Origin: Streptomyces aurantiacus
GTDB taxonomy: Bacteria > Actinomycetota > Actinomycetes > Streptomycetales > Streptomycetaceae
Direction: 5' to 3'
DNA length: 64,000 nt
NCBI RefSeq assembly: GCF_027107535.1
Contig: NZ_CP114283.1
Location: forward strand, 8,990,001-9,054,000
Positions 1 through 64,000 of the stretch are shown in pieces. The notes under the pieces are model-generated. The model saw only the letters and a list, made by a program, of their open reading frames with translations, did not search any database and was not told where the DNA came from. The position numbers were made by a program, and so were the translations under genes. Positions within the stretch are counted from its first letter, which is position 1, and every line of letters begins with the position of its first letter.

Positions 1-555
1 CAGCCCGGCTCGCCCTACATGCTGGACGATCCGCTCGTCGCGATCGGGCCGAAGGCGGCCGGCCTGTGGAAGCCGGTGATCGCCGCCGTGAACGGCATGG
101 CGTGCGGCGGGGCCTTCTACCTGATCGGCGAGGCGGAGTTCGTGGTCGCCGACGAGACGGCCACCTTCTTCGATCCGCACACCACGTACGGCATGGTCAG
201 CGCCTACGAGTCGGTCTACCTGGCGCAGCGGATGCCGTTCGGGGAGGTGGCCCGGATGGCGCTCATGGGGACGGCCGAGCGGATCTCGGCCCGGCGCGCG
301 TACGAGGTGGGCCTGGTCTCCGAGATCACCCCGCCGGGCGAGGCCCTGCCGGCCGCCGTGCGGTGCGCGGACGTCATCGCGTCCTACCCGACCGCGGCCG
401 TCCAGGGGACGGTACGGGCCGTGTGGGCCGCGCAGGAGGCGACCCGGGCGGCGGCCCTGTCGCACGCGCCGCACCTCGTCTCCCTCGGGAACCTGCCGGC
501 CGAGGGGCAGGCCGAGCTGTTCGGCGCCCGCCGCCCGGGCTTCCGGACCCGCTGA
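1..555 (+). CDS. Enoyl-CoA hydratase/isomerase family protein, 5' truncated by window edge
   Basis: The reading frame is open from base 1, so the true start lies outside the window; 184 codons are visible. Crotonase fold is indicated by the segment around residues 25-45, with PVIAAVNGMACGGAFYL (the strand-turn that forms the oxyanion hole and CoA pocket) followed by VVADETATFFDPHTTYGMV. The family hydrates 2-enoyl-CoA esters or runs related isomerase chemistry in the cytoplasm. The C-terminal half (ARRAYEVGLVSEI) also matches the family. The usual acidic catalytic residue after the DPHTTYGM loop is not obvious, so the exact reaction is uncertain. It stops about 100 bases before the next plus-strand gene. 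Confidence 0.85.
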   Translation, partial: QPGSPYMLDDPLVAIGPKAAGLWKPVIAAVNGMACGGAFYLIGEAEFVVADETATFFDPHTTYGMVSAYESVYLAQRMPFGEVARMALMGTAERISARRAYEVGLVSEITPPGEALPAAVRCADVIASYPTAAVQGTVRAVWAAQEATRAAALSHAPHLVSLGNLPAEGQAELFGARRPGFRTR

Positions 556-658
556 CCACGGCCGCTCCGGGGGCCGTCCCGGAGCGCCGTCGTCGCATGG
601 CGGGGCTCGCCCACCCGGCGTAGCGTCTGCGTCGGGGGCAGGGAACGGAGGCCCGCGC

Positions 659-1165
659 ATGGTCCGTAACGTGATCGGCTCCCTCCTCGCTCTCGCCGGA
701 GCGACGGCCGCCGTATGGAGCCCCTTCCGCGCCTGGTACGACGGCCGTCTCGGACGGCACTACCGCCTGGGGGACCTGTTCTCCGGAGGCGGCGTAACGA
801 ACGTGTCCGCGGAGCTCTTCGCCTCGCTCTTCCTGCCGTTCGCGGTGGCCGCGCTGATCACGCTGGTCGGCCTGCTGTTCAGGTCCCGGCTGCTGGTGGG
901 CCTGGCCGGCGTGGTCGTCCTCGGCTTCACCGTGCTCTGGATGGTCCGGGTGGGCCAGGCCGAGGGCACCCTCGTCGTCTTCGGCGACGCGGGCGACGGG
1001 TTGGGAGTGGGGGCCGGGCTCGCCTTCGGCGGCGGAGCGCTGCTGCTGGTGGCCTCCGTGGTCCTGCGGGGACGCGGCAACCGGGAGGACTCCCACTACG
1101 TAGCTCCGTGGGATCCGACGGTGCCGACGCTCGACCAACCGACGCAGTCGCAGGACTACCGCTGA
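659..1165 (+). CDS. Small integral membrane protein, unknown function
   Basis: 168 residues with four hydrophobic segments, near residues 2-22, 55-78, 80-102 and 112-135, and a short charged C-terminal tail rich in T, D and Q. The start ATG is preceded by GGAGG at a spacing of 8. I do not recognise a family beyond small Streptomyces membrane proteins. It lies convergent to the afsK gene with about 160 bases between the stops. A polar loop (about residues 28-52) sits between segments 1 and 2. No catalytic motif is visible. It could be a stress or envelope protein, but nothing in the sequence shows that. Confidence 0.75.
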   Translation: MVRNVIGSLLALAGATAAVWSPFRAWYDGRLGRHYRLGDLFSGGGVTNVSAELFASLFLPFAVAALITLVGLLFRSRLLVGLAGVVVLGFTVLWMVRVGQAEGTLVVFGDAGDGLGVGAGLAFGGGALLLVASVVLRGRGNREDSHYVAPWDPTVPTLDQPTQSQDYR

Positions 1166-1328
1166 CCGCTTCCGCCGGACGCCTTGTGACCTGCGGGTTC
1201 GTCGCGTCCGGTCGCGCGGCTCGCCGCGCGCCTGTCAGCCGCCCTCGAAAGACGAGGCCGAGGAACGGGGCCGAAAGACGGCGCCGCGTCCCTGTCCCTC
1301 GTCGTCAGGAGCCCGGTGACCCCGCCGC

Positions 1329-3692
<2,364 letters not shown>

Positions 3693-4024
3693 TTGCCTGC
3701 CACCTCCCCGTACGCGGCCGCGCTTCCAGCCACCGCTCCAGCCGCAGTCGCAGCCACTGCGCAGCGTCTCACCACCGAGCCGCTCCGGCGGCACGCACCC
3801 CCGATTCTTCCTGGCCGGGGCTCCGGTTGCGAACCCGGGACCGAATCGGGATGTCTCCCACTATTCACGGGCAAACAACCCAGGTCTGCCTTGCTTTTCA
3901 ACGTCGGCCGGTGGATTTTGGCGCCTTTCAGAGCTTCGCGCCCACATTTCAGCCCTGGAGCCTCGCCCATTTCGGCAGCGGAGAAACCAGAATTCCCGCA
4001 CCGGAGGACGCCACGACCCGTGTC
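3693..4024. other. Gene-free region upstream of afsK
   Basis: 332 bases between the kbpA-like stop and the afsK start, both on the minus strand. It is less GC-rich than its surroundings (roughly 3850-3990), which suits a promoter for afsK separate from kbpA. I could not place a convincing -10/-35 pair. Open frames across it look like non-coding extensions. Confidence 0.5.
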
Positions 4025-4777
4025 TCAGCGCTGGAGCAGCGCGAAGGACGCCCCCTGATTGTCGCTGACGACGGCCACGCGACCGTACGACGTACCGAAG
4101 GGCGGCACCTGGACCCGGCCGCCGAGCCGGGTCACCGTGCCGAGCTCGGCCTCGCAGTCCGCCACGTCGAAGTGCACGAGGAAGTGGGGCGGCATCTCCG
4201 CGGGGAAGACGTCGGAGATGTGGGCGCGGCCGAAGGAGCGAATGGTGCCGGGCCCGAAGAGCGCGTCGCGGAAGAGGCCGGGGTAGAAGGCGTCGGCGGT
4301 GGCCGTGTCCCGTGCGTACAGCTCGGTCCAGCCGAAGGCGCCCGTCCGGTGCCCCCTGCCGAAGCCAGGATGCGTGCCGCCCTCCCAGAGCCCGAACACG
4401 GCGCCCTCGGAGTCGGCGGCGAGACCGGCGGTGCCGTACGGGCCCACCGGCACGGGTGCCGTGATGATCTGGCCGCCCGCCTTCCGGATGCGGTCGGCCA
4501 GGTCCGGGGCGTCCGGAGTGGCGAAGTAGACCGTCCACACGGTGGGCATACGGCCGTCGCGCTTCGGCACGAGGGCCGCGACGGCGTCACCGTCGAGATC
4601 CGCCCGTACGGCGGCCGCGTACGGGCTGTCGGCCTCCCGCACGCCCTCGAAGGGCTCGAAGGTCCACCCGAAGAGTCCGCCGTAGAAGCGCTTGCCCGCC
4701 TCGACGTCCGGAAGCTGGGCGTCGATCCAGCAGGGGACGCCCTCGGCGAAAGCGGCAGATGCCTCAGATCCAGCCAT
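4025..4777 (-). CDS. kbpA: Two-domain VOC (glyoxalase-like) protein, probable AfsK-binding protein KbpA
   Basis: 250 residues made of two tandem vicinal-oxygen-chelate modules (about 12-125 and 135-248), each starting with a PCWIDAQLPD- or GWTELYARD-type strand and containing the typical FYGGLFGW / FYPGLFRD helix. In S. coelicolor the gene immediately upstream of afsK encodes KbpA, a protein of about 252 residues that binds AfsK and inhibits its autophosphorylation. Position, orientation and length agree, so kbpA is inferred from recalled literature and synteny. The VOC fold itself suggests descent from a metal enzyme, but a complete metal-ligand set was not confirmed. ATG start; the gene is divergent from the TetR gene at 4901. 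Confidence 0.7.
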   Translation of the reverse strand: MAGSEASAAFAEGVPCWIDAQLPDVEAGKRFYGGLFGWTFEPFEGVREADSPYAAAVRADLDGDAVAALVPKRDGRMPTVWTVYFATPDAPDLADRIRKAGGQIITAPVPVGPYGTAGLAADSEGAVFGLWEGGTHPGFGRGHRTGAFGWTELYARDTATADAFYPGLFRDALFGPGTIRSFGRAHISDVFPAEMPPHFLVHFDVADCEAELGTVTRLGGRVQVPPFGTSYGRVAVVSDNQGASFALLQR

Positions 4778-4900
4778 GCGGCCAAGCTAACGGCGTTTCA
4801 CTCATCCCGCAGGACGGGCGGAACCCCTCCCCGCAGGCCCGTGCACCCCATTTGCAGTCGGCCGAATCGCGCTCCGATCACCCCTCGGTAAGCTGACGGC

Positions 4901-5548
4901 ATGACAGGACAAGTGCGTACCGTCGACGGCCGTGTGGCCGGTCGGCGCGGGCAGGCGACGCGGCAGAAGCTGCTCGACTGCCTCAGCGAGATGCTCAGCT
5001 CCTCGCCCTACCGCGACGTCAAAGTCATCGACGTCGCGCGGAAGGCGGGCACTTCACCGGCGACCTTCTACCAGTACTTCCCGGACGTCGAGGGCGCCGT
5101 CCTGGAGGTCGCCGAGCAAATGGCGGCGGAGGGAGCCGGGTTGACCGAGCTCCTCGCGGGACGCTCCTGGGTCGGCAAGGCCGGCTGGCAGACCGCGCAG
5201 GAACTGGTCGACGGATTCCTCGAGTTCTGGCGCAAAAACGACGCCATCCTCCGCGTCGTCGACCTGGGCGCCGCCGAGGGCGACAAACGCTTCTACAAGA
5301 TCCGCATGAAGATCCTGAACTCCGTGAACAACTCCCTCACGGACACCGTCAAGGAGCTCCAGGCGAAGGGCAAGGTCGACAAGGACGTCAGCCCGGCGGC
5401 CATGGCCGGCTCCCTCGTGGCGATGCTCGCGGCAGTGGCCTCGCACCAGAAGGGCTTCCAGACGTGGGGCGTGAAGCAGGCTGAACTGAAGCCGAACCTC
5501 GCCCTGTTGGTGCATCTGGGTGTGACCGGCAAGAAGCCCACCAAGTAG
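4901..5548 (+). CDS. TetR family transcriptional regulator
   Basis: 215 residues. The N-terminal helix-turn-helix spans about 15-62 (RRGQATRQKLLDCL, then VIDVARKAGTSPATFYQYFPD), the TetR signature; the rest is a helical ligand-binding/dimer domain. The start ATG has no Shine-Dalgarno sequence; TAAGCT at 4889-4894 sits six bases before it, so the mRNA is probably leaderless. Bases 4892-4899 match 7 of 8 positions of the half-site of the palindrome found repeatedly in the 7.6-30.4 kb island, but no second half is present. That makes it only a weak candidate for the regulator of that island. It is divergent from kbpA. Confidence 0.9.
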   Translation: MTGQVRTVDGRVAGRRGQATRQKLLDCLSEMLSSSPYRDVKVIDVARKAGTSPATFYQYFPDVEGAVLEVAEQMAAEGAGLTELLAGRSWVGKAGWQTAQELVDGFLEFWRKNDAILRVVDLGAAEGDKRFYKIRMKILNSVNNSLTDTVKELQAKGKVDKDVSPAAMAGSLVAMLAAVASHQKGFQTWGVKQAELKPNLALLVHLGVTGKKPTK

Positions 5549-5593
5549 CCCGGCGCGTCGTACGTCAGGGTTTCCAGGCACACGTCCTGTCAC

Positions 5594-5629
5594 ACGGGCG
5601 GCAGTTCACTCCGGTGGGCTGCCGCCTGT
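5594..5629 (+). terminator. Hairpin terminator after the TetR gene
   Basis: GGCGGCAG (5597-5604) pairs perfectly with CTGCCGCC (5619-5626) across a 14-base loop, and the stem extends three more pairs with one G-U. It lies 46 bases after the TetR stop. No U tract follows, as is common in Streptomyces. Confidence 0.6.
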
Positions 5630-5696
5630 CGCGTTCCCGGTGTCGTGGGAGTCGGGGGTGCCGTGGGCGGGCGCCGCCATGGGTGTCGTGGTGGGC

Positions 5697-5750
5697 GCCA
5701 TGGATGCCATGGATGCCATGGGTTCTTTGGGCGCCATGGGTTCTTCGGGC
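5697..5750. repeat. Short tandem repeats built on GCCATGG
   Basis: Two exact copies of GCCATGGAT (5697-5714) are followed by two 18-base units (5715-5732 and 5733-5750) that differ at one position. All begin GCCATGG. The array lies between two convergent genes, outside any supported reading frame. Confidence 0.7.
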
Positions 5751-5795
5751 GTCACAGGTGCCTCGGCGGCGGCACGGTGTTCTGGGGTCCGTCCT

Positions 5796-6293
5796 TCACC
5801 GCCGGACTATCCGGAACAGCCGGATCTCCCGCTCCACCCGCGCCTGGTACGTCGCGTACGGCGGCCAGAACTCCAGCAGCGCCTTCCAGGCCGTCTCCCG
5901 CTCCCGGCCCCGCAGGAGATGGGCGGTGACCGGGATGTCCCTGCCCTTCCAGCTGATCTCCACGTCCGGGTGGGCGAGGAGGTTGGCGGTCCACGCCGGA
6001 TGATCGGTGCGCCCGAAGTTGGACCCGATCAGGATCCAGCTCGTGGTCGCCGCGCCCTTCCCTCCCCCCGGCTCCCCTTCCGGCATGCAGGCCAGCGGCG
6101 TACGCCTGGGCAGGCCGCTCTTCGCACCCCGCGCGGTGAGGATGACACCGGGCAGCATCTGGGCGCTGAGCAGGACCTTTCCGCGGGTGAGCCGGTGGAC
6201 GGCGCGGTCCAGGGCGGGAATGAGATGGGGTGCGATCTTCGCGAACGCGGGTGCCGAGGACACCTTCTGCACGATCCGGACTCCGGCGCCCAT
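5796..6293 (-). CDS. Nitroreductase family deazaflavin (F420)-dependent oxidoreductase
   Basis: 165 residues of the Ddn/DUF385 split-beta-barrel family, which uses coenzyme F420 or related flavins to reduce quinones or other substrates. Visible family features are LTARGAKSGLPRRTPL (about 53-68), WILIGSNFGRTDHPAW with the usual NLLAHPDVEI segment after it, and the C-terminal WPPYATYQARVEREIRLF. The ATG at 6293 overlaps the TGA of the upstream acyl-CoA dehydrogenase by one base (TGATG), so the two are translationally coupled. A lipid-soluble substrate is plausible from the context but not shown. Confidence 0.88.
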   Translation of the reverse strand: MGAGVRIVQKVSSAPAFAKIAPHLIPALDRAVHRLTRGKVLLSAQMLPGVILTARGAKSGLPRRTPLACMPEGEPGGGKGAATTSWILIGSNFGRTDHPAWTANLLAHPDVEISWKGRDIPVTAHLLRGRERETAWKALLEFWPPYATYQARVEREIRLFRIVRR

Positions 6294-7573
6294 CAGACCG
6301 CCACCTCCCCGCCGCCGAACAGCCGCGCTTCCTCGGCCGCGTACGCGCGCAGCCGGTGCGCCGGCCCGAAGAGCAGTTCGTCGCCGGCCGCCCGCTTGAA
6401 GTACAGGTGCGCCTCGTGTTCCCAGGTGAACCCGATCCCGCCGTGCAGCTGCACGGCCTCGGAGGCAGTGACGCGTAGCGCCTCCAGGGCCTGCGCGAGC
6501 GCCAGCCCGCCGACCCGCTCCTGGCCCTCGGCGGTGGCCCAGGCCGCGTAGTAGGCGGCGGAGCGCGCGGCCTGGACCCCCACGTACAGGTCGGCCAGCC
6601 GGTGCTTCACCGCCTGGAACGACCCGATGGGCCGCCCGAACTGCTCGCGCTGCCTCACGTATTCCACCGTTCGCTCCAGTACCCGGTCGGCGGCGCCGAC
6701 GGCCTCCGCGGCGAGGACGGCTGCGGCCGAGTCGCCGACGGCGCTGAGCACCGCGGCCGCGTCGGCGGACCCCCCGGCACTCGCACCCGCACCCGCCCTC
6801 CCCCGTTCGCCCGCGTCTGCGCCGTCGATATCGCCGCGGACTTCAGTGCGTACTTCACCGCGGACTTCACCGTCGGCGCCCAGCAGTTCGGCTTCCACAT
6901 CGCGGAGTTGGACGCGGCACTGGGAGCGGGTCTCGTCGAGAGAGGTCTGCCGTACGCGGGTGGCGCCCTCCCTCACGAGAAAGAAGAGGGTGCGCGAGCG
7001 GGCGAATCCACCGGTGTGCGCGGGCACGATCAGCAGGTCCGCGCTGTGCCCGTCGAGGACCTGGTCGGCCTCTCCGTACAGCCGCCACACGCCGTCGGCC
7101 CGCCGCGCCTGAACGCCTCCCGCCCGGCCGCCGCCCGCCCAGTCACCGCGGTTGTCGCCGGTCAGCCCGAGGGCGGTGGTCAGCGCGGCGCCCGACACGG
7201 CGAGCGCGGCGGTGAGTTCACCGGAGGCTATGCGGGGCAGCAGCGCGGCCCGCTGGCTCTCGCTGCCCAGGGCGAGCACGACGGGCGCGCTCAGGACGGC
7301 CGTCGCGAGCAGCGGGGAGGGAGCGAGCGCCCGCCCCAACTCCTCTGCGGCAAGGGCCAGTTCGGTTACGGAGCAGCCCACTCCCCCGTACGCCTCGGGA
7401 AGCGCGAGGCCGGGCAGGCCGAGCTGCTGCGCCAACGACTCCCAGAGTCCGGGGTCGTGGCCGTCCGCGGTCCGCACGGCGGCCCTGACCTCCTCCGGAC
7501 CGCAGCGTTTGAGGAGCAGCTCACGGAGGGTGCGGCGGATCTCGTCCTGTTCCGCGGTGAAGGTGGCGTCCAT
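6293..7573 (-). CDS. Acyl-CoA dehydrogenase family protein
   Basis: 426 residues. The N-terminal helical domain (EQDEIRRTLRELL), the middle region and the C-terminal domain with REQFGRPIGSFQAVKHRLADLYV and AVQLHGGIGFTWEHEAHLYFKRA identify the acyl-CoA dehydrogenase fold, an FAD enzyme that desaturates acyl-CoA thioesters. It is of the type often found as one chain of a heteromeric actinobacterial dehydrogenase. A low-complexity stretch with repeated GEVR/TEVRGD (about residues 225-265) replaces part of the middle domain. It shares a divergent promoter region with the thiolase at 7714; operator 7620-7636 lies 46 bases upstream of its ATG. Confidence 0.9.
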   Translation of the reverse strand: MDATFTAEQDEIRRTLRELLLKRCGPEEVRAAVRTADGHDPGLWESLAQQLGLPGLALPEAYGGVGCSVTELALAAEELGRALAPSPLLATAVLSAPVVLALGSESQRAALLPRIASGELTAALAVSGAALTTALGLTGDNRGDWAGGGRAGGVQARRADGVWRLYGEADQVLDGHSADLLIVPAHTGGFARSRTLFFLVREGATRVRQTSLDETRSQCRVQLRDVEAELLGADGEVRGEVRTEVRGDIDGADAGERGRAGAGASAGGSADAAAVLSAVGDSAAAVLAAEAVGAADRVLERTVEYVRQREQFGRPIGSFQAVKHRLADLYVGVQAARSAAYYAAWATAEGQERVGGLALAQALEALRVTASEAVQLHGGIGFTWEHEAHLYFKRAAGDELLFGPAHRLRAYAAEEARLFGGGEVAV

Positions 7574-7619
7574 CGGCGGGCTCCTCCCCGGGCCGGGTGA
7601 CCGGCGTCCGGTTCCCAGA

Positions 7620-7636
7620 TCTGACGGGCCGTCATG
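7620..7636. promoter_or_regulatory. Operator site 1 of the TCTGACGG palindrome family
   Basis: TCTGACGGGCCGTCATG: perfect left half, and six of eight positions in the right half. It lies in the divergent gap between the acyl-CoA dehydrogenase (7573, minus) and the thiolase (7714, plus), nearer the former. Confidence 0.7.
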
Positions 7637-7692
7637 TTAGAGCGGCGATCAGCAGATGCACAGGGTCGCGACACCTCCCGCGTCGCGCGGTA

Positions 7693-7709
7693 TCTGATGT
7701 ACCGTCAGA
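7693..7709. promoter_or_regulatory. Operator site 2, abutting the thiolase start
   Basis: TCTGATGTACCGTCAGA: perfect right half, with two mismatches plus the spacer on the left. It ends four bases before the thiolase ATG. A TACCGT -10-like hexamer lies inside the site (7700-7705), so a bound repressor would cover the promoter. Confidence 0.75.
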
Positions 7710-7713
7710 TTCC

Positions 7714-8901
7714 ATGACTCCGCCCCGGATCGTGACGTCAGGGAACCGCAGGGTCGCCGTCGTCGGCGTGGCCCTCTCCGACTGCGGGCGCCTGGACGAG
7801 GCGACGCCGTACGCGCTGCACGCCCAGGCCGCCCGCAGGGCCCTGGCCGACTCGGGCCTGGACCGGTCGGTGATCGACGGCTTCGCGTCGGCGGGCCTCG
7901 GCACGCTGGCGCCGGTCGAGGTGGCGGAGTACCTGGGCCTGCGCCCGACCTGGGTCGACTCCACGTCCGTCGGCGGATCGACGTGGGAGGTCATGGCGGC
8001 GCACGCGGCGGACGCCATCGCCGCCGGGCACGCGAACGCGGTCCTGCTGGTGTATGGGTCCACCGCCCGCGCGGACATCCGGGCGGGCCGCCGTACGGGC
8101 AACCTTTCGTTCGGGGCGCGCGGGCCGTTGCAGTTCGAGGTCCCGTACGGACACACGCTCGTCGCCAAGTACGCGATGGCCGCGCGCCGGCACATGCACG
8201 AATACGGCACGACGCCGGAGCAGTTGGCGGCGGTGGCGGTGCAGGCGCGGGACAACGCCGCGCTGAACCCGGACGCGATGTTCCGCGACCCGATCACGGT
8301 CGACGACGTGCTGTCGGGGCCGGTGATCGCCGACCCGTTCACCAAGCTGCACTGCTGCATACGGTCGGACGGCGGGGCGGCGGTGCTGCTGGTGGCGGAG
8401 GAGTACGTCCAGGACTGCCGTGTCCCTCCCGTCTGGGTCCTCGGAACCGGCGAGCACGTCTCTCACACGACGATGTCCGAGTGGGCGGACTTCACGGTCT
8501 CGCCCGCCGCGGTGAGCGGGCGGCTCGCGTTCGAGCGGGCGGGGGTCGGGCCGCAGGACGTGGACCTGGCAGAGATCTACGACGCCTTCACGTACATGAC
8601 GCTGGTGACGCTGGAGGATCTCGGCTTCTGCGGAAAGGGCGAGGGCGGGGCGTTCGTGGAGAAGGGACGGCTGCGGGTGGCGGGCGGGGAGCTGCCGGTC
8701 AACACGGACGGGGGCGGGCTGTCGGCCCAGCATCCGGGGATGCGAGGGCTGTTCCTGCTGGTCGAGGCCGTGCGGCAGTTGCGGGGGGAGGCCGGTGACC
8801 GACAGGTCCGCAGACCGGACGGCCACCTGCCCGAACTGGCGGTGGCGTCGGGGACGGGGGGCTGGTTCTGCTCGTCGGGGACGGTGGTGCTGGGGCGGTA
8901 G
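7714..8901 (+). CDS. Thiolase-fold protein lacking the usual nucleophilic cysteine (lipid-transfer/aldolase type)
   Basis: 395 residues from ATG 7714; the frame extends upstream but the operator at 7693-7709 and leaderless geometry favour this start. The fold is that of SCP-2 thiolases: VAVVGVALSDCGR at the N terminus, then alternating domains with the C-terminal VNTDGGGLSAQHPGMRGL segment. Where thiolases carry the acylated Cys, this protein reads VDSTSVGGST (81-90), so ordinary thiolytic chemistry is unlikely. Ltp2-like proteins of steroid side-chain degradation lack the Cys too; they act as retro-aldolases with a DUF35 partner. A DUF35 gene with the same operator family lies at 11937-12404. 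Confidence 0.85.
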   Translation: MTPPRIVTSGNRRVAVVGVALSDCGRLDEATPYALHAQAARRALADSGLDRSVIDGFASAGLGTLAPVEVAEYLGLRPTWVDSTSVGGSTWEVMAAHAADAIAAGHANAVLLVYGSTARADIRAGRRTGNLSFGARGPLQFEVPYGHTLVAKYAMAARRHMHEYGTTPEQLAAVAVQARDNAALNPDAMFRDPITVDDVLSGPVIADPFTKLHCCIRSDGGAAVLLVAEEYVQDCRVPPVWVLGTGEHVSHTTMSEWADFTVSPAAVSGRLAFERAGVGPQDVDLAEIYDAFTYMTLVTLEDLGFCGKGEGGAFVEKGRLRVAGGELPVNTDGGGLSAQHPGMRGLFLLVEAVRQLRGEAGDRQVRRPDGHLPELAVASGTGGWFCSSGTVVLGR

Positions 8902-8973
8902 GGGCCGATTCTCGACTGCGGGTGGTTCTGGGTCGCTCGCACCCACGAACCGGCCGAAGCCCCCACCCCCTCA

Positions 8974-8994
8974 GGGGCGCGGGGAACTGCGCGA
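8974..8994 (+). repeat. Dispersed intergenic repeat, copy 1
   Basis: 21-base core beginning GGGGCGCGGGGAACTGCG, preceded by CCCC so that CCCC-TCA-GGGG can pair. It follows the thiolase stop by about 70 bases. Confidence 0.8.
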
Positions 8995-9045
8995 GCAACC
9001 CAAGGCCACCCGCAGCCAACGAACCAGCCGAACCCTCATCCCCCA

Positions 9046-9066
9046 GGGGCGCGGGGAACTGCGCGA
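9046..9066 (+). repeat. Dispersed intergenic repeat, copy 2
   Basis: Exact second copy of the 21-base core 72 bases after copy 1, again preceded by CCCC. Flanking bases also resemble copy 1 (ACGAAC, CCGCAGCC), so a longer unit of about 72 bases is partly duplicated. Confidence 0.8.
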
Positions 9067-9219
9067 CCAGCCCACGACGGCCCGCAGCCGACGAACGGAC
9101 CCACGCAGGGCGGAGCCTCAAGCGGGGCGGAGCCACAAGCAGGGCGGAGTCACAAGCGGGACGCAGCCCGCGGCCGGGGACGGCCGGTGCCGAGCAGGCG
9201 GCCCCCTGGGCCTCGTCGG

Positions 9220-9768
9220 TCAGGGCCCGGCGAGGGCCAGCGGCGCGGAACCCACCGGCCGCAGAGCCACCGGCGCAACCGGGACCACCAGGGCAACCGG
9301 ACCAACCGGCACCCCTCGACCGGCACCCACCCCGCCGAAGACGAACAACCGCAGCACCAGGAACCGCCCCACCCCGGCCAGCCCGGAAGCGCTGAGGTAG
9401 ACGACCTGCTCGGTGAGCACCCCGGGTGACGCCTGCACCAGGTGCAGGACGAACACGGCAAGCGACGTCACCCCGTACGCCGCGGACGCCGACCCGGCGG
9501 ACTGCCAGTGCCGCCGCCACCCGGCCCGCTTCCCCGTCCCGAAGGTGAAGAGCGCGTGCAGCTCGGTGCAGAGGACGGTCGACACGACCGTGATCACCGC
9601 GTTCGCGACAACCCAGGGCATCGCCCCGGCCAGCAACGCCACGGCACCGCTGGCGAGGACCCCGATGCCGCCGCCGCACACCACGAACCGGACGAAGGAG
9701 GCGAACGGCCCGGGAGCGGCCTCGCCCGCCGTCTCCGGCTCCGGCTCCGACGTGAGCTGCGGCTTCAT
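9220..9768 (-). CDS. GtrA-like small membrane protein
   Basis: 182 residues. After a polar N terminus (1-24), four hydrophobic segments follow at about 25-47, 50-75, 92-112 and 122-145, starting FVRFVVCGGGIGVLASG, the pattern of GtrA-family proteins that are thought to help move lipid-linked sugars across the membrane. The C-terminal 35 residues are a low-complexity V/P/A/G tail encoded by repetitive DNA and may be an extension into non-conserved sequence. ATG 9768 has an AAGGAAA Shine-Dalgarno. No glycosyltransferase neighbour is present. Confidence 0.7.
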   Translation of the reverse strand: MKPQLTSEPEPETAGEAAPGPFASFVRFVVCGGGIGVLASGAVALLAGAMPWVVANAVITVVSTVLCTELHALFTFGTGKRAGWRRHWQSAGSASAAYGVTSLAVFVLHLVQASPGVLTEQVVYLSASGLAGVGRFLVLRLFVFGGVGAGRGVPVGPVALVVPVAPVALRPVGSAPLALAGP

Positions 9769-10095
9769 GGGGGTTTCCTTCCGGGGGGGCGGGGCCGTGA
9801 ACCCCTGCGATCAACTGGGTTCAACAATGCCGTCGCCCGCCCGCGCCCACGAGAGAGCACGCCCCCCGATCCATGGTGGTGCCAGCTCTACCATCGCCCT
9901 GCACCACACCCCCTGACCGGCCACGACGAACACGCCGACGAGCAGGGCAACTTGGCCGGTGCAGGCCTCCGGGCGGGCAGGTCGGTGACGCGTTTCCCCC
10001 CGGCGATCCCGGAATACGCGAGGGGACGGAACACGCTGTGAAGACCGAGGGAGACACCCGCCGTCCGCGCCCGCCCGCACTCCGGAGGAACTTCC
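9769..10095. other. Gene-free divergent region
   Basis: 327 bases between the GtrA-like gene (minus) and the plus-strand gene at 10096; it must hold both promoters. The GGAGGAA just before 10096 is the ribosome site of that gene. No operator-family palindrome was seen. Confidence 0.5.
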
Positions 10096-10521
10096 ATGGC
10101 CCTGACCCGTGAAGAGCGCGAGCAGTTTCTCGCCGAGCCGCACATCGCCGCACTCGCCGTCGACGCAGGGGCGGGCCGCGCTCCGCTCACCGTGCCGATC
10201 TGGTACCAGTACGAGCCCGGCGGCGACGTATGGATCCTGACCGAGCGCACCTCCCGCAAGAACGAGCTGATCGGCGCGGCGGGCAGGTTCTCCCTGATGG
10301 TGGACCGGCTCGAACCGACCATCAGGTACGTGTCCCTCGAGGGGCCGGTCGTCGAGTCGACCCCCGGCACCCGTGAACAGCTCCACGAGATCTCGGCCCG
10401 GTACCTCCCGGCCGACAGGGTCGACGCGTACGTCGACTTCTCCTGGAAGGAGCACGGCGACCTCGTGGTCGTCCGGATGCGCCCCGAACGGTGGGTGTCG
10501 GCCGACCTCGGTTCGGTGTGA
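10096..10521 (+). CDS. Pyridoxamine 5'-phosphate oxidase-fold protein, probably flavin/F420-binding
   Basis: 141 residues with a split-barrel flavin fold: LAEPHIAALAVDAGAGRAPLTVPIWYQYEPGGDVWILTERTSRKNELI covers the first strands and the phosphate-binding RTSRK turn. The family includes F420-dependent reductases and FMN enzymes, and the cofactor cannot be assigned by eye. GGAGGAA precedes the ATG at good spacing. The stop is 27 bases before the next plus-strand gene, which has the same fold family, so the two likely form one transcription unit. Confidence 0.8.
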   Translation: MALTREEREQFLAEPHIAALAVDAGAGRAPLTVPIWYQYEPGGDVWILTERTSRKNELIGAAGRFSLMVDRLEPTIRYVSLEGPVVESTPGTREQLHEISARYLPADRVDAYVDFSWKEHGDLVVVRMRPERWVSADLGSV

Positions 10522-10548
10522 GGCCCGGTCCCGCGTGACAATCGAGGC

Positions 10549-11229
10549 ATGAGTGCCGACGCGTCCTCCCCGTCCTCCGAGTTCGTACGGCTGCTGAGGT
10601 CCCAGCGGGTCTGGGACACCGAGCTGCCGGACTTCGCCCCCGCCACGGCCCCCGCCGAGCCCCTGCCGCTCTTCGAGGAGTGGTTCGCGGGGGCGGTCGC
10701 CGCCGGGCAGCCGGAGCCGCACACGATGTCGCTGGCCACGGCGGACTCCGAGGGCCGGCCCGACGTGCGGACCGTGATGCTGCACGGCGCCGACGAGGAG
10801 GGCTGGCACTTCGCCTCGCACGCGGGCAGCCGGAAGGGGCGGCACCTGGCGTCCCGCCCGTACGCGGCACTCGGCTTCTACTGGCCCGTGCAGGGCCGGC
10901 AGGTCCGGGTGCGCGGCCCGGTGACCGTCGCCCCGCCCGAGGTCGCGCGGGCCGACCTGCACGCCCGCTCGACCGGCGCGCTCGCCTCCGCTCTGGTGGG
11001 GCGCCAGAGCGAAGTCCTGGACAGTCACGAGGAGTTGGTGCGCGCCTCGGCCGCCGCCTGGGACCGCGCCCACCGCGAACCGGACGCGTCCGCGCCGTCG
11101 TGGACGGTGTATGTCCTGGACCCGGACGAGGTGGAGTTCTTCCAGGGCGACGCGCGGCGACGGCACGTCCGTCTCACCTACCGCCGCACGGACGGCGCCG
11201 CATGGCGCAGGGAACTGCTGTGGCCCTAG
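10549..11229 (+). CDS. PdxH-like pyridoxal phosphate synthase paralogue (PNPOx family)
   Basis: 226 residues with the order of a pyridoxine/pyridoxamine 5'-phosphate oxidase: PHTMSLATADSEGRPDVRTVMLHG, FASHAGSRKGRHLASRPYAALGFYWPVQGRQVRVRGPV, and a C-terminal VEFFQGDARRRHVRL(T)YRR. The usual enzyme makes PLP with FMN. The second half is less like PdxH than the gene at 56065 (SALVGRQSEVLDS in place of GSQLGAWAS), so this copy may be a PhzG-type oxidase acting on another substrate. It is coupled by proximity to the gene at 10096. Confidence 0.8.
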   Translation: MSADASSPSSEFVRLLRSQRVWDTELPDFAPATAPAEPLPLFEEWFAGAVAAGQPEPHTMSLATADSEGRPDVRTVMLHGADEEGWHFASHAGSRKGRHLASRPYAALGFYWPVQGRQVRVRGPVTVAPPEVARADLHARSTGALASALVGRQSEVLDSHEELVRASAAAWDRAHREPDASAPSWTVYVLDPDEVEFFQGDARRRHVRLTYRRTDGAAWRRELLWP

Positions 11230-11251
11230 CCGGCCGCCCCGGGCCGGGGTG

Positions 11252-11860
11252 TCACGACGTCACGGGTGCGGCTTCCGGGTCGGTGGCGAGCCGTGCGTGC
11301 AGATGCACGTCCCGGAAGGCGTCCTGGCGGCCCGCCTCGAACATCGCCCCGCGCAGGGTTCCCTCGTACGGGTAGCCGCACCTCTCGGCGACCCGGCACG
11401 ACGCCTCATGTCCGAGTGCGTGCCCCAACTCCAGGCGGTGCAGACCGAGTTCCTCGAAGGCCCAGCGCGAGGCCAGGGCGAGTGCGCGTGAGGCCACCTG
11501 GCGGCCACGGGCGTCGGGGAGCACCCAGTAGCCGACGCGGGCGACCCGTATGACGTGGTCGATGTCGTTGACGCCGATATGTCCGAGCCGGGTGCCGCTC
11601 GTCGCGTCGGTGACGCAGAAGGAGGCCCCTGACCCCTCCTGGACCGCCTTGGCCCGCGCCCGCAGCGACTCCTGCGCGTCGGTCCTGCTCCCGATCGGCC
11701 TGATCGGCGTGTTCCACCGCTGGAACTCCGGGTCCGTGCAGCCCCGCAGCCAGGCCTGGACGTCCTCCTCGGCATCCGCGTCCCAGGGGCGCAGCCACAG
11801 TCCGTAGCCGTGGATCTCGGGGAGGGGGAGGGAGGCGGAGGACTCGTACAAGTCGGTCAT
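11252..11860 (-). CDS. GNAT family N-acetyltransferase (RimJ/RimL type)
   Basis: 202 residues from ATG 11860 (an ATG at 11875 in the same frame is possible; neither has a strong ribosome site). The sequence reads LRPWDADAEEDVQAWLRGCTDPEFQRW early, and then the acetyl-CoA pocket VGYWVLPDARGRQVASRALALASRWAFEELGLHRLELGHA (about 107-145), diagnostic of GNAT enzymes that acetylate amino groups of proteins or small molecules. The substrate is unknown. It is convergent with the PdxH-like gene. Confidence 0.87.
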   Translation of the reverse strand: MTDLYESSASLPLPEIHGYGLWLRPWDADAEEDVQAWLRGCTDPEFQRWNTPIRPIGSRTDAQESLRARAKAVQEGSGASFCVTDATSGTRLGHIGVNDIDHVIRVARVGYWVLPDARGRQVASRALALASRWAFEELGLHRLELGHALGHEASCRVAERCGYPYEGTLRGAMFEAGRQDAFRDVHLHARLATDPEAAPVTS

Positions 11861-11936
11861 CGAGCCATTCAACAACGGCCGCCCGGGCGACCGGTCGCGG
11901 GGTGGCCCGAGGGGGCGTCCGCCAGGGACGGACGGC

Positions 11937-12404
11937 CTAGCCGGAGGCCGCGGCCGCCGGCCGGAACACGGGGACCGCGACCGTTTCCCCCGCCCTCTCC
12001 CGGCCTTCCATCCCCTCGACGCCCTCCACGTCCACGCCCTCCACGCGGAACGTCACCTCCAGCGCCATCCCCGCCCGCAGTGCCTCCTCCGCGCAGTCCA
12101 CCACCTCGGTCATCATGCGCGGCCCCTCTTCGAGATCGACGACGGCGGCCACGTACGGCGTGCGGGCCCCGAAGGGCGGCAGGTCGTTCCGGTGGACGAC
12201 GGACCAGGTGTAGAGCGTGGCGCGCCCGCCGGCCCGCTCCCAGGTCACGGCCTCGCTCCAGCAGTGCGGGCAGAACTCACGGGGGTAGTGGTGGGCGCGC
12301 CCGCACGCGCCGCACCGGCGCAGCAGCAGGTTCCCCTCGGCGGCCGCGTCCCAGTACGGCCGGGTGAGGGCGTCGGCCTCCGGCAGGTCGAAACGGGCCG
12401 CCAT
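11937..12404 (-). CDS. DUF35 Zn-ribbon/OB-fold acyl-CoA-associated protein
   Basis: 155 residues. Four cysteines C31-x2-C34 and C45-x2-C48 (RRCGACGRAHHYPREFCPHCW) form a zinc ribbon, and an OB-fold follows (TLYTWSVVHRNDLPPF, TPYVAAVVDLEEGPRMMTEVVDC). Such proteins partner thiolase-fold enzymes, as ChsH2-DUF35 does with Ltp2, and hold the acyl-CoA. The ATG overlaps the TGA of the upstream DoxX gene by one base. The likely partner is the Cys-less thiolase at 7714, which carries an operator of the same family although it lies 3 kb away. A V/E/G repeat (EGVDVEGVEGMEG) marks the C-terminal region. Confidence 0.88.
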   Translation of the reverse strand: MAARFDLPEADALTRPYWDAAAEGNLLLRRCGACGRAHHYPREFCPHCWSEAVTWERAGGRATLYTWSVVHRNDLPPFGARTPYVAAVVDLEEGPRMMTEVVDCAEEALRAGMALEVTFRVEGVDVEGVEGMEGRERAGETVAVPVFRPAAAASG

Positions 12405-12853
12405 CAGAAGATTCCCAGGGCGTTGTCCAGCGACCACGTCTGCCAGGACATCGCGAACAGGGCCACCAGGGAGATCAGCGCCATCATCGCGTTCTGCCCC
12501 TGCTCGGCCCAGTCGTGGATCATCAGCACGAGGTAGAGGAGGTTGAGCAGCAGTCCTCCGACCAGGGCGATCGGCGTCAGGAACCCCATGACGAGGCCGA
12601 GGCCCAGGGCGAGTTCGGCGTACACGACGACGTACGCCATCGTGCGCGGCCGGGGCGCGACCACCACGTCGAAGCCGCTGCGCACCGCGTTCCACCGGTG
12701 CTTCGCCGCGACGTCCGTCGCCCAGGCGATGCCGGTCCCCCGCTCGAACCAGCCCTTCTTGTCCTTGTGCCGCCAGCTCTCCAGCCACCACAGCCCCAGG
12801 CCGATACGGAGCACGGCGACCCATTCCGCACCGGTGAGCCAGATCGTGTCCAT
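12404..12853 (-). CDS. DoxX family membrane protein
   Basis: 149 residues with four transmembrane segments (about 8-25, 70-92, 94-112, 120-142) and a polar loop after the first, as in DoxX/quinol-oxidase-subunit-like proteins. Some DoxX proteins work with oxidoreductases in the membrane; a role here is unknown. It begins with ATG 12853 behind a CAGGGGGC Shine-Dalgarno and 24 bases downstream of operator site 3. It is the first gene of a two-gene unit with the DUF35 gene (overlap TGATG), so it is expressed with acyl-CoA enzymes. Confidence 0.85.
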   Translation of the reverse strand: MDTIWLTGAEWVAVLRIGLGLWWLESWRHKDKKGWFERGTGIAWATDVAAKHRWNAVRSGFDVVVAPRPRTMAYVVVYAELALGLGLVMGFLTPIALVGGLLLNLLYLVLMIHDWAEQGQNAMMALISLVALFAMSWQTWSLDNALGIF

Positions 12854-12876
12854 GAAGCCCCCTGCCGTCGACGGCA

Positions 12877-12893
12877 TCTGACGGTACGTCAGT
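12877..12893. promoter_or_regulatory. Operator site 3, upstream of doxX/DUF35
   Basis: TCTGACGGTACGTCAGT: left half perfect, right half six of eight. The distance to the DoxX ATG is 23 bases. Confidence 0.75.
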
Positions 12894-13126
12894 TCAGCCG
12901 ATGCGGCGGCACTCGCGCAAGACGCACGGCGAAAGTCCCCGGACGACCGCCCGGCCCGCCGCAGCGCCCGCGCCCACCGCCTCGCCGCCCGCTCCACCTC
13001 CCGCACACAGACCGGGGAACCTACGACACCGGCCCCACACGGGCCTCCTACAGCCGTGATCAATTCGCAACCGATTCCGGGCTTGACCGAGACCCATCAA
13101 GTGATGACTTGAATACGCTCTGGCAC

Positions 13127-14344
13127 ATGGCCGACTCTCCCGACCCGACATCCCAGGCGTCCGCGCCGCAACCCGCGCCGCAGCAGGACCGACCCGTGTA
13201 CGTCATCGGGGGCGGCCCGGGCGGCCTCGCGGCGGCGCACGCGCTGCGCGCACAGGGAGTCCGGGCCGTCGTGCTCGAAAAGTCCGACCACGTCGGAGCG
13301 TCCTGGCGGCGGCACTACGACCGGCTGCGGCTGCACACCACCCGCCGTCTCTCCGGGCTGCCCGGCCTCGCGATGCCGCGCTCGTTCGGCCGCTGGGTGT
13401 CGCGCGACAACGTGGTGCGCTACCTGGAGAAGTACGCCGAGCACCACGAGCTGGAGATCGTCACGGGTGTCGAGGTCTCCCGCGTGGAGCCCACCGCCGA
13501 CGGCACCGGCTGGCTGCTGCGCGCCACGGGCGGGCGTGAGCTGACCGGCAGCGCCGTGGTCGTCGCCACCGGCTACAACCACACGCCGCACGTGCCCGAC
13601 TGGCCGGGCCGCGACGCGTACACGGGCGAGCTCCTGCACGCCGGCGAGTACCGCAACCCGGCCCCCTACGCCGGCCGGGACGTCCTCGTGGTCGGCGTGG
13701 GCAACACCGGCGCCGAGATCGCCGTCGACCTCGTCGAGGGCGGCGCCTCGCGCGTACGCCTGTCGGTGCGGACCGCGCCGCACATCGTGCGCCGGTCGAC
13801 GGCCGGCTGGGCGGCCCAGTACACCGGAGTGCTCTGCCGGCGGCTGCCGGTCGCCCTGGTGGACCGGATGGCCGGGCCGCTGGCCAGGATCAGTGTTCCG
13901 GACCTCTCCTCGAAGGGGCTGCCGCGGCCCGACACCGGGCTGTACTCGCGGGTCAACGAGGGGTCCATCCCCGTACAGGACGTCGGCCTCATCGACGCCG
14001 TCCGCAAGGGCCGGGTCGAGATCGTGGCCGCGGTCGAGGCCTTCGAGGACGGCAAGGTCGTCCTCGCGAACGGCGACCGCGTCGGTCCGGACGCCGTGAT
14101 CGCCGCGACCGGCTACCGGCGCGCCCTGGAGGATGTCGTCGGCCATCTCGACGTACTCGACGCGCGTGGACGCCCGGTCGTCCACGGCGCCCGTGCGCCG
14201 AAGAACGCGCCAGGCCTCTACTTCACCGGTTTCACCAACCCGATCAGCGGGATGCTCCGCGAGCTGGCCCTCGACGCCGAGAAGATCGCGAAGTCGATCG
14301 CGCGGGACGCGGAGCGCAGGCACCCGTCCCGCATCACCCGCTGA
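13127..14344 (+). CDS. Flavin-containing monooxygenase-like NAD(P)/FAD protein
   Basis: 405 residues from ATG 13127; the longer open frame upstream runs over the DoxX gene and is not coding. Two Rossmann motifs are present: GGGPGGLAAAHAL (FAD, about 26-38) and VVGVGNTGAEIAVDL (NADPH, about 186-200), with VVATGYNHTPHVPDWPG between them, the ATG motif of FMO/CzcO-like enzymes. The family oxygenates N, S or ketone carbons using NADPH and O2, or acts in metal resistance. The complete FMO fingerprint FxGxxxHxxxY is seen only as LLHAGEYRNPAPYAGRD. No operator-family site precedes it except the one shared with DoxX. Confidence 0.85.
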   Translation: MADSPDPTSQASAPQPAPQQDRPVYVIGGGPGGLAAAHALRAQGVRAVVLEKSDHVGASWRRHYDRLRLHTTRRLSGLPGLAMPRSFGRWVSRDNVVRYLEKYAEHHELEIVTGVEVSRVEPTADGTGWLLRATGGRELTGSAVVVATGYNHTPHVPDWPGRDAYTGELLHAGEYRNPAPYAGRDVLVVGVGNTGAEIAVDLVEGGASRVRLSVRTAPHIVRRSTAGWAAQYTGVLCRRLPVALVDRMAGPLARISVPDLSSKGLPRPDTGLYSRVNEGSIPVQDVGLIDAVRKGRVEIVAAVEAFEDGKVVLANGDRVGPDAVIAATGYRRALEDVVGHLDVLDARGRPVVHGARAPKNAPGLYFTGFTNPISGMLRELALDAEKIAKSIARDAERRHPSRITR

Positions 14345-14738
14345 CGCGTCCGGCGATCCAGCCGGGACCGGGCGGGGGCGGGGGTGCCGGTCCAGCCCCG
14401 GGGGCTCGTCCGCCCGGCCCCTGGGGCACGGCGTCCCGGCGCTGAGGTCCTGCCACGCCCGTGACCTGGGGATGCGGCCTTGGGGTGCGGCCTTGCGGCG
14501 TGGTCTTGTTGCGTTGTCTTCGGAGGTGCCTCGACCTGTCCGGGCCGGGGTCCGTCGGCGTCATGGACCTGCCCGCCCCTGGGGTCCGGCGCCGTGGCCC
14601 CGCGGCTCCTGGCCGGTCCCGCGTCCGGCAGCGACCGCCGGTTCACACCCCGGAGCGCCGGGCCAGGCACGTTCCTGAGCGGGTCCCGGAGGGTACGAAC
14701 CCTGTGGCGGCCACAAGTTCTTTGCATGCAGACCCGTT
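14345..14738. other. Gene-free region before the ADP-forming synthetase
   Basis: About 400 bases with imperfect GGGGTGCGGCCTTG-type direct repeats near 14460-14510. No coding frame has plausible composition on both counts of length and start. The end of the gap carries operators 4 and 5. Confidence 0.5.
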
Positions 14739-14755
14739 CCTGACGTGGCGTCAGT
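14739..14755. promoter_or_regulatory. Operator site 4, distal site of a tandem pair
   Basis: CCTGACGTGGCGTCAGT: six of eight matches in each half. Its centre is 24 bases from the centre of site 5, close to two helical turns. Confidence 0.65.
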
Positions 14756-14762
14756 TCAGTAA

Positions 14763-14779
14763 TCTGACACTGCGTCAGT
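14763..14779. promoter_or_regulatory. Operator site 5, proximal site of a tandem pair
   Basis: TCTGACACTGCGTCAGT lies 31 bases upstream of the synthetase ATG at 14811, with the AGGAG ribosome site in between. Confidence 0.75.
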
Positions 14780-14810
14780 TATTGGCAGCCACTCAGGAGC
14801 GGGCGGACCG

Positions 14811-17036
14811 ATGCTTGGATCAACCCACGGCACCCTCACCACCGACTCCCGCCGGGCCAGGGTCATCGCCTGCGGCGAGCAACCGGCCCCTGCCGTGCAC
14901 GGCAGGCCCGCCGCCACCGACGACCTGGACGTCAGCGGCCGGCCGCTGTACGCCGGCGTACCCGATCTGGACCGCTTCTTCCGCCCCGAGTCGGTGGCCG
15001 TGGTCGGCGCCTCGGACACCGAGGGGCGCCCGAACACCGGCATCACCCGCCAACTGCTCGCCTGGGCCGAACGGGTCGGCGCCCGGCTGCACCCGGTGCA
15101 TCCGACGCGCGAGTCCGTCTTCGGGATCCCGTGCGTCGCCGCTGTCACGGACCTGCCCGAACAGGTCGACCTGGCCGTGCTCCTGGTCGCCGACCCCCTG
15201 CCCGTGATCGAGCAACTCGGCGAGACGAAGGTGCGGTTCGCGGTCGCCTTCGCCTCCGGATTCGCCGAGACCGGAGCGGAGGGCGCCGCCGCGCAGGCCC
15301 GCCTTGCCGCCGCCGTGCAGCGCTCCGGGCTGCGGCTGCTCGGCCCGAACACCAACCTCAACGCCTTCGAGAGGTTCCGCGAGGACCTGGACGGGCCGGC
15401 GATCGCGCTGATCACCCAGTCCGGGCACCAGGGGCGTCCCGTCTTCACGATGCAGGAGCTCGGCGTACGGCTCTCGCACTGGGCGCCCACCGGCAACGAG
15501 GCCGACCTGGAGAGCGCCGACTTCATCTCGTACTTCGCCGAGCAGCCCGAGGTGGGCGCCATCGCCTGCTACGTCGAGGGCCTCAAGGACGGCCGTTCCT
15601 TCCTCCTGGCCGCCGACCGGGCCGCCCGGCGCGGTGTCCCCGTCGTCGCGGTCAAGGTCGGCCGCACCGAGACGGGCGCCCGGACGGCCGCCTCCCACAC
15701 CGGCAAACTGACCGGCGCCGACGCGGTCGTGGACGCCGCGATGCGCCAGTACGGCGTCGTGCGAGTCGACGGGCTCGACGAACTCCAGGACACCGCCGCC
15801 CTGTTGGCGCGCGCCCGCCCGCCGTCCTCCGACGGGGTCGTCGTCTACTCCATCTCCGGCGGTACGGGCGCGCACTTCTCGGACCTGGCGACGGAGGCCG
15901 GGCTGACACTGCCCCGGCTCTCGGACACCAAGCAGGCCGAACTGCACCAGTGGATACCCGAGTACCTGGACGTCTCCAACCCGATCGACAACGGCGGCCA
16001 TCCGGTCGGCGACTGGCGCGGACGCAGGATCATCGACGCGATCCTCGCCGATCCGGCCGTCGGAGTGCTGGTCTGCCCGATCACCGGCCCCTTCCCGCCC
16101 ATGAGCGACAAGCTCGCGCAGGACCTGGTGGACGCGGCGGAGCAGACGGACAAACTGGTGTGCGTGGTGTGGGGCTCACCCGTGGGTACGGAGGCCGCGT
16201 ACCGGGAGACGCTGCTCGGGTCGTCGCGGGTGGCCACCTTCCGTACGTTCGCGAACTGCATCACCGCGGTCCGTGCCCACCTGGACCACGCCCGGTTCGT
16301 CGCCTCGTACCGCTCGCCCTTCGACGAGGCGCCGCGCAGTCCGTCCCCCTCCTACCGCAAGGCCCAGGCGCTGATGCGGCCGGGCAGCAGGCTCAGTGAG
16401 CACGCGGCGAAGCAGTTGCTGCGCGCGTACGGGATCCGTGTGCCGCGGGAGCAGTTGGTGACCAGCGCGGCCGCGGCGGTGCGGGCGGCCGGGCTCGTGG
16501 GGTATCCCGTGGTGATGAAGGCGTCCGGTGCGCGGCTCGCCCACAAGACCGAGCTGGGTCTGGTGAAGATCGGCCTGACCTCGGCGAGTCAGGTCAGGGA
16601 CGCCTACCGGGAGTTGACCGACATCGCCCGCTACGAGGACGTGTCGCTGGACGGGGTGCTGGTGTGCCAGATGGTCGAGCCCGGTGTCGAGATGGTCGTC
16701 GGTGTGACGCACGACGAGCTGTTCGGTCCCACGGTGACGGTCGGGCTGGGCGGAGTGCTCGTGGAGGTCCTGCGGGACACCGCCGTGCGGGTGCCGCCGT
16801 TCGGTGAGGACCAGGCCCGGACGATGCTCGACGAGCTTCGGGGGCGGGCGCTGCTGGACGGCGTCCGCGGGCGGCCTCCGGCCGATCTGGACGCACTGGT
16901 CGAGGTGGTGCTGCGGGTGCAGCGGATGGCGCTCGAACTGGACGGTGAGCTGTCCGAGCTGGACATCAACCCGTTGATGGTGCTGCCCCGGGGGCAGGGG
17001 GCTGTGGCGTTGGACGCGCTGGCGGTGTGCCGCTGA
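14811..17036 (+). CDS. Fused-subunit acyl-CoA synthetase (ADP-forming type)
   Basis: 741 residues. Residues about 50-145 are a CoA-binding Rossmann domain (FFRPESVAVVGASDTEGRPN), then two succinyl-CoA-ligase-like domains carrying SGHQG (about 205-210; this His is the phosphorylation site in the family), and from about 515 an ATP-grasp domain (VVMKASGARLAHKTELGLVKIGL, DGVLVCQMVEPGVEMVVGV, ending ELDINPLMV). The enzyme interconverts acyl-CoA and acid with ATP/ADP and phosphate; some bacterial homologues are protein acetyltransferases but carry a GNAT domain, absent here. It is preceded by two operators and AGGAG, and is followed by an enoyl-CoA hydratase gene. Confidence 0.9.
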   Translation: MLGSTHGTLTTDSRRARVIACGEQPAPAVHGRPAATDDLDVSGRPLYAGVPDLDRFFRPESVAVVGASDTEGRPNTGITRQLLAWAERVGARLHPVHPTRESVFGIPCVAAVTDLPEQVDLAVLLVADPLPVIEQLGETKVRFAVAFASGFAETGAEGAAAQARLAAAVQRSGLRLLGPNTNLNAFERFREDLDGPAIALITQSGHQGRPVFTMQELGVRLSHWAPTGNEADLESADFISYFAEQPEVGAIACYVEGLKDGRSFLLAADRAARRGVPVVAVKVGRTETGARTAASHTGKLTGADAVVDAAMRQYGVVRVDGLDELQDTAALLARARPPSSDGVVVYSISGGTGAHFSDLATEAGLTLPRLSDTKQAELHQWIPEYLDVSNPIDNGGHPVGDWRGRRIIDAILADPAVGVLVCPITGPFPPMSDKLAQDLVDAAEQTDKLVCVVWGSPVGTEAAYRETLLGSSRVATFRTFANCITAVRAHLDHARFVASYRSPFDEAPRSPSPSYRKAQALMRPGSRLSEHAAKQLLRAYGIRVPREQLVTSAAAAVRAAGLVGYPVVMKASGARLAHKTELGLVKIGLTSASQVRDAYRELTDIARYEDVSLDGVLVCQMVEPGVEMVVGVTHDELFGPTVTVGLGGVLVEVLRDTAVRVPPFGEDQARTMLDELRGRALLDGVRGRPPADLDALVEVVLRVQRMALELDGELSELDINPLMVLPRGQGAVALDALAVCR

Positions 17037-17065
17037 GTGGCCGGGTGCGGGGTGTGTGTGGCTGG

Positions 17066-17086
17066 TCGCGCAGTTCCCCGCGCCCC
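17066..17086 (-). repeat. Dispersed intergenic repeat, copy 3 (inverted)
   Basis: Reverse-complement copy of the 21-base core, 30 bases after the synthetase stop. It may reduce read-through into the hydratase gene. Confidence 0.8.
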
Positions 17087-17365
17087 TGAAGGACGCGCCT
17101 GCCGGTGGGCGTCGGGTCGGGGGCGCGTCGGGACATCCGATCGCAGCTGTGTCGTCCCGGGCCGATCGGTTGCCCAGGGGAGGTCGTGCTGCGATCGGAC
17201 GCCCCGCCCCGCCCCCTCACGCCGCACGGCGACTGCCGCAGGACGATGACGACCTCCTGGAAAGGGGCGCCCCCGTCGGGCGCACCTGCCCCCGTACCTA
17301 CCGGCCGCAAGGCGGCCCCTTCGACCGTGAACGCCCCCTCGCCTCCGGGCGGAACGGAGTCCCCC

Positions 17366-18145
17366 GTGCTGCTTCACACCCTCGACAACCAGGTCTCCTG
17401 GATCACCCTGAACCGGCCCGAAGCCATGAACGCCGTCACCCCCGACCAACGGGACCGGCTCATCGGCCTGTTCGAGGCCGCGTCGGCCGACCCCGGCACC
17501 CGCGCGGTCGTCCTCACCGCCACGGGCCGCGGCTTCTGCGCGGGCGCGGACCTGCGCGGCGGCCCGCCCCCGGGCGACCGCGTCCCCGGCGACGTGGCCC
17601 GCGTCATCCGCCACGGCGCCCAACGCCTCATCGCCGCGGTCCTCGACTGCGAGAAGCCGGTGATCGCCGCCGTGAACGGCACGGCGGCCGGCCTCGGCGC
17701 CCACCTCGCCTATGCCTGCGACCTCGTCATCGCCGCGGAGTCGGCCAGGTTCATCGAGGTGTTCGCGCGCCGGGGGCTGGTCCCCGACGGCGGTGGCGCC
17801 TACCTCCTGGCCCGGCTCGTCGGCCCGCAACGGGCGAAGGAGCTGATGTTCTTCGGCGACGCCCTGAGCGCCGCGGACGCGCACCGGCTCGGGCTCGTCA
17901 ACCGGGTCGTACCGGACGGCGAGTTGGAGAAGACGGTCCGCGCCTGGGCCGAGCGCCTGGCCGCCGGCCCCACCCGCTCCCTCGCCCTCACGAAGCAGCT
18001 GGTGAACGCCTCCCTGGACTCCGACCGCGCCACCGCGTTCTCCGCCGAGGCCACCGCCCAGGAGATCAACATGACGACGGCGGACGCCGGTGAAGGGGTG
18101 ACGGCGTTCGTGGAGCGGCGCGGAGCGGAGTTCAAGGGCCGTTGA
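17366..18145 (+). CDS. Enoyl-CoA hydratase/isomerase
   Basis: 259 residues from GTG 17366 (ACGGAG upstream); the frame is open further up, with an ATG at 17246, but the family begins at LLHTLDNQVSWITLNRPEAMNAV. Oxyanion-hole motif ATGRGFCAGADLRG (about 52-65) and PVIAAVNGTAAGLGAHLAYACDLVIAA (about 98-124) identify the crotonase. The later FIEVFARRGLVPDGGG places an Asp where enoyl-CoA isomerases and hydratases have one of the catalytic acids. It follows the operator-controlled synthetase in the same direction and probably works on its product. Confidence 0.9.
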   Translation: MLLHTLDNQVSWITLNRPEAMNAVTPDQRDRLIGLFEAASADPGTRAVVLTATGRGFCAGADLRGGPPPGDRVPGDVARVIRHGAQRLIAAVLDCEKPVIAAVNGTAAGLGAHLAYACDLVIAAESARFIEVFARRGLVPDGGGAYLLARLVGPQRAKELMFFGDALSAADAHRLGLVNRVVPDGELEKTVRAWAERLAAGPTRSLALTKQLVNASLDSDRATAFSAEATAQEINMTTADAGEGVTAFVERRGAEFKGR

Positions 18146-18168
18146 ACCGGTCGCCGGACCCCTTCCAA

Positions 18169-18185
18169 TCTGACACCCCGTCAGC
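18169..18185. promoter_or_regulatory. Operator site 6, abutting the flavin reductase start
   Basis: TCTGACACCCCGTCAGC: seven of eight positions in the right half. It ends four bases before ATG 18190, and there is no Shine-Dalgarno between, as for site 2. Confidence 0.75.
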
Positions 18186-18189
18186 TTCA

Positions 18190-18828
18190 ATGGGCGGTGT
18201 GATGGGACACGCAGGAATGGCCGCGGCGGCAGTCCGCTACCTGAGGTCGGCCGGGGACCCGCAGGCCGCGGGACCGGTCGAACCACTCCCGCGCCCGGAC
18301 CTGCGCGCGGTCGGCGACGACGAGCGCGTGCCGCTCGACCCGGCCGAATTCCGCCGTGTACTGGGGAACTTCGCGACCGGTGTCACCGTCGTCACCGCTC
18401 CGGCCGTCGGGGTGGGGGGCGAGCCTTCCCGGCCCGCCGGCTTCGCCTGTCAGTCGTTCGCCGCTCTCTCCCTCGACCCGCCCCTGATCGCGTTCATGGT
18501 CGCGCGTACGTCCACGACCTGGCCGCGCATCGCCCGCGCGGGCGTCTTCTGTGTGAACGTCCTGGGCGCGCACCAGGGGGACCTGTGCCGCGGCTTCGCG
18601 GTGAGCGGCTCGGACAAGTTCGCCGGAGTCGCGCACGACCCGGCCCCGGTGTCCGGTTCACCACGCCTGGCGGGAGCCACGGCGTGGATCGACTGCGCGA
18701 TCCACGCCGTGCACACGGGTGGCGACCACCTGATCGTGGTGGGCCGGGTGAGTGCCCTGGGTGCCTCGGACGGCGATCAGGAGCCCCTGCTGTTCCACCG
18801 GGGGCGGTTCGGCCGCTTCACGGGCTGA
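18190..18828 (+). CDS. Flavin reductase family protein (HsaB-like)
   Basis: 212 residues from ATG 18190; the operator four bases upstream argues for this leaderless start over the longer frame. Residues from about 50 form the FMN-binding split barrel: FRRVLGNFATGVTVVTAP, GFACQSFAALSLDPPLIAFMVARTSTTWPRI, FCVNVLGAHQGDLCRGFA, then DHLIVVGRVSALG near the end. Such proteins supply reduced flavin to a two-component monooxygenase. No oxygenase gene is adjacent, so the partner lies elsewhere. The last 11 bases overlap the convergent MFS gene. Confidence 0.88.
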   Translation: MGGVMGHAGMAAAAVRYLRSAGDPQAAGPVEPLPRPDLRAVGDDERVPLDPAEFRRVLGNFATGVTVVTAPAVGVGGEPSRPAGFACQSFAALSLDPPLIAFMVARTSTTWPRIARAGVFCVNVLGAHQGDLCRGFAVSGSDKFAGVAHDPAPVSGSPRLAGATAWIDCAIHAVHTGGDHLIVVGRVSALGASDGDQEPLLFHRGRFGRFTG

Positions 18829-20146
18829 CCCCTCGGGCGAGGGCGGCCCGCACCGGCCGGCGCCGGATCACCAGCGCCATCAGCGCCGCCACCGCGCACA
18901 GCGCCCCGGAGGCGTACCACATCACGTCGTACGAGCCGAAGGTGTCGCGGGCGACACCGCCGAGGAAGGCGACGAGGGCGGCTCCGACCTGGTGCGAGGC
19001 GAGGACCCAGCCGAAGACGATGGCGCTGTCGTCGCCGTACTGCTCGCGGCACAGGGCGAGGGTCGGCGGGACGGTGGCGACCCAGTCGAGGCCGTAGAAG
19101 ACGATGAAGAAGAGCATCGGCGGGTGGACCGAGGGGGCCAGCAGGAGGGGGAGGAAGAGCAGGGAGATGCCGCGCAGGGCGTAGTAGACGGCCAGCAGCC
19201 GGCGCGGTTCGAAGCGGTCCGTGAACCAGCCCGAGGCGATCGTGCCGACGACGTCGAAGACGCCGATGACGGCGAGGAGCGAGGCGGCCGCCGTGATGGG
19301 CATGCCGTGGTCGTGGGCGGCGGGCACGAAGTGGGTCTGGATCAGGCCGTTGGTCGAGGCACCGCAGATCGCGAAGGTACCGGCCAGGAGCCAGAAGGGG
19401 CCGGTGCGCGCGGCGGAGAGCAGGACGCTCACCGCCCGGCGGGCCGCTCCCGGTACGGGTTGGGGCTTCTCGACGAACTCCGTCGCCCCGTACGGCTTGA
19501 GGCCCACGTCCGCCGGGTGGTCGCGCAGCAGCAGCCAGACGAAGGGGACGACCGCGAGGGCCGCCAGGGCCACGGTCACGGCGGCCGGGCGCCAGTCGTG
19601 CTCCGAGATGATCCAGGACAGGAGCGGCAGGAAGATCAGCTGGCCGGAGGCCGAGGCGGCGGTGAGGATGCCGGTGACCAGGCCGCGCCGCTCGGTGAAC
19701 CAGCGGTTCGTGACGGTCGCGGCGAAGGCGAGGGCCATCGAGCCGGACCCCAGGCCCACGAGCAGCCCCCAGCAGAGCAGCAGCTGCCAGGCCTCGGTCA
19801 TCCACACCGTGGCGCCGGAGCCGACCGCGATGACGATCAGGGCGAGCGCGACGACCCGCCTGATGCCGAACCGGTCCATGAGCGCGGCCGCGAAGGGCGC
19901 CGTCAGCCCGTACAGCGCGAGGTTCACGGAGACCGCGAGCCCGATCGTCCCTCGGGACCAGTGGAACTCCTGGTGCAACGGATCGATCAGCAGGCCGGGC
20001 AGGGAGCGGAAGGCCGCGGCCCCGATGATCGTCACGAACGTCACGGCGGCGACGAACCACGCCCGGTGCACGCGGGTGCGCCGCCGGCCGGTTCGGGCGC
20101 TCTGCTCGGATGCCGTCTCGGCCGCGGCATCGGTTGTCTGTGTCAC
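18818..20146 (-). CDS. MFS transporter (OFA/monocarboxylate-like)
   Basis: 442 residues from a GTG start with 12 hydrophobic segments and a central loop near residues 200-225. The second-third loop carries the MFS pattern AALMDRFGIRRVVALALIV and the symmetric ASGWFTDRFEPRRLLAVYYAL in the second half. A single-domain secondary transporter, probably for an organic acid or a breakdown product given the position. It is divergent from the GlxA-type regulator at 20217, and an inverted repeat (20155-20192) lies in the shared 70-base promoter. Confidence 0.9.
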   Translation of the reverse strand: MTQTTDAAAETASEQSARTGRRRTRVHRAWFVAAVTFVTIIGAAAFRSLPGLLIDPLHQEFHWSRGTIGLAVSVNLALYGLTAPFAAALMDRFGIRRVVALALIVIAVGSGATVWMTEAWQLLLCWGLLVGLGSGSMALAFAATVTNRWFTERRGLVTGILTAASASGQLIFLPLLSWIISEHDWRPAAVTVALAALAVVPFVWLLLRDHPADVGLKPYGATEFVEKPQPVPGAARRAVSVLLSAARTGPFWLLAGTFAICGASTNGLIQTHFVPAAHDHGMPITAAASLLAVIGVFDVVGTIASGWFTDRFEPRRLLAVYYALRGISLLFLPLLLAPSVHPPMLFFIVFYGLDWVATVPPTLALCREQYGDDSAIVFGWVLASHQVGAALVAFLGGVARDTFGSYDVMWYASGALCAVAALMALVIRRRPVRAALARGVSP

Positions 20147-20154
20147 GTCACGAG

Positions 20155-20192
20155 CTTCCGGCCTGCGCTCTCTCCGAGCGAGTGGCCGGAAG
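20155..20192. promoter_or_regulatory. Inverted repeat in the MFS/GlxA divergent promoter
   Basis: CTTCCGGCC (20155-20163) and GGCCGGAAG (20184-20192) are perfect 9-base arms 20 bases apart; with the outer GA/TC context the similarity extends further. It overlaps the region just upstream of a -10 element TAGAAT (20205-20210). It is a likely binding site for the adjacent AraC-type regulator. Confidence 0.65.
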
Positions 20193-20216
20193 GTCAGTGT
20201 TCGCTAGAATCGGGCC

Positions 20217-21233
20217 ATGGGTTCACACGCCTCCGTACGCCGCCACCGGGTGGTCGTCCTCGCCCTGGACGGCGTCCTTCCCTTCGAGCTGGGCATCCCC
20301 CAGCGGATCTTCGGCCGCGCCAAGGACACGAAGGGCCGCAGTCTGTACGAGGTGGTGACCTGCTCGATCCGGCCGCCCGGCCCGGTCGAGGCGGAGGCGG
20401 ACTTCTCCATCCTCGTCGAGAACGGCCCGGAGGCCCTCGCCACCGCCGACACCGTCGTCGTCCCGGCCTCGTACGAGCTGGGTCCGGTGTACGACGAGGG
20501 CGTGCTCACGGACGAGCTGGCCGCGGCCCTCGCGTACATCCGGCCGGGCACCCGGCTCGTGTCCATCTGCACGGGCGGGTACGTGCTCGCCGCCGCCGGA
20601 CATCTCGACGGCCGCCCGGCCACCACGCACTGGGCGTCCGCCGAGCACTTCCAGCGGGTGTTCCCGAAGGTGCGGGTGGACGCGGACGTGCTGTTCATCG
20701 ACGACGGTGACGTGCTGACGTCAGCCGGTGTCGCGGCCGGCATCGACCTGTGCGTCCACATCGTGCGCCGCGACCACGGCACGGCGGTCGCCAACGACGT
20801 GGCCCGCCGCACGGTCGTGCCCCCGCACCGTGACGGCGGCCAGGCCCAGTACGTGCAACGGCCCGTCCCCGAGGCCCGGTCGGCGAGCACGACCGCCGCC
20901 CGGGCCTGGGCGCTGGGCCGGCTGCACGAGCCGATCCAGCTGCGTGACATGGCCGGGCAGGAGGCCATGTCGGTCCGCACGTTCACGCGCCGGTTCCGCG
21001 AGGAGGCCGGTGTCAGCCCAGGCCAGTGGCTCACCCAGCAGCGCGTCGAGCGCGCCCGTCACCTCCTCGAGTCCACCGGCCTCTCCGTCGACCGGATCGC
21101 CCGGGACTCCGGCTTCGGCACGGCCCAGTCGATGCGCCAGCACCTGCAGTCGGCGCTCGGCGTGACCCCGACCGCGTACCGCCGCACGTTCCGCGCCTCC
21201 GGCCCCTCCGGCGCGCAGCGGCGGGAAGGGTAG
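20217..21233 (+). CDS. GlxA family transcriptional regulator (DJ-1/PfpI plus AraC HTH)
   Basis: 338 residues. Residues 9-190 are an amidotransferase-like DJ-1/PfpI domain with the cysteine elbow SICTGGYVLAAAG (about 119-131), and residues about 225-320 an AraC DNA-binding domain with two helix-turn-helices (LRDMAGQEAMSVRTFTRRFREEAGVSPGQWL and VDRIARDSGFGTAQSMRQHLQSALGVTP). The start is probably leaderless: TAGAAT lies six bases before the ATG. It likely controls the divergent MFS gene, in response to a ligand or metabolite bound by the first domain. Confidence 0.92.
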   Translation: MGSHASVRRHRVVVLALDGVLPFELGIPQRIFGRAKDTKGRSLYEVVTCSIRPPGPVEAEADFSILVENGPEALATADTVVVPASYELGPVYDEGVLTDELAAALAYIRPGTRLVSICTGGYVLAAAGHLDGRPATTHWASAEHFQRVFPKVRVDADVLFIDDGDVLTSAGVAAGIDLCVHIVRRDHGTAVANDVARRTVVPPHRDGGQAQYVQRPVPEARSASTTAARAWALGRLHEPIQLRDMAGQEAMSVRTFTRRFREEAGVSPGQWLTQQRVERARHLLESTGLSVDRIARDSGFGTAQSMRQHLQSALGVTPTAYRRTFRASGPSGAQRREG

Positions 21234-21266
21234 GGGCCAGGAGGACGGGCCCCTGCGCGGCGCTGC

Positions 21267-22316
21267 TCAGAAGGTGAGAACGGCCCTGGCGACCCGTCCG
21301 GCCCGCGCGTCGGCGGCCGCCTTCTCGAAGTCCTCCACGGGATACGTGCCGGTCACCAACTCGTCCAGCAGCAACCGGCCTTCCCGGTACATCTCCGCGT
21401 ACAGCGCGATGTCCCGCTGCGGCCGCGAGGACCCGTACCGGCAGCCGAGGATCGACTTGTCCAGGTACATCGACGAGACGAGGAAGGACGCCTCGGCCGT
21501 GGCGGGCGGCACGCCGAGGAGGACCGCCTGTCCGTGGCGGTCCAGCAGGTCGACGGCCTGGCGGACGAGTTCGACCCGGCCGACGCATTCGAAGGCGTGG
21601 TCCGCGCCGGTGGGAAGGACGTCCCTCACTCCTTCCGTCGAGGTCAGGAAGTGCGTCGCGCCGAACCGCCGGGCCACCTCCTCCTTCGCCGGGTTCGAGT
21701 CCACCGCCACGACGGTGAGGGCCCCGGCGATCCGCGCGCCCTGGATGACGTTGAGCCCGATGCCGCCCGTGCCGATGACGACCACGCTGTCCCCGCGGTC
21801 CACCCGCGCCCGGTTCAGCACGGCCCCGACCCCCGTCAGCACCCCGCACCCGATCAGGGCCGCCGACGCCATCGGGATGTCCTGCGGGATCCGCACCGCC
21901 TGCACGGCCTTCACCAACGTCCGTTCCGCGAAGGCGGAGTTGGACGCGAACTGGTACAGCGGCTGCCCGGCCCGTACGAACGGCCGCTGCGGCATCCCGA
22001 TCGCCTTGCGGCACATGGTGGGCCGCCCCCGGTCGCACTCCGCGCACGTACCGCAGTTGGCGAGCGTGGACAGGGAGACGTGGTCGCCGGGCCGGACGTG
22101 GGTGACGCCCGCGCCGACCGCCTCCACGACTCCCGCGCCCTCGTGGCCGAGCACCACGGGTACGGGGAAGGGGATGGTCCCGTCCACCACGGAGAGGTCG
22201 CTGTGGCACAGCCCCGCCGCCGAGACCGCGACCAGCACCTCCCCCGGCCCCGGGTCCCGTACCTCCAGGTCGTCCACCACCTGGGTCTGCCTGCCGTCGA
22301 AGATCACGCCCCGCAT
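21267..22316 (-). CDS. Zinc-dependent alcohol dehydrogenase (MDR superfamily)
   Basis: 349 residues. Catalytic-zinc motif AGLCHSDLSV with GHEGAGVVEAVGAGV, structural-zinc cysteines CGTCAECDRGRPTMC (about 88-102), and an NAD-binding GTGGIGLNVIQGA (about 178-190). It oxidises or reduces an alcohol/aldehyde with NAD(P). It is the last gene of the minus-strand group SDR (24509), acyl-CoA dehydrogenase (23489), ADH; the gap to the dehydrogenase stop is 24 bases. Probably part of the operator-7 regulon. Confidence 0.92.
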   Translation of the reverse strand: MRGVIFDGRQTQVVDDLEVRDPGPGEVLVAVSAAGLCHSDLSVVDGTIPFPVPVVLGHEGAGVVEAVGAGVTHVRPGDHVSLSTLANCGTCAECDRGRPTMCRKAIGMPQRPFVRAGQPLYQFASNSAFAERTLVKAVQAVRIPQDIPMASAALIGCGVLTGVGAVLNRARVDRGDSVVVIGTGGIGLNVIQGARIAGALTVVAVDSNPAKEEVARRFGATHFLTSTEGVRDVLPTGADHAFECVGRVELVRQAVDLLDRHGQAVLLGVPPATAEASFLVSSMYLDKSILGCRYGSSRPQRDIALYAEMYREGRLLLDELVTGTYPVEDFEKAAADARAGRVARAVLTF

Positions 22317-22340
22317 GTCACACCCCGCATCGCGCCCACC

Positions 22341-23489
22341 TCAGCCTTTCGGTTCCCTGGGAAGGCCGAGCACGCGCTCGGCGATGATCGTGCGCTGGAT
22401 CTCGTCCGAGCCGCCGTAGACGGTGTCGGCACGGCTGAAGAGGAACAGGTGCTGGAGCGGGTCCAGTTCGTACGGCGCCGCGGCCGTCCAGTCCGCCGGT
22501 CCCACCGCCGCCCCCGCGCCCCGCACCCGCACGGCCAGTTCGCCGAGCCGCTGGTGCCACCGGCCCCACAGCAGCTTGGCCACACTGGGGGCGCCCCGGT
22601 CCGCCGAACTCCCCAGTGTCCGCAGGGCGTTCCACCGCATGGTGCGCAGTTCGGCCCACTGGCGCACGAGCAGGTCACGGACGACCGGGTCGTCCGCCGC
22701 GCCGGTGGCGACGGCCGCTTCCAGCACCTGACCCAACTCCTGGGCGAAGCCGATCTGCTGGGCGAGCGTGGAGACGCCCCGCTCGAAGCCGAGCAGGCTC
22801 ATGGCGACCTGCCAGCCGTTCCCCTCTCCGCCGACGACGTGTTCCACGCGTGCGTGGGCCCCGTCGAAGAAGACCTCGTTGAACTCGCTGGTGCTGGTCA
22901 TCTGCCGGATCGGGCGGACGTCGATCCGTCCCGGCTGGTCCATCGGCACGAGCAGGAAGCTCAGCCCGTGATGCCGTCGGGAGCCGGCCTCCGTCCGCGC
23001 CAGCACGAAGCACCAGTCGGCCTCGTGGGCGAGGGAGGTCCAGATCTTCTGCCCGGTGATGCGGTACATGCCCGCCTCGTCGTCCCGCACGGCCGCCGTA
23101 CGGATCCCCGCGAGGTCCGAGCCGGCGCCGGGTTCGCTGTAGCCCTGGCACCAGAGTTCGTCACCTGCGGCGATCGGCGGCAGGAAGCGGGACTTCTGCT
23201 CCTCGCTGCCGTGCGCCAGGAGGGTGGGCGCGAGGAGGTTCTCACCGATGTGCCCGGTCCGGGCGGGGGCCCGGGAGCGGGCGTACTCCTCGGCCCAGGC
23301 GACCTGTTGTCCGAGGCCGGCCCGCCGGTTCCCGTACCCCTCCTCGGACCAGCCGATCCCGATCCACCCGGCCGCACCGAGCGTACGTTCCCACGCCCGG
23401 CGGTCCAGGCCGTCCGAGACGTTCTCCGCGAGCCACGACCGCACCTCGCCCCGAAACGCCACGTCCTCCGCGGTGACCCCGAACTCCAT
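22341..23489 (-). CDS. Acyl-CoA dehydrogenase
   Basis: 382 residues from ATG 23489 with GGAGGGG just upstream. Domains: N-terminal helices, the middle strand domain with ELWCQGYSEPGAGSDLAGIRTAAVRDDEAGMYRITGQKIWTSLAHEADWCFVLART, and a C-terminal helical domain ending YGGSDEIQRTIIAERVLGLPREPKG. This is the larger (FadE-like) type that pairs with short dehydrogenases in actinobacteria. The base at the C-terminal substrate helix was not assigned. It lies 102 bases after the SDR stop, with one dispersed repeat in the gap. Confidence 0.92.
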   Translation of the reverse strand: MEFGVTAEDVAFRGEVRSWLAENVSDGLDRRAWERTLGAAGWIGIGWSEEGYGNRRAGLGQQVAWAEEYARSRAPARTGHIGENLLAPTLLAHGSEEQKSRFLPPIAAGDELWCQGYSEPGAGSDLAGIRTAAVRDDEAGMYRITGQKIWTSLAHEADWCFVLARTEAGSRRHHGLSFLLVPMDQPGRIDVRPIRQMTSTSEFNEVFFDGAHARVEHVVGGEGNGWQVAMSLLGFERGVSTLAQQIGFAQELGQVLEAAVATGAADDPVVRDLLVRQWAELRTMRWNALRTLGSSADRGAPSVAKLLWGRWHQRLGELAVRVRGAGAAVGPADWTAAAPYELDPLQHLFLFSRADTVYGGSDEIQRTIIAERVLGLPREPKG

Positions 23490-23519
23490 GTCCCCTCCGC
23501 CCACAACAGCGCCCCCACA

Positions 23520-23540
23520 GGGGCGCGGGGAACTGCGCGA
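23520..23540 (+). repeat. Dispersed intergenic repeat, copy 4
   Basis: The 21-base core sits between the SDR and acyl-CoA dehydrogenase genes; GCGCCCC just before it pairs with its GGGGCGC over a four-base loop. Confidence 0.8.
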
Positions 23541-23591
23541 CCGGCTTCAGCCGGTACGCGCCCACCGACCGGCCCAGCCCCTGCCGCGTCC

Positions 23592-24509
23592 TCACCCGCC
23601 CTCCGCTGCGCGCGCCGCTCGCTTGGCGGCCCGCGCCATCTCCTCCACCTGCGCGAGCAGCGGCATGGGATCCACCCCGACCGTCCCCGGCAGGAAGTCC
23701 GCGATCCGCTCCGGCGTCCAGCCGCCCTCGGCGTATCCGGCACGGAGTTCCCTCGGCTGTGCCCACACCGCGATCTTCGGTCCGGCGATCGTGTAGACCT
23801 GCCCGGTGATCCCCTCCTCGCGGGCCCGTTCGGACAGCAGGTAGACGACGAGCGCGGCCACGTCCTCGGGCTCGCCGATCTCCTTCAGCTCCATGGGCAC
23901 GTTCGCCGACATGCGCGTACGGGCGACCGGCGCGACCGCGTTCGCGGTGACCCCGTACTTGTGGAGCCCGAGCGCGGCGCTGCGGACGAGTGAGATGATC
24001 CCGCCCTTCGCCGCGCTGTAGTTGGCCTGCGAGACGGACCCCTGGTGGTTGCCGCTGGTGAACCCGATCAGCGTGCCCGACCCCTGCCTGCGCATCAGCG
24101 CCGAGGCGGCGCGGAACACGGTGAACGTGCCCTTCAGGTGCGTGGCGACCACGGGGTCCCACTCCTCCTCGGACATGTTGAACAGCATCCGCTCGCGCAG
24201 GATCCCGGCGACGCAGACGACTCCGTCGAGCCGCCCGTACGCCTCCACGGCCGTGTCGACGATCCGCTGTCCGCCCGCCATGGTGGAGATGTCGTCGCCC
24301 ACCGCGATCGCGTCGCCGCCGGCCGCCTCGATCTCCTTGACCACGGCGTCGGCGACCGAACTCGTCGGCTCCGCACCCTCGATCGACACCCCGTAGTCGT
24401 TGACGACGACCTTCGCGCCCTCGGCCGCGGCCATCAGCGCCACCGCGCGTCCGATGCCCCGGCCCGCCCCGGTCACGGCGACGACCTTGCCTGCCAAGAA
24501 GTTCCCCAC
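23592..24509 (-). CDS. SDR family dehydrogenase (HSD17B4-like)
   Basis: 305 residues from GTG 24509. Coenzyme motif VTGAGRGIGRAV (13-24), NDYGV after strand 2 and the catalytic S-(x)n-Y-x3-K as GFTSGNHQGSVSQANYSAAKGG. The family includes 3-hydroxyacyl-CoA and 17-beta-hydroxysteroid dehydrogenases; the long C-terminal tail (EELKEIGEPEDVAALVVYLL onward) suits the acyl-CoA type. It has a GGAAGGGG ribosome site, starts 22 bases from operator 7, and heads the unit SDR-ACAD-ADH. Confidence 0.9.
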   Translation of the reverse strand: MGNFLAGKVVAVTGAGRGIGRAVALMAAAEGAKVVVNDYGVSIEGAEPTSSVADAVVKEIEAAGGDAIAVGDDISTMAGGQRIVDTAVEAYGRLDGVVCVAGILRERMLFNMSEEEWDPVVATHLKGTFTVFRAASALMRRQGSGTLIGFTSGNHQGSVSQANYSAAKGGIISLVRSAALGLHKYGVTANAVAPVARTRMSANVPMELKEIGEPEDVAALVVYLLSERAREEGITGQVYTIAGPKIAVWAQPRELRAGYAEGGWTPERIADFLPGTVGVDPMPLLAQVEEMARAAKRAARAAEGG

Positions 24510-24531
24510 GCCCCGGCCCCTTCCCGCAGTT

Positions 24532-24548
24532 TCTGACGGTCCGTTAGA
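24532..24548. promoter_or_regulatory. Operator site 7, SDR/cyclase divergent promoter
   Basis: TCTGACGGTCCGTTAGA: the best-preserved copy, with a single mismatch from the perfect palindrome. It is 22 bases from the SDR start. Confidence 0.8.
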
Positions 24549-24559
24549 TTCTCCCTGGA

Positions 24560-24576
24560 TTCTACGACCCGTCAGA
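24560..24576. promoter_or_regulatory. Operator site 8, degenerate second copy
   Basis: The right half CCGTCAGA (24569-24576) is perfect; the left half is poor. It is 28 bases from site 7 (centre to centre) and 29 bases upstream of the cyclase ATG. Confidence 0.55.
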
Positions 24577-24605
24577 TACCTGGAGACAAGCCCCGGGGAG
24601 GACTC

Positions 24606-25532
24606 ATGTCACTGCCGGACGAGTTCCACGAGATCGCCAAGCGCGTGAACAACTGGGGGCGTTGGGGCGCCGAAGACGAGATCGGCACCCTGAACCTGAT
24701 CACCGACGAGGTGGTCCGCGAGGCCGCCGCGACCGTCCGCTCGGGCCGCCGTGTGCCGCTCGCGCTCCCGCTGCGGCAGGACGGCGTGCAGACCGGGATG
24801 ATCCCTGGCCGGGTCAATCCGCTGCACACGATGGTGCAGATCAACCAGGAGCTGTTCGGCCCCGGCACGGTCGCGTGCAGCGACGACGCCGTGACGATGG
24901 GCCTTCAGGCGGCCACCCACTGGGACGCGATCACCCACGTCTCGCACTCGGGGAAGATCTACAACGGCCGCCCGGCCGCCACCATCACGGCCCACGAGGG
25001 TGCCCGGTTCAGCGGCATCGACAAGCCCCGGCACATCGTCTCGCGCGGCGTCCTGCTGGACGTGGCCCGCGCGCTCGGCAAGGAGCGCCTCGACGGCGGG
25101 CACGCGGTGACCCCGGAGGACCTGGAGGCGGCCGAGGAGCTGAGCGGGACGAAGGTCCGCCCGGGCGACATCGTCCTCGTGCGCACCGGCCAGATGCAGC
25201 TCTGTCTCGCGGGGGACAACCACGGGTACGCCTTCCCCTCCCCCGGCCTGTCCGTCCGCACCCCGGAGTGGTTCCACGCCCGCGATGTCGCGGCGGTCGC
25301 GAACGACACCCTCACCTTTGAGATATTTCCGCCCGAAATAGAGGACCTTTGGCTGCCTGTCCACGCGCTCGACCTGGTCGAGATGGGCATGCTCCAGGGC
25401 CAGAACTGGAATCTCGAAGAGTTGTCCACAGCCTGTGGAGAAGTCGGACGCCATGCGTTCCTGCTGTCGGCGATGCCCGAACCGTTCGTCGGCGGCACGG
25501 GAACCCCCGTGGCACCGGTGGCGATCCTCTGA
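24606..25532 (+). CDS. Cyclase/kynurenine formamidase-like metal-dependent hydrolase
   Basis: 308 residues. The motif ATHWDAITHVSHSGKIYNG (about 98-116) is the metal-binding histidine cluster of the cyclase superfamily, and HDVG-like segments with DRPG come later (RPGDIVLVRTGQMQ, TPEWFHARDVAAVANDTLTFEIFPP). The family hydrolyses amides or opens rings, and members occur in ring-cleavage pathways. GGGGAGGA precedes the ATG. It is divergent from the SDR gene and shares its operators, so it belongs to the same presumed catabolic set. Confidence 0.85.
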   Translation: MSLPDEFHEIAKRVNNWGRWGAEDEIGTLNLITDEVVREAAATVRSGRRVPLALPLRQDGVQTGMIPGRVNPLHTMVQINQELFGPGTVACSDDAVTMGLQAATHWDAITHVSHSGKIYNGRPAATITAHEGARFSGIDKPRHIVSRGVLLDVARALGKERLDGGHAVTPEDLEAAEELSGTKVRPGDIVLVRTGQMQLCLAGDNHGYAFPSPGLSVRTPEWFHARDVAAVANDTLTFEIFPPEIEDLWLPVHALDLVEMGMLQGQNWNLEELSTACGEVGRHAFLLSAMPEPFVGGTGTPVAPVAIL

Positions 25533-25946
25533 GAGGTCCGGGGGCCGGTTGGCGGCGCGTCTCCCCCATGTTCCGCCCCGCCCGGACGGGAGGATCCCCC
25601 CACCTCGCCCCGGGCGCGGCACCGCGCGCCGCCATCCGACTCTCCGGCGCGCCCGCCCTGCCCCTGGCCCCGCAGGAGCCGACGCCGAATCGCGACCCGC
25701 ACTCGCCGAGGGCTCCCGTCACCGAAGTCCTCGGCGTCCCCTCGCGGCGAATCGCTGAACACAAGCGTGATCAAACGGACACGCCTCGTCAACACCTGCT
25801 CGGGGATTCACGCCTTACGCACCCTTTGTGCCGCCACGGGAGGAAGCACGGCCCGGCGCACTCGACAGCCCCGGACGTCCGGCCCGGGGTCCGTGCGACC
25901 CCTGCGCCAGCGGGCGCACCCGTGCCCGAGCGCCCGCTCCCGCGCG
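25533..25946. other. Gene-free region between convergent genes
   Basis: 414 bases. The only clear structure is the palindrome CCGGACGTCCGG (25871-25882), extended on both sides by CCCC/CGGGG, which could form a terminator hairpin for either gene. No gene is supported. Confidence 0.5.
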
Positions 25947-26456
25947 CTACACGGCCTCGAAGGCCAGATCGCCGTACGCCGCCGGAGCCGCGTCACAGGT
26001 CGTGGCGACCGCTGCCACCGACGAACAGCGGTCCACCTCGCACCAGATGCGCTTGCCCGCGCCCTCGGTGGTCCAGCCCCAGCGGTCGGCGAGGCCGTCG
26101 ACCAGCGCGAGGCCGCGGCCGTTGGTCTCGTCGCCGTCCGCGCATCGCGGGCGCGGCGGCCGGGCACTGCCGTCGACCACTTCCAGCCGCACGGTCGCGA
26201 CCGCCTCGCCCACCACCCGCTCGCCGACCGCCGGCACCGTCGCCGCACCCTGCAGCGACAGCCGCAGGACCGCGGGACGGCCGGTGTGCACCACGGCGTT
26301 GGTGACGAGTTCCGAGACGAGCAGGATCAACGTCTCGGCCAGCGGCTCATCGACCTCTATCCCGGACCTCGTGAGCCGCGAACGGGCCCACCTCCGGGCT
26401 CGCCCCACCTCCGCGGGGTCGGGCCGGATCTCCAGCTGCACTTGAAGCACCTGCAC
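25947..26456 (-). CDS. ATP-binding protein, anti-sigma kinase type (HATPase_c_2)
   Basis: 169 residues from GTG 26456. The Bergerat ATPase motifs are visible: N box ETLILLVSELVTNAVVHTG (about 40-58), G1 DGSARPP-(x)n-DETNGRGLALVDGLADRWGW (about 96-128). Such RsbW/SpoIIAB-like single-domain proteins are abundant in Streptomyces and phosphorylate STAS antagonists. A STAS protein is encoded 6 kb away (32524-32898), a possible but unproven partner. The ribosome site is weak. Confidence 0.85.
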   Translation of the reverse strand: MQVLQVQLEIRPDPAEVGRARRWARSRLTRSGIEVDEPLAETLILLVSELVTNAVVHTGRPAVLRLSLQGAATVPAVGERVVGEAVATVRLEVVDGSARPPRPRCADGDETNGRGLALVDGLADRWGWTTEGAGKRIWCEVDRCSSVAAVATTCDAAPAAYGDLAFEAV

Positions 26457-26936
26457 CGCTCACACCATCCGAACCGGCGGACACATCGCCTCGCGCCTCG
26501 CAAGGGCCACGATCGTGGTCAGAAAAGGGTTCACGGAACGTGATTCCCTCAGGAGACAGCATGGTTGACGTACAGTCACCCCAACAAGCGCTTCGGGCAT
26601 ATTCCAGCGCGAAGGAGTACGCGTGCGGCATACTGTGCGACGCTCGCCACGGGGAGTCGAACAGGCAGGAACGGTCCTGCTCCCTGCCTCGCGAGTGGCG
26701 CGCATCGCCGGATCCGGGGCTGCCTCAGGGGCAACACCGTGATGGCCCGGCCTCAGAACCACTCGCATCCCACACAAGGTACCGGAGCAGGGCGCCGACT
26801 CCAGGCCGTGACGAGTCACGCATAGGACACAACCCGATATCAACGCTCGGTAATTCCGGTATGCCACGTTCCGCGCCATCCGCCCCTTCGGCCCCGTTCC
26901 GGTGTGCCACGATCGGCGGCAATCACCTCCGGGAGT
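26457..26936. other. Gene-free region, lower GC
   Basis: 480 bases between two minus-strand genes. GC is visibly lower from 26560 to 26900. It must contain the promoter of the ATP-binding gene and the 3' region of the dehydrogenase operon; a 166-codon plus-strand frame here has no family features. The spacing could also hold a small RNA, but no terminator stem was found. Confidence 0.45.
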
Positions 26937-27857
26937 TCATCTACCGGGCTCCGCCGCGGCAGCCGCCAGCTCCTCCGCGAGCGCTTCCTCGGCCGCTGCG
27001 GCCCCCTGCCCCCGACGGGCCCGCGACCAGGCCCGTTTGAGGTGAAGGTGCACGTCGGACTCCCAGGTGAATCCCATGCCGCCGTGCACCTGGAGGCAGT
27101 CGCGGGCGCCGCGCTCGGCGGCCTCGTCCGCCAGCAGCCCGGCCGCCGCGATGTCGAGCGGATCGCCCGTCACGGACGCCCCGTAGACCGCCGCGCGCGT
27201 CAACTCCACGCGCACCAGCATCTCCGAGCACAGGTGCTTCACCGCCTGGAAGGCCCCGATCGGCTGCCCGAACTGCTCACGGGTCCGGGCGTGTTGCACG
27301 GCCAGCTCGCAGGTGCGCGCGGCCGAGCCGAGTTGCTCGGCGGCGGTCAGCAGTGCGGCCACCGGATCGGGGGGCGCGGCCCGGGGCACCCGGTGCAGTG
27401 GCGTCAGCGGGTCGGCCGAGCGCAGGGCGACCGCGCCCGTCACGTCTCCGCGTACGACGTCCGCCGTGTCCAGCCATTCGACGAGTGCGCCGTCGACGGC
27501 CGCGACGACGCATTCCCCGGTGGCCGCTCCCGGTACTTCGCCGGCCGCGAGGTGGGTGGCCACCAGCGGTCCGGGCAGCAGCACCCGGCCCGCCTCCTCG
27601 AAGGCCAGCACCGCCTCGGGGAGTCCCAGCCCGACCCCTCCCCGCGCCTCGGGCAGCCGCAGCGCGAAGAAGCCCGCCTCGCCCAACTCGCGCCACAGCG
27701 CGCGGTCGAGGACGCAGGAGCCCTCCCCGCTCTCGGCACCCGCGTCCCGGGGAGGGTCCACGGCGGCCCGGAGCCGCTCCCGTCCGAACCGCCGCTCCAG
27801 CAGCTCGCGCACGCCCGCCCGCAAGGCCCGCTGGTCGTCCGTGAGTTGGAAGTCCAC
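26937..27857 (-). CDS. Acyl-CoA dehydrogenase family protein, short form
   Basis: 306 residues from GTG 27857, four bases after the stop of the preceding dehydrogenase gene. It has the N-terminal helices and then jumps to the C-terminal domain (TREQFGQPIGAFQAVKHLCSEMLVRVELTRAAV, RDCLQVHGGMGFTWESDVHLHLKRA). The family is about 380 residues long, so the middle beta-domain is reduced. Short, probably catalytically impaired subunits of this kind combine with a full-length chain in alpha2beta2 dehydrogenases of steroid-type pathways; the gene at 27862 would supply the latter. Confidence 0.85.
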   Translation of the reverse strand: MDFQLTDDQRALRAGVRELLERRFGRERLRAAVDPPRDAGAESGEGSCVLDRALWRELGEAGFFALRLPEARGGVGLGLPEAVLAFEEAGRVLLPGPLVATHLAAGEVPGAATGECVVAAVDGALVEWLDTADVVRGDVTGAVALRSADPLTPLHRVPRAAPPDPVAALLTAAEQLGSAARTCELAVQHARTREQFGQPIGAFQAVKHLCSEMLVRVELTRAAVYGASVTGDPLDIAAAGLLADEAAERGARDCLQVHGGMGFTWESDVHLHLKRAWSRARRGQGAAAAEEALAEELAAAAAEPGR

Positions 27858-27861
27858 CCGG

Positions 27862-29016
27862 TCACCGTCCCTTCGGGAGGCCCAGAATCCGTTCGGCCAC
27901 GATGTTCCGCTGGATCTGCGAGGTGCCGGCCGCGATGGTGTACGAGAGCGACGACAGCCGGTCCGTCGTCCACTCCCTGCCGAGATCGAGCGCCTCGGGT
28001 CCGAGCACCTCCGCCGCCGCGTCGTACAGCTCCTGACGCGCCTGCGAGTACCGCAGCTTGAAGACCGAGCCGCCGACGCCCGGCACGCCGCCGGTCCGCT
28101 GCGACTCGCTCACGTTCCACTGGGTGAGCCGCCACAGCGCCCGGAACTCGGCGTTGAGCCTGCCGAGCCGGCGGCGCAGCGGTGTGTCGTCCCAGCGGCC
28201 GTTCTTCCGTGCCTCACGGGCGAGTTCGTCCAGGACGCGCCGGCAGGCCACCACCTCGCCGACGAAGGCGGTGCCGCGCTCGAACGACAGGGTCACCATG
28301 GTCACGCGCCAGCCGTCGTTCTCCTGGCCGACCCGGTTGGCGACGGGCACCCGCACGTCGTCGAGGAAGACCTCCGCGAACTCGGTGGAGCCCGCGAGGG
28401 TCCGCAGCGGGCGGACCGTGATGCCCGGGGCGTCCATCGGCATCGCGAGCCACGAGATCCCACGGTGCTTGGGCGCCTCGGGATCGGTGCGCACCAACAG
28501 CTCGCACCAGTCGGCGACTTCGGCGTGCGAGGTCCAGATCTTGGAGCCGTTCACCACGTAGTCGTCGCCGTCCCGGCGGGCGCGCGTGCGCAGCGCCGCG
28601 AGGTCGGAGCCGGCGTCCGGCTCGCTGAACCCCTGGCACCACACCTCCTGGCCGCGCAGCACGGGCGGCAGCCAGCGCGCCCGTTGTTCGGCGCTTCCCT
28701 CGGCCGCGATGGTGGGCCCGGCGTGCAGCAGCCCGACGAAGTTGGCCCCGACGTAGGGCGCACCCGCCTTCTCCGTCTCCTCCAGGAAGATCAGGTGCTG
28801 CGTCGGCGTGGCACCCCGCCCCCCGGCGTCGGCGGGCCAGTGGAGTCCCGCGTACCCGGCGTCGTACAGCGTCCGCTGCCATCCGAGGTCGTAGGCGCGT
28901 CTGCCGGGCCAGTCGTCGGGTGAGGGCTTCGGCGGCAGGCCGGGGAGTGTCTTCGCCAGCCACTGCCGCAGCCGTGCGCGGAACTCCTCCTCCTCGGCCG
29001 TGTACGAGAGGTCCAT
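27862..29016 (-). CDS. Acyl-CoA dehydrogenase, full length
   Basis: 384 residues; ATG 29016 overlaps the TAA of the amidohydrolase by one base (TAATG). Middle-domain motif EVWCQGFSEPDAGSDLAALRTRARRDGDDYVVNGSKIWTSHAEVADWCELLVRT and C-terminal YTIAAGTSQIQRNIVAERILGLPKGR are classic. It should form an enzyme with the short partner encoded directly downstream. The three-gene unit amidohydrolase, dehydrogenase, dehydrogenase is preceded by operator 9. Confidence 0.92.
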   Translation of the reverse strand: MDLSYTAEEEEFRARLRQWLAKTLPGLPPKPSPDDWPGRRAYDLGWQRTLYDAGYAGLHWPADAGGRGATPTQHLIFLEETEKAGAPYVGANFVGLLHAGPTIAAEGSAEQRARWLPPVLRGQEVWCQGFSEPDAGSDLAALRTRARRDGDDYVVNGSKIWTSHAEVADWCELLVRTDPEAPKHRGISWLAMPMDAPGITVRPLRTLAGSTEFAEVFLDDVRVPVANRVGQENDGWRVTMVTLSFERGTAFVGEVVACRRVLDELAREARKNGRWDDTPLRRRLGRLNAEFRALWRLTQWNVSESQRTGGVPGVGGSVFKLRYSQARQELYDAAAEVLGPEALDLGREWTTDRLSSLSYTIAAGTSQIQRNIVAERILGLPKGR

Positions 29017-30221
29017 TACCGGGCGCGGTCGAGGTCGAGGTCGAGGCCGAGCATGCGGATGGCGTTGCCGCGCATCAGCTTGTAGACCGTCTCGTCGTCG
29101 AGGCCCTTCACGTGGTCGAGGGCGACCTCCTTGGTGTGCGGGAAGGTCGAGTCGACGTGCGGGTAGTCGGTCTCGAAGGTGGCGTTGTCCCGGCCCACGA
29201 CGTCCAGTGAGGCGATGCCGTGCTTGTCGCGGAAGAAGCAGCAGAAGATCTGCCGGTAGTAGTAGGTGGACGGCGGCTCGGGGACGAGGTCCTTGACGCC
29301 GCCCCAGGCCCGGTGCTCCTCCCACACGTCGTCGGCTCGCTCCAGGGCGTACGGGATCCAGCCCATCTGCCCTTCGGAGTACGCCAGTTTGAGCCGGGGG
29401 AACTTGACCAGGACGCCGGAGAAGAGGAAGTCCATCATCGAGGCCATGGCGTTGTTGAAGCTCAGGGACGCCTGGACGGCGGGCGGCGCGTCGGGGGACG
29501 CGGCGGGCATCTGTGAGGACGACCCGATGTGCATGTTCACGACCGTGCCGGTCTCCTGGCAGACGGCGAAGAACGGATCCCAGTAGCCGGAGTGGATGGA
29601 CGGCAGCCCGAGGTGGGTGGGGATCTCCGAGAAGGTGACGGCCCGCACGCCCCGGGCGGCGTTGTGCCTGATCTCGGCGACCGCGAGGTCGATGTCCCAG
29701 AGCGGGATGATGCACAGCGGGATGAGCCGGCCGCCGCTGTCGCCGCACCATTCCTCGACCATCCAGTCGTTGTAGGCGCGCACGCAGGCGAGGGCGACCT
29801 CTTTGTCGTGCGCCTCGGCGAAGGTCTGTCCGCAGAACCGCGGGAAGGTCGGGAAGCAGAGCGAGCCCTCGACGTGGTTCGCGTCCATGTCCTTCAGCCG
29901 CTCGGCCGGGTCCCAGCATCCTGGCCGCATCTCCTCGCGGGTGATGCCCTCCAGGGTCATCTCGTCCCGGTCGAAGCCGACGGCGGCGATGTTGCGCTTG
30001 TACGGGAACTTCAGGTCCTCGTAGATCCACCAGTCGGTCGGCGGGCCGTCCGGGTCCATCGTGATCCGGTACTTGCCGGCCACGTAGGCCAGCTCGCCGA
30101 TGCCGGCCGTCAGCGGCTTGGGGCCACGGTCCCGGTACTTCTTCGGCAGCCAGGTCTCGAAGAGGTGCGCGGGCTCGATCACGTGGTCGTCGACGCTGAT
30201 GATCCGAGGCAGTTCGGTCAT
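29016..30221 (-). CDS. Amidohydrolase family (COG2159) metal-dependent hydrolase
   Basis: 401 residues. The N-terminal IISVDDHVIEP carries the H-x-H-like metal ligand region, VVNMHIGSSS and ESDYPHVDSTFPH (read here as FETDYPHVDSTFPH) provide the other His/Asp ligands of the TIM-barrel. The family includes decarboxylases (ACMSD, gamma-resorcylate) and hydrolases; in actinobacterial lipid gene clusters it usually sits with acyl-CoA dehydrogenases, as here. The ribosome site is GGAGAGGG; the start is 24 bases downstream of operator 9. Confidence 0.9.
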   Translation of the reverse strand: MTELPRIISVDDHVIEPAHLFETWLPKKYRDRGPKPLTAGIGELAYVAGKYRITMDPDGPPTDWWIYEDLKFPYKRNIAAVGFDRDEMTLEGITREEMRPGCWDPAERLKDMDANHVEGSLCFPTFPRFCGQTFAEAHDKEVALACVRAYNDWMVEEWCGDSGGRLIPLCIIPLWDIDLAVAEIRHNAARGVRAVTFSEIPTHLGLPSIHSGYWDPFFAVCQETGTVVNMHIGSSSQMPAASPDAPPAVQASLSFNNAMASMMDFLFSGVLVKFPRLKLAYSEGQMGWIPYALERADDVWEEHRAWGGVKDLVPEPPSTYYYRQIFCCFFRDKHGIASLDVVGRDNATFETDYPHVDSTFPHTKEVALDHVKGLDDETVYKLMRGNAIRMLGLDLDLDRAR

Positions 30222-30245
30222 GAGTCCAGCCCTCTCCGCGGCAAA

Positions 30246-30262
30246 TCTGATGACCCGTCAGA
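30246..30262. promoter_or_regulatory. Operator site 9, amidohydrolase operon
   Basis: TCTGATGACCCGTCAGA: right half perfect, five of eight on the left. Confidence 0.75.
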
Positions 30263-30323
30263 AGGCAGGCTAGCTCCGCACCCCTGGACCGACAAGGCGC
30301 CGAGGCCTACGCTCTCCAGCCAA

Positions 30324-30340
30324 TCTGACTACCCGTCAGC
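30324..30340. promoter_or_regulatory. Operator site 10, acyl-CoA synthetase
   Basis: TCTGACTACCCGTCAGC, seven of eight in the right half. It ends two bases before the first in-frame ATG of the synthetase (30342) and 17 before the SD-preceded ATG (30357). Confidence 0.75.
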
Positions 30341-30356
30341 CATGAGGAGTACGGGC

Positions 30357-31868
30357 ATGCCTACGGACACCGCACACACGCTGGGCGCCTCCCGCACGTT
30401 CTGGGAACTCGTCGAGCGCCGCGCCGCGCTCACCCCCGACCGCCCCGTCCTCCTCCAGGACGACCGCACCCTCACCTTCGGCGAGCTGCGCTCCGGCGCG
30501 GAGCGGACCGCGGCGGGCCTCCACGACAGGGGCGTGCGCCCCAAAAGCGTGGTCGCCTGGCAGTTGCCCACACGCATCGAGACGGTCGTGCTCGCGATGG
30601 CCCTGGCCCGGCTCGGAGCCGTCCAGTCACCGGTGATCCCCTTCTACCGCGACCGCGAGGTCGCCTTCGCGGTGCGGGAGTCCGGGGCCGCCCACTTCGC
30701 CGTACCGGGCCGGTGGCGCGGCTTCGACCACATCGCGATGGCGGAACGCGTCGGCGCACGGGGCGTCTTCGAGGCGTACGACTCCCTGCCCGAGGGGGAC
30801 CCGTCCGTGCTGCCGCCGCCCCCGGCGAGCGGCACCGACGTGCGCTGGATCTACTGGACCTCCGGGACGACGTCCGACCCCAAGGGCGTGCTGCACACGG
30901 ACCGCTCACTGATCGCCGGGGGCTCCTGCCTCGCCCACGCCCTGCACCTGAGGTCCGACGACGTCGGCTCGATCGCGTTCCCCTTCGCGCACATCGGCGG
31001 GCCCGACTACCTGGTGATGCTGCTGCTGTACGGGTTCCCGGCCGTCCTCTTCGAGAAGTTCGCGCTGCCGGAGTCCCTGGAGGGCTTCCGCAAGCACGGG
31101 GTGACGGTGGCGGGCGGTTCCACGGCGTTCTACTCGATGTTCCTCGCCGAGCAGCGCAAGCAGCCGGGCACCAGGCTCGTACCGACACTGCGGCTGCTGG
31201 CGGGCGGCGGGGCGCCCAAGCCTCCCGAGGTCCACCACGCCGTCGTACGCGAGATGGGGGTGCGGCTGACCCACGGGTACGGCATGACCGAGGTGCCGAT
31301 GATCACCATGGGGTCTCCGGACGACTCCGAGGAGAACCTCGCGACGACCGAGGGGAAGCCCCCGGAGGGCATGGAGATCCGGATCGTGGAGGGGGAGGTC
31401 CGGCTGCGCGGGGAGGCCGTCTGCCGGGGATACCTGGACCCGGCGCAGACCGCGGAGGCCTTCGACGACGACGGGTTCCTGATCACGGGAGACCTCGGGC
31501 ATCTCACCGGGAGCGGGCATCTCGTCCTGACGGGCCGCCTGAAGGACGTCATCATCCGCAAGGGCGAGAACATCTCCGCCAAGGAGATCGAGGACCTGCT
31601 GCACCGTCACCCCGCCGTCGGTGACGTCGCGGTGATCGGCCTGCCGGACCCCGAGCGCGGGGAGCGGGTGTGCGCGGTGGTCGAACAGCCCGCCGGAGTC
31701 CCGGCGCCGACCCTGGAGGACCTGTCGTCCTATCTGCGCGCGGAAGGGCTGTCCGTGCACAAGCTGCCGGAGCAACTGGAGGTGGTGGAAGCCCTTCCGC
31801 GCAACGAGACCCTGCGCAAAGTGCTCAAGTACCGGCTCAGGGAGCGCTACTCGGGCACCGTGAAGTAG
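30357..31868 (+). CDS. AMP-forming acyl-CoA synthetase
   Basis: 503 residues from ATG 30357, preceded by GAGGAG; a leaderless start at 30342 in the same frame adds five residues. Motifs: P-loop YWTSGTTSDPKG (about 163-174), YGMTE, GDLGHLTGSGHLVLTGRLKDVIIRKGENISAKEIE and the C-terminal lysine region PRNETLRKVLKYRLRERY. The enzyme activates a carboxylic acid to its CoA thioester through an acyl-AMP. The acid is unknown; context (operator family, dehydrogenases, hydratase) suggests the entry point of the catabolic pathway. The last 22 bases overlap the convergent EF-hand gene. Confidence 0.92.
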   Translation: MPTDTAHTLGASRTFWELVERRAALTPDRPVLLQDDRTLTFGELRSGAERTAAGLHDRGVRPKSVVAWQLPTRIETVVLAMALARLGAVQSPVIPFYRDREVAFAVRESGAAHFAVPGRWRGFDHIAMAERVGARGVFEAYDSLPEGDPSVLPPPPASGTDVRWIYWTSGTTSDPKGVLHTDRSLIAGGSCLAHALHLRSDDVGSIAFPFAHIGGPDYLVMLLLYGFPAVLFEKFALPESLEGFRKHGVTVAGGSTAFYSMFLAEQRKQPGTRLVPTLRLLAGGGAPKPPEVHHAVVREMGVRLTHGYGMTEVPMITMGSPDDSEENLATTEGKPPEGMEIRIVEGEVRLRGEAVCRGYLDPAQTAEAFDDDGFLITGDLGHLTGSGHLVLTGRLKDVIIRKGENISAKEIEDLLHRHPAVGDVAVIGLPDPERGERVCAVVEQPAGVPAPTLEDLSSYLRAEGLSVHKLPEQLEVVEALPRNETLRKVLKYRLRERYSGTVK

Positions 31869-32359
31869 CGGGCGAAGGCGCTCACGATCTCCGGCTCCGT
31901 GACGAGGCCGTCAGTGTCGGCGTCGAGCGCGCCGGCCGCGTCGGCGGCCGTCTCCCCGGGCACACCCAGCGCCTTGAGGATCCGCGCGGTCTCGTCGACC
32001 GTCACGGCACCGTCCCCGTCGCCGTCCGCCACGGCGAGCGTCGCGTCCAGGAAGGGGCGGGCGATCTCGGCGAACCGGTCGGGGTTGTCCCGCAGCCGCT
32101 TCACCGCGCCGCCCACGAACTCCTCGCGGGTGATCCGCTGGTCGCCGTCACGGTCCGCTATGCCCGCCATGCCCTGCCAGAAGGCCTCCGCGCCGATGTA
32201 GAGGGCCTGGCCCTTGTCGGACCGGGCCGTCGTGCCGAACTCGGCGAGCAGCGCCTTCGTCGCCGCGTTGAAGTCCTCACGGTCGATATAGCCGTTGCCG
32301 TCCTGGTCGAAGGTGGCGAACCGGGCGGCGATCTTTCGCTCGTACTCGGTGCTGACCAT
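31847..32359 (-). CDS. Calerythrin-like EF-hand calcium-binding protein
   Basis: 170 residues with four canonical 12-residue EF-hand loops: DQDGNGYIDRED (18-29), DRDGDQRITREE (69-80), DGDGDGAVTVDE (112-123) and DADTDGLVTEPE (146-157). The arrangement matches calerythrin of Saccharopolyspora and the Cab proteins of Streptomyces, cytosolic calcium buffers or sensors. All four loops have Asp at position 1 and an acidic residue at position 12, so all should bind. The ATG is at 32359; the 3' end overlaps the synthetase gene by 22 bases. Confidence 0.93.
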   Translation of the reverse strand: MVSTEYERKIAARFATFDQDGNGYIDREDFNAATKALLAEFGTTARSDKGQALYIGAEAFWQGMAGIADRDGDQRITREEFVGGAVKRLRDNPDRFAEIARPFLDATLAVADGDGDGAVTVDETARILKALGVPGETAADAAGALDADTDGLVTEPEIVSAFARYFTVPE

Positions 32360-32523
32360 GTCTTTTCGGGCCGCCTTACATCACGTGGGTACGTCTGGCA
32401 GGGAGCGTACGACGCCCGGCCCCCTCGGGGAGCGGGAAAACGACGCTTGTGCCAAGACCGGGGGAAATCCGCGACAACGGCGTCGCGGCGTCACAGGATG
32501 ATCTTCCCCCTGTGCGGCGGGAA

Positions 32524-32898
32524 TCACGCGGACAGCGAGCTCGACTCGTCCCCGACGGCGGCATCGACGTCGGGGTACACGTCGAAGAGGCGGCGCACAC
32601 CGAGGGCGCCGAGAACCCGGTTGACGTGGGAGCCGTCCACCGCGCCCTGCGCGGGCAGGATCAGACGCAGGCGTCCCTGACAGGAGCGGATCAGGCGGCG
32701 GGTGGCGATCAAAACCCCGACGCCGCTGGAGTCGCAGAACAGGACCTCGGACAGATCGAGGACGACGTCCCGCCGTCCGTCGGCCACCGCCTCGTGCATC
32801 CGTTGCCGCAGCACCGGCGACGTCACGAGATCCATCTCGCCCGAGACCCGCACCACGGCCCAGCCGCGCTCGTCGCCTTCGGTCACCCTGAGCGTCAC
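32524..32898 (-). CDS. STAS domain anti-sigma factor antagonist
   Basis: 124 residues from GTG 32898. The STAS fold is clear: WAVVRVSGEMDLVTSPVLRQRMHEAV, then VLDLSEVLFCDSSGVGVLIATRRL with DSSGVG holding the serine phosphorylated by cognate kinases. BldG/RsbV-like proteins release sigma factors by binding anti-sigma kinases. It is divergent from the ECF sigma gene at 33312, and an RsbW-like ATPase is encoded at 25947-26456. A small insertion of charged residues (DGSHVNRVLG) fits the family. Partner identities are inferred only. Confidence 0.9.
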   Translation of the reverse strand: MTLRVTEGDERGWAVVRVSGEMDLVTSPVLRQRMHEAVADGRRDVVLDLSEVLFCDSSGVGVLIATRRLIRSCQGRLRLILPAQGAVDGSHVNRVLGALGVRRLFDVYPDVDAAVGDESSSLSA

Positions 32899-33311
32899 GC
32901 GTCTGTCCCTCGCTCGACGATGTCGGACCCGGACGGCCCGACACGGCCGGACCCGGAGACGGAAGCGGAGGGCCTTCCTTCGCTTCCCTGGAGCGTGGCT
33001 GCCCCACCCTCACTCCATGAAACACGGAATGCCGAACCGAAGCGTCCTCCGGAAGGCCAGTTTCGGTCGGGACCGCTCCCGCCCGATCGGGCCTGATCAG
33101 GACAAGTCCGGATAGACGTACGCACAGCGTGAGGACGTGCGCGCACAGTGTGATCAGGGCACTACCATCCATGCCCTCTCCAGGGGCGCGCATTGCCACA
33201 AAGGGGCGTGCGTCGCCCGAGGTGCCGACTACATTCGGGAGGAGGCCGGAGAGGAGAATCCGGTGGGCACAGGGACAGGCGCAGGGGACGAGCAAGGGGT
33301 GAGGGGGCCGC
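32899..33311. other. Divergent promoter region STAS / sigma factor
   Basis: 413 bases without a supported gene. Two perfect palindromes overlap by one base: GCCCGATCGGGC (33081-33092) and CCTGATCAGG (33092-33101). GTGATCAGGGCAC (33150 area) repeats the GATCAGG motif. They may be regulatory or terminator structures. Confidence 0.5.
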
Positions 33312-33929
33312 ATGGCCAGGAAGGACGCGCCGCCCCGCTGGGACCGCAAGATGCAGCAGCGGCTCGCACGTGGGGAGGCCGCCGCGCTCGGCGAGCTCTA
33401 CGACCGTTTCGCTTCGCTCGTGCACGGTCTCGCCCATCGCGTGCTCGGGGACGAGCGCGCGGCCGACGGCATCACGCGCGAGGTCTTCGCCCACGTCTGG
33501 GAGAACCCCGAGTCGTACGACCCCAAGCAGGGCCCCCTGCGTTCCTGGGTCGCCACGCTGACCCACCGCCTCGCCGTGCAACTCCTGCGCACCACCGAGA
33601 CGGCCGCACTCGCCCGCGGCGGAACGGACGGCCCGGGCAGCACGGACGGCACGGACGGCACGGACGGCACGGAGGAGCTGGAGCGCAAGGTCCGCCGCGC
33701 CTCGGTGGCCGCCCGCGCCGACTACATCGTCACGTCCATGCCCACGCCGCTGCGGGCCGCCCTGGACCTCGCCTACTTCCAGCGCCGCGACTACCGCCAG
33801 ACCGCCGCCGACCTGGGTGTCACCGAGGACGAGGCCCGCCGCCGCCTGCGCCTGGGCCTCCAACTGCTGTCCACGGCCCACGACACCGGTCCCCCGGGGA
33901 CACCCGCCGGTCACGGGGGTGCCCGGTGA
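33312..33929 (+). CDS. ECF-type RNA polymerase sigma factor
   Basis: 205 residues. Region 2 is residues about 22-90 (LGELYDRFASLVHGLAHRVLGDERAADGITREVFAHVW, PKQGPLRSWVATLTHRLAV) and region 4 is about 140-185 (LPTPLRAALDLAYFQRRDYRQTAADLGVTEDEARRRLRLGLQLL). The linker contains TDG repeats encoded by a nine-base tandem repeat. The GTGA overlap with the next gene is typical of sigma/anti-sigma pairs. Start ATG behind GAGGGGG. The promoter set it reads is unknown. Confidence 0.93.
   Translation: MARKDAPPRWDRKMQQRLARGEAAALGELYDRFASLVHGLAHRVLGDERAADGITREVFAHVWENPESYDPKQGPLRSWVATLTHRLAVQLLRTTETAALARGGTDGPGSTDGTDGTDGTEELERKVRRASVAARADYIVTSMPTPLRAALDLAYFQRRDYRQTAADLGVTEDEARRRLRLGLQLLSTAHDTGPPGTPAGHGGAR
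33641..33675 (+). repeat. Nine-base tandem repeat inside the sigma gene
   Basis: Three exact copies of CACGGACGG and a fourth degenerate one, encoding TDG repeats in the linker between sigma regions 2 and 4. The repeat is in frame, so changes in copy number would alter linker length without a frameshift. Confidence 0.85.
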
Positions 33930-35326
33930 ACAGCGCCGACCCCTTCGGGGCGTACGACCGGGACGGCTTCGGCGACCGGCCGGACCCGCGGGAGGACGAC
34001 GGCCGGGCGGGCCCCCGCGACGACACACCGCCGGGGCCGGACCGCACCCCCGGCGGCCCGCGAGACCCCGCGAACCCGCGGGGCGGGAGCGACGGCAACC
34101 CCGACGAACCGCCGCGCATACCCATGCCGCGCGCCTCCGTCGAGGACACGGGCCTGCCCCTGCCGGCCCACTCCCCCACGCCCCTCGTCCTCGAACACCG
34201 GGTCCTGAAGGCCCTGCTCGGCGCCTGGGCACTGGCGGCCTGCTCCCCGGAGGAGACGGCCGCCGTCGAGGAACACCTCGGCGACTGCGGTGCCTGCGCG
34301 GACGAGGCCCTGCGCCTGCGCGAGGCGGTGGGCCTCCTGCACCCGCCGGAGAGCCTCGACCTCGACCCGACCCTGCGCACCCGGGTGCTGGAGGGCTGCC
34401 TGGGCCGCCGCCCGCCCCGGATTCCGGTCCCCTCCTGGGCGACTCCGTACGACGCGGAAACGGCCCGGCTGGACGCCCTGCTCCAGGACATCGGCGACGC
34501 GGAGTGGCACGCCCCGGTGCGGCTGCGCTGGTTCGAGGGCGACGAACCGACGAGCCGGCGCACCACCGTCGCCGGAGTGATCGCCCACCTGCTGACCGTG
34601 GACGGCCTCGTCGCCCTCGCCCTCGGCCTGGACGACCCCCTGGAAACCACCGCGGACACGCCCACGCCCTCGGCCCGCACCGAGGCCTTCTGGCGTGCCG
34701 CCCACTTCCCGCCCACCCGTTCCGTACGCGGCCCGTGGCGCGAGCAGGCCCACAACCTCGTCCGTACGGTGGCCTTCACGGCCGGGGGTGCCTCCCGCCC
34801 GGGCGAGGACGGGCGGGGCGGCTCCGGCGGGCTGCCCGTCCCGTACGGCGACTTCGAACTCCCCCTGCGGGACTCGATGCTGGACCGCGCCTTCGAGACC
34901 TGGGTCCACGCGGGAGACATCGCGGACGCGGTCGACTACCCCTACGAGCCGCCCTCGCCCCGCAATCTGCACGCGATGATCGACCTGGGTGCCCGGATGC
35001 TCCCCATGACCCTGGCCGCCCGCCGCCAGGCAGGTCTCGCGGCCCCCGGCCCGGCCCGTCACCTCGTCCCGGCCGGCACCCCCGGCCGCTGTCTGCGCCT
35101 GGAGATCGAGGGACTGGGCGGCGGCGAGTGGTTCATCCCCCTCGACTCGCCCGGCGCGTCGGCCTCCCCCGACCACGAGGTGGCCCACGTGGCCCTGGAC
35201 GGCGTCGAGTTCTGCCAGCTGGCAGCGGGCCACGTATCTCCTCGGGAGGCGGCGGCGGGCCAGGTGGGGGACCGGGACGCGATCAGCGACGTCCTCTTCG
35301 CCGCGGCGTCACTGAGCCGCATGTAG
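33926..35326 (+). CDS. Zinc-finger anti-sigma factor fused to a mycothiol maleylpyruvate isomerase-like domain
   Basis: 466 residues from GTG 33926 (GTGA overlap with the sigma stop). Residues 1-75 are a disordered Pro/Asp/Gly-rich tail; residues about 90-135 are a ZAS domain with H117-x3-C121-x2-C124 (VEEHLGDCGACADEAL), the zinc/redox motif of RsrA-like factors. Residues about 185-460 resemble the MDMPI N-terminal four-helix (DinB-like) domain with RLRWFEGDEPTSRRTTVAGVIAHLLTVDG and FETWVHAGDIADAV. No transmembrane helix is visible. A mycothiol-linked redox sensor is an attractive reading, but it is inferred from domain combination only. Confidence 0.85.
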   Translation: MNSADPFGAYDRDGFGDRPDPREDDGRAGPRDDTPPGPDRTPGGPRDPANPRGGSDGNPDEPPRIPMPRASVEDTGLPLPAHSPTPLVLEHRVLKALLGAWALAACSPEETAAVEEHLGDCGACADEALRLREAVGLLHPPESLDLDPTLRTRVLEGCLGRRPPRIPVPSWATPYDAETARLDALLQDIGDAEWHAPVRLRWFEGDEPTSRRTTVAGVIAHLLTVDGLVALALGLDDPLETTADTPTPSARTEAFWRAAHFPPTRSVRGPWREQAHNLVRTVAFTAGGASRPGEDGRGGSGGLPVPYGDFELPLRDSMLDRAFETWVHAGDIADAVDYPYEPPSPRNLHAMIDLGARMLPMTLAARRQAGLAAPGPARHLVPAGTPGRCLRLEIEGLGGGEWFIPLDSPGASASPDHEVAHVALDGVEFCQLAAGHVSPREAAAGQVGDRDAISDVLFAAASLSRM

Positions 35327-35355
35327 CCACGACCGAAACCCACCCCAGCCCCGCA

Positions 35356-35390
35356 GCCACCGGCCACCGGCCACCGGCCACCGGCCACCG
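35356..35390. repeat. Five exact GCCACCG tandem repeats
   Basis: Seven-base unit repeated five times without a mismatch, 30 bases after the anti-sigma gene stop. Confidence 0.9.
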
Positions 35391-35475
35391 AACAACGGGA
35401 GCACCCGAGCCCCCACACGACCCGCACCCGCGAAACGGCGGGAGCACCCGAGCCGGTACACGACCCGCACCCGCG
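35391..35475. repeat. Two-copy direct repeat of 42-43 bases
   Basis: Units 35391-35432 and 35433-35475 share GGGAGCACCCGAGCC and ACACGACCCGCACCCGCG; a third, truncated unit follows to 35490. Related CGCGAAACGGC fragments recur up to 35680. Confidence 0.75.
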
Positions 35476-35486
35476 AAACAACGGGA

Positions 35487-35602
35487 GGGGCCGTGCCGGT
35501 ACGCCGAAGGTCCGCCGCGTAGGGCTCCTCCAGGAAACGGTTCCGTGTAGGTCTGCGGCCGTACACCCGGCGGCGGCGGACCCGGCGTACCGGCACGGCC
35601 CC
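35487..35602. repeat. Long inverted repeat, 20-base perfect arms
   Basis: The arm at 35487-35506 is the exact reverse complement of 35583-35602, with inner imperfect extensions around GGTCCGCCGC / GCGGCGGACC. The 76-base loop holds a further GGAAACGGTTCC palindrome. It would make a large hairpin between convergent genes. It could be a bidirectional terminator or the remnant of a small non-autonomous mobile element. Confidence 0.8.
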
Positions 35603-35686
35603 GCCCCACAGGACCGCGCGTCACCACACGCGAAACGGCGCCGCACACGAAACGGCACCACCCGCGAAACGGCGCGACGCGCGACC

Positions 35687-36553
35687 TCAGTCGAAGACGA
35701 CGGTCCGCCGGCCGTTGAGCATGATCCGCCGCTCCGCGTGCCACTTCACGGCCCGGGCCAGCGCCTGGCACTCCACGTCACGCCCCACGGCGACCAGCTG
35801 CTCCGGGGTGACCTGGTGCTTCACCCGCTCGACCTCCTGCTCGATGATCGGCCCCTCGTCGAGGTCGGCCGTCACGTAGTGCGCGGTGGCACCGATCAGC
35901 TTCACGCCACGCGCGTGTGCCTGGTGGTACGGCTTCGCGCCCTTGAAGCTGGGCAGGAACGAGTGGTGGATGTTGATGATCCGTCCGCTCAGCTGCTTGC
36001 AGAGGTCGTCGGAGAGCACCTGCATGTACCGCGCCAGCACCACCAGTTCGACGTCCAGCTCCCGCACCAGCTCCAGCACCCGCGCCTCGGCCTGCGGCTT
36101 GTTGTCCTTGGTGACCGGAATGTGGTGGAACGGCACGTGGTACGAAGCCACGAGTTCGGCGAAGTCCGTGTGATTGGACACCACGGCCGCGATCTCGACC
36201 GGCAACGCCCCGCTGCGCGCCCGGAACAGCAGATCGTTCAGGCAGTGCCCGAACCTGCTGACCATCAGCACGACCCGCATCTTGTCCTCGGCCCGGTTGA
36301 TCTGCCAGTCCATCTGGAAGGAGTCACCGATCGCCGCGAAGCTCGCGCGCAGCTTGTCCACCGTCACCGGCGGCTCCGCCGAGAAGTGGACCCGCATGAA
36401 GAACAGGCCCGTGTCGTGGTCACCGAACTGCTGACTGTCCTCGATGTTGCACCCGGTCATGAAGAGATAACTCGACACGGCGTGCACGATGCCCTGCTTG
36501 TCGGGGCAGGAAAGCGTGAGGACGTACTGCTCGGGCGCGGACTGCTCGTTCAT
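35687..36553 (-). CDS. purU: Formyltetrahydrofolate deformylase
   Basis: 288 residues from ATG 36553. The N-terminal ACT domain (YVLTLSCPDKQGIVHAVSSYLFMTGCNIEDSQQF, 9-42) is followed by a formyltransferase-like catalytic domain with RIINIHHSFLPSFKGAKPYHQAHARGVKLIGATAHYVTADLDEGPIIEQ, containing the Asn-His-Asp catalytic set. It hydrolyses 10-formyl-THF to formate and THF, feeding PurT-type purine synthesis or balancing one-carbon pools; glycine/methionine effectors bind the ACT domain in E. coli. Length and motifs are full. It is followed by inverted repeats at its 3' side. Confidence 0.97.
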   Translation of the reverse strand: MNEQSAPEQYVLTLSCPDKQGIVHAVSSYLFMTGCNIEDSQQFGDHDTGLFFMRVHFSAEPPVTVDKLRASFAAIGDSFQMDWQINRAEDKMRVVLMVSRFGHCLNDLLFRARSGALPVEIAAVVSNHTDFAELVASYHVPFHHIPVTKDNKPQAEARVLELVRELDVELVVLARYMQVLSDDLCKQLSGRIINIHHSFLPSFKGAKPYHQAHARGVKLIGATAHYVTADLDEGPIIEQEVERVKHQVTPEQLVAVGRDVECQALARAVKWHAERRIMLNGRRTVVFD

Positions 36554-36673
36554 GCCCGCCAGGGTCCCATATCCGGGAACGCCGGCGAGCACGCGTCCCG
36601 CGTGCCGGACGGCCGCCCATCAGGCGCGCGTGCCGCGCGCCCGGCCCCGCGGCACCTCACCCGCCGAACGGCC

Positions 36674-37174
36674 TCAGGCCGACCGCGTCATGATCCGCAG
36701 CACCTCGAGAGTGCGCGGCGGGGCGTCGGGGTCCTCCCCGTCGCTCACGGCCATCCGCACGTGCGCGTCCCGGGCGGCCCGCACGGCCTCCGGCCAGCCC
36801 TGGTGATCGAGATAGACGGAGACGGCGGCGTCGGGACCGACCTGGTGCATGATCCGCAGCACCCGCAGCACGGCGGAGTCGACGAGCGCCGCCTCCTGCG
36901 AGTCCCGGAAGATCGTCCCGACGTATTTCTCGGCGGACCAGTTGTCCAGCCAGGTGTCCTCGACGAGGCGGTAGACGGCGTCGGTCACATCCCCGTACCC
37001 GTCGGCCCCCGCGAGCCATATACCCCGCTGGAAGTCGGTGTCGGAGAGCATGTGCAGCGCGGAGCGCACATTGCTGCGCCAGCGCCACCACGGCATGTCG
37101 TTCAGTGGCATGCCGCCCATGGTGGATGAGCGACGCCCGCGACGGGAAGAGTTCTCCGAACCTTGCACGGTCAC
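36674..37174 (-). CDS. SCO4402 family conserved protein
   Basis: 166 residues from GTG 37174 (AGGAAC upstream); an internal ATG (37120) is also possible but lacks a ribosome site. It is a soluble protein with many aromatic residues (MPWWRWRSNVRSALHML, DTWLDNWSAEKYVGTIFRD) and no membrane segment or known catalytic motif. I recognise it only as a family conserved across Streptomyces next to purU. The function is unknown. Confidence 0.75.
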   Translation of the reverse strand: MTVQGSENSSRRGRRSSTMGGMPLNDMPWWRWRSNVRSALHMLSDTDFQRGIWLAGADGYGDVTDAVYRLVEDTWLDNWSAEKYVGTIFRDSQEAALVDSAVLRVLRIMHQVGPDAAVSVYLDHQGWPEAVRAARDAHVRMAVSDGEDPDAPPRTLEVLRIMTRSA

Positions 37175-37291
37175 CGATCGTACGTTCCTGCCCGGACAGC
37201 CTGCCCGGCACCCCGCTGTTCACCTGCCTGTCACCGGGCGTTGACCAAGGGTCACACCGGCCGTCGCGGTGTGACGGAATCGTGCGTGTCC

Positions 37292-38587
37292 ATGACCGGT
37301 CGGCGACGCACCCGCACCTTCCTCCCCGCCCGCCCACGTCCCGCGAAGGCCAGAGTGCTGTCCGCGGTCGCGCTGGCGGCGTGTGCGTCGATAGCCGTCG
37401 GGTGCGGTGTCGTCCCCGGAACCACGGGGGGCTCCGGGGGCGACACCCTGACCGTCATGACGTGGGCGCCGGAGAAGACCAAGACGACCAACAAGCCCGG
37501 AATGCCCGCCATGGCACGTGCCTACGCGCGCTGGGTCAACTCCCACGGCGGCATCAACGGCCGCCGGCTCGAGGTCCTCACCTGCAACGACCACAACGAC
37601 ACGGTGGCCGCCGCGAGCTGTGCCCGCCGCGCGGTCGAGGAGGACGTCGTCGCGGTCGTCGGTTCCTACAGCCAGCACGCCCGCTCCTTCTTCTCCCCGC
37701 TGGAGGCGGCCGGCATCCCGTATCTGGGTGGGTACGGCGTCACGGACGACGAGTTCACCAGCCCGCTCTCCTACCCCGTCAACGGCGGCCAGCCCTCCCT
37801 GCTGGCCGGCCTCGGCCAGCAGCTCGCGAGGACCTGCGGCCCGGTCACGCTCGTACGCCCCGACACCGTCGCCGGCGACGAGCTGCCCGTGCTGCTCGAC
37901 TCCGGGCTGACCTCGGGCGGTCACGCGGCCTCCGTCGACCAGCGGGCCGCCGAGGACGCCTCCGAGTACGCGGGGCACGCCCAGCGGGCCCTGCGGCGGG
38001 TGTCGGCGAATCCGCTGGAGGAGGGGTGTGTGGTGCCCGCGCTCGGCGACCGCACCGACACCTTCATGGACTCGTTCCGGCGGGCCCGCGAGGACTATCC
38101 GACGGTGCACACCGCTTCGGTGCTGGGCAGCGTCGACCAGTCGATGATCGACGCGACAGGCCGTATGTACGAGGGCTCGTACGTCACCGGCTGGTATCCG
38201 GCGTCGAGCGACAAGCGGTGGAAGCCGATGCGCGAGGTCATCCGGGAGGAGGCCTTCGGCGACAACCGGATCGACGTGGCCGACCCCGGCGTGCAGACGA
38301 CGTGGGTCGCGTACACCGCGCTGCGGAAGGCCGTCGAGTCGCTCGGCGACGGCGAGGTGTCCTCACGGACGCTGCGGCGCACGCTCGACGAGGGGCTGAG
38401 GATCGACACGGGCGGTCTGACGCCGACCCTGAGCTGGAGCTTCCAGGACCTGATCGGGGCGAGCGGCTTCCCGCGGCTGGTGAACTCGGACGTGACGTTC
38501 CAGGTGGTGCGCGAAGGCCAGCTGGTCACGGAGCGCAAGGGCTTCGTGAACGTGTCGAAGGTACTGGAGAACACCGAGGCGTCCTGA
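37292..38587 (+). CDS. ABC transporter substrate-binding lipoprotein, branched-chain amino acid type
   Basis: 431 residues (ATG 37292; a GTG six bases earlier is equally possible). Residues 1-35 form a signal peptide with twin-arginine-like basic start and the lipobox IAVGC, so it is anchored to the membrane. The rest is a periplasmic-binding fold of the LivJ type (MARAYARWVNSHGGINGRRLEVLTCNDHNDTVAAASCARRAVEEDVVAVVGSYSQHARSF). No permease or ATPase gene is adjacent, so it is an orphan receptor. It is convergent with the large proline-rich gene, separated by two hairpins. Confidence 0.9.
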   Translation: MTGRRRTRTFLPARPRPAKARVLSAVALAACASIAVGCGVVPGTTGGSGGDTLTVMTWAPEKTKTTNKPGMPAMARAYARWVNSHGGINGRRLEVLTCNDHNDTVAAASCARRAVEEDVVAVVGSYSQHARSFFSPLEAAGIPYLGGYGVTDDEFTSPLSYPVNGGQPSLLAGLGQQLARTCGPVTLVRPDTVAGDELPVLLDSGLTSGGHAASVDQRAAEDASEYAGHAQRALRRVSANPLEEGCVVPALGDRTDTFMDSFRRAREDYPTVHTASVLGSVDQSMIDATGRMYEGSYVTGWYPASSDKRWKPMREVIREEAFGDNRIDVADPGVQTTWVAYTALRKAVESLGDGEVSSRTLRRTLDEGLRIDTGGLTPTLSWSFQDLIGASGFPRLVNSDVTFQVVREGQLVTERKGFVNVSKVLENTEAS

Positions 38588-38629
38588 TCGCGGACGCCCC
38601 TGGCGATCACGGCCGACCGGTGTGCGGAA

Positions 38630-38651
38630 CCCGCCCGCGATCACGGGCGGG
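38630..38651. terminator. Bidirectional hairpin terminator A
   Basis: CCCGCCCG (38630-38637) pairs perfectly with CGGGCGGG (38644-38651) over loop CGATCA, between convergent stops. Confidence 0.7.
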
Positions 38652-38674
38652 GGTCCCTGTCACAGTCGGCCCGC

Positions 38675-38695
38675 GATCACGGTCGTCCCGTGATC
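38675..38695. terminator. Bidirectional hairpin terminator B
   Basis: GATCACGG (38675-38682) pairs with CCGTGATC (38688-38695). The stop codon of the minus-strand gene lies in the stem. The sequence CGATCACGG recurs four times between 38600 and 38700. Confidence 0.65.
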
Positions 38696-40688
38696 ACAGC
38701 TGGCCGGGCTGGCGCTCCGTCAGTCCGTACGTCTGGGCGATGGAGTTCCACAGCTGGGCGGCCTTGGCCTTCTGGGTGGTCGCGGTGCCGCTCTCGCGGT
38801 TGCCCGCGGCGGTCTGGGCCGTGGAGCGGGCCTGGCCCTTGCGGCAGCCCTTCTTGCCCGCGACCTGGTCGGCCCACGCCGCGTAGTGGGTGTCGGCCGA
38901 CGCGGAGGCCTTCCAGGCGCTGTTGAGCGCGGCGGTGAGCTGCGTGTGGTTCTTGAGCTTGTCGACGGAGAGGCCCGCGAGACGCGTGACCAGGCCGTTG
39001 CGCTGCTCGGCGGCGTTGCGCAGGTCGGTGGCCGCCTGGCCGAGGTTGGTGCACCTGCGTACGTTGTCGACGGCCTTGACCACGGAGTCGCGGCTGTTGC
39101 CGCTGTCCGCCAGGAGCTTGTCCAGGGCCGCGGCCTGCTTCTCGGCCGGGCCGGCCGACGCGGAGGCGGAGCTGTCCGTGGCGGGCGCGGTCGCCGCCAC
39201 CGTCGTGTTCTCGTCGCCCTTGCCGTCGCCTCCGCCACCGCCGCTGAGCAGGGCTCCGGCGCCGATGCCGAGCACGGCTATGCCCACACCGACGGCGGCG
39301 ATGACGGGAACGCGGGACCGGGTCCGGCCGCCGCGGCCGTGGTCGTCGTCCGCCGCGGCGCGGCGCGCGCCGCGCCCGGCCGGGGCCTCGGGGCCGGCCG
39401 CCGGCACGCCGGAACCGCCCGGGACACCGAATCCGGCCGGGGAGCCGAACGCGGGTGAGGCGGCCGCCTGTCTCGCCCGCGACTGCTCGAACCTGGGCAA
39501 CTGCTGGGTGGAGCCTGCGGCGTCCGCCCGGAAGAGGTTGTCGAACTCGGCGGGCGGCTGCTGCTGCCGGTCCTGCGGCGCGCCCGGCCGCACCCCGTAC
39601 GCGCCTGCGGGCTCCGCGGGCACCGGGGCGATGAACTGCGTGGGCTGGGCGTCGGGGTCCGCGGCCGGGGGCAGCGGTCCGGCGCCGCTCGCGCCGGGCA
39701 TCGGCCCGGGGCCGTCCTGCCGTACGCGGCCGAGGAAGCGCGTCGACTCGGCGGACGTCGGGTCGGGTGCCGTGCCCGGGGCGGGCATCTCCGGCGGCAG
39801 CGCTCCCGGAGCCACGGGCGGGAGGAACTGCGTGGCGCCCTCGTCCATGGGCGCGGCCGCGGGGACGGGCGGCAGGAACTGGGTCGCGTCCTCGTGCACG
39901 GGAGCGGCGGGCGGCAGCCCACCCGCCCCGGCTGCGGAGGCCTGCGGGTAGCCGTAGCCGCCCTGCGACTGCGGCACACCCTGGCCCGCGGAGGGCGAAG
40001 GGGCCCCCTGACCGCCCGGGCCCTGCGGATAGCCGTAGGCGCCCTGGCCCTGTGAACCGGCGGGACCCTGTGGCTGCGCGGTGTGGCCGGTGGGCGGCTG
40101 CGGGGTGCCGTACGCGGCCGGTGGCTGCGGGGCGCCGTATCCGTTGCCGGGCCCGTTCTCCTGCGGGAGGGGCATGCCGCCGGGTGTCTGCGGGGTGTCC
40201 CACTGGGCGCCCGGGTCCTGCGGGCCGTACTGGGCCGTGGGCTCGGCGTACGGCGAGGGCTGCCCGCTGGGCGCACCCCAGCCCGAGGCCGGCGCCCCGG
40301 AGTCCGGCGCCTGTCCGCCCTGGCTCTGCGCGGAGCCGTCCCAGCCCGGAGCCTGCGCTCCCGGCCCGGGCGTGCCGGGGCCCGCGGGCGGGGCGCTCCA
40401 GCTCGAGATCTGTGGTTCCTGCCCCTGGGACCGGCCGGGGCCCTGTGCGCCCTGGCTCTGATCCGCTCCATACCGTTCGCCCTCGGGCGTCCAGTCCTGT
40501 CCGGGCTCCTGAGGAGCCTGCGGAGCGGGCCGGGGGCCCCACGGCTGGTCCCAGGCCTGCCCGTCCGCCGGAGTCGCGCGGTCGCCCGTCTGGCCCGGCA
40601 GGAGGGGCTCGCCGCCGTCGGACGGCAGCACGATGCCTTCGCGCGCAGGTCGCGCCGAGGGCTCGTCGCCCTGTCCGTTGTGCGTCAC
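38694..40688 (-). CDS. Large proline/glutamine-rich protein with one transmembrane helix
   Basis: 664 residues. Residues 1-460 are disordered and rich in P, G, Q and A; one transmembrane helix follows at about 482-505 (VPVIAAVGVGIAVLGIGAGALL), then an outside C-terminal helical domain with two cysteines. The cytoplasmic part repeats a threonine motif: DATQFLPPV, GATQFLPPV, QPTQFIAPV, STRFLGRV and STQQLPRF. T-x-F-[LI] motifs of this kind look like phosphothreonine docking sites for FHA proteins or substrates of Ser/Thr kinases. The function is unknown; conserved proteins of this build exist in Streptomyces. Confidence 0.8.
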   Translation of the reverse strand: MTHNGQGDEPSARPAREGIVLPSDGGEPLLPGQTGDRATPADGQAWDQPWGPRPAPQAPQEPGQDWTPEGERYGADQSQGAQGPGRSQGQEPQISSWSAPPAGPGTPGPGAQAPGWDGSAQSQGGQAPDSGAPASGWGAPSGQPSPYAEPTAQYGPQDPGAQWDTPQTPGGMPLPQENGPGNGYGAPQPPAAYGTPQPPTGHTAQPQGPAGSQGQGAYGYPQGPGGQGAPSPSAGQGVPQSQGGYGYPQASAAGAGGLPPAAPVHEDATQFLPPVPAAAPMDEGATQFLPPVAPGALPPEMPAPGTAPDPTSAESTRFLGRVRQDGPGPMPGASGAGPLPPAADPDAQPTQFIAPVPAEPAGAYGVRPGAPQDRQQQPPAEFDNLFRADAAGSTQQLPRFEQSRARQAAASPAFGSPAGFGVPGGSGVPAAGPEAPAGRGARRAAADDDHGRGGRTRSRVPVIAAVGVGIAVLGIGAGALLSGGGGGDGKGDENTTVAATAPATDSSASASAGPAEKQAAALDKLLADSGNSRDSVVKAVDNVRRCTNLGQAATDLRNAAEQRNGLVTRLAGLSVDKLKNHTQLTAALNSAWKASASADTHYAAWADQVAGKKGCRKGQARSTAQTAAGNRESGTATTQKAKAAQLWNSIAQTYGLTERQPGQL

Positions 40689-40931
40689 CGGGACTCCTAC
40701 GAATGGGGGACCTTCGGAATCGTCGGTTCACGCTACCGGGTCCTCACGAGCCGGTGCCACGCAGCACAGGACGCGACCCCCACGGCCGGGGACAGCCGGT
40801 GACAAACCGCCCCCGGAACGCCGCTCGGTGCCTTCTTTTTCACGCCTTCTTCCGCAACGAACGCCCCGTTTCCCGAACGTTCACTCCCCGGACAGGTGCC
40901 GCGTCGGAGCCGGTGCCGCGACAGGCTCGCC

Positions 40932-42317
40932 CTAAGCCGCCGCCTGCAGGTCCATGCGCGCCCCGAACTCCCGCACCACGGGCTCGTCCCGGTACGGATC
41001 CAGCCGCTGCTGGAGGTCGTCCAGGTACTCCGCGCCGCGGTTCGACCGCAGCGTGCCGAGCAGTTCGACCGCGCGCAGGCCCGTGTGGCAGGCCTGCTCG
41101 ACCTCGCGCTTCTGTACCTGCGCGGTCGCCAGCAGCACGTACCCGATGGCGCGGCGCCTCGCGCGCGACTCGGGGTGCCCGGCGAGGGACTCCTCCGCGC
41201 ACCGCGCGGCGGCCTCCGCCTGCCCCAGGTCCCGGTGGCAGTGCGCCAACTCGTCGGCCAGGTAGGCCTCGTCGAAGTGCGCGATCCACCGCGGGTCGTC
41301 CCCGGCCTCCGGATCGGCCTGCTCCAGCGCCGACACGGCCCGCCCGGACGCCGCCTGCGCGGAGCGCGCGTCGCCCATCAACGCGTGGCCCCGGGCCTCC
41401 GCGGCGTGGAACATCGACTCCGCGCGCGGTGTGACCCGCCCGCGCGCCCCCTCCTGCGCCGCACGCGCCAACTGCGCGATCTCCCGCGGGTTCCCGAGCT
41501 GCGCGGCCAGGTGGCTCATGGACGCGGCGAGCACGTACCCGCCGTATCCGCGGTCACCGGCCGCCTGCGCGAGCCGCAGCGCCTGGATGTAGTACCGCTG
41601 CGCGAGCCCCGGCTGCCCGGTGTCGACGGCCATGTAGCCCGCGAGCTCCGTCAACCGCGCGACCGCCGCGAAGAGTTCACGCCCGACCGCTTCCCGGTAC
41701 GAACCCGCCAGCAGGCCCGACACGACACTGTTCAGGTAGTGCACGACGACCGGACGCACATGTCCGCTGCCGTACTGGTGGTCGAGGTCGACCAGCGCCT
41801 GGGTCATCGCGCTCACGGCCGCCACGTCGGACTGCCCGACCCGCGGTCCGGCCGAGCGCGACACCTGCGCGTCCGGCGAGGAGATCAGCCAGTCCCGGCT
41901 CGGCTCGACGAGCGCGGAGGCCGCGACGGACGAGCCGGACAGGAAGTCCCGGCGCCCCACGTCGCTGCGCCACAGCTCGCAGACCTGCTCGATCGCCCCG
42001 AGAACGGTCGGCGAGAACTGCAGGCCCACGCCGGAGGCGAGGTTCTTGCCGTTCGCCATGCCGATCTCGTCGATCGTGACGGTCCGGCCCAGCTTGCGGC
42101 CGAGCGCCTCGGCGATGATCGCGGGCGCCCGCCCACGCGGCTGCTGACCGCGCAGCCAGCGCGCCACGGACGTCTTGTCGTACCGCAGATCGAGCCCGTG
42201 CTCCGCGCCGCACATGTTGACCCGGCGGGCCAGACCGGCGTTGGAGCAGCCCGCTTCCTGGATGAGCGCCTGCAGTCGTTCGTTCGGCTGTCGCGCGACG
42301 AGAGGCCTTGCGGCCAT
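40932..42317 (-). CDS. NsdA-like XRE/TPR regulator
   Basis: 461 residues from ATG 42317, AGGGGG upstream. The N-terminal residues 8-75 hold a helix-turn-helix (NERLQALIQEAGCSNAGLARRVNMCGAEHGLDLRYDKTSVARWLRGQQPRG). The rest is a helical repeat array resembling tetratricopeptide repeats (AGYMAVDTGQPGLAQRYYIQALRLAQAAGDR, DELAHCHRDLGQAEAAARCAEESL). The family includes NsdA, a negative regulator of sporulation and antibiotic production in S. coelicolor, but this is a paralogue and no direct function is claimed. It is divergent from the prim-pol gene. Confidence 0.88.
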   Translation of the reverse strand: MAARPLVARQPNERLQALIQEAGCSNAGLARRVNMCGAEHGLDLRYDKTSVARWLRGQQPRGRAPAIIAEALGRKLGRTVTIDEIGMANGKNLASGVGLQFSPTVLGAIEQVCELWRSDVGRRDFLSGSSVAASALVEPSRDWLISSPDAQVSRSAGPRVGQSDVAAVSAMTQALVDLDHQYGSGHVRPVVVHYLNSVVSGLLAGSYREAVGRELFAAVARLTELAGYMAVDTGQPGLAQRYYIQALRLAQAAGDRGYGGYVLAASMSHLAAQLGNPREIAQLARAAQEGARGRVTPRAESMFHAAEARGHALMGDARSAQAASGRAVSALEQADPEAGDDPRWIAHFDEAYLADELAHCHRDLGQAEAAARCAEESLAGHPESRARRRAIGYVLLATAQVQKREVEQACHTGLRAVELLGTLRSNRGAEYLDDLQQRLDPYRDEPVVREFGARMDLQAAA

Positions 42318-42706
42318 GGCGTACCCCCTGTGGCTGCGGTGCCTGCCCACGCACCGAGTTGACGAGTCCTCAGTGGCCGGGCTCTTCCACGCCCGTGAGA
42401 GCGGCGAGAAGATCCGGCCTCGAAGATCAATGCCCCGCGGACATACCGAAGATGCGAGACATGCGAGGATTGCCGGGGTAAAGGCTGTTGCCCGCCCCTC
42501 ACATGGCTACCCACCACCCGCTGCCGCCTCCCGTGCGCGCCCCCACACATGCATCCATGCGCCCCACGTGTGGATTCGGTGCTCCTCCCCCGCGCGCGCA
42601 GGAAAAGCAGGGAAAAGGGGTGCGAGCCCGCAGCGCTTTCCCAAGAAGGGCCGCGGTGGGAGACGGGTGGGCGTAACCCCTGGTGGGTGCGGGAGTTGAG
42701 TTCAGC
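42318..42706. other. Divergent region NsdA-like / prim-pol
   Basis: 389 bases with promoters for both genes. CCACAC (42541 area) and GTGTGG (42570 area) form an inverted repeat with a 20-base gap; no other structure was found. Confidence 0.45.
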
Positions 42707-43366
42707 GTGGAAGAGACGATCGCAGGCACCGAGACCGCCCAGATCCCCCAGCAGCGCGGCGAGTCGCTGCAGGACACAGCCGTGCGCTATGCCGAGGAGC
42801 GCCATTGGGACGTGTTCCCCGGCACGTGGCTGGAAGCCGTCGACGGGGTACAGCGCTGCTCGTGCGGTGAGCCCTCGTGCGCCGTACCCGGCGCGCACCC
42901 GGCGCGTGAGGACTGGGCGACCCTGGCCACCGGCAGTGCGACCGTCGCCCGGCGGCTGTGGGCGAAGCAGCCCGTGGCGTCGATCCTCCTGCCGACGGGT
43001 CGCACGTTCGACGCGATCGACGTCCCCGAGACCTCGGGTTTTCTGGCGCTCGCGCGGATGCGGCGGATGGAGCTGACGCTCGGGCCCGTCACCTGTACTC
43101 CGGACCGGCGGATGCAGTTCTTCGTGCTGCCGGGTGCCGCCGCGAAGGTGCCGGATCTCGTGCGCAAGCTCGGGTGGCCGCTCGCCTCCCTCGATCTGGA
43201 GGTCTTCGGGGAGGGCACGTACGTGGCCGCGCCGCCCACCCGGTTCGGGGCACGGGGTGCCGTGCAGTGGGCCTGCCGGCCGACCCCCGCGAACCGGTGG
43301 CTGCCGGACGCGGAGGAGCTGATCTCGCCCCTCGCCTACGCCTGCGGGCGGGACGCCCGCCGGTAG
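42707..43366 (+). CDS. Bifunctional DNA primase/polymerase-like domain protein
   Basis: 219 residues from GTG 42707 (GGGAG upstream; a start at 42683 is possible). Family segments are AVRYAEERHWDVFPGTWLEAVDGVQRCSCGEPSCAVPGAHP (Cys/His-containing), ASILLPTGRTFDAIDVPE with the D-x2-D position of prim-pol catalysis, and VFGEGTYVAAPPTRFGARGAVQWACRP. In Streptomyces this domain protein stands alone, outside plasmids or prophages, as here. Polymerase activity is not proven by the sequence. Confidence 0.82.
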   Translation: MEETIAGTETAQIPQQRGESLQDTAVRYAEERHWDVFPGTWLEAVDGVQRCSCGEPSCAVPGAHPAREDWATLATGSATVARRLWAKQPVASILLPTGRTFDAIDVPETSGFLALARMRRMELTLGPVTCTPDRRMQFFVLPGAAAKVPDLVRKLGWPLASLDLEVFGEGTYVAAPPTRFGARGAVQWACRPTPANRWLPDAEELISPLAYACGRDARR

Positions 43367-43478
43367 CGCGACGGCGCTCCGCCGAGGGGGCGGTTCCTCG
43401 ACTGCGGTTCCTCGACCGCGCGTCAGCTGCTGCGGGCCGGCGACCGCGGTTCCTCGGCCGCGGGTCCGCGACGGCTGA

Positions 43479-43497
43479 TCGCGCGGCCCCGCGCCCC
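43479..43497 (-). repeat. Dispersed intergenic repeat, degenerate copy 5
   Basis: Reverse-orientation relative of the 21-base core with a two-base deletion, 34 bases before the ABC gene start. Confidence 0.5.
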
Positions 43498-43530
43498 TGA
43501 ACGGGCCCTGTCCCCCGTATCGTGCCTCGC

Positions 43531-44322
43531 ATGACCGAGGGAGTGCGGGTGGGTGCGGTTGCCGTGCGGGTGCAGGGGCTCTGGAAGCGGTTCGGGGAGC
43601 AGGTGGCCGTCGCCGGGATCGATCTGGAGTTGCCCGCGGGGCAGTTCATCGGTCTCGTCGGGCCGAACGGTGCCGGGAAGACCACCACGCTGTCGATGGT
43701 GACCGGGCTGCTGCGGCCCGACCAGGGGACCGTGGAGGTCGTCGGGCACGACGTGTGGCGCGACCCCACCGAGGTCAAGGCCCGCATCGGGGTGCTGCCC
43801 GAGGGGCTGCGGCTCTTCGAGCGGCTCTCGGGGCGTGAACTGCTCGCGTACACGGGCCGCCTGCGCGGGCTGCCCGGCACGGAGGTCGACAAGCGGGCCA
43901 CGCAGCTGCTCGACGTGCTCGACCTCGCCGGGGCCCAGCACAAGCTGGTCGTCGACTACTCGACGGGCATGCGCAAGAAGATCGGCCTGGCCGCCGCACT
44001 GCTCCACAACCCCGAAGTGCTGTTCCTCGACGAGCCTTTCGAGGGCGTCGACCCGGTCTCCGCGCAGACGATCCGCGGAGTGCTGGAGCGCTACACCGCG
44101 TCCGGGGCGACCGTCGTCTTCTCCTCCCACGTGATGGAGCTCGTCGAGTCGCTCTGCGACTGGGTCGCCGTGATGGTCGCGGGCCGCATCCGCGCCCACG
44201 GCCCGCTCGCCGAGGTGCGGGGCGAGGCGCCCTCCCTCCAGCAGGCCTTCCTCGAACTCGTCGGCGCGAACGGCCGCGACACCGGGTCCGACCTCGACTG
44301 GCTGGGCGGCGGGGCACGATGA
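43531..44322 (+). CDS. ABC transporter ATP-binding protein
   Basis: 263 residues from ATG 43531 (GTG 43522 in frame is an alternative). Walker A GPNGAGKTTT (about 42-51), Q loop, signature YSTGMRKKIGLAAAL (about 148-162) and Walker B VLFLDEPFEG. This is the stand-alone ATPase of a two-gene exporter; the ATGA overlap couples it to the permease at 44319. The substrate is unknown. Confidence 0.95.
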   Translation: MTEGVRVGAVAVRVQGLWKRFGEQVAVAGIDLELPAGQFIGLVGPNGAGKTTTLSMVTGLLRPDQGTVEVVGHDVWRDPTEVKARIGVLPEGLRLFERLSGRELLAYTGRLRGLPGTEVDKRATQLLDVLDLAGAQHKLVVDYSTGMRKKIGLAAALLHNPEVLFLDEPFEGVDPVSAQTIRGVLERYTASGATVVFSSHVMELVESLCDWVAVMVAGRIRAHGPLAEVRGEAPSLQQAFLELVGANGRDTGSDLDWLGGGAR

Positions 44323-45965
44323 CCACCGGTGCCCCGTCCGTGACCTCCGCGGCTTCCACCGTTTCCACGGCTTCCGCTGCCTCCGTCACCTCCGTCGTCG
44401 TGCGGCTGAAGGTGTCCCTGCTGCGCAACGGCCTGCGGCAGTCGGCCGGTCGGCGGGCGGCGTACGTGGCGTCGCTCGTCCTCGTCCTGCTCTTCGCCGC
44501 TCTCCAGCTGATCGGCCTGATCATCCTGCGCGGCAACGCGCACGCGATGAACGTCACGGTGCTGCTCACGGCCGTGCTGGCGCTCGGCTGGGCCGTGATG
44601 CCGCTGTTCTTCCCCGGCGGCGACGAGACCCTCGACCCCACGCGCCTGGTGATGCTGCCACTGCGTCCACGCCCTCTCGTCCGGGCGCTGCTGGTCGCCT
44701 CGCTGGTCGGTATAGGGCCGCTGTTCACGCTGTGCATGCTCGTCGGCTCGGTCGTCGCGACGGCGCACGGAGTGGCGGCGTACGTCACCGGCGTCGTGGC
44801 CGTCCCCCTGGCGCTCCTCGTCTGCGTGGCCCTCGCGCGGGCCGTCGCGACCGCCAACCTCCGGCTGCTGACCAGCCGCAAGGGGCGCGACCTGGCTGTG
44901 CTGAGCGGTCTGGTGATCGCCGTGGGCGCCCAGGTCGTCAACTTCGGGGCGCAGAAGCTCGGCGCGTCGGGCCTGTCCACGCTGGATCCGGCGGCGGACG
45001 TCCTGCGGTGGCTGCCTCCGGCGTCCGCGCTCGGCGCGGTGGACTCCGTCAGCGAGGGCTCGTACGCCGTCGGTGTCGCCCAGCTCGCGCTGAGCGGTGT
45101 GCTGCTGGCGGCGTTGCTCGGCTACTGGCAGCGGAGTCTCACCCAACTGATGACCTCGCCCGACGGCTCGACACTGCAGGCCGCCGAGCCGGTACGGGAC
45201 AGGGCGGGGCGCTCCTCCGGGCTCGGCCGGCTGCTGCCCGCGGGGCGCACGGGCACGGTCATGGAGCGCAGCCTGCGGTACGTGTGGCGGGACCCGAAGA
45301 CGAAGGCCGCGTGGGTGACGTCACTGGCGATCGGCCTGATCGTGCCGCTGTTCAACGCGTTGCAGGGCACCGGCTCGATCTACTTCGCGTGCTTCGCGGC
45401 GGGAATGCTCGGCATCCAGATGTACAACCAGTTCGGGCAGGACACGTCCGCGTTCTGGATGGTCGCGATGACGATCTCCTCGCCCCGGGACGCGTACGTC
45501 GAGCTGCGCGGGCGGGCCCTGGCCCTCCTGGTGATCACGCTTCCGTACGCGGCGCTCGTGACGGTCCTGACGACGGCGCTGCTCGGCGACTGGCCCGCCC
45601 TGCCCGAGGTGCTCGGTCTCTCCTTCGCGCTGCTCGGCGCGATGCTGGCGACCGGGGCCTGGTCCTCCGCCCGCTTCCCGTACTCGATCCCGCAGGAGGG
45701 CTACAAGAGCGTGGCTCCCGGGCAGGCGGGGCTGGCCTGGATCTCCATCTTCGGCGGCATGGTCGCGGCCGCACTGCTGTGCGCACCCGTCATCGCCCTC
45801 ACCATCTGGCTGAACGTCTCGGCGGGCGGGGAGAACTGGACGTGGCTGCTGCTGCCGCTGGGCACCGGTTACGGCGCGCTGATCACCCTGGTGGGCCTGC
45901 GTCTCGCCGCCCCGCGGACGGCGAAGCGGCTACCGGAGATCCTCGCGGCGGTCAGCAAGGGCTGA
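44319..45965 (+). CDS. ABC exporter permease
   Basis: 548 residues with about 12 hydrophobic segments and a Ser/Ala/Thr-rich N terminus (ASTVSTASAASVTS). A conserved cytosolic stretch (AEPVRDRAGRSSGLGRLLPAGRTGTVMERSLRYVWRDPKTKAAW) links the halves. It pairs with the ATPase just upstream. The family is a Streptomyces-type exporter of unknown substrate. A strong terminator follows. Confidence 0.9.
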   Translation: MTTGAPSVTSAASTVSTASAASVTSVVVRLKVSLLRNGLRQSAGRRAAYVASLVLVLLFAALQLIGLIILRGNAHAMNVTVLLTAVLALGWAVMPLFFPGGDETLDPTRLVMLPLRPRPLVRALLVASLVGIGPLFTLCMLVGSVVATAHGVAAYVTGVVAVPLALLVCVALARAVATANLRLLTSRKGRDLAVLSGLVIAVGAQVVNFGAQKLGASGLSTLDPAADVLRWLPPASALGAVDSVSEGSYAVGVAQLALSGVLLAALLGYWQRSLTQLMTSPDGSTLQAAEPVRDRAGRSSGLGRLLPAGRTGTVMERSLRYVWRDPKTKAAWVTSLAIGLIVPLFNALQGTGSIYFACFAAGMLGIQMYNQFGQDTSAFWMVAMTISSPRDAYVELRGRALALLVITLPYAALVTVLTTALLGDWPALPEVLGLSFALLGAMLATGAWSSARFPYSIPQEGYKSVAPGQAGLAWISIFGGMVAAALLCAPVIALTIWLNVSAGGENWTWLLLPLGTGYGALITLVGLRLAAPRTAKRLPEILAAVSKG

Positions 45966-45983
45966 GGACCGGAAACGCGAAGA

Positions 45984-46007
45984 CCCGCGCCCCGAAAGGG
46001 GCGCGGG
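45984..46007. terminator. GAAA-loop terminator between permease and hydrolase
   Basis: CCCGCGCCCC (45984-45993) pairs with GGGGCGCGGG (45998-46007) over a GAAA tetraloop; this is the cleanest hairpin in the window. The right arm is part of dispersed repeat copy 6. Confidence 0.85.
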
Positions 46008-46018
46008 GAACCGCGCGA
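45998..46018 (+). repeat. Dispersed intergenic repeat, copy 6
   Basis: One mismatch (AACC for AACT) to the 21-base core; here it supplies the right arm of the terminator. Confidence 0.75.
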
Positions 46019-46074
46019 CCAGCCCCCGCCGCGGGCGAGAACGACCCGCGGCTCGACGGCGCCGACCGCGCGCC

Positions 46075-46983
46075 CTAGCGGAGCGTCTCGTCCAGGAACG
46101 GCTCCACCGCCGCCCGCCACGCGTCCGGCTGGTCGTAGTGGACGAGATGACCGGCCTCGGCCACCTCCGCGTACTGGCCGTTGGGCAGGACGCGGACCAT
46201 CTCCTGGGACTCGGCCCGGCCCAGCTCGCCGTCGAGACCGCGGACGACGAGGGCGGGGCACTGGACCTGTGTCAGCTCCTCCCAGTGCGCGTCGTACACC
46301 CAGGTCTCGCGGGACTTGAGCATCTGCTCGGCCTCGAAGACGGGACGCCAGCCGTCCTCGGACTCGGCCATGACCTCCGCGTAGAACTCCCCGCGCGACG
46401 GGTTCGGCCGCTCCACCCAGGGGTCGTCCTCGCCGAACCACTTCCGTACGTCCGCGAGCGTGGCGAACGGAACCGGCCAGGACTTGAACCATTCCTCCCA
46501 CTCGCGCTGCGAGGCGGCCCCGAGCGCCGAGGCCCGCATGTCGCAGATGACCAGACCGCACACGAGGTCGGGGCGCCGGGCCGCGAGCTGCCAGGCCGTC
46601 AGGGCGCCCATGGCGTGGCCGATGAGGACGGCCGGGGCGAGGCCCAGCTCTTCGAGGGCGGCCTCCGCGTCCTCGACGTACGCCCCGCGGGTGTACTCCG
46701 TCTCCGGCGGCTTCTCGCTCTGTCCGTGGCCCCGCTGGTCGAGCGCGACGGCCCGGTGCCGCTCGGAGAGCCAGCGGGCGGTGGGCGCCCAGTGCGAGGC
46801 ACGGCCCATGAGCCCGTGCAGTAACAGCACGCCGGGGGTGCGCTCGATGCCGCCCGCCCTCGCCCCGCCCGCCCTCGTCGCGGCCGGGCCGGCCCTGCCC
46901 GGATCGGACTTGGGAGGATCGGCGAACTCCCAGGCGGCCAGGCGTACCCCGCCCGCCCCGGTCACGTCGATGCGCCGCACCAT
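46075..46983 (-). CDS. Alpha/beta hydrolase-fold protein without the nucleophilic serine
   Basis: 302 residues from ATG 46983, AAGGGGG upstream. The fold is clear: GVLLLHGLMGRASHW (oxyanion region, 51-65), LDQRGHGQSEKP, LVVRGLDGELG (acid Asp251) and AEAGHLVHYDQP (His279). The nucleophile elbow reads GHAMG with Ala124 (codon GCC, 46612-46614) where the family has GHSMG. Classical Ser-His-Asp hydrolysis is therefore not expected; the protein may be a pseudo-enzyme or use another chemistry. It lies downstream of a long gap from dmdR1 on the same strand. Confidence 0.88.
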   Translation of the reverse strand: MVRRIDVTGAGGVRLAAWEFADPPKSDPGRAGPAATRAGGARAGGIERTPGVLLLHGLMGRASHWAPTARWLSERHRAVALDQRGHGQSEKPPETEYTRGAYVEDAEAALEELGLAPAVLIGHAMGALTAWQLAARRPDLVCGLVICDMRASALGAASQREWEEWFKSWPVPFATLADVRKWFGEDDPWVERPNPSRGEFYAEVMAESEDGWRPVFEAEQMLKSRETWVYDAHWEELTQVQCPALVVRGLDGELGRAESQEMVRVLPNGQYAEVAEAGHLVHYDQPDAWRAAVEPFLDETLR

Positions 46984-47301
46984 ACGTTGGCACCCCCCTT
47001 GATCCGCGCGGCCGGGTCGTCCCGCACGAGCCGGCCGGCCCACTCGTACCGCTGGTCGTACCGATACTCCTGCTGTTTGTTACTGCGTGATCCGTGGTCG
47101 TTCCGTCACCCACACGCTATCGAATGCACATTCGAGAATGGGGTCCTTGGCGGTAACACCCCTCCTTCGAGTGACACCGCTCAAGGGTTGGCCGCCGCAG
47201 CCGAGGGGAGATCTTCAACGGGGGGCGGGCCGCTCGGGGAAAACGGTCCGAAGGGGATGACCCTGAGAGCTCGGGGCTCCGGGTCAGCACAGGGGAGGAC
47301 A

Positions 47302-47329
47302 GGCCCCGGCGCCTCAGGGCGCCGGGGCC
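47302..47329. terminator. Strong 12-bp hairpin terminator
   Basis: GGCCCCGGCGCC (47302-47313) and its exact complement (47318-47329) around loop TCAG. No gene stop lies within 300 bases on either strand, so it may end dmdR1 read-through or a small RNA. Confidence 0.75.
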
Positions 47330-47602
47330 CTCCTCATGTCTGCGGCACATCCTTGCGCCCCCTCCCCGACCGCGCGTCGGCGCCGCTGCCGGCACGGTCA
47401 AGAGCCCTCAGGTCATATGCCTCTCGCGACAGCCTCGCATGCGAACGGCCCCACCGCTGCGATTCCGCGCACTGAATCTTCGTTACCGAGGGAACACCGA
47501 GGTGGGGCAACTGGGTCTTGCGTTACGGGAGTTGACCCCAGAGGCCCTCTGCGAACAGGGCACACGGGAGCGGCCCCGACAGGGCCGCGGCGCGTGTACG
47601 TG

Positions 47603-47617
47603 CGCGGCTTCGCCGCG
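47603..47617. terminator. Hairpin just after dmdR1
   Basis: CGCGGC-TTC-GCCGCG, 56 bases downstream of the dmdR1 stop on the minus strand. Confidence 0.5.
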
Positions 47618-48453
47618 TGGGCACGATCGCCCCCACCGCCCGCGGACCAGGCGACTGCTCCCGCGCGGCGCGCTACCGCTTCGCGACGAAGACGTGCGAC
47701 GCGACGTCCGACTCCAGCTCCGCGGCCTCGCCGCCACTGCCGACCAGCACCCCACCCGCGGACTCCGTCACACTGACCACGGACCCGGGCTGCACGCCCG
47801 CCCGCCGCAGCGTGTACATCAACTGCGCGTCCGTCTGGATCGGCTCGCCGATGCGGCGGACGACGACCGTCTTGCCGTCGAGCCCGGGGTCGAGGTCGGC
47901 CAGCGAGACCATGCCCGCGTCCAGGAACGGATCCGCCCCGTCCTTCTCGCCCAGCTCCTCCAGGCCCGGGATCGGGTTCCCGTACGGCGACTCGGTCGGG
48001 TGGCGCAGCAGCTCCAGCACCCGCCGCTCGACCGCCTCGCTCATCACGTGCTCCCAGCGGCACGCCTCCGCGTGCACCTGCTCCCACTCGAGACCGATCA
48101 CGTCGACGAGCAGACACTCGGCGAGGCGGTGCTTGCGCATCACGCGCGTGGCCAGCCGGCGGCCCTCCTCCGTGAGCTCGAGGTGCCGGTCGCTGGCGAC
48201 CGCCACGAGACCGTCGCGCTCCATGCGCGCCACGGTCTGGCTGACGGTCGGTCCGCTCTGGTCGAGCCGCTCGGCGATCCGGGCGCGCATGGGGACCACA
48301 CCTTCCTCCTCCAGCTCGAGGATGGTGCGGAGATACATCTCCGTGGTGTCGATCAGTCCGGACATACGTGCCCCTCGATTAGCTCTGCCGGAGGCTGGGT
48401 GGCTCACCGGCGTGTGCGCTGGCCCTGGCACCAATTCTGACTCATCCCACTGA
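47617..48453 (+). CDS. Antisense ORF over dmdR1, possible Adm counterpart
   Basis: 278 codons, open on the strand opposite dmdR1 and covering it entirely, serine/arginine-rich with no recognisable domain. In S. coelicolor an antiparallel gene, adm, overlaps dmdR1, and its product is reported to affect siderophore and antibiotic production. High-GC DNA often leaves such antisense frames open by chance, so the evidence here is only position. No convincing ribosome site was found at 47617. Confidence 0.25.
   Translation: MGTIAPTARGPGDCSRAARYRFATKTCDATSDSSSAASPPLPTSTPPADSVTLTTDPGCTPARRSVYINCASVWIGSPMRRTTTVLPSSPGSRSASETMPASRNGSAPSFSPSSSRPGIGFPYGDSVGWRSSSSTRRSTASLITCSQRHASACTCSHSRPITSTSRHSARRCLRITRVASRRPSSVSSRCRSLATATRPSRSMRATVWLTVGPLWSSRSAIRARMGTTPSSSSSRMVRRYISVVSISPDIRAPRLALPEAGWLTGVCAGPGTNSDSSH
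47673..48365 (-). CDS. dmdR1: DmdR1-type iron-dependent transcriptional repressor (DtxR family)
   Basis: 230 residues from ATG 48365 (GAGGGG upstream); the frame is open further but the family begins MSGLIDTTEMYLRTILELEEEG. Winged helix at about 4-65 (RARIAERLDQSGPTVSQTVARMERDGLV), dimer and metal domain at 66-140 with HRLAECLLVDVIGLEWEQVHAEACRWEHVMSEAVERR including the Met/Cys/Glu/His ligand region, and a C-terminal SH3-like domain. With Fe(II) it represses siderophore and iron-uptake genes. Divergent from the SIS gene at 48638. Confidence 0.96.
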   Translation of the reverse strand: MSGLIDTTEMYLRTILELEEEGVVPMRARIAERLDQSGPTVSQTVARMERDGLVAVASDRHLELTEEGRRLATRVMRKHRLAECLLVDVIGLEWEQVHAEACRWEHVMSEAVERRVLELLRHPTESPYGNPIPGLEELGEKDGADPFLDAGMVSLADLDPGLDGKTVVVRRIGEPIQTDAQLMYTLRRAGVQPGSVVSVTESAGGVLVGSGGEAAELESDVASHVFVAKR

Positions 48454-48637
48454 CAACCGTGCCGCGCCGTCGGAACCACGTGGTGACGAGTGCCTGCGCG
48501 AACGGCCGGGCCCGGCTCCCGGCCGGGCGACAAGGGCGCCCTCGGAACCCAGTGTCGCCCCTGCGGACCGTATTGACACGGCAGTGGTCCAGACCGCAAC
48601 GTGATCCGCGACACGACGGGGAGAAGGGGCTTCGCCG

Positions 48638-49396
48638 ATGAGCGACAGCAAGCTGGCCGGGCAGTTCTTCGACGCCGCGATCGGCCTGCTGCAGCGGGTG
48701 CGCGACGAGGAGGCCGGGACCGTCGAGGCCGCCGGCACCATGATCGCCGACACGGTCGCCGACGGGGGGCGGCTGTTCGCCTTCGGCGCCGGACACTCGT
48801 CGCTGGCCGCGCAGGACCTCGTCTACCGTGCGGGCAGCCTCGCGCTGATGAACCTGCTCGCCGTGCCCGGCGCGGTCGGCGTCGACGTCATGCCCGCGAC
48901 GCTGGGCTCCGCGCTGGAACGGGTCGACGGCCTCGCGACCGCCGTCCTCGACGCCAGTCCGGCCCGCTCCGGCGACCTCCTGGTGGTCATCTCCCTCTCC
49001 GGGCGCAACGCCCTCCCCGTCGAGATGGCGATGAGCGCCCGCGCCCTCGGCCTCAAGGTCGTCGGGGTCACGTCGGTCGCGTACGCCTCCGAGACGCGGT
49101 CCCGGCACACCTCGGGCACTTACCTGAAGGACCACTGCGACGTCGTCCTCGACTCGAAGATCGCGATCGGCGACGCGGAACTCACCCTGGACACCATCCC
49201 GGCCCCCTTCGCCTCCGCCTCCACGGTCGTCACGTCGGCCCTCCTCCAGGCCGTCATGGCCACGGCGGCGGGCACCCTCGCGGACCGCGGGATCGAGCCC
49301 CCGCTGCTGCGCTCCGGGAACGTGGACGGCGGCCTGGAGTGGAACGACCGGGTGTTCGAGGAGTACTCGGACAGGATCTTCTACTGGCAGCGCTGA
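48638..49396 (+). CDS. SIS domain sugar-phosphate isomerase/binding protein
   Basis: 252 residues. FAFGAGHSSLAAQDLVYRAGSLALMN (43-68) and LLVVISLSGRNALPVEMAMSARALGLKVVGVTSV (about 112-145) are the two sugar-phosphate-binding loops of a SIS domain. Such single-domain proteins act on phosphorylated amino sugars or as regulators; an N-acetylmuramic or N-acetylglucosamine phosphate role is possible but not shown. GAGAAGG precedes the ATG. The 3' neighbour runs the opposite way. Confidence 0.93.
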   Translation: MSDSKLAGQFFDAAIGLLQRVRDEEAGTVEAAGTMIADTVADGGRLFAFGAGHSSLAAQDLVYRAGSLALMNLLAVPGAVGVDVMPATLGSALERVDGLATAVLDASPARSGDLLVVISLSGRNALPVEMAMSARALGLKVVGVTSVAYASETRSRHTSGTYLKDHCDVVLDSKIAIGDAELTLDTIPAPFASASTVVTSALLQAVMATAAGTLADRGIEPPLLRSGNVDGGLEWNDRVFEEYSDRIFYWQR

Positions 49397-49502
49397 CTCG
49401 TCCCGGCTTCGTCCCGCCGCCGCTTCCCGCCGGCAGTGCCGTCAGTGCAGGGGACGCGGCCGGGACCGACGGGGCCGTGGCCGGGGCCGAGGGCAGGCAG
49501 GA

Positions 49503-50885
49503 TCACGGGCGCTCCAGCACCGCCGCCAGGTCCAGGGCCGCCGCGATCCGGACGGCGACGTCCTCCGCGTAGGTCGCGTCGAACTTCTCGAACTGCGTAC
49601 GACTGGCGCCGCGCAGGAACGTGACGACGCCCAGGGTCCGGCCGCGGCTGCGCAGGACCACGCACAGGGCGTGCACCGAGTCCGCGGGCCACTGACGGGC
49701 GACGGCCCACTCCCGGACGCGGTCGGGCTCGGCCGCCGCCGCACTGGCTCGTACGGAACCGATCCGCTCGACGCACTGGAGGGCCGGATGCCCCTCCCGG
49801 TACCGGACTGGCAGACCGGCGCGGCCCGCGGGCAGACTCGGGCCCGGCGCGCCGGAAGGCGTGGCGGCGGCCCGGACGAGCCGCACCGGCCCCTCACCGT
49901 CCGGCACGGAGCCTCCCGCCACCCGGTCGATCAACGCGTGGTCCGCGAATCCGGCCAGCGCGAAGTCGAGGTGGACCGACGCCGCCTCGGCAGGGTCCTC
50001 GCACTCGGCGGCGGCCCGCGCGGCCCGGTGCAGCTGGTTGGTCCTGAACCGCAGCAGCGCCGCTTCCTGCTCGGTCTGCTTGCTCTCGGTCACGTCCTGG
50101 AAGAGCCAGCCCACACCGAGCGGAACCGGTTCTTCCGTGAGCGGCGAGGCGAGCCGCAGGAAACCGCTGCGCCAGCAGCGGCGCTGCTCGCCGTCCGCGG
50201 TCCGCACGGTCACCCACATCTCGGCGGGCGCCGGCGGTGCACCCTCCGACAGGACGTGCGTCAGCGCGCTCTCCAGCTCCTCCACGCCCTGGGCGAGCAG
50301 CTCACCCAGCGGGCGCCCCAGGACGGCCGTCCGTCCCGTACCGAGCGCCCGCGCCGCGTGCGCGTTGACCACGGCGGGCCGCAGATCGGCGTCGACGAGC
50401 ACGACACCCCAGGAGGCGTCGTCGAAGAGTGCCTCGCTCAGGGCGATCGACCGCTCCAGATCGATCTGCGCGTGCACCTCGCTGAAGGCGCAGTACACCC
50501 CGGCCGGCTTGCCGTCGGGACCCGGCACGGCGGCCGACTGGGTCCGTACGAGCACCCGGCCGCCCTCCTTGGTGAGCAGCGCGAACTCGTTGACCTGGCG
50601 TCCGGGGGCCCGCATCGCGGACAGGAGCCGGCCCTCGACCTCCTCGGCGTCCGCGGTCCGTACGGCCCAGCCGGCGAACCCGTGCCGTCCGACCGCCTCG
50701 GCCGCGGTCCAGCCGAGGATCCGCTCCGCCTCCCGGTTCCAGTGCGTCACCACTCCGTCGGCGTCGAACGCGCACAGCGCCGCGTCCATCCCGTCGAGCA
50801 GAGCGGCGAGCAGATCGGCCCCGTCGCGCTCAGGCTCGTGCGGCCCGAGCTCGTCCGTGGTCCCGCTACGCCGCGAAGCACTCAC
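49503..50885 (-). CDS. PAS-PAS-GAF sensor protein without output domain
   Basis: 460 residues from GTG 50885. PAS 1 at about 24-130 (LLDGMDAALCAFDADGVVTHWNREAERILGWTAAEAVGRHGF, VYCAFSEVHAQIDLER), PAS 2 at about 145-270 and a GAF-like domain at about 285-455 (PADSVHALCVVLRSRGRTLGVVTFLRG, YAEDVAVRIAAALDLAAVLERP). Kinase, phosphatase or DNA-binding segments are missing, so it would sense and signal by protein contact. Its promoter side faces the IscB element. Confidence 0.88.
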   Translation of the reverse strand: MSASRRSGTTDELGPHEPERDGADLLAALLDGMDAALCAFDADGVVTHWNREAERILGWTAAEAVGRHGFAGWAVRTADAEEVEGRLLSAMRAPGRQVNEFALLTKEGGRVLVRTQSAAVPGPDGKPAGVYCAFSEVHAQIDLERSIALSEALFDDASWGVVLVDADLRPAVVNAHAARALGTGRTAVLGRPLGELLAQGVEELESALTHVLSEGAPPAPAEMWVTVRTADGEQRRCWRSGFLRLASPLTEEPVPLGVGWLFQDVTESKQTEQEAALLRFRTNQLHRAARAAAECEDPAEAASVHLDFALAGFADHALIDRVAGGSVPDGEGPVRLVRAAATPSGAPGPSLPAGRAGLPVRYREGHPALQCVERIGSVRASAAAAEPDRVREWAVARQWPADSVHALCVVLRSRGRTLGVVTFLRGASRTQFEKFDATYAEDVAVRIAAALDLAAVLERP

Positions 50886-51431
50886 CTGGCACCCCCTGCA
50901 GGCCGTGTCGGCGTGTCCTGCGCGGTGCGCCCGCGCGTCCGTTCACTCACTACGCATCACTCACTAGCAATCATTCAACTCGAACGTGACGCAGCCCACA
51001 TCTGGTTCCCACAAGATTGAGGAAATCGTTGTGCGCGGTCGCTTCATCCTCCGGATCGATCATCGGATACGTCCTCACCTGTGGCGGTGGCCAGGTCCGC
51101 GACCACGACGGCGCGATCGGATGGCCGGACACCCCTGGCGGGAACGTACGGATCTCTGAGCCGCCTACCACGGCCCCTCTGCCCAGCTTGCGCTATGCGG
51201 CGCTAGCAGCAAGATCGGTTGCGCGTTCGGGCAATGGCGATTATTCGCACAGATGGGCTCTTTTGAGGGAGACCGCCCTCCCCTGCGGCGCTTGATCGCT
51301 AGCGTCGGCTGCACACGCCGAAGGGAGGTCACTCGCTCCTCGGCAGTAGGTCGGATCCTGTTCCGCGTGTCGGACAGGCCGAGTGACCAGCCCAAGTCAT
51401 CGCGATCCGCAACATCAGGGAGGTGCCCTCG
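50886..51431. other. Region between the PAS gene and iscB, left flank of the element
   Basis: 546 bases, clearly less GC-rich than the chromosome around it from about 51000. It must hold the PAS promoter and, in its right part, the left end of the IscB element and possibly the 5' part of the omegaRNA. Open minus-strand frames here are not convincing as genes. Confidence 0.5.
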
Positions 51432-51728
51432 ATGACTACGTTTCCCGTGGGCGAGCCGACCCACCAGGCTGTGCTTCCTCAGCAGCCTGCTCTGGAATCC
51501 GTGGGAGCAGACACCCCTGGGAGCAGGGACGAAACGGCTCACGGACACCCCGCCACCGCGTGGGGCACCGGCAGGGAACATGGGCGAGGGGAGACCGACG
51601 GGCGCGGCACCGGGCCCCGTCGGCGTCACGCCGGAACCGGCGCTTCGGCGACGAAAACGGCAGAGAACGGGAGCGGTGACGCTCCCACGCACAACCAGGA
51701 GTACGCGGGTGGCATTGGCGCCAGCAGG
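51290..51728 (+). ncRNA. Candidate omegaRNA (guide scaffold) of the IscB system
   Basis: IscB systems encode their guide RNA directly upstream of the nuclease ORF, guide first. The 300 bases before the PLMP domain (first codon of VFVLAKAG at 51729) are full of hairpins: CCGACGGG/CCCGTCGG (51595-51602, 51616-51623), CGCCGG-AA-CCGGCG (51629-51642) and GGGAGC-GGTGAC-GCTCCC (51669-51686), with a 9-base direct repeat TGGGAGCAG (51502-51510, 51518-51526). The 5' boundary is unknown, and the coordinates are approximate. The part from 51432 overlaps the annotated N-terminal extension of iscB. Confidence 0.5.
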
Positions 51729-53111
51729 GTCTTCGTCCTGGCCAAGGCCGGACAGCCCCTCATGCCCTGCCACCCTGCCCGCGCCCGCGAACTCCTCGGC
51801 AAAGGACGGGCCGTGGTCGCCCGGCTTGTTCCCTTCACCATCCGCTTGAAGGACCGCACGCTCGCCGAATCAGAGGTGGACGGTGTACAGCTACGCATCG
51901 ACCCCGGCTCCAAGGGCACAGGCCTCACCCTCACCGACGCGAAGAAGGAGACTGGCGAAGACGGGGCCGCTGTCACCGTCAGGCGCGGCCTGGTCTCCGT
52001 CGAACTCCAGCACCGTGGCGACCAGATCCACAGGTGCATGCAACAGCGCGCCGGTTACCGCCACAGACGCCGATCGGCCAATCGCCGCTATCGGGCACCC
52101 CGTTCGGACAATCGCACCCGACCTGAAGGCTGGCTGCCTCCCTCACTACGCCACCGCGTCGACACCACCGTCTCCCTGGCAAGACGCATGTGTCGATACG
52201 CGCCCATCACCGAGATCCACGTAGAACGCGTCGCCTTCGACACGCACTCCATGAGCGCAGGCCGGTCCCTCACGGAAACCGAGTACCAGCAGGGCACGCT
52301 CGCCGGAACCGAAGCCCGCGCCTACCTTCACGTCAAGTGGGACCGCGCCTGCGCCTACTGCGACGCCACCGGGCCACCCCTGAACATCGACCATCTCCGG
52401 GCCCGAAGCCGTGGAGGCTCCGACCGCATCTCCAACCTCGTCCTCGCCTGCGCCCCGTGCAACCAGGCCAAAGGCAGCACGTCCGTCGACGTCTTCCTTG
52501 CCAACCGACCAGACCGTCTGGCGAAGATCCTTCGACAGGTCAGGACTCCACTCCGTGACGCCGCCACCATGAACGCGACCCGCTGGCGACTCACGGAGGC
52601 CTTGGAACCCCTCGGGAGACCGGTCCACGCGCAGTCGGGCGGCCGTACCATGTGGAACCGCACAGCCATGGGGCTCAGCAAGACCCACACCTTGGACGCC
52701 CTGTGCGTCGGGCGTCTGGATCACGAAGACGGCGACGCGATCGTCCGATTGCCGAAGCAGGTCCTCGTCGTCAAGGCCACCGGACGCGGCTCGTACTCCC
52801 GCACTACTCCGGACCGGTTCGGGTTTCCTCGCCTCCGGCGGGCCCGGGCGAAGCAGCACTTCGGATACGTCACCGGGGATCTCGTACGAGCCGTCGTGCC
52901 GACCGGCAAGTGGGCGGGCACATGGACAGGGCGTATCTCAGTGCGAGCAATGGGACAGCACAGCCTCACAACACCTACAGGCCGTTTCAACGTCCGTCAC
53001 CGGAACCTCCGGCTTGTACAGCGTGGCGATGGATACGGGTACTCCACCAGGCATGAGCTCGTGCCGTCCCCATCTCGAAAACCGGTTGAGCGAAGTGCGA
53101 GCAGTTCCTAA
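51432..53111 (+). CDS. iscB: IscB RNA-guided nuclease of an OMEGA/IS200-IS605-type element
   Basis: 559 residues from ATG 51432, with GGGAGGT seven bases upstream. Order of domains: non-conserved extension (1-99), PLMP domain (VFVLAKAGQPLMPCHPARARELL, 100-135), RuvC-I (LRIDPGSKG, Asp157), arginine-rich bridge helix (about 198-225), RuvC-II (IHVERVAFD, Glu265), HNH with Cys307/Cys310, IDH (His321) and Cys340/Cys343, RuvC-III (His419, Asp422) and a C-terminal target-interacting domain. Every catalytic residue is intact, so it should be an active omegaRNA-guided DNA nickase/nuclease and the ancestor type of Cas9. No tnpA is present. The N-terminal extension probably is the omegaRNA gene read through. 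Confidence 0.92.
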   Translation: MTTFPVGEPTHQAVLPQQPALESVGADTPGSRDETAHGHPATAWGTGREHGRGETDGRGTGPRRRHAGTGASATKTAENGSGDAPTHNQEYAGGIGASRVFVLAKAGQPLMPCHPARARELLGKGRAVVARLVPFTIRLKDRTLAESEVDGVQLRIDPGSKGTGLTLTDAKKETGEDGAAVTVRRGLVSVELQHRGDQIHRCMQQRAGYRHRRRSANRRYRAPRSDNRTRPEGWLPPSLRHRVDTTVSLARRMCRYAPITEIHVERVAFDTHSMSAGRSLTETEYQQGTLAGTEARAYLHVKWDRACAYCDATGPPLNIDHLRARSRGGSDRISNLVLACAPCNQAKGSTSVDVFLANRPDRLAKILRQVRTPLRDAATMNATRWRLTEALEPLGRPVHAQSGGRTMWNRTAMGLSKTHTLDALCVGRLDHEDGDAIVRLPKQVLVVKATGRGSYSRTTPDRFGFPRLRRARAKQHFGYVTGDLVRAVVPTGKWAGTWTGRISVRAMGQHSLTTPTGRFNVRHRNLRLVQRGDGYGYSTRHELVPSPSRKPVERSASSS

Positions 53112-53146
53112 AGTGTGGCTAATCCGGAAGGGAGGTGGTTCGGCAT

Positions 53147-53185
53147 ATGTATGAAAACCGGACAGGAGAGGTGGCTGCGGGCTAG
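53147..53185 (+). CDS. Twelve-codon minigene behind a strong ribosome site
   Basis: Encodes MYENRTGEVAAG; GGGAGGT lies 12 bases before the ATG. The stop is followed at once by sequence that folds as GGTGG...GGGC-TAGCG-GCCC...CCACC, taking in the end of the minigene. A leader-attenuator arrangement is possible, but the position at the right end of the IscB element makes chance plausible too. No homologue is recognised. Confidence 0.3.
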   Translation: MYENRTGEVAAG

Positions 53186-53398
53186 CGGCCCGTCACCACG
53201 TTCAGTGCGGTGCCGGACCAGCGCGTGAGACGAGCGTGCAGCCGGCCCAATCTCAAGCAGTCACCCGACCCGCGTGCTCGCCGGTAAGTCCGGCCGGCTC
53301 CCTCCTCGGAGGGGACCCGAGCGCGCGGGTCGTCTGCGTTTCGCAGGTGTGTGAGGTGGGGCACTGGCGTTTCGGCCGGTTCGCAGTACGCTTGCGCC

Positions 53399-53476
53399 AT
53401 GCTTCCGATGCTCGTCCGACGCCGTCACGTGGACTACGTGCGCGTCACGAGCATGGGCTGTCGGCCTTCCGCCTGA
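53399..53476 (+). CDS. Putative RHVD-type leader peptide (cis-regulatory attenuator)
   Basis: 25 codons: MLPMLVRRRHVDYVRVTSM, then GCRPSA. The core RRRHVDYVRV-S followed by a Cys near the end is the hallmark of actinobacterial putative leader peptides (RHIDLxRV-type), which couple translation of the short ORF, often sensing cysteine or sulfur status, to the downstream gene. A -10 hexamer TACGCT lies six bases before its ATG, so it is leaderless. It ends 94 bases before the 2-oxoglutarate oxygenase ATG, the presumed target. Confidence 0.7.
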   Translation: MLPMLVRRRHVDYVRVTSMGCRPSA

Positions 53477-53570
53477 CCTCGGCCCCCTTTGCACTTCACC
53501 TGGCACCTGCGGCCCCGCCACCCCGTTACCGGCGGCCGGCCCGGGCCCGTAACCCCTGCGGACGCACACC

Positions 53571-54599
53571 ATGACGAACCTGTCGACGAACCCGTCGTAC
53601 CAGCAGCTCCCCATCATCGATCTCGCCGCGGCCGACCGCGGCCCTCAGGCGCGTGCCCTGCTGCACGCGCAGTTGCACAGCGCCGCCCACGACGTGGGGT
53701 TCTTCCAGCTCGTCGGGCACGGGGTGGGTGCGGCCGAGACCTCCGCCCTGCTCGACGCCATGCACCGCTTCTTCGCGCTTCCCGAGGCCGACCGGCTCGC
53801 GATCGACAACGTCCACTCGCCCCACTTCCGCGGCTACACGCGGACCGGCGACGAGCGCACGGGCGGCAGCCGCGACTGGCGCGACCAGCTCGACATAGGC
53901 GCCGAGCGGCCCGCACGCGCGCCCGCTCCCGGTGAGCCCCCGTACTGGTGGCTGGAGGGCCCCAACCAGTGGCCGGCCGCACTGCCGGAGCTGCGGAGCG
54001 CCGCCCTGGCGTGGATCGACCGGCTCAGCTCGGTCGCGGCGCGACTCCTGCGCGAGCTGCTCGTCGCCATCGGCGCGCCCGCTGGTTTCTACGACCCGGT
54101 CTTCGGGGAGCGGGCCCATCCGCATCTGAAGCTGGTCCGGTATCCGGGGAGCTCCGGGGACGGGGCCGCCCAGGGGGTCGGGGCGCACAAGGACTACGGG
54201 TTCCTGACGCTGCTGATGCAGGACCAGGTGGGCGGGCTTCAGGTGCAGCGGGAGGACGGGCTGTTCCACGACGTGCCGCCGATCCCGGGTGCGTTCGTCG
54301 TCAACCTCGGTGAGCTGCTCGAAGTGGCGACCGACGGGTACCTCCTGGCCACCAACCACCGGGTGGTCAGTCCGCCCGGTGCCACCGAGCGGTTCTCCGT
54401 GCCGTTCTTCTACAACCCGCGGCTGGACGCCCGGATCGAGCCGCTGCCCTTCCCGTACGCCTCGACGGCACCCGGGGTGACGAGCGATCCGGCCAACCCG
54501 CTCTTCGCGGAGTACGGGCGCAACGAGCTGAAGGGCAAGGTGCGCGCGCATCCGCTGGTCGCGGCCCGTCATCACGCGGAGCTGCTGACCCCCGCGTGA
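53571..54599 (+). CDS. 2-oxoglutarate/Fe(II)-dependent oxygenase, isopenicillin N synthase family
   Basis: 342 residues. N-terminal DIOX_N: LPIIDLAAADRGPQARALLHAQLHSAAHDVGFFQLVGHGV (13-52). The double-stranded beta-helix has the iron ligands in GAHKDYGFLTLL (His-x-Asp, about 203-205) and TNHRVVSPPGATERFSVPFF (His, about 263; Arg-x-Ser for 2-oxoglutarate). A non-heme oxygenase for hydroxylation or desaturation of an unknown substrate. It is preceded by the leader peptide at 53399, so it is likely regulated by translation-coupled attenuation. Confidence 0.92.
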   Translation: MTNLSTNPSYQQLPIIDLAAADRGPQARALLHAQLHSAAHDVGFFQLVGHGVGAAETSALLDAMHRFFALPEADRLAIDNVHSPHFRGYTRTGDERTGGSRDWRDQLDIGAERPARAPAPGEPPYWWLEGPNQWPAALPELRSAALAWIDRLSSVAARLLRELLVAIGAPAGFYDPVFGERAHPHLKLVRYPGSSGDGAAQGVGAHKDYGFLTLLMQDQVGGLQVQREDGLFHDVPPIPGAFVVNLGELLEVATDGYLLATNHRVVSPPGATERFSVPFFYNPRLDARIEPLPFPYASTAPGVTSDPANPLFAEYGRNELKGKVRAHPLVAARHHAELLTPA

Positions 54600-54657
54600 C
54601 ACACGTGTGGCGGCACTCCGTGGAGTGCCGCCACACGTGCCGTACACACACTCGATC

Positions 54658-55758
54658 TCAGTGGGAGATGTCTCCGTAGCCCTCGATGTCGCGTGGGTTC
54701 CGCGTGCCGGGGCCGACGTAGCGCGCGGAGGGACGTACGAGGCGTCCGGTGCGCTTCTGCTCCAGGATGTGCGCGGACCAGCCGGCGGTGCGGGCGCACG
54801 TGAACATCGAGGTGAACATGTGGGCCGGGACCTCGGCGAAGTCGAGGACGATGGCGGCCCAGAACTCGACGTTCGTCGCGAGGACGCGGTCGGGGCGCCG
54901 GGCGTGGAGTTCGGCGAGGGCCGCCTTCTCCAGGGCTTCGGCAACCTCGAAGCGGGGGGCACCCAGTTCACGGGCGGTGCGGCGGAGCACGCGTGCGCGG
55001 GGGTCCTCGGCGCGGTACACCCGGTGGCCGAAGCCCATCAGCCGCTCGCCCTTGTCGAGGGCCTGCCGGACGTAGGCGTCGGCGTCGCCGGTGCGCTCGA
55101 TCTCCTCGATCATGCCGAGGACGCGGGAGGGGGCGCCGCCGTGCAGCGGGCCGGACATGGCGCCGACGGCTCCGGAGAGGGCCGCCGCCACGTCGGCGCC
55201 GGTGGAGGCGATGACGCGGGCGGTGAACGTGGACGCGTTCATGCCGTGCTCGGCGGCAGAGGTCCAGTAGGCGTCGACGGCCGCGACGTGCTTGGGGTCG
55301 GGCTCGCCGCGCCAGCGGATCATGAAGCGTTCGACGACGGACTGCGCCTTGTCGATCTCGCGCTGCGGGACCATGGGCAGGCCCTGGCCGCGGGCGGACT
55401 GGGCGACGTACGAGAGGGCCATGACCGCGGCGCGGGCGAGGTCCGCGCGGGCCTCCTGCTCGTCGATGTCGAGGAGCGGTTTGAGGCCCCAGACGGGGGC
55501 GAGCATGGCGAGCGCGGACTGGACGTCCACGCGGATGTCGCCGGAGTGGACGGGGATCGGGAACGGCTCGGCGGGCGGCAGGCCGGGGTTGAAGGCTCCG
55601 TCGACGAGCAGCCCCCAGACGTTGCCGAAGGAGACATGGCCGACCAGGTCCTCGATGTCGACGCCCCGGTACCGCAGGGCGCCGCCCTCCTTGTCCGGTT
55701 CGGCGATCTCCGTCTCGAAAGCGACGACTCCCTCGAGTCCGGGTACGAAGTCGGACAT
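54658..55758 (-). CDS. Citrate synthase 2-type protein
   Basis: 366 residues from ATG 55758 with GAGGAG between it and an earlier in-frame ATG (55773). Active-site segments HGMNASTFTARVIASTGADVAAALSGAVGAMSGPLHGGAPSRVL and MGFGHRVYRAEDPRA hold the catalytic histidines; the family Asp is in the C-terminal part. It condenses acetyl-CoA (or a longer acyl-CoA) with oxaloacetate; the shorter type II form can be a 2-methylcitrate synthase. Divergent from pdxH; a 13-base palindrome lies between. Confidence 0.93.
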   Translation of the reverse strand: MSDFVPGLEGVVAFETEIAEPDKEGGALRYRGVDIEDLVGHVSFGNVWGLLVDGAFNPGLPPAEPFPIPVHSGDIRVDVQSALAMLAPVWGLKPLLDIDEQEARADLARAAVMALSYVAQSARGQGLPMVPQREIDKAQSVVERFMIRWRGEPDPKHVAAVDAYWTSAAEHGMNASTFTARVIASTGADVAAALSGAVGAMSGPLHGGAPSRVLGMIEEIERTGDADAYVRQALDKGERLMGFGHRVYRAEDPRARVLRRTARELGAPRFEVAEALEKAALAELHARRPDRVLATNVEFWAAIVLDFAEVPAHMFTSMFTCARTAGWSAHILEQKRTGRLVRPSARYVGPGTRNPRDIEGYGDISH

Positions 55759-55973
55759 CAGGCGGCTCCTCATGATGTGTGCGACAGACGGCTTGGTGCC
55801 GGGGTTCTCGTGACCTTGTGTCTGTGATGGGTTGCGATCGTCCGGTTCCGCGGTCGCCTCGTGGACTCGCGGTCCGTGCGTCGTCCCGGTGATGCCCCGT
55901 GCGGTCGGCGGTCACCCAACCGTTTCGGAAACCAGGACGATATCCGTTGGTGCCACCTTTGTGGAGAGTACGC

Positions 55974-55986
55974 GGCACTCAGTGCC
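55974..55986. promoter_or_regulatory. Palindrome in the citrate synthase / pdxH divergent promoter
   Basis: GGCACTCAGTGCC, a 6-1-6 palindrome about 80 bases upstream of the pdxH start. GGTGCCACC (55949-55957) is a related motif nearby. Confidence 0.5.
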
Positions 55987-56064
55987 ACGCAGTGATGAAG
56001 CCCACGCCCGCCGAGTGCCGCCCGACGCCCTCTGCTTCCCGTCGGGATACGGCAGGATGACGGC

Positions 56065-56730
56065 GTGACCGACCGTGACCCCGCCCTCGACCCGGCGTTG
56101 ATGCGCAAGCAGTACCGGGCCGAGGGGATCGACGAGACCGAGCTGGCCGACCATCCCATGGAGCAGTTCGGGCGCTGGTTCACGCAGGCCGCGGCGCAGG
56201 GCGTGATGTACGAGCCGAACGCCATGGTCGTCTCCACGGCGGACGCCGAGGGGCGGCCCAGTTCCCGCACGGTGCTGCTCAAGCAGTACGACGACCAGGG
56301 GTTCGTCTTCTACACGAACTACGGGTCCCGCAAGGCGCGCGACCTGTCCGAGAACCCGTACGTCTCGCTGCTCTTCCCGTGGCATCCGGTGGCCCGGCAG
56401 GTCGTCGTCACCGGCATCGCGCGGCGCACGGGGCGTGACGAGACGGCCGCGTACTTCCGTACGCGGCCGCACGGGTCCCAGCTCGGGGCGTGGGCCAGTA
56501 CCCAGTCCGCGGTGGTCTTCTCGCGGGCCGAGCTCGACGCCTCGTACGCCGAGCTGGCCGGCCGGTATCCGGAGGGCGAGCAGGTGCCGGTGCCGCCGAA
56601 CTGGGGCGGTTTCCGAATCGCTCCGCAGGCGGTCGAGTTCTGGCAGGGCCGGGAGAACCGGCTGCACGACCGGCTGCGGTACGTGGTGCGGGAGGACGGG
56701 TCGTGGCGGGTGGAGCGGCTCAGCCCCTGA
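56065..56730 (+). CDS. pdxH: Pyridoxamine/pyridoxine 5'-phosphate oxidase
   Basis: 221 residues from GTG 56065. [89 protein letters not shown] and the terminal [24 protein letters not shown] are PdxH signatures for FMN and substrate. The enzyme completes PLP synthesis/salvage with O2. It is the conventional copy; a divergent paralogue is encoded at 10549. Confidence 0.97.
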
Positions 56731-56760
56731 CGGTCTTCGCCGCCGCCGGGCGCCTGCGAC

Positions 56761-57369
56761 TCAGTCCAGGGCCCCGTCCAGGATCCGTGCCCACTGGGCG
56801 ACCACCCTGTCCCGGCGGGCCTTGTCGTCCGTGAGGAGGTTGGCCAGGCCCAGGCCCCGGGACATGTCGAGCAGTCCCTGGACGGTCTCGCGGACGCCGG
56901 GGCGGGACTCGTCGGCCCTGAGCAGTTCCACGGCTATGTGGTGGGTCTCGCGGCCGACCCGGCCCTCCAGCTCGGTCACGCGGGAGCGCAGCTGGTCCTC
57001 GTTCGAGGCGGCGACCCACAGGTGGAGGGCGGCGCGGAACAGGGGGCCCGTGTAGAGGTCGACGAGGGCGGCGACGACGGCTCGGCGGTCCGTGGCGCCC
57101 TCGGGGAAGAGGGCGCGCAGGGCCGTGGAGCGTTCCTCGGCGACGTACTCGACGGCTGCCGTGAAGAGGTCCTCGCGGGTCGGGAAGTGGTGCTGTGCGG
57201 CGCCCCGCGACACCCCGGCGCGTTCGGCGACGACGGAGACCGTGGAGCCTGCCCAGCCGCGTTCGGCGAGGCAGGCGACGGCGGCTTCGAGGAGGCGCTG
57301 CCGGGTGGCACGGCTGCGGTCCTGTTTGGGGACGCGCTCCGCCGGCGGCGTGCCGTTCACCACATCCAT
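56761..57369 (-). CDS. TetR family regulator of the downstream acyl-CoA operon
   Basis: 202 residues. Helix-turn-helix at about 18-65 (RATRQRLLEAAVACLAERGWAGSTVSVVAERAGVSRGAAQHHFPTREDLF). The start overlaps the end of the hydratase gene by 13 bases, so it is the last gene of the minus-strand ligase/dehydrogenase/carboxylase unit and probably feeds back on it, as LiuR/AtuR-like regulators do. No operator of the 7.6-30.4 kb family is near. Confidence 0.92.
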   Translation of the reverse strand: MDVVNGTPPAERVPKQDRSRATRQRLLEAAVACLAERGWAGSTVSVVAERAGVSRGAAQHHFPTREDLFTAAVEYVAEERSTALRALFPEGATDRRAVVAALVDLYTGPLFRAALHLWVAASNEDQLRSRVTELEGRVGRETHHIAVELLRADESRPGVRETVQGLLDMSRGLGLANLLTDDKARRDRVVAQWARILDGALD

Positions 57370-58091
57370 GAGGGGTCCCGTCGTTCGAGGAAGGCCGTCA
57401 TTCCCTCGCGGGCCTGCTCGGAGGAGAACAGCCGGGCCGAGAGCGCGGTCAGGTCGGCCGCGTCCCGGTCGAAGGTGTCCAGCACCTTAGCCGTGAGCAG
57501 CCGTTTCGTCTCGGCCAGCCCCTGGGGTGAGGATCGGCGCAGCCCGTCGAGCACCGGTGCGAGTACGTCGTCGACGTCGTCGCCGGCCATCGTGACGAGG
57601 CCGATCCTGGCGGCCTCGGCCGCGTCGAACCTCTCTCCGGTGAGGTAGTAGCGGGCCACCGCGCGCGGGTCGAGGCGCGGCAGGAGGGGCAGTGAGATCA
57701 CGGCGGGCGCGACCCCGATGCGTACCTCGGTGAAGGCGAACGTGGCCGCGGCCGAGGCGCCCGCGATGTCGCAGGCGCCGAGGAGCCCGAGGCCGCCCGC
57801 GCGCACATGGCCGGTGACGCGGGCGACGACGGGTTTGGGCAGTTCGACGATCTGCCGCAGCAGGGCGACGAGCGTGTCGGGGTGCGGCGGGTCGCGCAGG
57901 TCCGCGCCCGCGCTGAAGGTGTTGCCGGTGTGGGTGAGAACGACGGCTCGTACGTCGCCGTCCTTGCCGCACTCCGTGAGCGCGTCCGCCAGTTCCCCCA
58001 CCAGTCGGGCGGAGAGGGCGTTGCGCCGCTCGGGCGCGTCGAGCGCGAGGGTGGTGATCCCGCGCTCGTACGACCGCCGCACCTCGGTCAT
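57357..58091 (-). CDS. Enoyl-CoA hydratase/isomerase family protein
   Basis: 244 residues from ATG 58091, overlapping the ligase stop by four bases (ATGA). THTGNTFSAGADLRDP (about 53-67) and PVVARVTGHVRAGGLGLLGACDIAGASAAATFAF (about 85-118) are crotonase motifs. In the operon it may hydrate the unsaturated product of the dehydrogenase, or the carboxylated derivative as in methylglutaconyl-CoA hydratase. It is translationally coupled to the ligase. Confidence 0.92.
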   Translation of the reverse strand: MTEVRRSYERGITTLALDAPERRNALSARLVGELADALTECGKDGDVRAVVLTHTGNTFSAGADLRDPPHPDTLVALLRQIVELPKPVVARVTGHVRAGGLGLLGACDIAGASAAATFAFTEVRIGVAPAVISLPLLPRLDPRAVARYYLTGERFDAAEAARIGLVTMAGDDVDDVLAPVLDGLRRSSPQGLAETKRLLTAKVLDTFDRDAADLTALSARLFSSEQAREGMTAFLERRDPSWMW

Positions 58092-59656
58092 GCGTGCTCC
58101 CTCAGTTCCCGCCGCAGGATCTTCCCGGAGGCCGCCCTGGGCACTCCGGCGATGAAGTCGACGTGCCGGATCTTCTTGTACGGGGCGACGCGTGCGGCGA
58201 CGTACTCCATGACGTCGCTCGCGGTGAGGCCGGGCGCGGCCGGCTGGCGCACCACGTAGGCGTGGGGCCTCTCGTTGTGGTCGGTGTCGTAGACCCCGAT
58301 GACGGCGGCGTCGGCGATGCCGGGATGGGTGAGCAGGAGTGCTTCGAGTTCGGCGGGGGCCACCTGGAAGCCCTTGTACTTGATGAGTTCCTTGACGCGG
58401 TCGACGACGTACAGCCAGCCGTCCGCGTCGACGTGTCCGACGTCGCCGGTGTGCAGCCAGCCGTCGTGGTCGATCATGGCGGCGGTCTCCTCGGGGCGCC
58501 CCAGGTAGCCCTTCATGACCTGGGGGCCGCGGATGACGATCTCGCCGCGCTCGTCGGCGCCGACGTCCTTCGCGGGGTCGTCCAGGGACACGATGCGCAT
58601 CTCGGTGCCCGGGATGAGCTTGCCGACGCTTCCGGGGGGCGGGTTCTCGGCGTTCAGGGGGACGACGTGGGTGCCGGGTGACAGTTCGGTCATGCCGTAG
58701 GCCTGGCCGACGGGTGGCAGGGACAGCCTGCGTGAACAGGCCTCCGCCAGTTCGGCGTCCAGGGGTGCGGCCGCGCTGATGACGTACTGCAGGGACGACA
58801 GGTCGTAGCCCTCGACGGCCGGGTGCTTGGCGAGGGCGAGCACGATCGGCGGGGCCACGTACAGGCCGGTGATGCGGTGTTTCTCGATGGCCGCGAGGAA
58901 CGATTCGAGGTCGAAGCGCGGCAGCACGACCACGGTGGCGCCCTGCCTGAGGGGTGCGTTCATGAGGGCCGTCAGGCCGTAGATGTGGAAGAACGGCAGG
59001 ACGGCGAGAATGCGGTCGCCGGGGCCCATCGGCATGGTGGGCGACAGCTGTGCCAGGTTGGTGGCGATGTTCCGGTGGGTGAGCATCACCCCCTTGGGGC
59101 TGCCGGTCGTCCCGGAGGAGTACGGGAGGGCCGCCACGTCCGTCACGGGGTCGATGTCGACCTGGGGTTCGGGGGCGGTGGAGCCCAGCATGTCGAGCAG
59201 CGAGCGGTGCCCGGGGGCCTGGTCGCAGACGAGGATCTCCCGTACCCCGCCCGCGAGTTCGGCCGCCGCCCGGGCCGTGTCCAGGAGCGGGGACACGGTG
59301 ACGATCCACTCGGCGGCGCAGTCCCTCAGTTGTTTCGCGAACTCCTCGGCCGTGGCGAGCGGGTGCACGGTGGTGACCGCGGCTCCCGCGCGTGTGGCGG
59401 CGAAGAACGCCGTGGGGAAGGCGACCGTGTTGGGGCTGTGCAGGGCCAGCACGTCACCCTTGCGGACGCCGAGTTCGGCGAGCGCGGCGGCGATCCGCCG
59501 GTGGAACGTGTCGAGTTGGGCGTAGGTGAGGGTCATCCCGTTCACGCCGTCGATCAGGGCGGGGGTGTCGCCCCGGGAGGCGGCACGGCCCAGTACTGCT
59601 TCGTGGATGGGTTCTTCTACGGCGGGAACGTCTTCGTACTCGCTGCGGAACACCAT
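58088..59656 (-). CDS. Cinnamate/4-coumarate:CoA ligase family acyl-CoA synthetase
   Basis: 522 residues, the length of ScCCL of S. coelicolor, which I recall as the protein of this locus. Motifs LPYSSGTTGSPKGVMLTH (P-loop), QAYGMTELSPG, GWLHTGDVGHVDADGWLYVVDRVKELIKYKGFQVAPAELE and the terminal PRAASGKILRRELREHA place it in the ANL superfamily with box II of coumarate ligases. It activates an aryl or branched acid to its CoA ester. The operon context (dehydrogenase, carboxylase, hydratase) points to degradation rather than biosynthesis. Confidence 0.93.
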   Translation of the reverse strand: MVFRSEYEDVPAVEEPIHEAVLGRAASRGDTPALIDGVNGMTLTYAQLDTFHRRIAAALAELGVRKGDVLALHSPNTVAFPTAFFAATRAGAAVTTVHPLATAEEFAKQLRDCAAEWIVTVSPLLDTARAAAELAGGVREILVCDQAPGHRSLLDMLGSTAPEPQVDIDPVTDVAALPYSSGTTGSPKGVMLTHRNIATNLAQLSPTMPMGPGDRILAVLPFFHIYGLTALMNAPLRQGATVVVLPRFDLESFLAAIEKHRITGLYVAPPIVLALAKHPAVEGYDLSSLQYVISAAAPLDAELAEACSRRLSLPPVGQAYGMTELSPGTHVVPLNAENPPPGSVGKLIPGTEMRIVSLDDPAKDVGADERGEIVIRGPQVMKGYLGRPEETAAMIDHDGWLHTGDVGHVDADGWLYVVDRVKELIKYKGFQVAPAELEALLLTHPGIADAAVIGVYDTDHNERPHAYVVRQPAAPGLTASDVMEYVAARVAPYKKIRHVDFIAGVPRAASGKILRRELREHA

Positions 59657-59735
59657 GGCGGGCCCTTTCCAGGAGCCGGGAGTTGCACGGAGGCCGGTGG
59701 CTGTACGAAAGCCGGTGGCCGTACGGGAGATAGTG

Positions 59736-60902
59736 CTAGTAGGACTTCGGCAGGCCCAGGGTCTGGTGCGACACGTAGTTGAGGATCATTTCCCGGCTGA
59801 CGGGTGCGATACGGGCCACGCGGGACGCGGTGATGAGCGAGGCGAGACCGAACTCGCCGGTCAGGCCGTTGCCGCCGAGGGTGTGCACGGACTGGTCGAC
59901 CGCTTTCACGCAGGCTTCGGCGGCCGCGTACTTGGCCATGTTCGCGGCCTCTCCGGCGCCGGCGTCGTCCCCCGCGTCGTACAGGAGGGCCGCTTTCTGC
60001 ATCATCAGCCGGGCGAGTTCGAGTTCGATGTGCGCCTGCGCCAGGGGGTGCGCGATGGCCTGGTGGGCGCCGATGGGTTCCCGCCAGACAGTGCGCTCGC
60101 GTGCGTAGGCGACGGCCCTGGACAGTGCGTAACGGCCCATGCCGATCGCGAAGGCGGCGGTCATGATGCGTTCGGGGTTGAGGCCCGCGAAGAGCTGGAG
60201 CAGGCCCGCGTCCTCGTCCCCGACGAGGGCGTCGGCGGGCAGGCGTACGTCGTCCAGGGTCAGCTCGAACTGCTTCTCCGCGCCGTGCAGTTCCATGTCG
60301 ATCTGCCGTCGTCCGAAGCCGGGTGCGTCACGGGGGACGATGAACAGGCAGGGCTTGAGCTTGCCGGTGCGGGCGTCGGCCGTGCGGCCCACGACGAGCG
60401 TGGCGTCGGCGATGTCGACACCCGAGATGAAGACCTTGCGGCCGGTGAGGATCCAGTCGGTGCCGTCGTCCGCGCGGCGGGCGGTGGTGGTGATGCGGTG
60501 GCTGTTGGAGCCCGCGTCGGGTTCGGTGATGCCGAAGGCCATGGTGCGGGTGCCGTCGGCCAGGGCCGGGAGCCACTCCTGTTTCTGCTGTTCCGTGCCG
60601 AAGCGGGCGATCACCGTGCCGCAGATCGCCGGGGAGACGACCATCATGAGAAGGGGACAGCCGGCGGCGCCCAACTCCTCCAGGACGATGGACAGTTCGG
60701 CGATTCCGCCGCCTCCGCCGCCGTGTGCCTCCGGCAGGTTGACGCCCAGGTAGCCGAGCTTGGCGGCTTCCGCCCAGAGTTCGTCGGGGTGGCCCTTCTC
60801 CGCGATGACCTTGGCGAGGTATGCGCGTCCGTACCGCTTGCCGAGGGCCGACACCGCTGCGCGGAGGGCCTTGTGCTCGTCTGATTCCAGGACGGGTGTC
60901 AT
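59736..60902 (-). CDS. Acyl-CoA dehydrogenase of the carboxylase operon
   Basis: 388 residues from ATG 60902 with AGGAG. MAFGITEPDAGSNSHRITTTARRADDGTDWILTGRKVFISGVDIADATLVVGRT and the C-terminal VSHQTLGLPKSY end the fold. In Liu/Atu-type pathways this enzyme makes the 2,3-unsaturated CoA ester that the biotin carboxylase complex then carboxylates. The substrate is not identified. Confidence 0.93.
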   Translation of the reverse strand: MTPVLESDEHKALRAAVSALGKRYGRAYLAKVIAEKGHPDELWAEAAKLGYLGVNLPEAHGGGGGGIAELSIVLEELGAAGCPLLMMVVSPAICGTVIARFGTEQQKQEWLPALADGTRTMAFGITEPDAGSNSHRITTTARRADDGTDWILTGRKVFISGVDIADATLVVGRTADARTGKLKPCLFIVPRDAPGFGRRQIDMELHGAEKQFELTLDDVRLPADALVGDEDAGLLQLFAGLNPERIMTAAFAIGMGRYALSRAVAYARERTVWREPIGAHQAIAHPLAQAHIELELARLMMQKAALLYDAGDDAGAGEAANMAKYAAAEACVKAVDQSVHTLGGNGLTGEFGLASLITASRVARIAPVSREMILNYVSHQTLGLPKSY

Positions 60903-60961
60903 GAGGCTCCTAAGGGGGAGGGGCGAAAGTCCGTCTGGGGGTGCGGGTTCGTTGCGGCTTG

Positions 60962-60982
60962 TCGCGCAGTTCCTCACGCCCC
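60962..60982 (-). repeat. Dispersed intergenic repeat, copy 7 (inverted)
   Basis: Two-mismatch copy of the core overlapping the last base of the biotin carboxylase gene; CCCC-TAAA-GGGG follows and can pair. Confidence 0.7.
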
Positions 60983-62844
60983 TAAAGGGGCTCGACGACC
61001 GCCAGCAGCGCGCCCATCTCCACCTGTTGGCCCGGGGCCGCGTGCAGGGCCGTGAGGGTGCCGGCGGCCGGGGCGGTGATCCGGTGTTCCATCTTCATCG
61101 CCTCCAGCCAGATGAGGGGGGTGCCGGCCTCCACCGCGGATCCGGTGGTCAGGCCTTCCGCGAGGCGGACGACCGTGCCGGGCATGGGGGCCAGGAGGGA
61201 GCCGGGGGCGTGGTCGGCCTCCGGGGCGGGGAAGCGGGGCAGGGCCGTGAGCGTGGTGCCGTTCACGTGGACGCGGTCGCCGTGCCGGGCCACCTCGAAC
61301 TTCCGCCGTACGCCGCCGATTTCGAGGACGACGAGGCCGGGCCCGACCTGCACCACGTGGACCCCGTCGGCGGCCGGGCCCCGGCGGGTGTGCCGGTAGT
61401 GGACCTCGTGCTCCTCGCCCGCCACGAGGTAGCGCCTGCTCTGCGGCTGGGAGGGCAGGTTGCGCCAGCCGCCGAACCGGGAGCGGCCGTGGGCGTCGGC
61501 GAGTGCGGCGGCCAGGGGTGCGTACGGGTCCGGGGTGGGTGTGGTGAGCTCGCCCAGGTGGCGTTCGTAGAAGGCGGTGTCCATGCGGGCCGTCGTGAAC
61601 TCCTCGTGGCGCAGGGAGCGTACGAGCAGGTCGCGGTTGGTGGTGGGGCCGTGGACGGTCGCCCTCTCCAGGGCTCCGGCGAGTTTGCGGAGGGCCTCGG
61701 CGCGGGTGGGGGCGTGGGCGACGGCCTTGGCGAGCATGGCGTCGTAGTGGACGCCGATCGTGTCGCCGTCCCCGTAGCCCGTGTCGAGGCGGACGCCGGG
61801 CACGGACAGGCGGTGGAGGGTGCCGGTCTGCGGGGCCCAGTCCTCGGCGGGGTCCTCGGCGTAGAGGCGGGCCTCGACCGCGTGCCCGGACGGCGACGGC
61901 GGGTCTCCTTCCAGGGCGGCGCCCTCGGCGACGCGCAGTTGCAGGGCGACCAGGTCGATGCCGAACACGGCCTCGGTCACGGGGTGTTCGACCTGGAGGC
62001 GGGTGTTCATCTCCAGGAAGTGGACGCGGTCCCCGGAGACCAGGAACTCGACGGTGCCGGCGCCCGTGTAGGCGATCGTGCGGGCGGCGGCCGTCGCCGC
62101 GGAGCGCAGCCGCTGTTCCGTGTCGGGGCCGAGGCCCGGCGCGGGGGCCTCCTCGATCACCTTCTGGTGGCGGCGCTGGAGGGAGCAGTCGCGGGTGCCG
62201 AGGGCCCAGACGGTGCCGTGGCCGTCGGCGACGATCTGCACCTCGACGTGCCGCGCCCGCTCGACGTACGGCTCCACGAAGACCGAGCCGTCCCCGAAGG
62301 CACTCTCGGCCTCGGCCGACGCCGCCCTCAACTCGCTCGGCAGGTCGGTGAGTTCGCGGACGATCCGCATGCCGCGGCCGCCGCCGCCCGCCGCCGCTTT
62401 CACCAGGACCGGCAGGTCGGCTGCGGTCACCGCGTCCGGGTCCAGGGGCGCGAGCAGCGGTACACCGGCGGCCGACATCAGGTCCTTGGCGCGGGTCTTG
62501 GAGGCCATCGCCTCGATCGCCTCGGGGGGCGGTCCGATCCAGACGAGGCCCGCGTCGATGACGGCCCGCGCGAAGTCGGCGTTCTCGGAGAGGAAGCCGT
62601 ACCCGGGATGGACGGCGTCGGCACCGGCCGCGACGGCGGCCTTCACGATCAGCTCGCCGCGCAGATACGTCTCGGCGGGCGACGCGCCCGGGAGGCGTAC
62701 GGCGGTGTCGGCCACACGCGCGTGGAGGGCGTTCTCGTCGGCGTCCGAGTACACGGCGACGGTACGGATGCCCAGTTCGTGGCAGGTGCGGAAAACACGG
62801 CAGGCGATCTCGCCGCGGCCCGCGACCAGCAGACTCGCAATCAT
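60982..62844 (-). CDS. Acyl-CoA carboxylase alpha subunit (biotin carboxylase plus BCCP)
   Basis: 620 residues from ATG 62844 (GAGAGG upstream). Biotin carboxylase domain at 1-445 with KAAAGGGGRGMRIV (ATP), EMNTRLQVEHPVTE and a C-terminal BCCP with EAMKMEH (biotinylated Lys). One unusual residue: the N-terminal motif is VAGRGEIACRV where most have VANRGEIA. It works with the carboxyltransferase encoded just upstream in the operon to carboxylate an unsaturated or propionyl/acetyl-type CoA. Confidence 0.95.
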   Translation of the reverse strand: MIASLLVAGRGEIACRVFRTCHELGIRTVAVYSDADENALHARVADTAVRLPGASPAETYLRGELIVKAAVAAGADAVHPGYGFLSENADFARAVIDAGLVWIGPPPEAIEAMASKTRAKDLMSAAGVPLLAPLDPDAVTAADLPVLVKAAAGGGGRGMRIVRELTDLPSELRAASAEAESAFGDGSVFVEPYVERARHVEVQIVADGHGTVWALGTRDCSLQRRHQKVIEEAPAPGLGPDTEQRLRSAATAAARTIAYTGAGTVEFLVSGDRVHFLEMNTRLQVEHPVTEAVFGIDLVALQLRVAEGAALEGDPPSPSGHAVEARLYAEDPAEDWAPQTGTLHRLSVPGVRLDTGYGDGDTIGVHYDAMLAKAVAHAPTRAEALRKLAGALERATVHGPTTNRDLLVRSLRHEEFTTARMDTAFYERHLGELTTPTPDPYAPLAAALADAHGRSRFGGWRNLPSQPQSRRYLVAGEEHEVHYRHTRRGPAADGVHVVQVGPGLVVLEIGGVRRKFEVARHGDRVHVNGTTLTALPRFPAPEADHAPGSLLAPMPGTVVRLAEGLTTGSAVEAGTPLIWLEAMKMEHRITAPAAGTLTALHAAPGQQVEMGALLAVVEPL

Positions 62845-62879
62845 GGGACCTCTCACATCAGTCACTCCCGTCCCGCCTC

Positions 62880-64000
<1,121 letters not shown>

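Follow-up and report, generated by a model that had tools for sequence, protein, structure and literature searches.

A 17-bp palindrome that recurs before acyl-CoA catabolic genes of Streptomyces aurantiacus is, judging from sequence comparison, quite probably the operator of the protein encoded at positions 4901-5548 of the window (the whole stretch of 64,000 nucleotides analyzed here). This protein has a TetR_C_38 domain (PF19352) and would be a TetR repressor of an acyl-CoA/steroid-type network. Five lines of computed evidence bear on this assignment: (i) the sites, (ii) their placement at gene starts in the stretches examined, (iii) their conservation, (iv) their co-occurrence with the TetR_C_38 gene and (v) sites at the start of that gene in several lineages.

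The operator and its genes in the window

All ten coordinates listed in the preliminary description correspond to related 17-bp palindromes. The pattern proposed there, TCTGACGG-N-CCGTCAGA, is matched with at most three mismatches by seven of them, while 14739, 14763 and 24560 have four mismatches, and the consensus of the window sites is closer to TCTGACGNNNCGTCAGA. A consensus search allowing up to three mismatches gave 8 matches (0.59 expected; maximum of 4 in 100 shuffles), one of which, at 31526, was absent from the original ten. A symmetric matrix was made from the ten sites, and leave-one-out scoring assigned 15.1-23.1 bits to nine of them and 7.0 bits to 24560. Within 164 kb around the window, 15 positions exceeded 16 bits (nine training sites and six new ones), compared with a mean of 0.8 and at most 2 in Markov control sequences. 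The operator is real, with nine strong sites and a degenerate one, 24560, which is displaced or lost, out of register, in three relatives and is at best a doubtful half-site. A promoter scan of 14600-14900 revealed no promoter-like match and one terminator-like match. The sites are:

4892..4908 (+): weak operator-like sequence, 9.0 bits, overlapping the TetR start codon
7620..7636 (+): operator between the acyl-CoA dehydrogenase (-) and thiolase (+) genes
7693..7709 (+): operator before the thiolase gene
12877..12893 (+): operator between the DUF35 (-) and flavin monooxygenase (+) genes
14739..14755 (+): operator, first of a pair 24 bp apart, with the same spacing in G012, G090 and G069
14763..14779 (+): operator, second of the pair with 14739
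18169..18185 (+): operator before the flavin reductase gene
24532..24548 (+): operator between the short-chain dehydrogenase (-) and cyclase (+) genes; the dehydrogenase orthologue in Frankiales is also preceded by a site
24560..24576 (+): degenerate half-site, doubtful
30246..30262 (+): operator before the amidohydrolase gene (-)
30324..30340 (+): operator before the acyl-CoA synthetase gene (+)

Here and below, G000 is the studied genome, other G numbers are compared genomes and f numbers are families, of which f14 is referred to as Frankiales and f16 as Frankia-type. The genes of the window are:

4901..5548 (+): TetR-family regulator, PF19352 (TetR_C_38; Pfam E 2.3e-74), proposed repressor
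5796..6293 (-): F420H2-dependent quinone reductase family protein (Pfam)
6293..7573 (-): acyl-CoA dehydrogenase; best NCBIfam match IpdE2, under its cut-off
7597..8901 (+): ORF of an SCP2/Ltp-type thiolase, true start at about 7713 by inspection
11937..12824 (-): DUF35/ChsH2-type protein
12515..14344 (+): ORF encoding a flavin-containing monooxygenase; the actual start probably lies beyond 12893
14811..17036 (+): ADP-forming acyl-CoA synthetase
17105..18145 (+): enoyl-CoA hydratase
18142..18828 (+): HsaB-like flavin reductase, under the HsaB cut-off
21267..22316 (-): zinc alcohol dehydrogenase
22341..23504 (-): acyl-CoA dehydrogenase
23592..24509 (-): short-chain dehydrogenase
24606..25532 (+): cyclase-family (PF04199) protein
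26937..27857 (-): acyl-CoA dehydrogenase
27862..30030 (-): ORF with a second acyl-CoA dehydrogenase, matched residues 344-716
29016..30221 (-): amidohydrolase (PF04909)
29529..31868 (+): ORF with an AMP-binding acyl-CoA synthetase, start near 30357

Pfam assignments agreed with most gene identities proposed earlier; the exceptions are DoxX, for which none of the 30 window ORFs searched gave a Pfam match, and the flavin monooxygenase at about 12.9-14.3 kb, which had been overlooked.

Extent and conservation of the regulon

The site set extends beyond the window: sites run over 75 kb and recur elsewhere in the genome. Those to the left of the window (contig coordinates 8945856, 8969208, 8970139, 8970183, 8975234 and 8988063) adjoin genes of a short-chain dehydrogenase, a luciferase-type monooxygenase, an amidohydrolase, an acyl-CoA synthetase, a thiolase and one SARP-type regulator. 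Other strong sites lie (i) between genes of CYP125 (5dqn, E 5e-157) and FadA5 (4ubv, E 5e-151), (ii) before an acyl-CoA dehydrogenase pair, luciferase-type monooxygenases and another acyl-CoA dehydrogenase, and (iii) between an acyl-CoA synthetase gene and a hydratase-DUF35-thiolase operon (genes named by eye). The idea of an acyl-CoA catabolic regulon is supported, and the regulon is genome-wide, steroid-type and overlaps a KstR locus. Allowing up to three mismatches, the genome contains 279 forward matches and 95 matches to the reversed pattern, so that about one in three matches at this weak level would be chance occurrences. Some genome sites are located within or next to unrelated genes and do not fit.

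A search of 150 Streptomyces genomes with one mismatch allowed gave 1125 forward matches, compared with 17 when the pattern was reversed as a control. Of these genomes, 102 have at least five near-exact sites on the counted strand and 29 have one or none, with 10 lacking them on either strand. For nine window sites (all but 24560), the orthologous genes of G012 and G090 are preceded by a counterpart of the site or of a partner from the same promoter, G012 having a single site in place of the 7620/7693 pair. In these two genomes, sites are present before the genes where their absence would have spoken against the regulon.

Nor was the other outcome that would have spoken against it, scatter without preference for gene starts, seen: the excess over the control extends to 150 genomes, and a preference for gene starts was measured in the fetched stretches. 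Sites above 18 bits stand at predicted gene starts in 12/14 cases in G012, 12/12 in G090, 34/38 in f14 and 7/8 in f16, compared with 21-28% of random positions. In G000 the value is 10/15, several starts having been put too far upstream by the simple ORF caller, and 5/7 around KstR. The possibility that the palindromes are some other repeated element could draw on f13 and G043, where 2/8 and 6/14 palindromes above 18 bits, respectively, are at gene starts and show no concentration there, but the proportions in f14, G090 and G012 make it highly improbable.

The TetR_C_38 protein as the putative repressor

The TetR gene at 4901, earlier considered a weak candidate, is now the leading one for two reasons: its presence goes together with that of the sites across families, and outside Streptomyces its own start carries operator-like sites. 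Its product is the sole PF19352 match in the genome and, with 150 of 380 candidates scored, the sole TetR_N match listed between the first and last sites of the cluster; it shares 98% identity with proteins from named Streptomyces. Searches of open-access literature, from which sequence strings are hard to retrieve, listed no account of this operator or of PF19352.

Co-occurrence was analyzed in 196 evenly drawn genomes of the class (177 outside Streptomyces), with carriers defined by a PF19352 match of E <= 3e-10. Outside the genus, PF19352 is carried by all 11 genomes that have at least five sites on a strand (Fisher 3e-13, f13 counted). Family f13 (five genomes; PF19352 matches of E 1e-10 to 8e-23) was then excluded, as its sites do not stand at gene starts, which left 6/6 site-rich genomes with PF19352, 7 carriers with fewer sites and 159 genomes with neither (Fisher 5e-8). 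Weak PF19352 matches (E 7e-9 to 1e-3), present in nine genomes, did not qualify these as carriers; with all matches of E <= 1e-3 counted, the Fisher value is 2e-6. Within f14 and f16, carriers hold more sites than non-carriers (within-family stratified permutation, 9e-6, or 5e-5 with two weak f16 matches counted as carriers). The carriers cluster in few families and so represent few independent cases.

In Streptomyces, the PF19352 gene is present in 149/150 genomes, including all 10 without near-exact sites. No copy was detected in G136, a draft of 1010 contigs with 7 sites. In seven of ten site-poor neighborhoods (20 kb each), TetR_C_38 occurs without any site above 15 bits and without the site-bearing window genes, the flavin monooxygenase excepted; the other three retain diverged sites and some of the genes. 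This persistence initially cast doubt on TetR_C_38, a judgment reversed by the co-occurrence across families. A SARP-type gene behind one site, and a TetR_N list in which 150 of 380 candidates were scored, slightly lower our confidence in this protein.

A further line of evidence concerns the start of the TetR gene itself. The stretch at 4892..4908 is identical or has a single change in 29/29 readable of 30 Streptomyces loci, and the fraction of permuted matrices reaching its score is 0.016. Among 18 loci outside Streptomyces, 13 (two of them f13) have a best site of at least 12.7 bits near the PF19352 start; the best score is 10.1 bits in three more, which are all from f13, and negative in the remaining two. 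The carriers G167 and G175 have no site at the TetR start. How far the own-start sites lie from the conserved portion of the protein varies between loci. Their summed score, window included, is 238, compared with -53 +- 33 for column-permuted palindromic matrices, none of 2000 of which reached 238. These loci are rich in sites, and of 100 other gene starts taken from them, 2-12% reach the scores of the 16 TetR starts with a site. Of 80 named loci listed, 15 were looked at, at least three of them in genomes already counted: 11 loci of Frankiales, Frankia-type and Actinomadura have an own-start site of 12.7-18.2 bits, and the other four (three Streptomyces and one labeled Streptosporangium) have one of 9.0 bits. 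In one Actinomadura, TetR_C_38 adjoins an acyl-CoA synthetase gene of the same type, with sites between them.

That another regulator binds the sites of a real regulon, TetR_C_38 being a merely conserved neighbor, is in our opinion unlikely. TetR_C_38 is core in Streptomyces and persists where sites and genes are gone, and genes of AraC-type and SARP-type regulators are also found in the stretch, the SARP gene (8975438) diverging from the amidohydrolase gene behind site 8975234, about 190 bp off. However, these SARP and AraC genes also persist in most site-poor genomes and were not seen (by eye) beside the Frankiales sites, and the co-occurrence across families and the own-start sites in several lineages argue for TetR_C_38. 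Inspection by eye of the genes directly behind strong sites in G000, G012, G090, G112, G093, G043 and G069 revealed no consistent regulator gene; the SARP-type gene at 8975438 and isolated cases in G043 are exceptions. Less likely still is that several TetR paralogues with similar operators divide the genome-wide sites into more than one regulon: site 8585157 lies beside apparent succinate dehydrogenase genes (by eye), with another TetR gene 1.6 kb on, but many strong sites front one functional class (partly by eye).

As regards the TetR_C_38 protein, an N-terminal TetR helix-turn-helix (PF00440, E 4.6e-6) and an all-helical C-terminal domain place it in the TetR family. Its recognition region, TSPATFYQYF, is nearly invariant in 13 aligned proteins. 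The structure model has a pLDDT of 91, and the closest fold among the 50 matches listed is EthR (19% identity; profile match E 6e-10), a ligand-responsive repressor whose main known target is ethA; a monooxygenase gene carries a site here. The EthR regulon of Mycobacterium tuberculosis is a different one. In the proposed mechanism, a TetR_C_38 dimer would occupy the 17-bp site, which lies on a gene start or shortly before it, and keep the acyl-CoA, thiolase/DUF35, monooxygenase and other such genes from being transcribed. These genes would form a steroid- or polycyclic-type catabolic network, in part with promoters also used by KstR. An intermediate of the pathway, most probably a CoA thioester, would then bind the C-terminal domain and release the repressor; PMC9782250 describes KstR and KstR2 as responding to CoA thioesters. 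Binding, repression, ligand and substrate are what we infer from the computed evidence.

Relation to KstR and KstR2, and the Frankiales case

The earlier statement that the site differs from the palindromes of KstR (TnnAACnnGTTnnA) and KstR2 (AnCAAGnnCTTGnT), as given in PMC1995591 and PMC3068626, holds true, and the window sites do not match TnnAACnnGTTnnA. Each of the two regulators has its own gene in G000. The KstR orthologue (E 1e-39 to solved KstR) lies at 1.734 Mb, separate from 4901, whose product matches KstR at E 0.18-0.22 only. The KstR2 orthologue (4w97, E 5e-56) lies at 2125497 with its own cluster, in which no TCTGAC site above 12 bits was found. KstR2 is absent from the 60 of 90 matches listed for the 4901 protein; neither KstR nor KstR2 is among the 50 fold-search matches listed, which excludes nothing.

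The regulon resembles that of KstR (Rv3574), with a TetR repressor, a short palindrome at many gene starts and steroid-type acyl-CoA genes, and here a single locus contains both types of site; the palindrome and the protein are different. KstR itself, with altered specificity, is a very improbable binder. Its orthologue is confirmed and several of the sites are within its locus, but the region also contains canonical KstR sites, one of them in the KstR promoter, which has no TCTGAC site above 14 bits. Moreover, the two types stand side by side in one promoter (a KstR site abuts the TCTGAC site before the acyl-CoA dehydrogenase pair in G000 and G069), and KstR was found in 6/10 Streptomyces without near-exact sites. 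KstR was rejected as the binder on its own canonical sites and on this presence. A further argument, that G043 and G069 have sites and lack KstR, was dropped, since the G043 sites are scattered singly (8/14 off gene starts) and the KstR gene of G069 (160 contigs) may lie beyond a contig end. KstR3 of Mycolicibacterium neoaurum is likewise a TetR/AcrR-type repressor, of an aldolase/DUF35 sterol side-chain operon (PMC10398937), but it controls a small operon, and the text of that paper contains neither "palindrom" nor "motif".

The likeness to KstR2 (Rv3557c), whose motif is different, concerns Frankiales drafts, in which orthologues of the KstR2-neighbor genes of G000 carry or adjoin the new site. 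In f14, the TetR_C_38 gene adjoins those of a dehydrogenase, a hydratase and a CoA-transferase pair matching solved IpdA and IpdB (6co6, E 6e-99 and 1e-74), followed by an IpdC-like gene; the names IpdF, IpdC, FadA6 and EchA20 are presumed from gene position. The f14 stretches contain 40 sites above 18 bits and none for the reversed matrix, a density biased by their having been picked for holding matches. Sites lie close before the starts of the G236 and G180 orthologues of the KstR2-cluster dehydrogenase (60%) and thiolase (73-76%), and the orthologue of the short-chain dehydrogenase of that cluster (67-69%) is second in a site-bearing operon. In the same two genomes, site-bearing orthologues of window-cluster genes encode a short-chain dehydrogenase (63-64%), an aldehyde dehydrogenase (67-68%) and an acyl-CoA dehydrogenase (58-61%); operator-gene pairs are thus common to Streptomyces and Frankiales. 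A clear KstR2 orthologue is present in G000, G012 and G090 (E 1e-115 or lower), f16 (about 1e-55) and G175; none was detected in the five f14 drafts (best E 6e-17; no match in one) or in site-poor G063.

It is an evenly balanced proposition that steroid-type catabolism in actinobacteria has in TetR_C_38 a third regulator of wide conservation, which shares KstR promoters in Streptomyces and, in a Frankiales family, may have assumed control of the C/D-ring (ipd) genes that are elsewhere under KstR2. If the assignment of the operator is true, it would give a function to a core, uncharacterized gene found in 149 of the 150 Streptomyces sampled, and would define a regulon in a genus mostly placed outside the steroid degraders; according to a 2016 survey, 55 of 57 Streptomyces genomes were without steroid degradation pathways (PMC4810484). 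If the Frankiales case holds, it would be a testable example of rewiring, with one regulator replacing another over the same pathway.

Gene order and the start of the PF19352 gene

The region upstream of the start of the PF19352 (TetR_C_38) gene, the proposed TetR repressor (window 4850-4910), is near-identical in 29 of the 30 fetched Streptomyces loci, the 30th being unreadable. At window 659-33000, conserved backbone genes alternate one by one with catabolic genes, as if the latter had been lost or gained piecemeal; the backbone genes are retained in Streptomyces genomes with few or no near-exact palindrome matches.

Further palindrome matches

A 3-mismatch match at window 31526, absent from the preliminary description, lies within an acyl-CoA synthetase gene and is likely due to chance. 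In the non-Streptomyces family f13 (e.g., loci L201:4163 and L211:4988), each genome matches the 17-bp operator palindrome 13 to 82 times, counted per strand. Stretches of these genomes totalling 87 kb contained 8 such sites, of which only 2 were located at gene starts, and some lay between convergent genes. Genome G043, which is not one of family f13, contains approximately 14 near-exact palindromes, dispersed singly, and despite these the catabolic cluster is missing next to its PF19352 gene.

KstR2 and KstR sites

The source Streptomyces encodes a KstR2 orthologue with an ipd-type (C/D-ring) cluster (L302:12347-19998 = genome C2:2122347-2130190), which contrasts with a 2016 survey that reported most Streptomyces to lack steroid pathways (PMC4810484). 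Upstream of an acyl-CoA dehydrogenase pair, a canonical KstR site directly adjoins the TCTGAC operator (L043:17112 = genome C2:1752112), and this abutment is conserved in two species (the second at L171:437).
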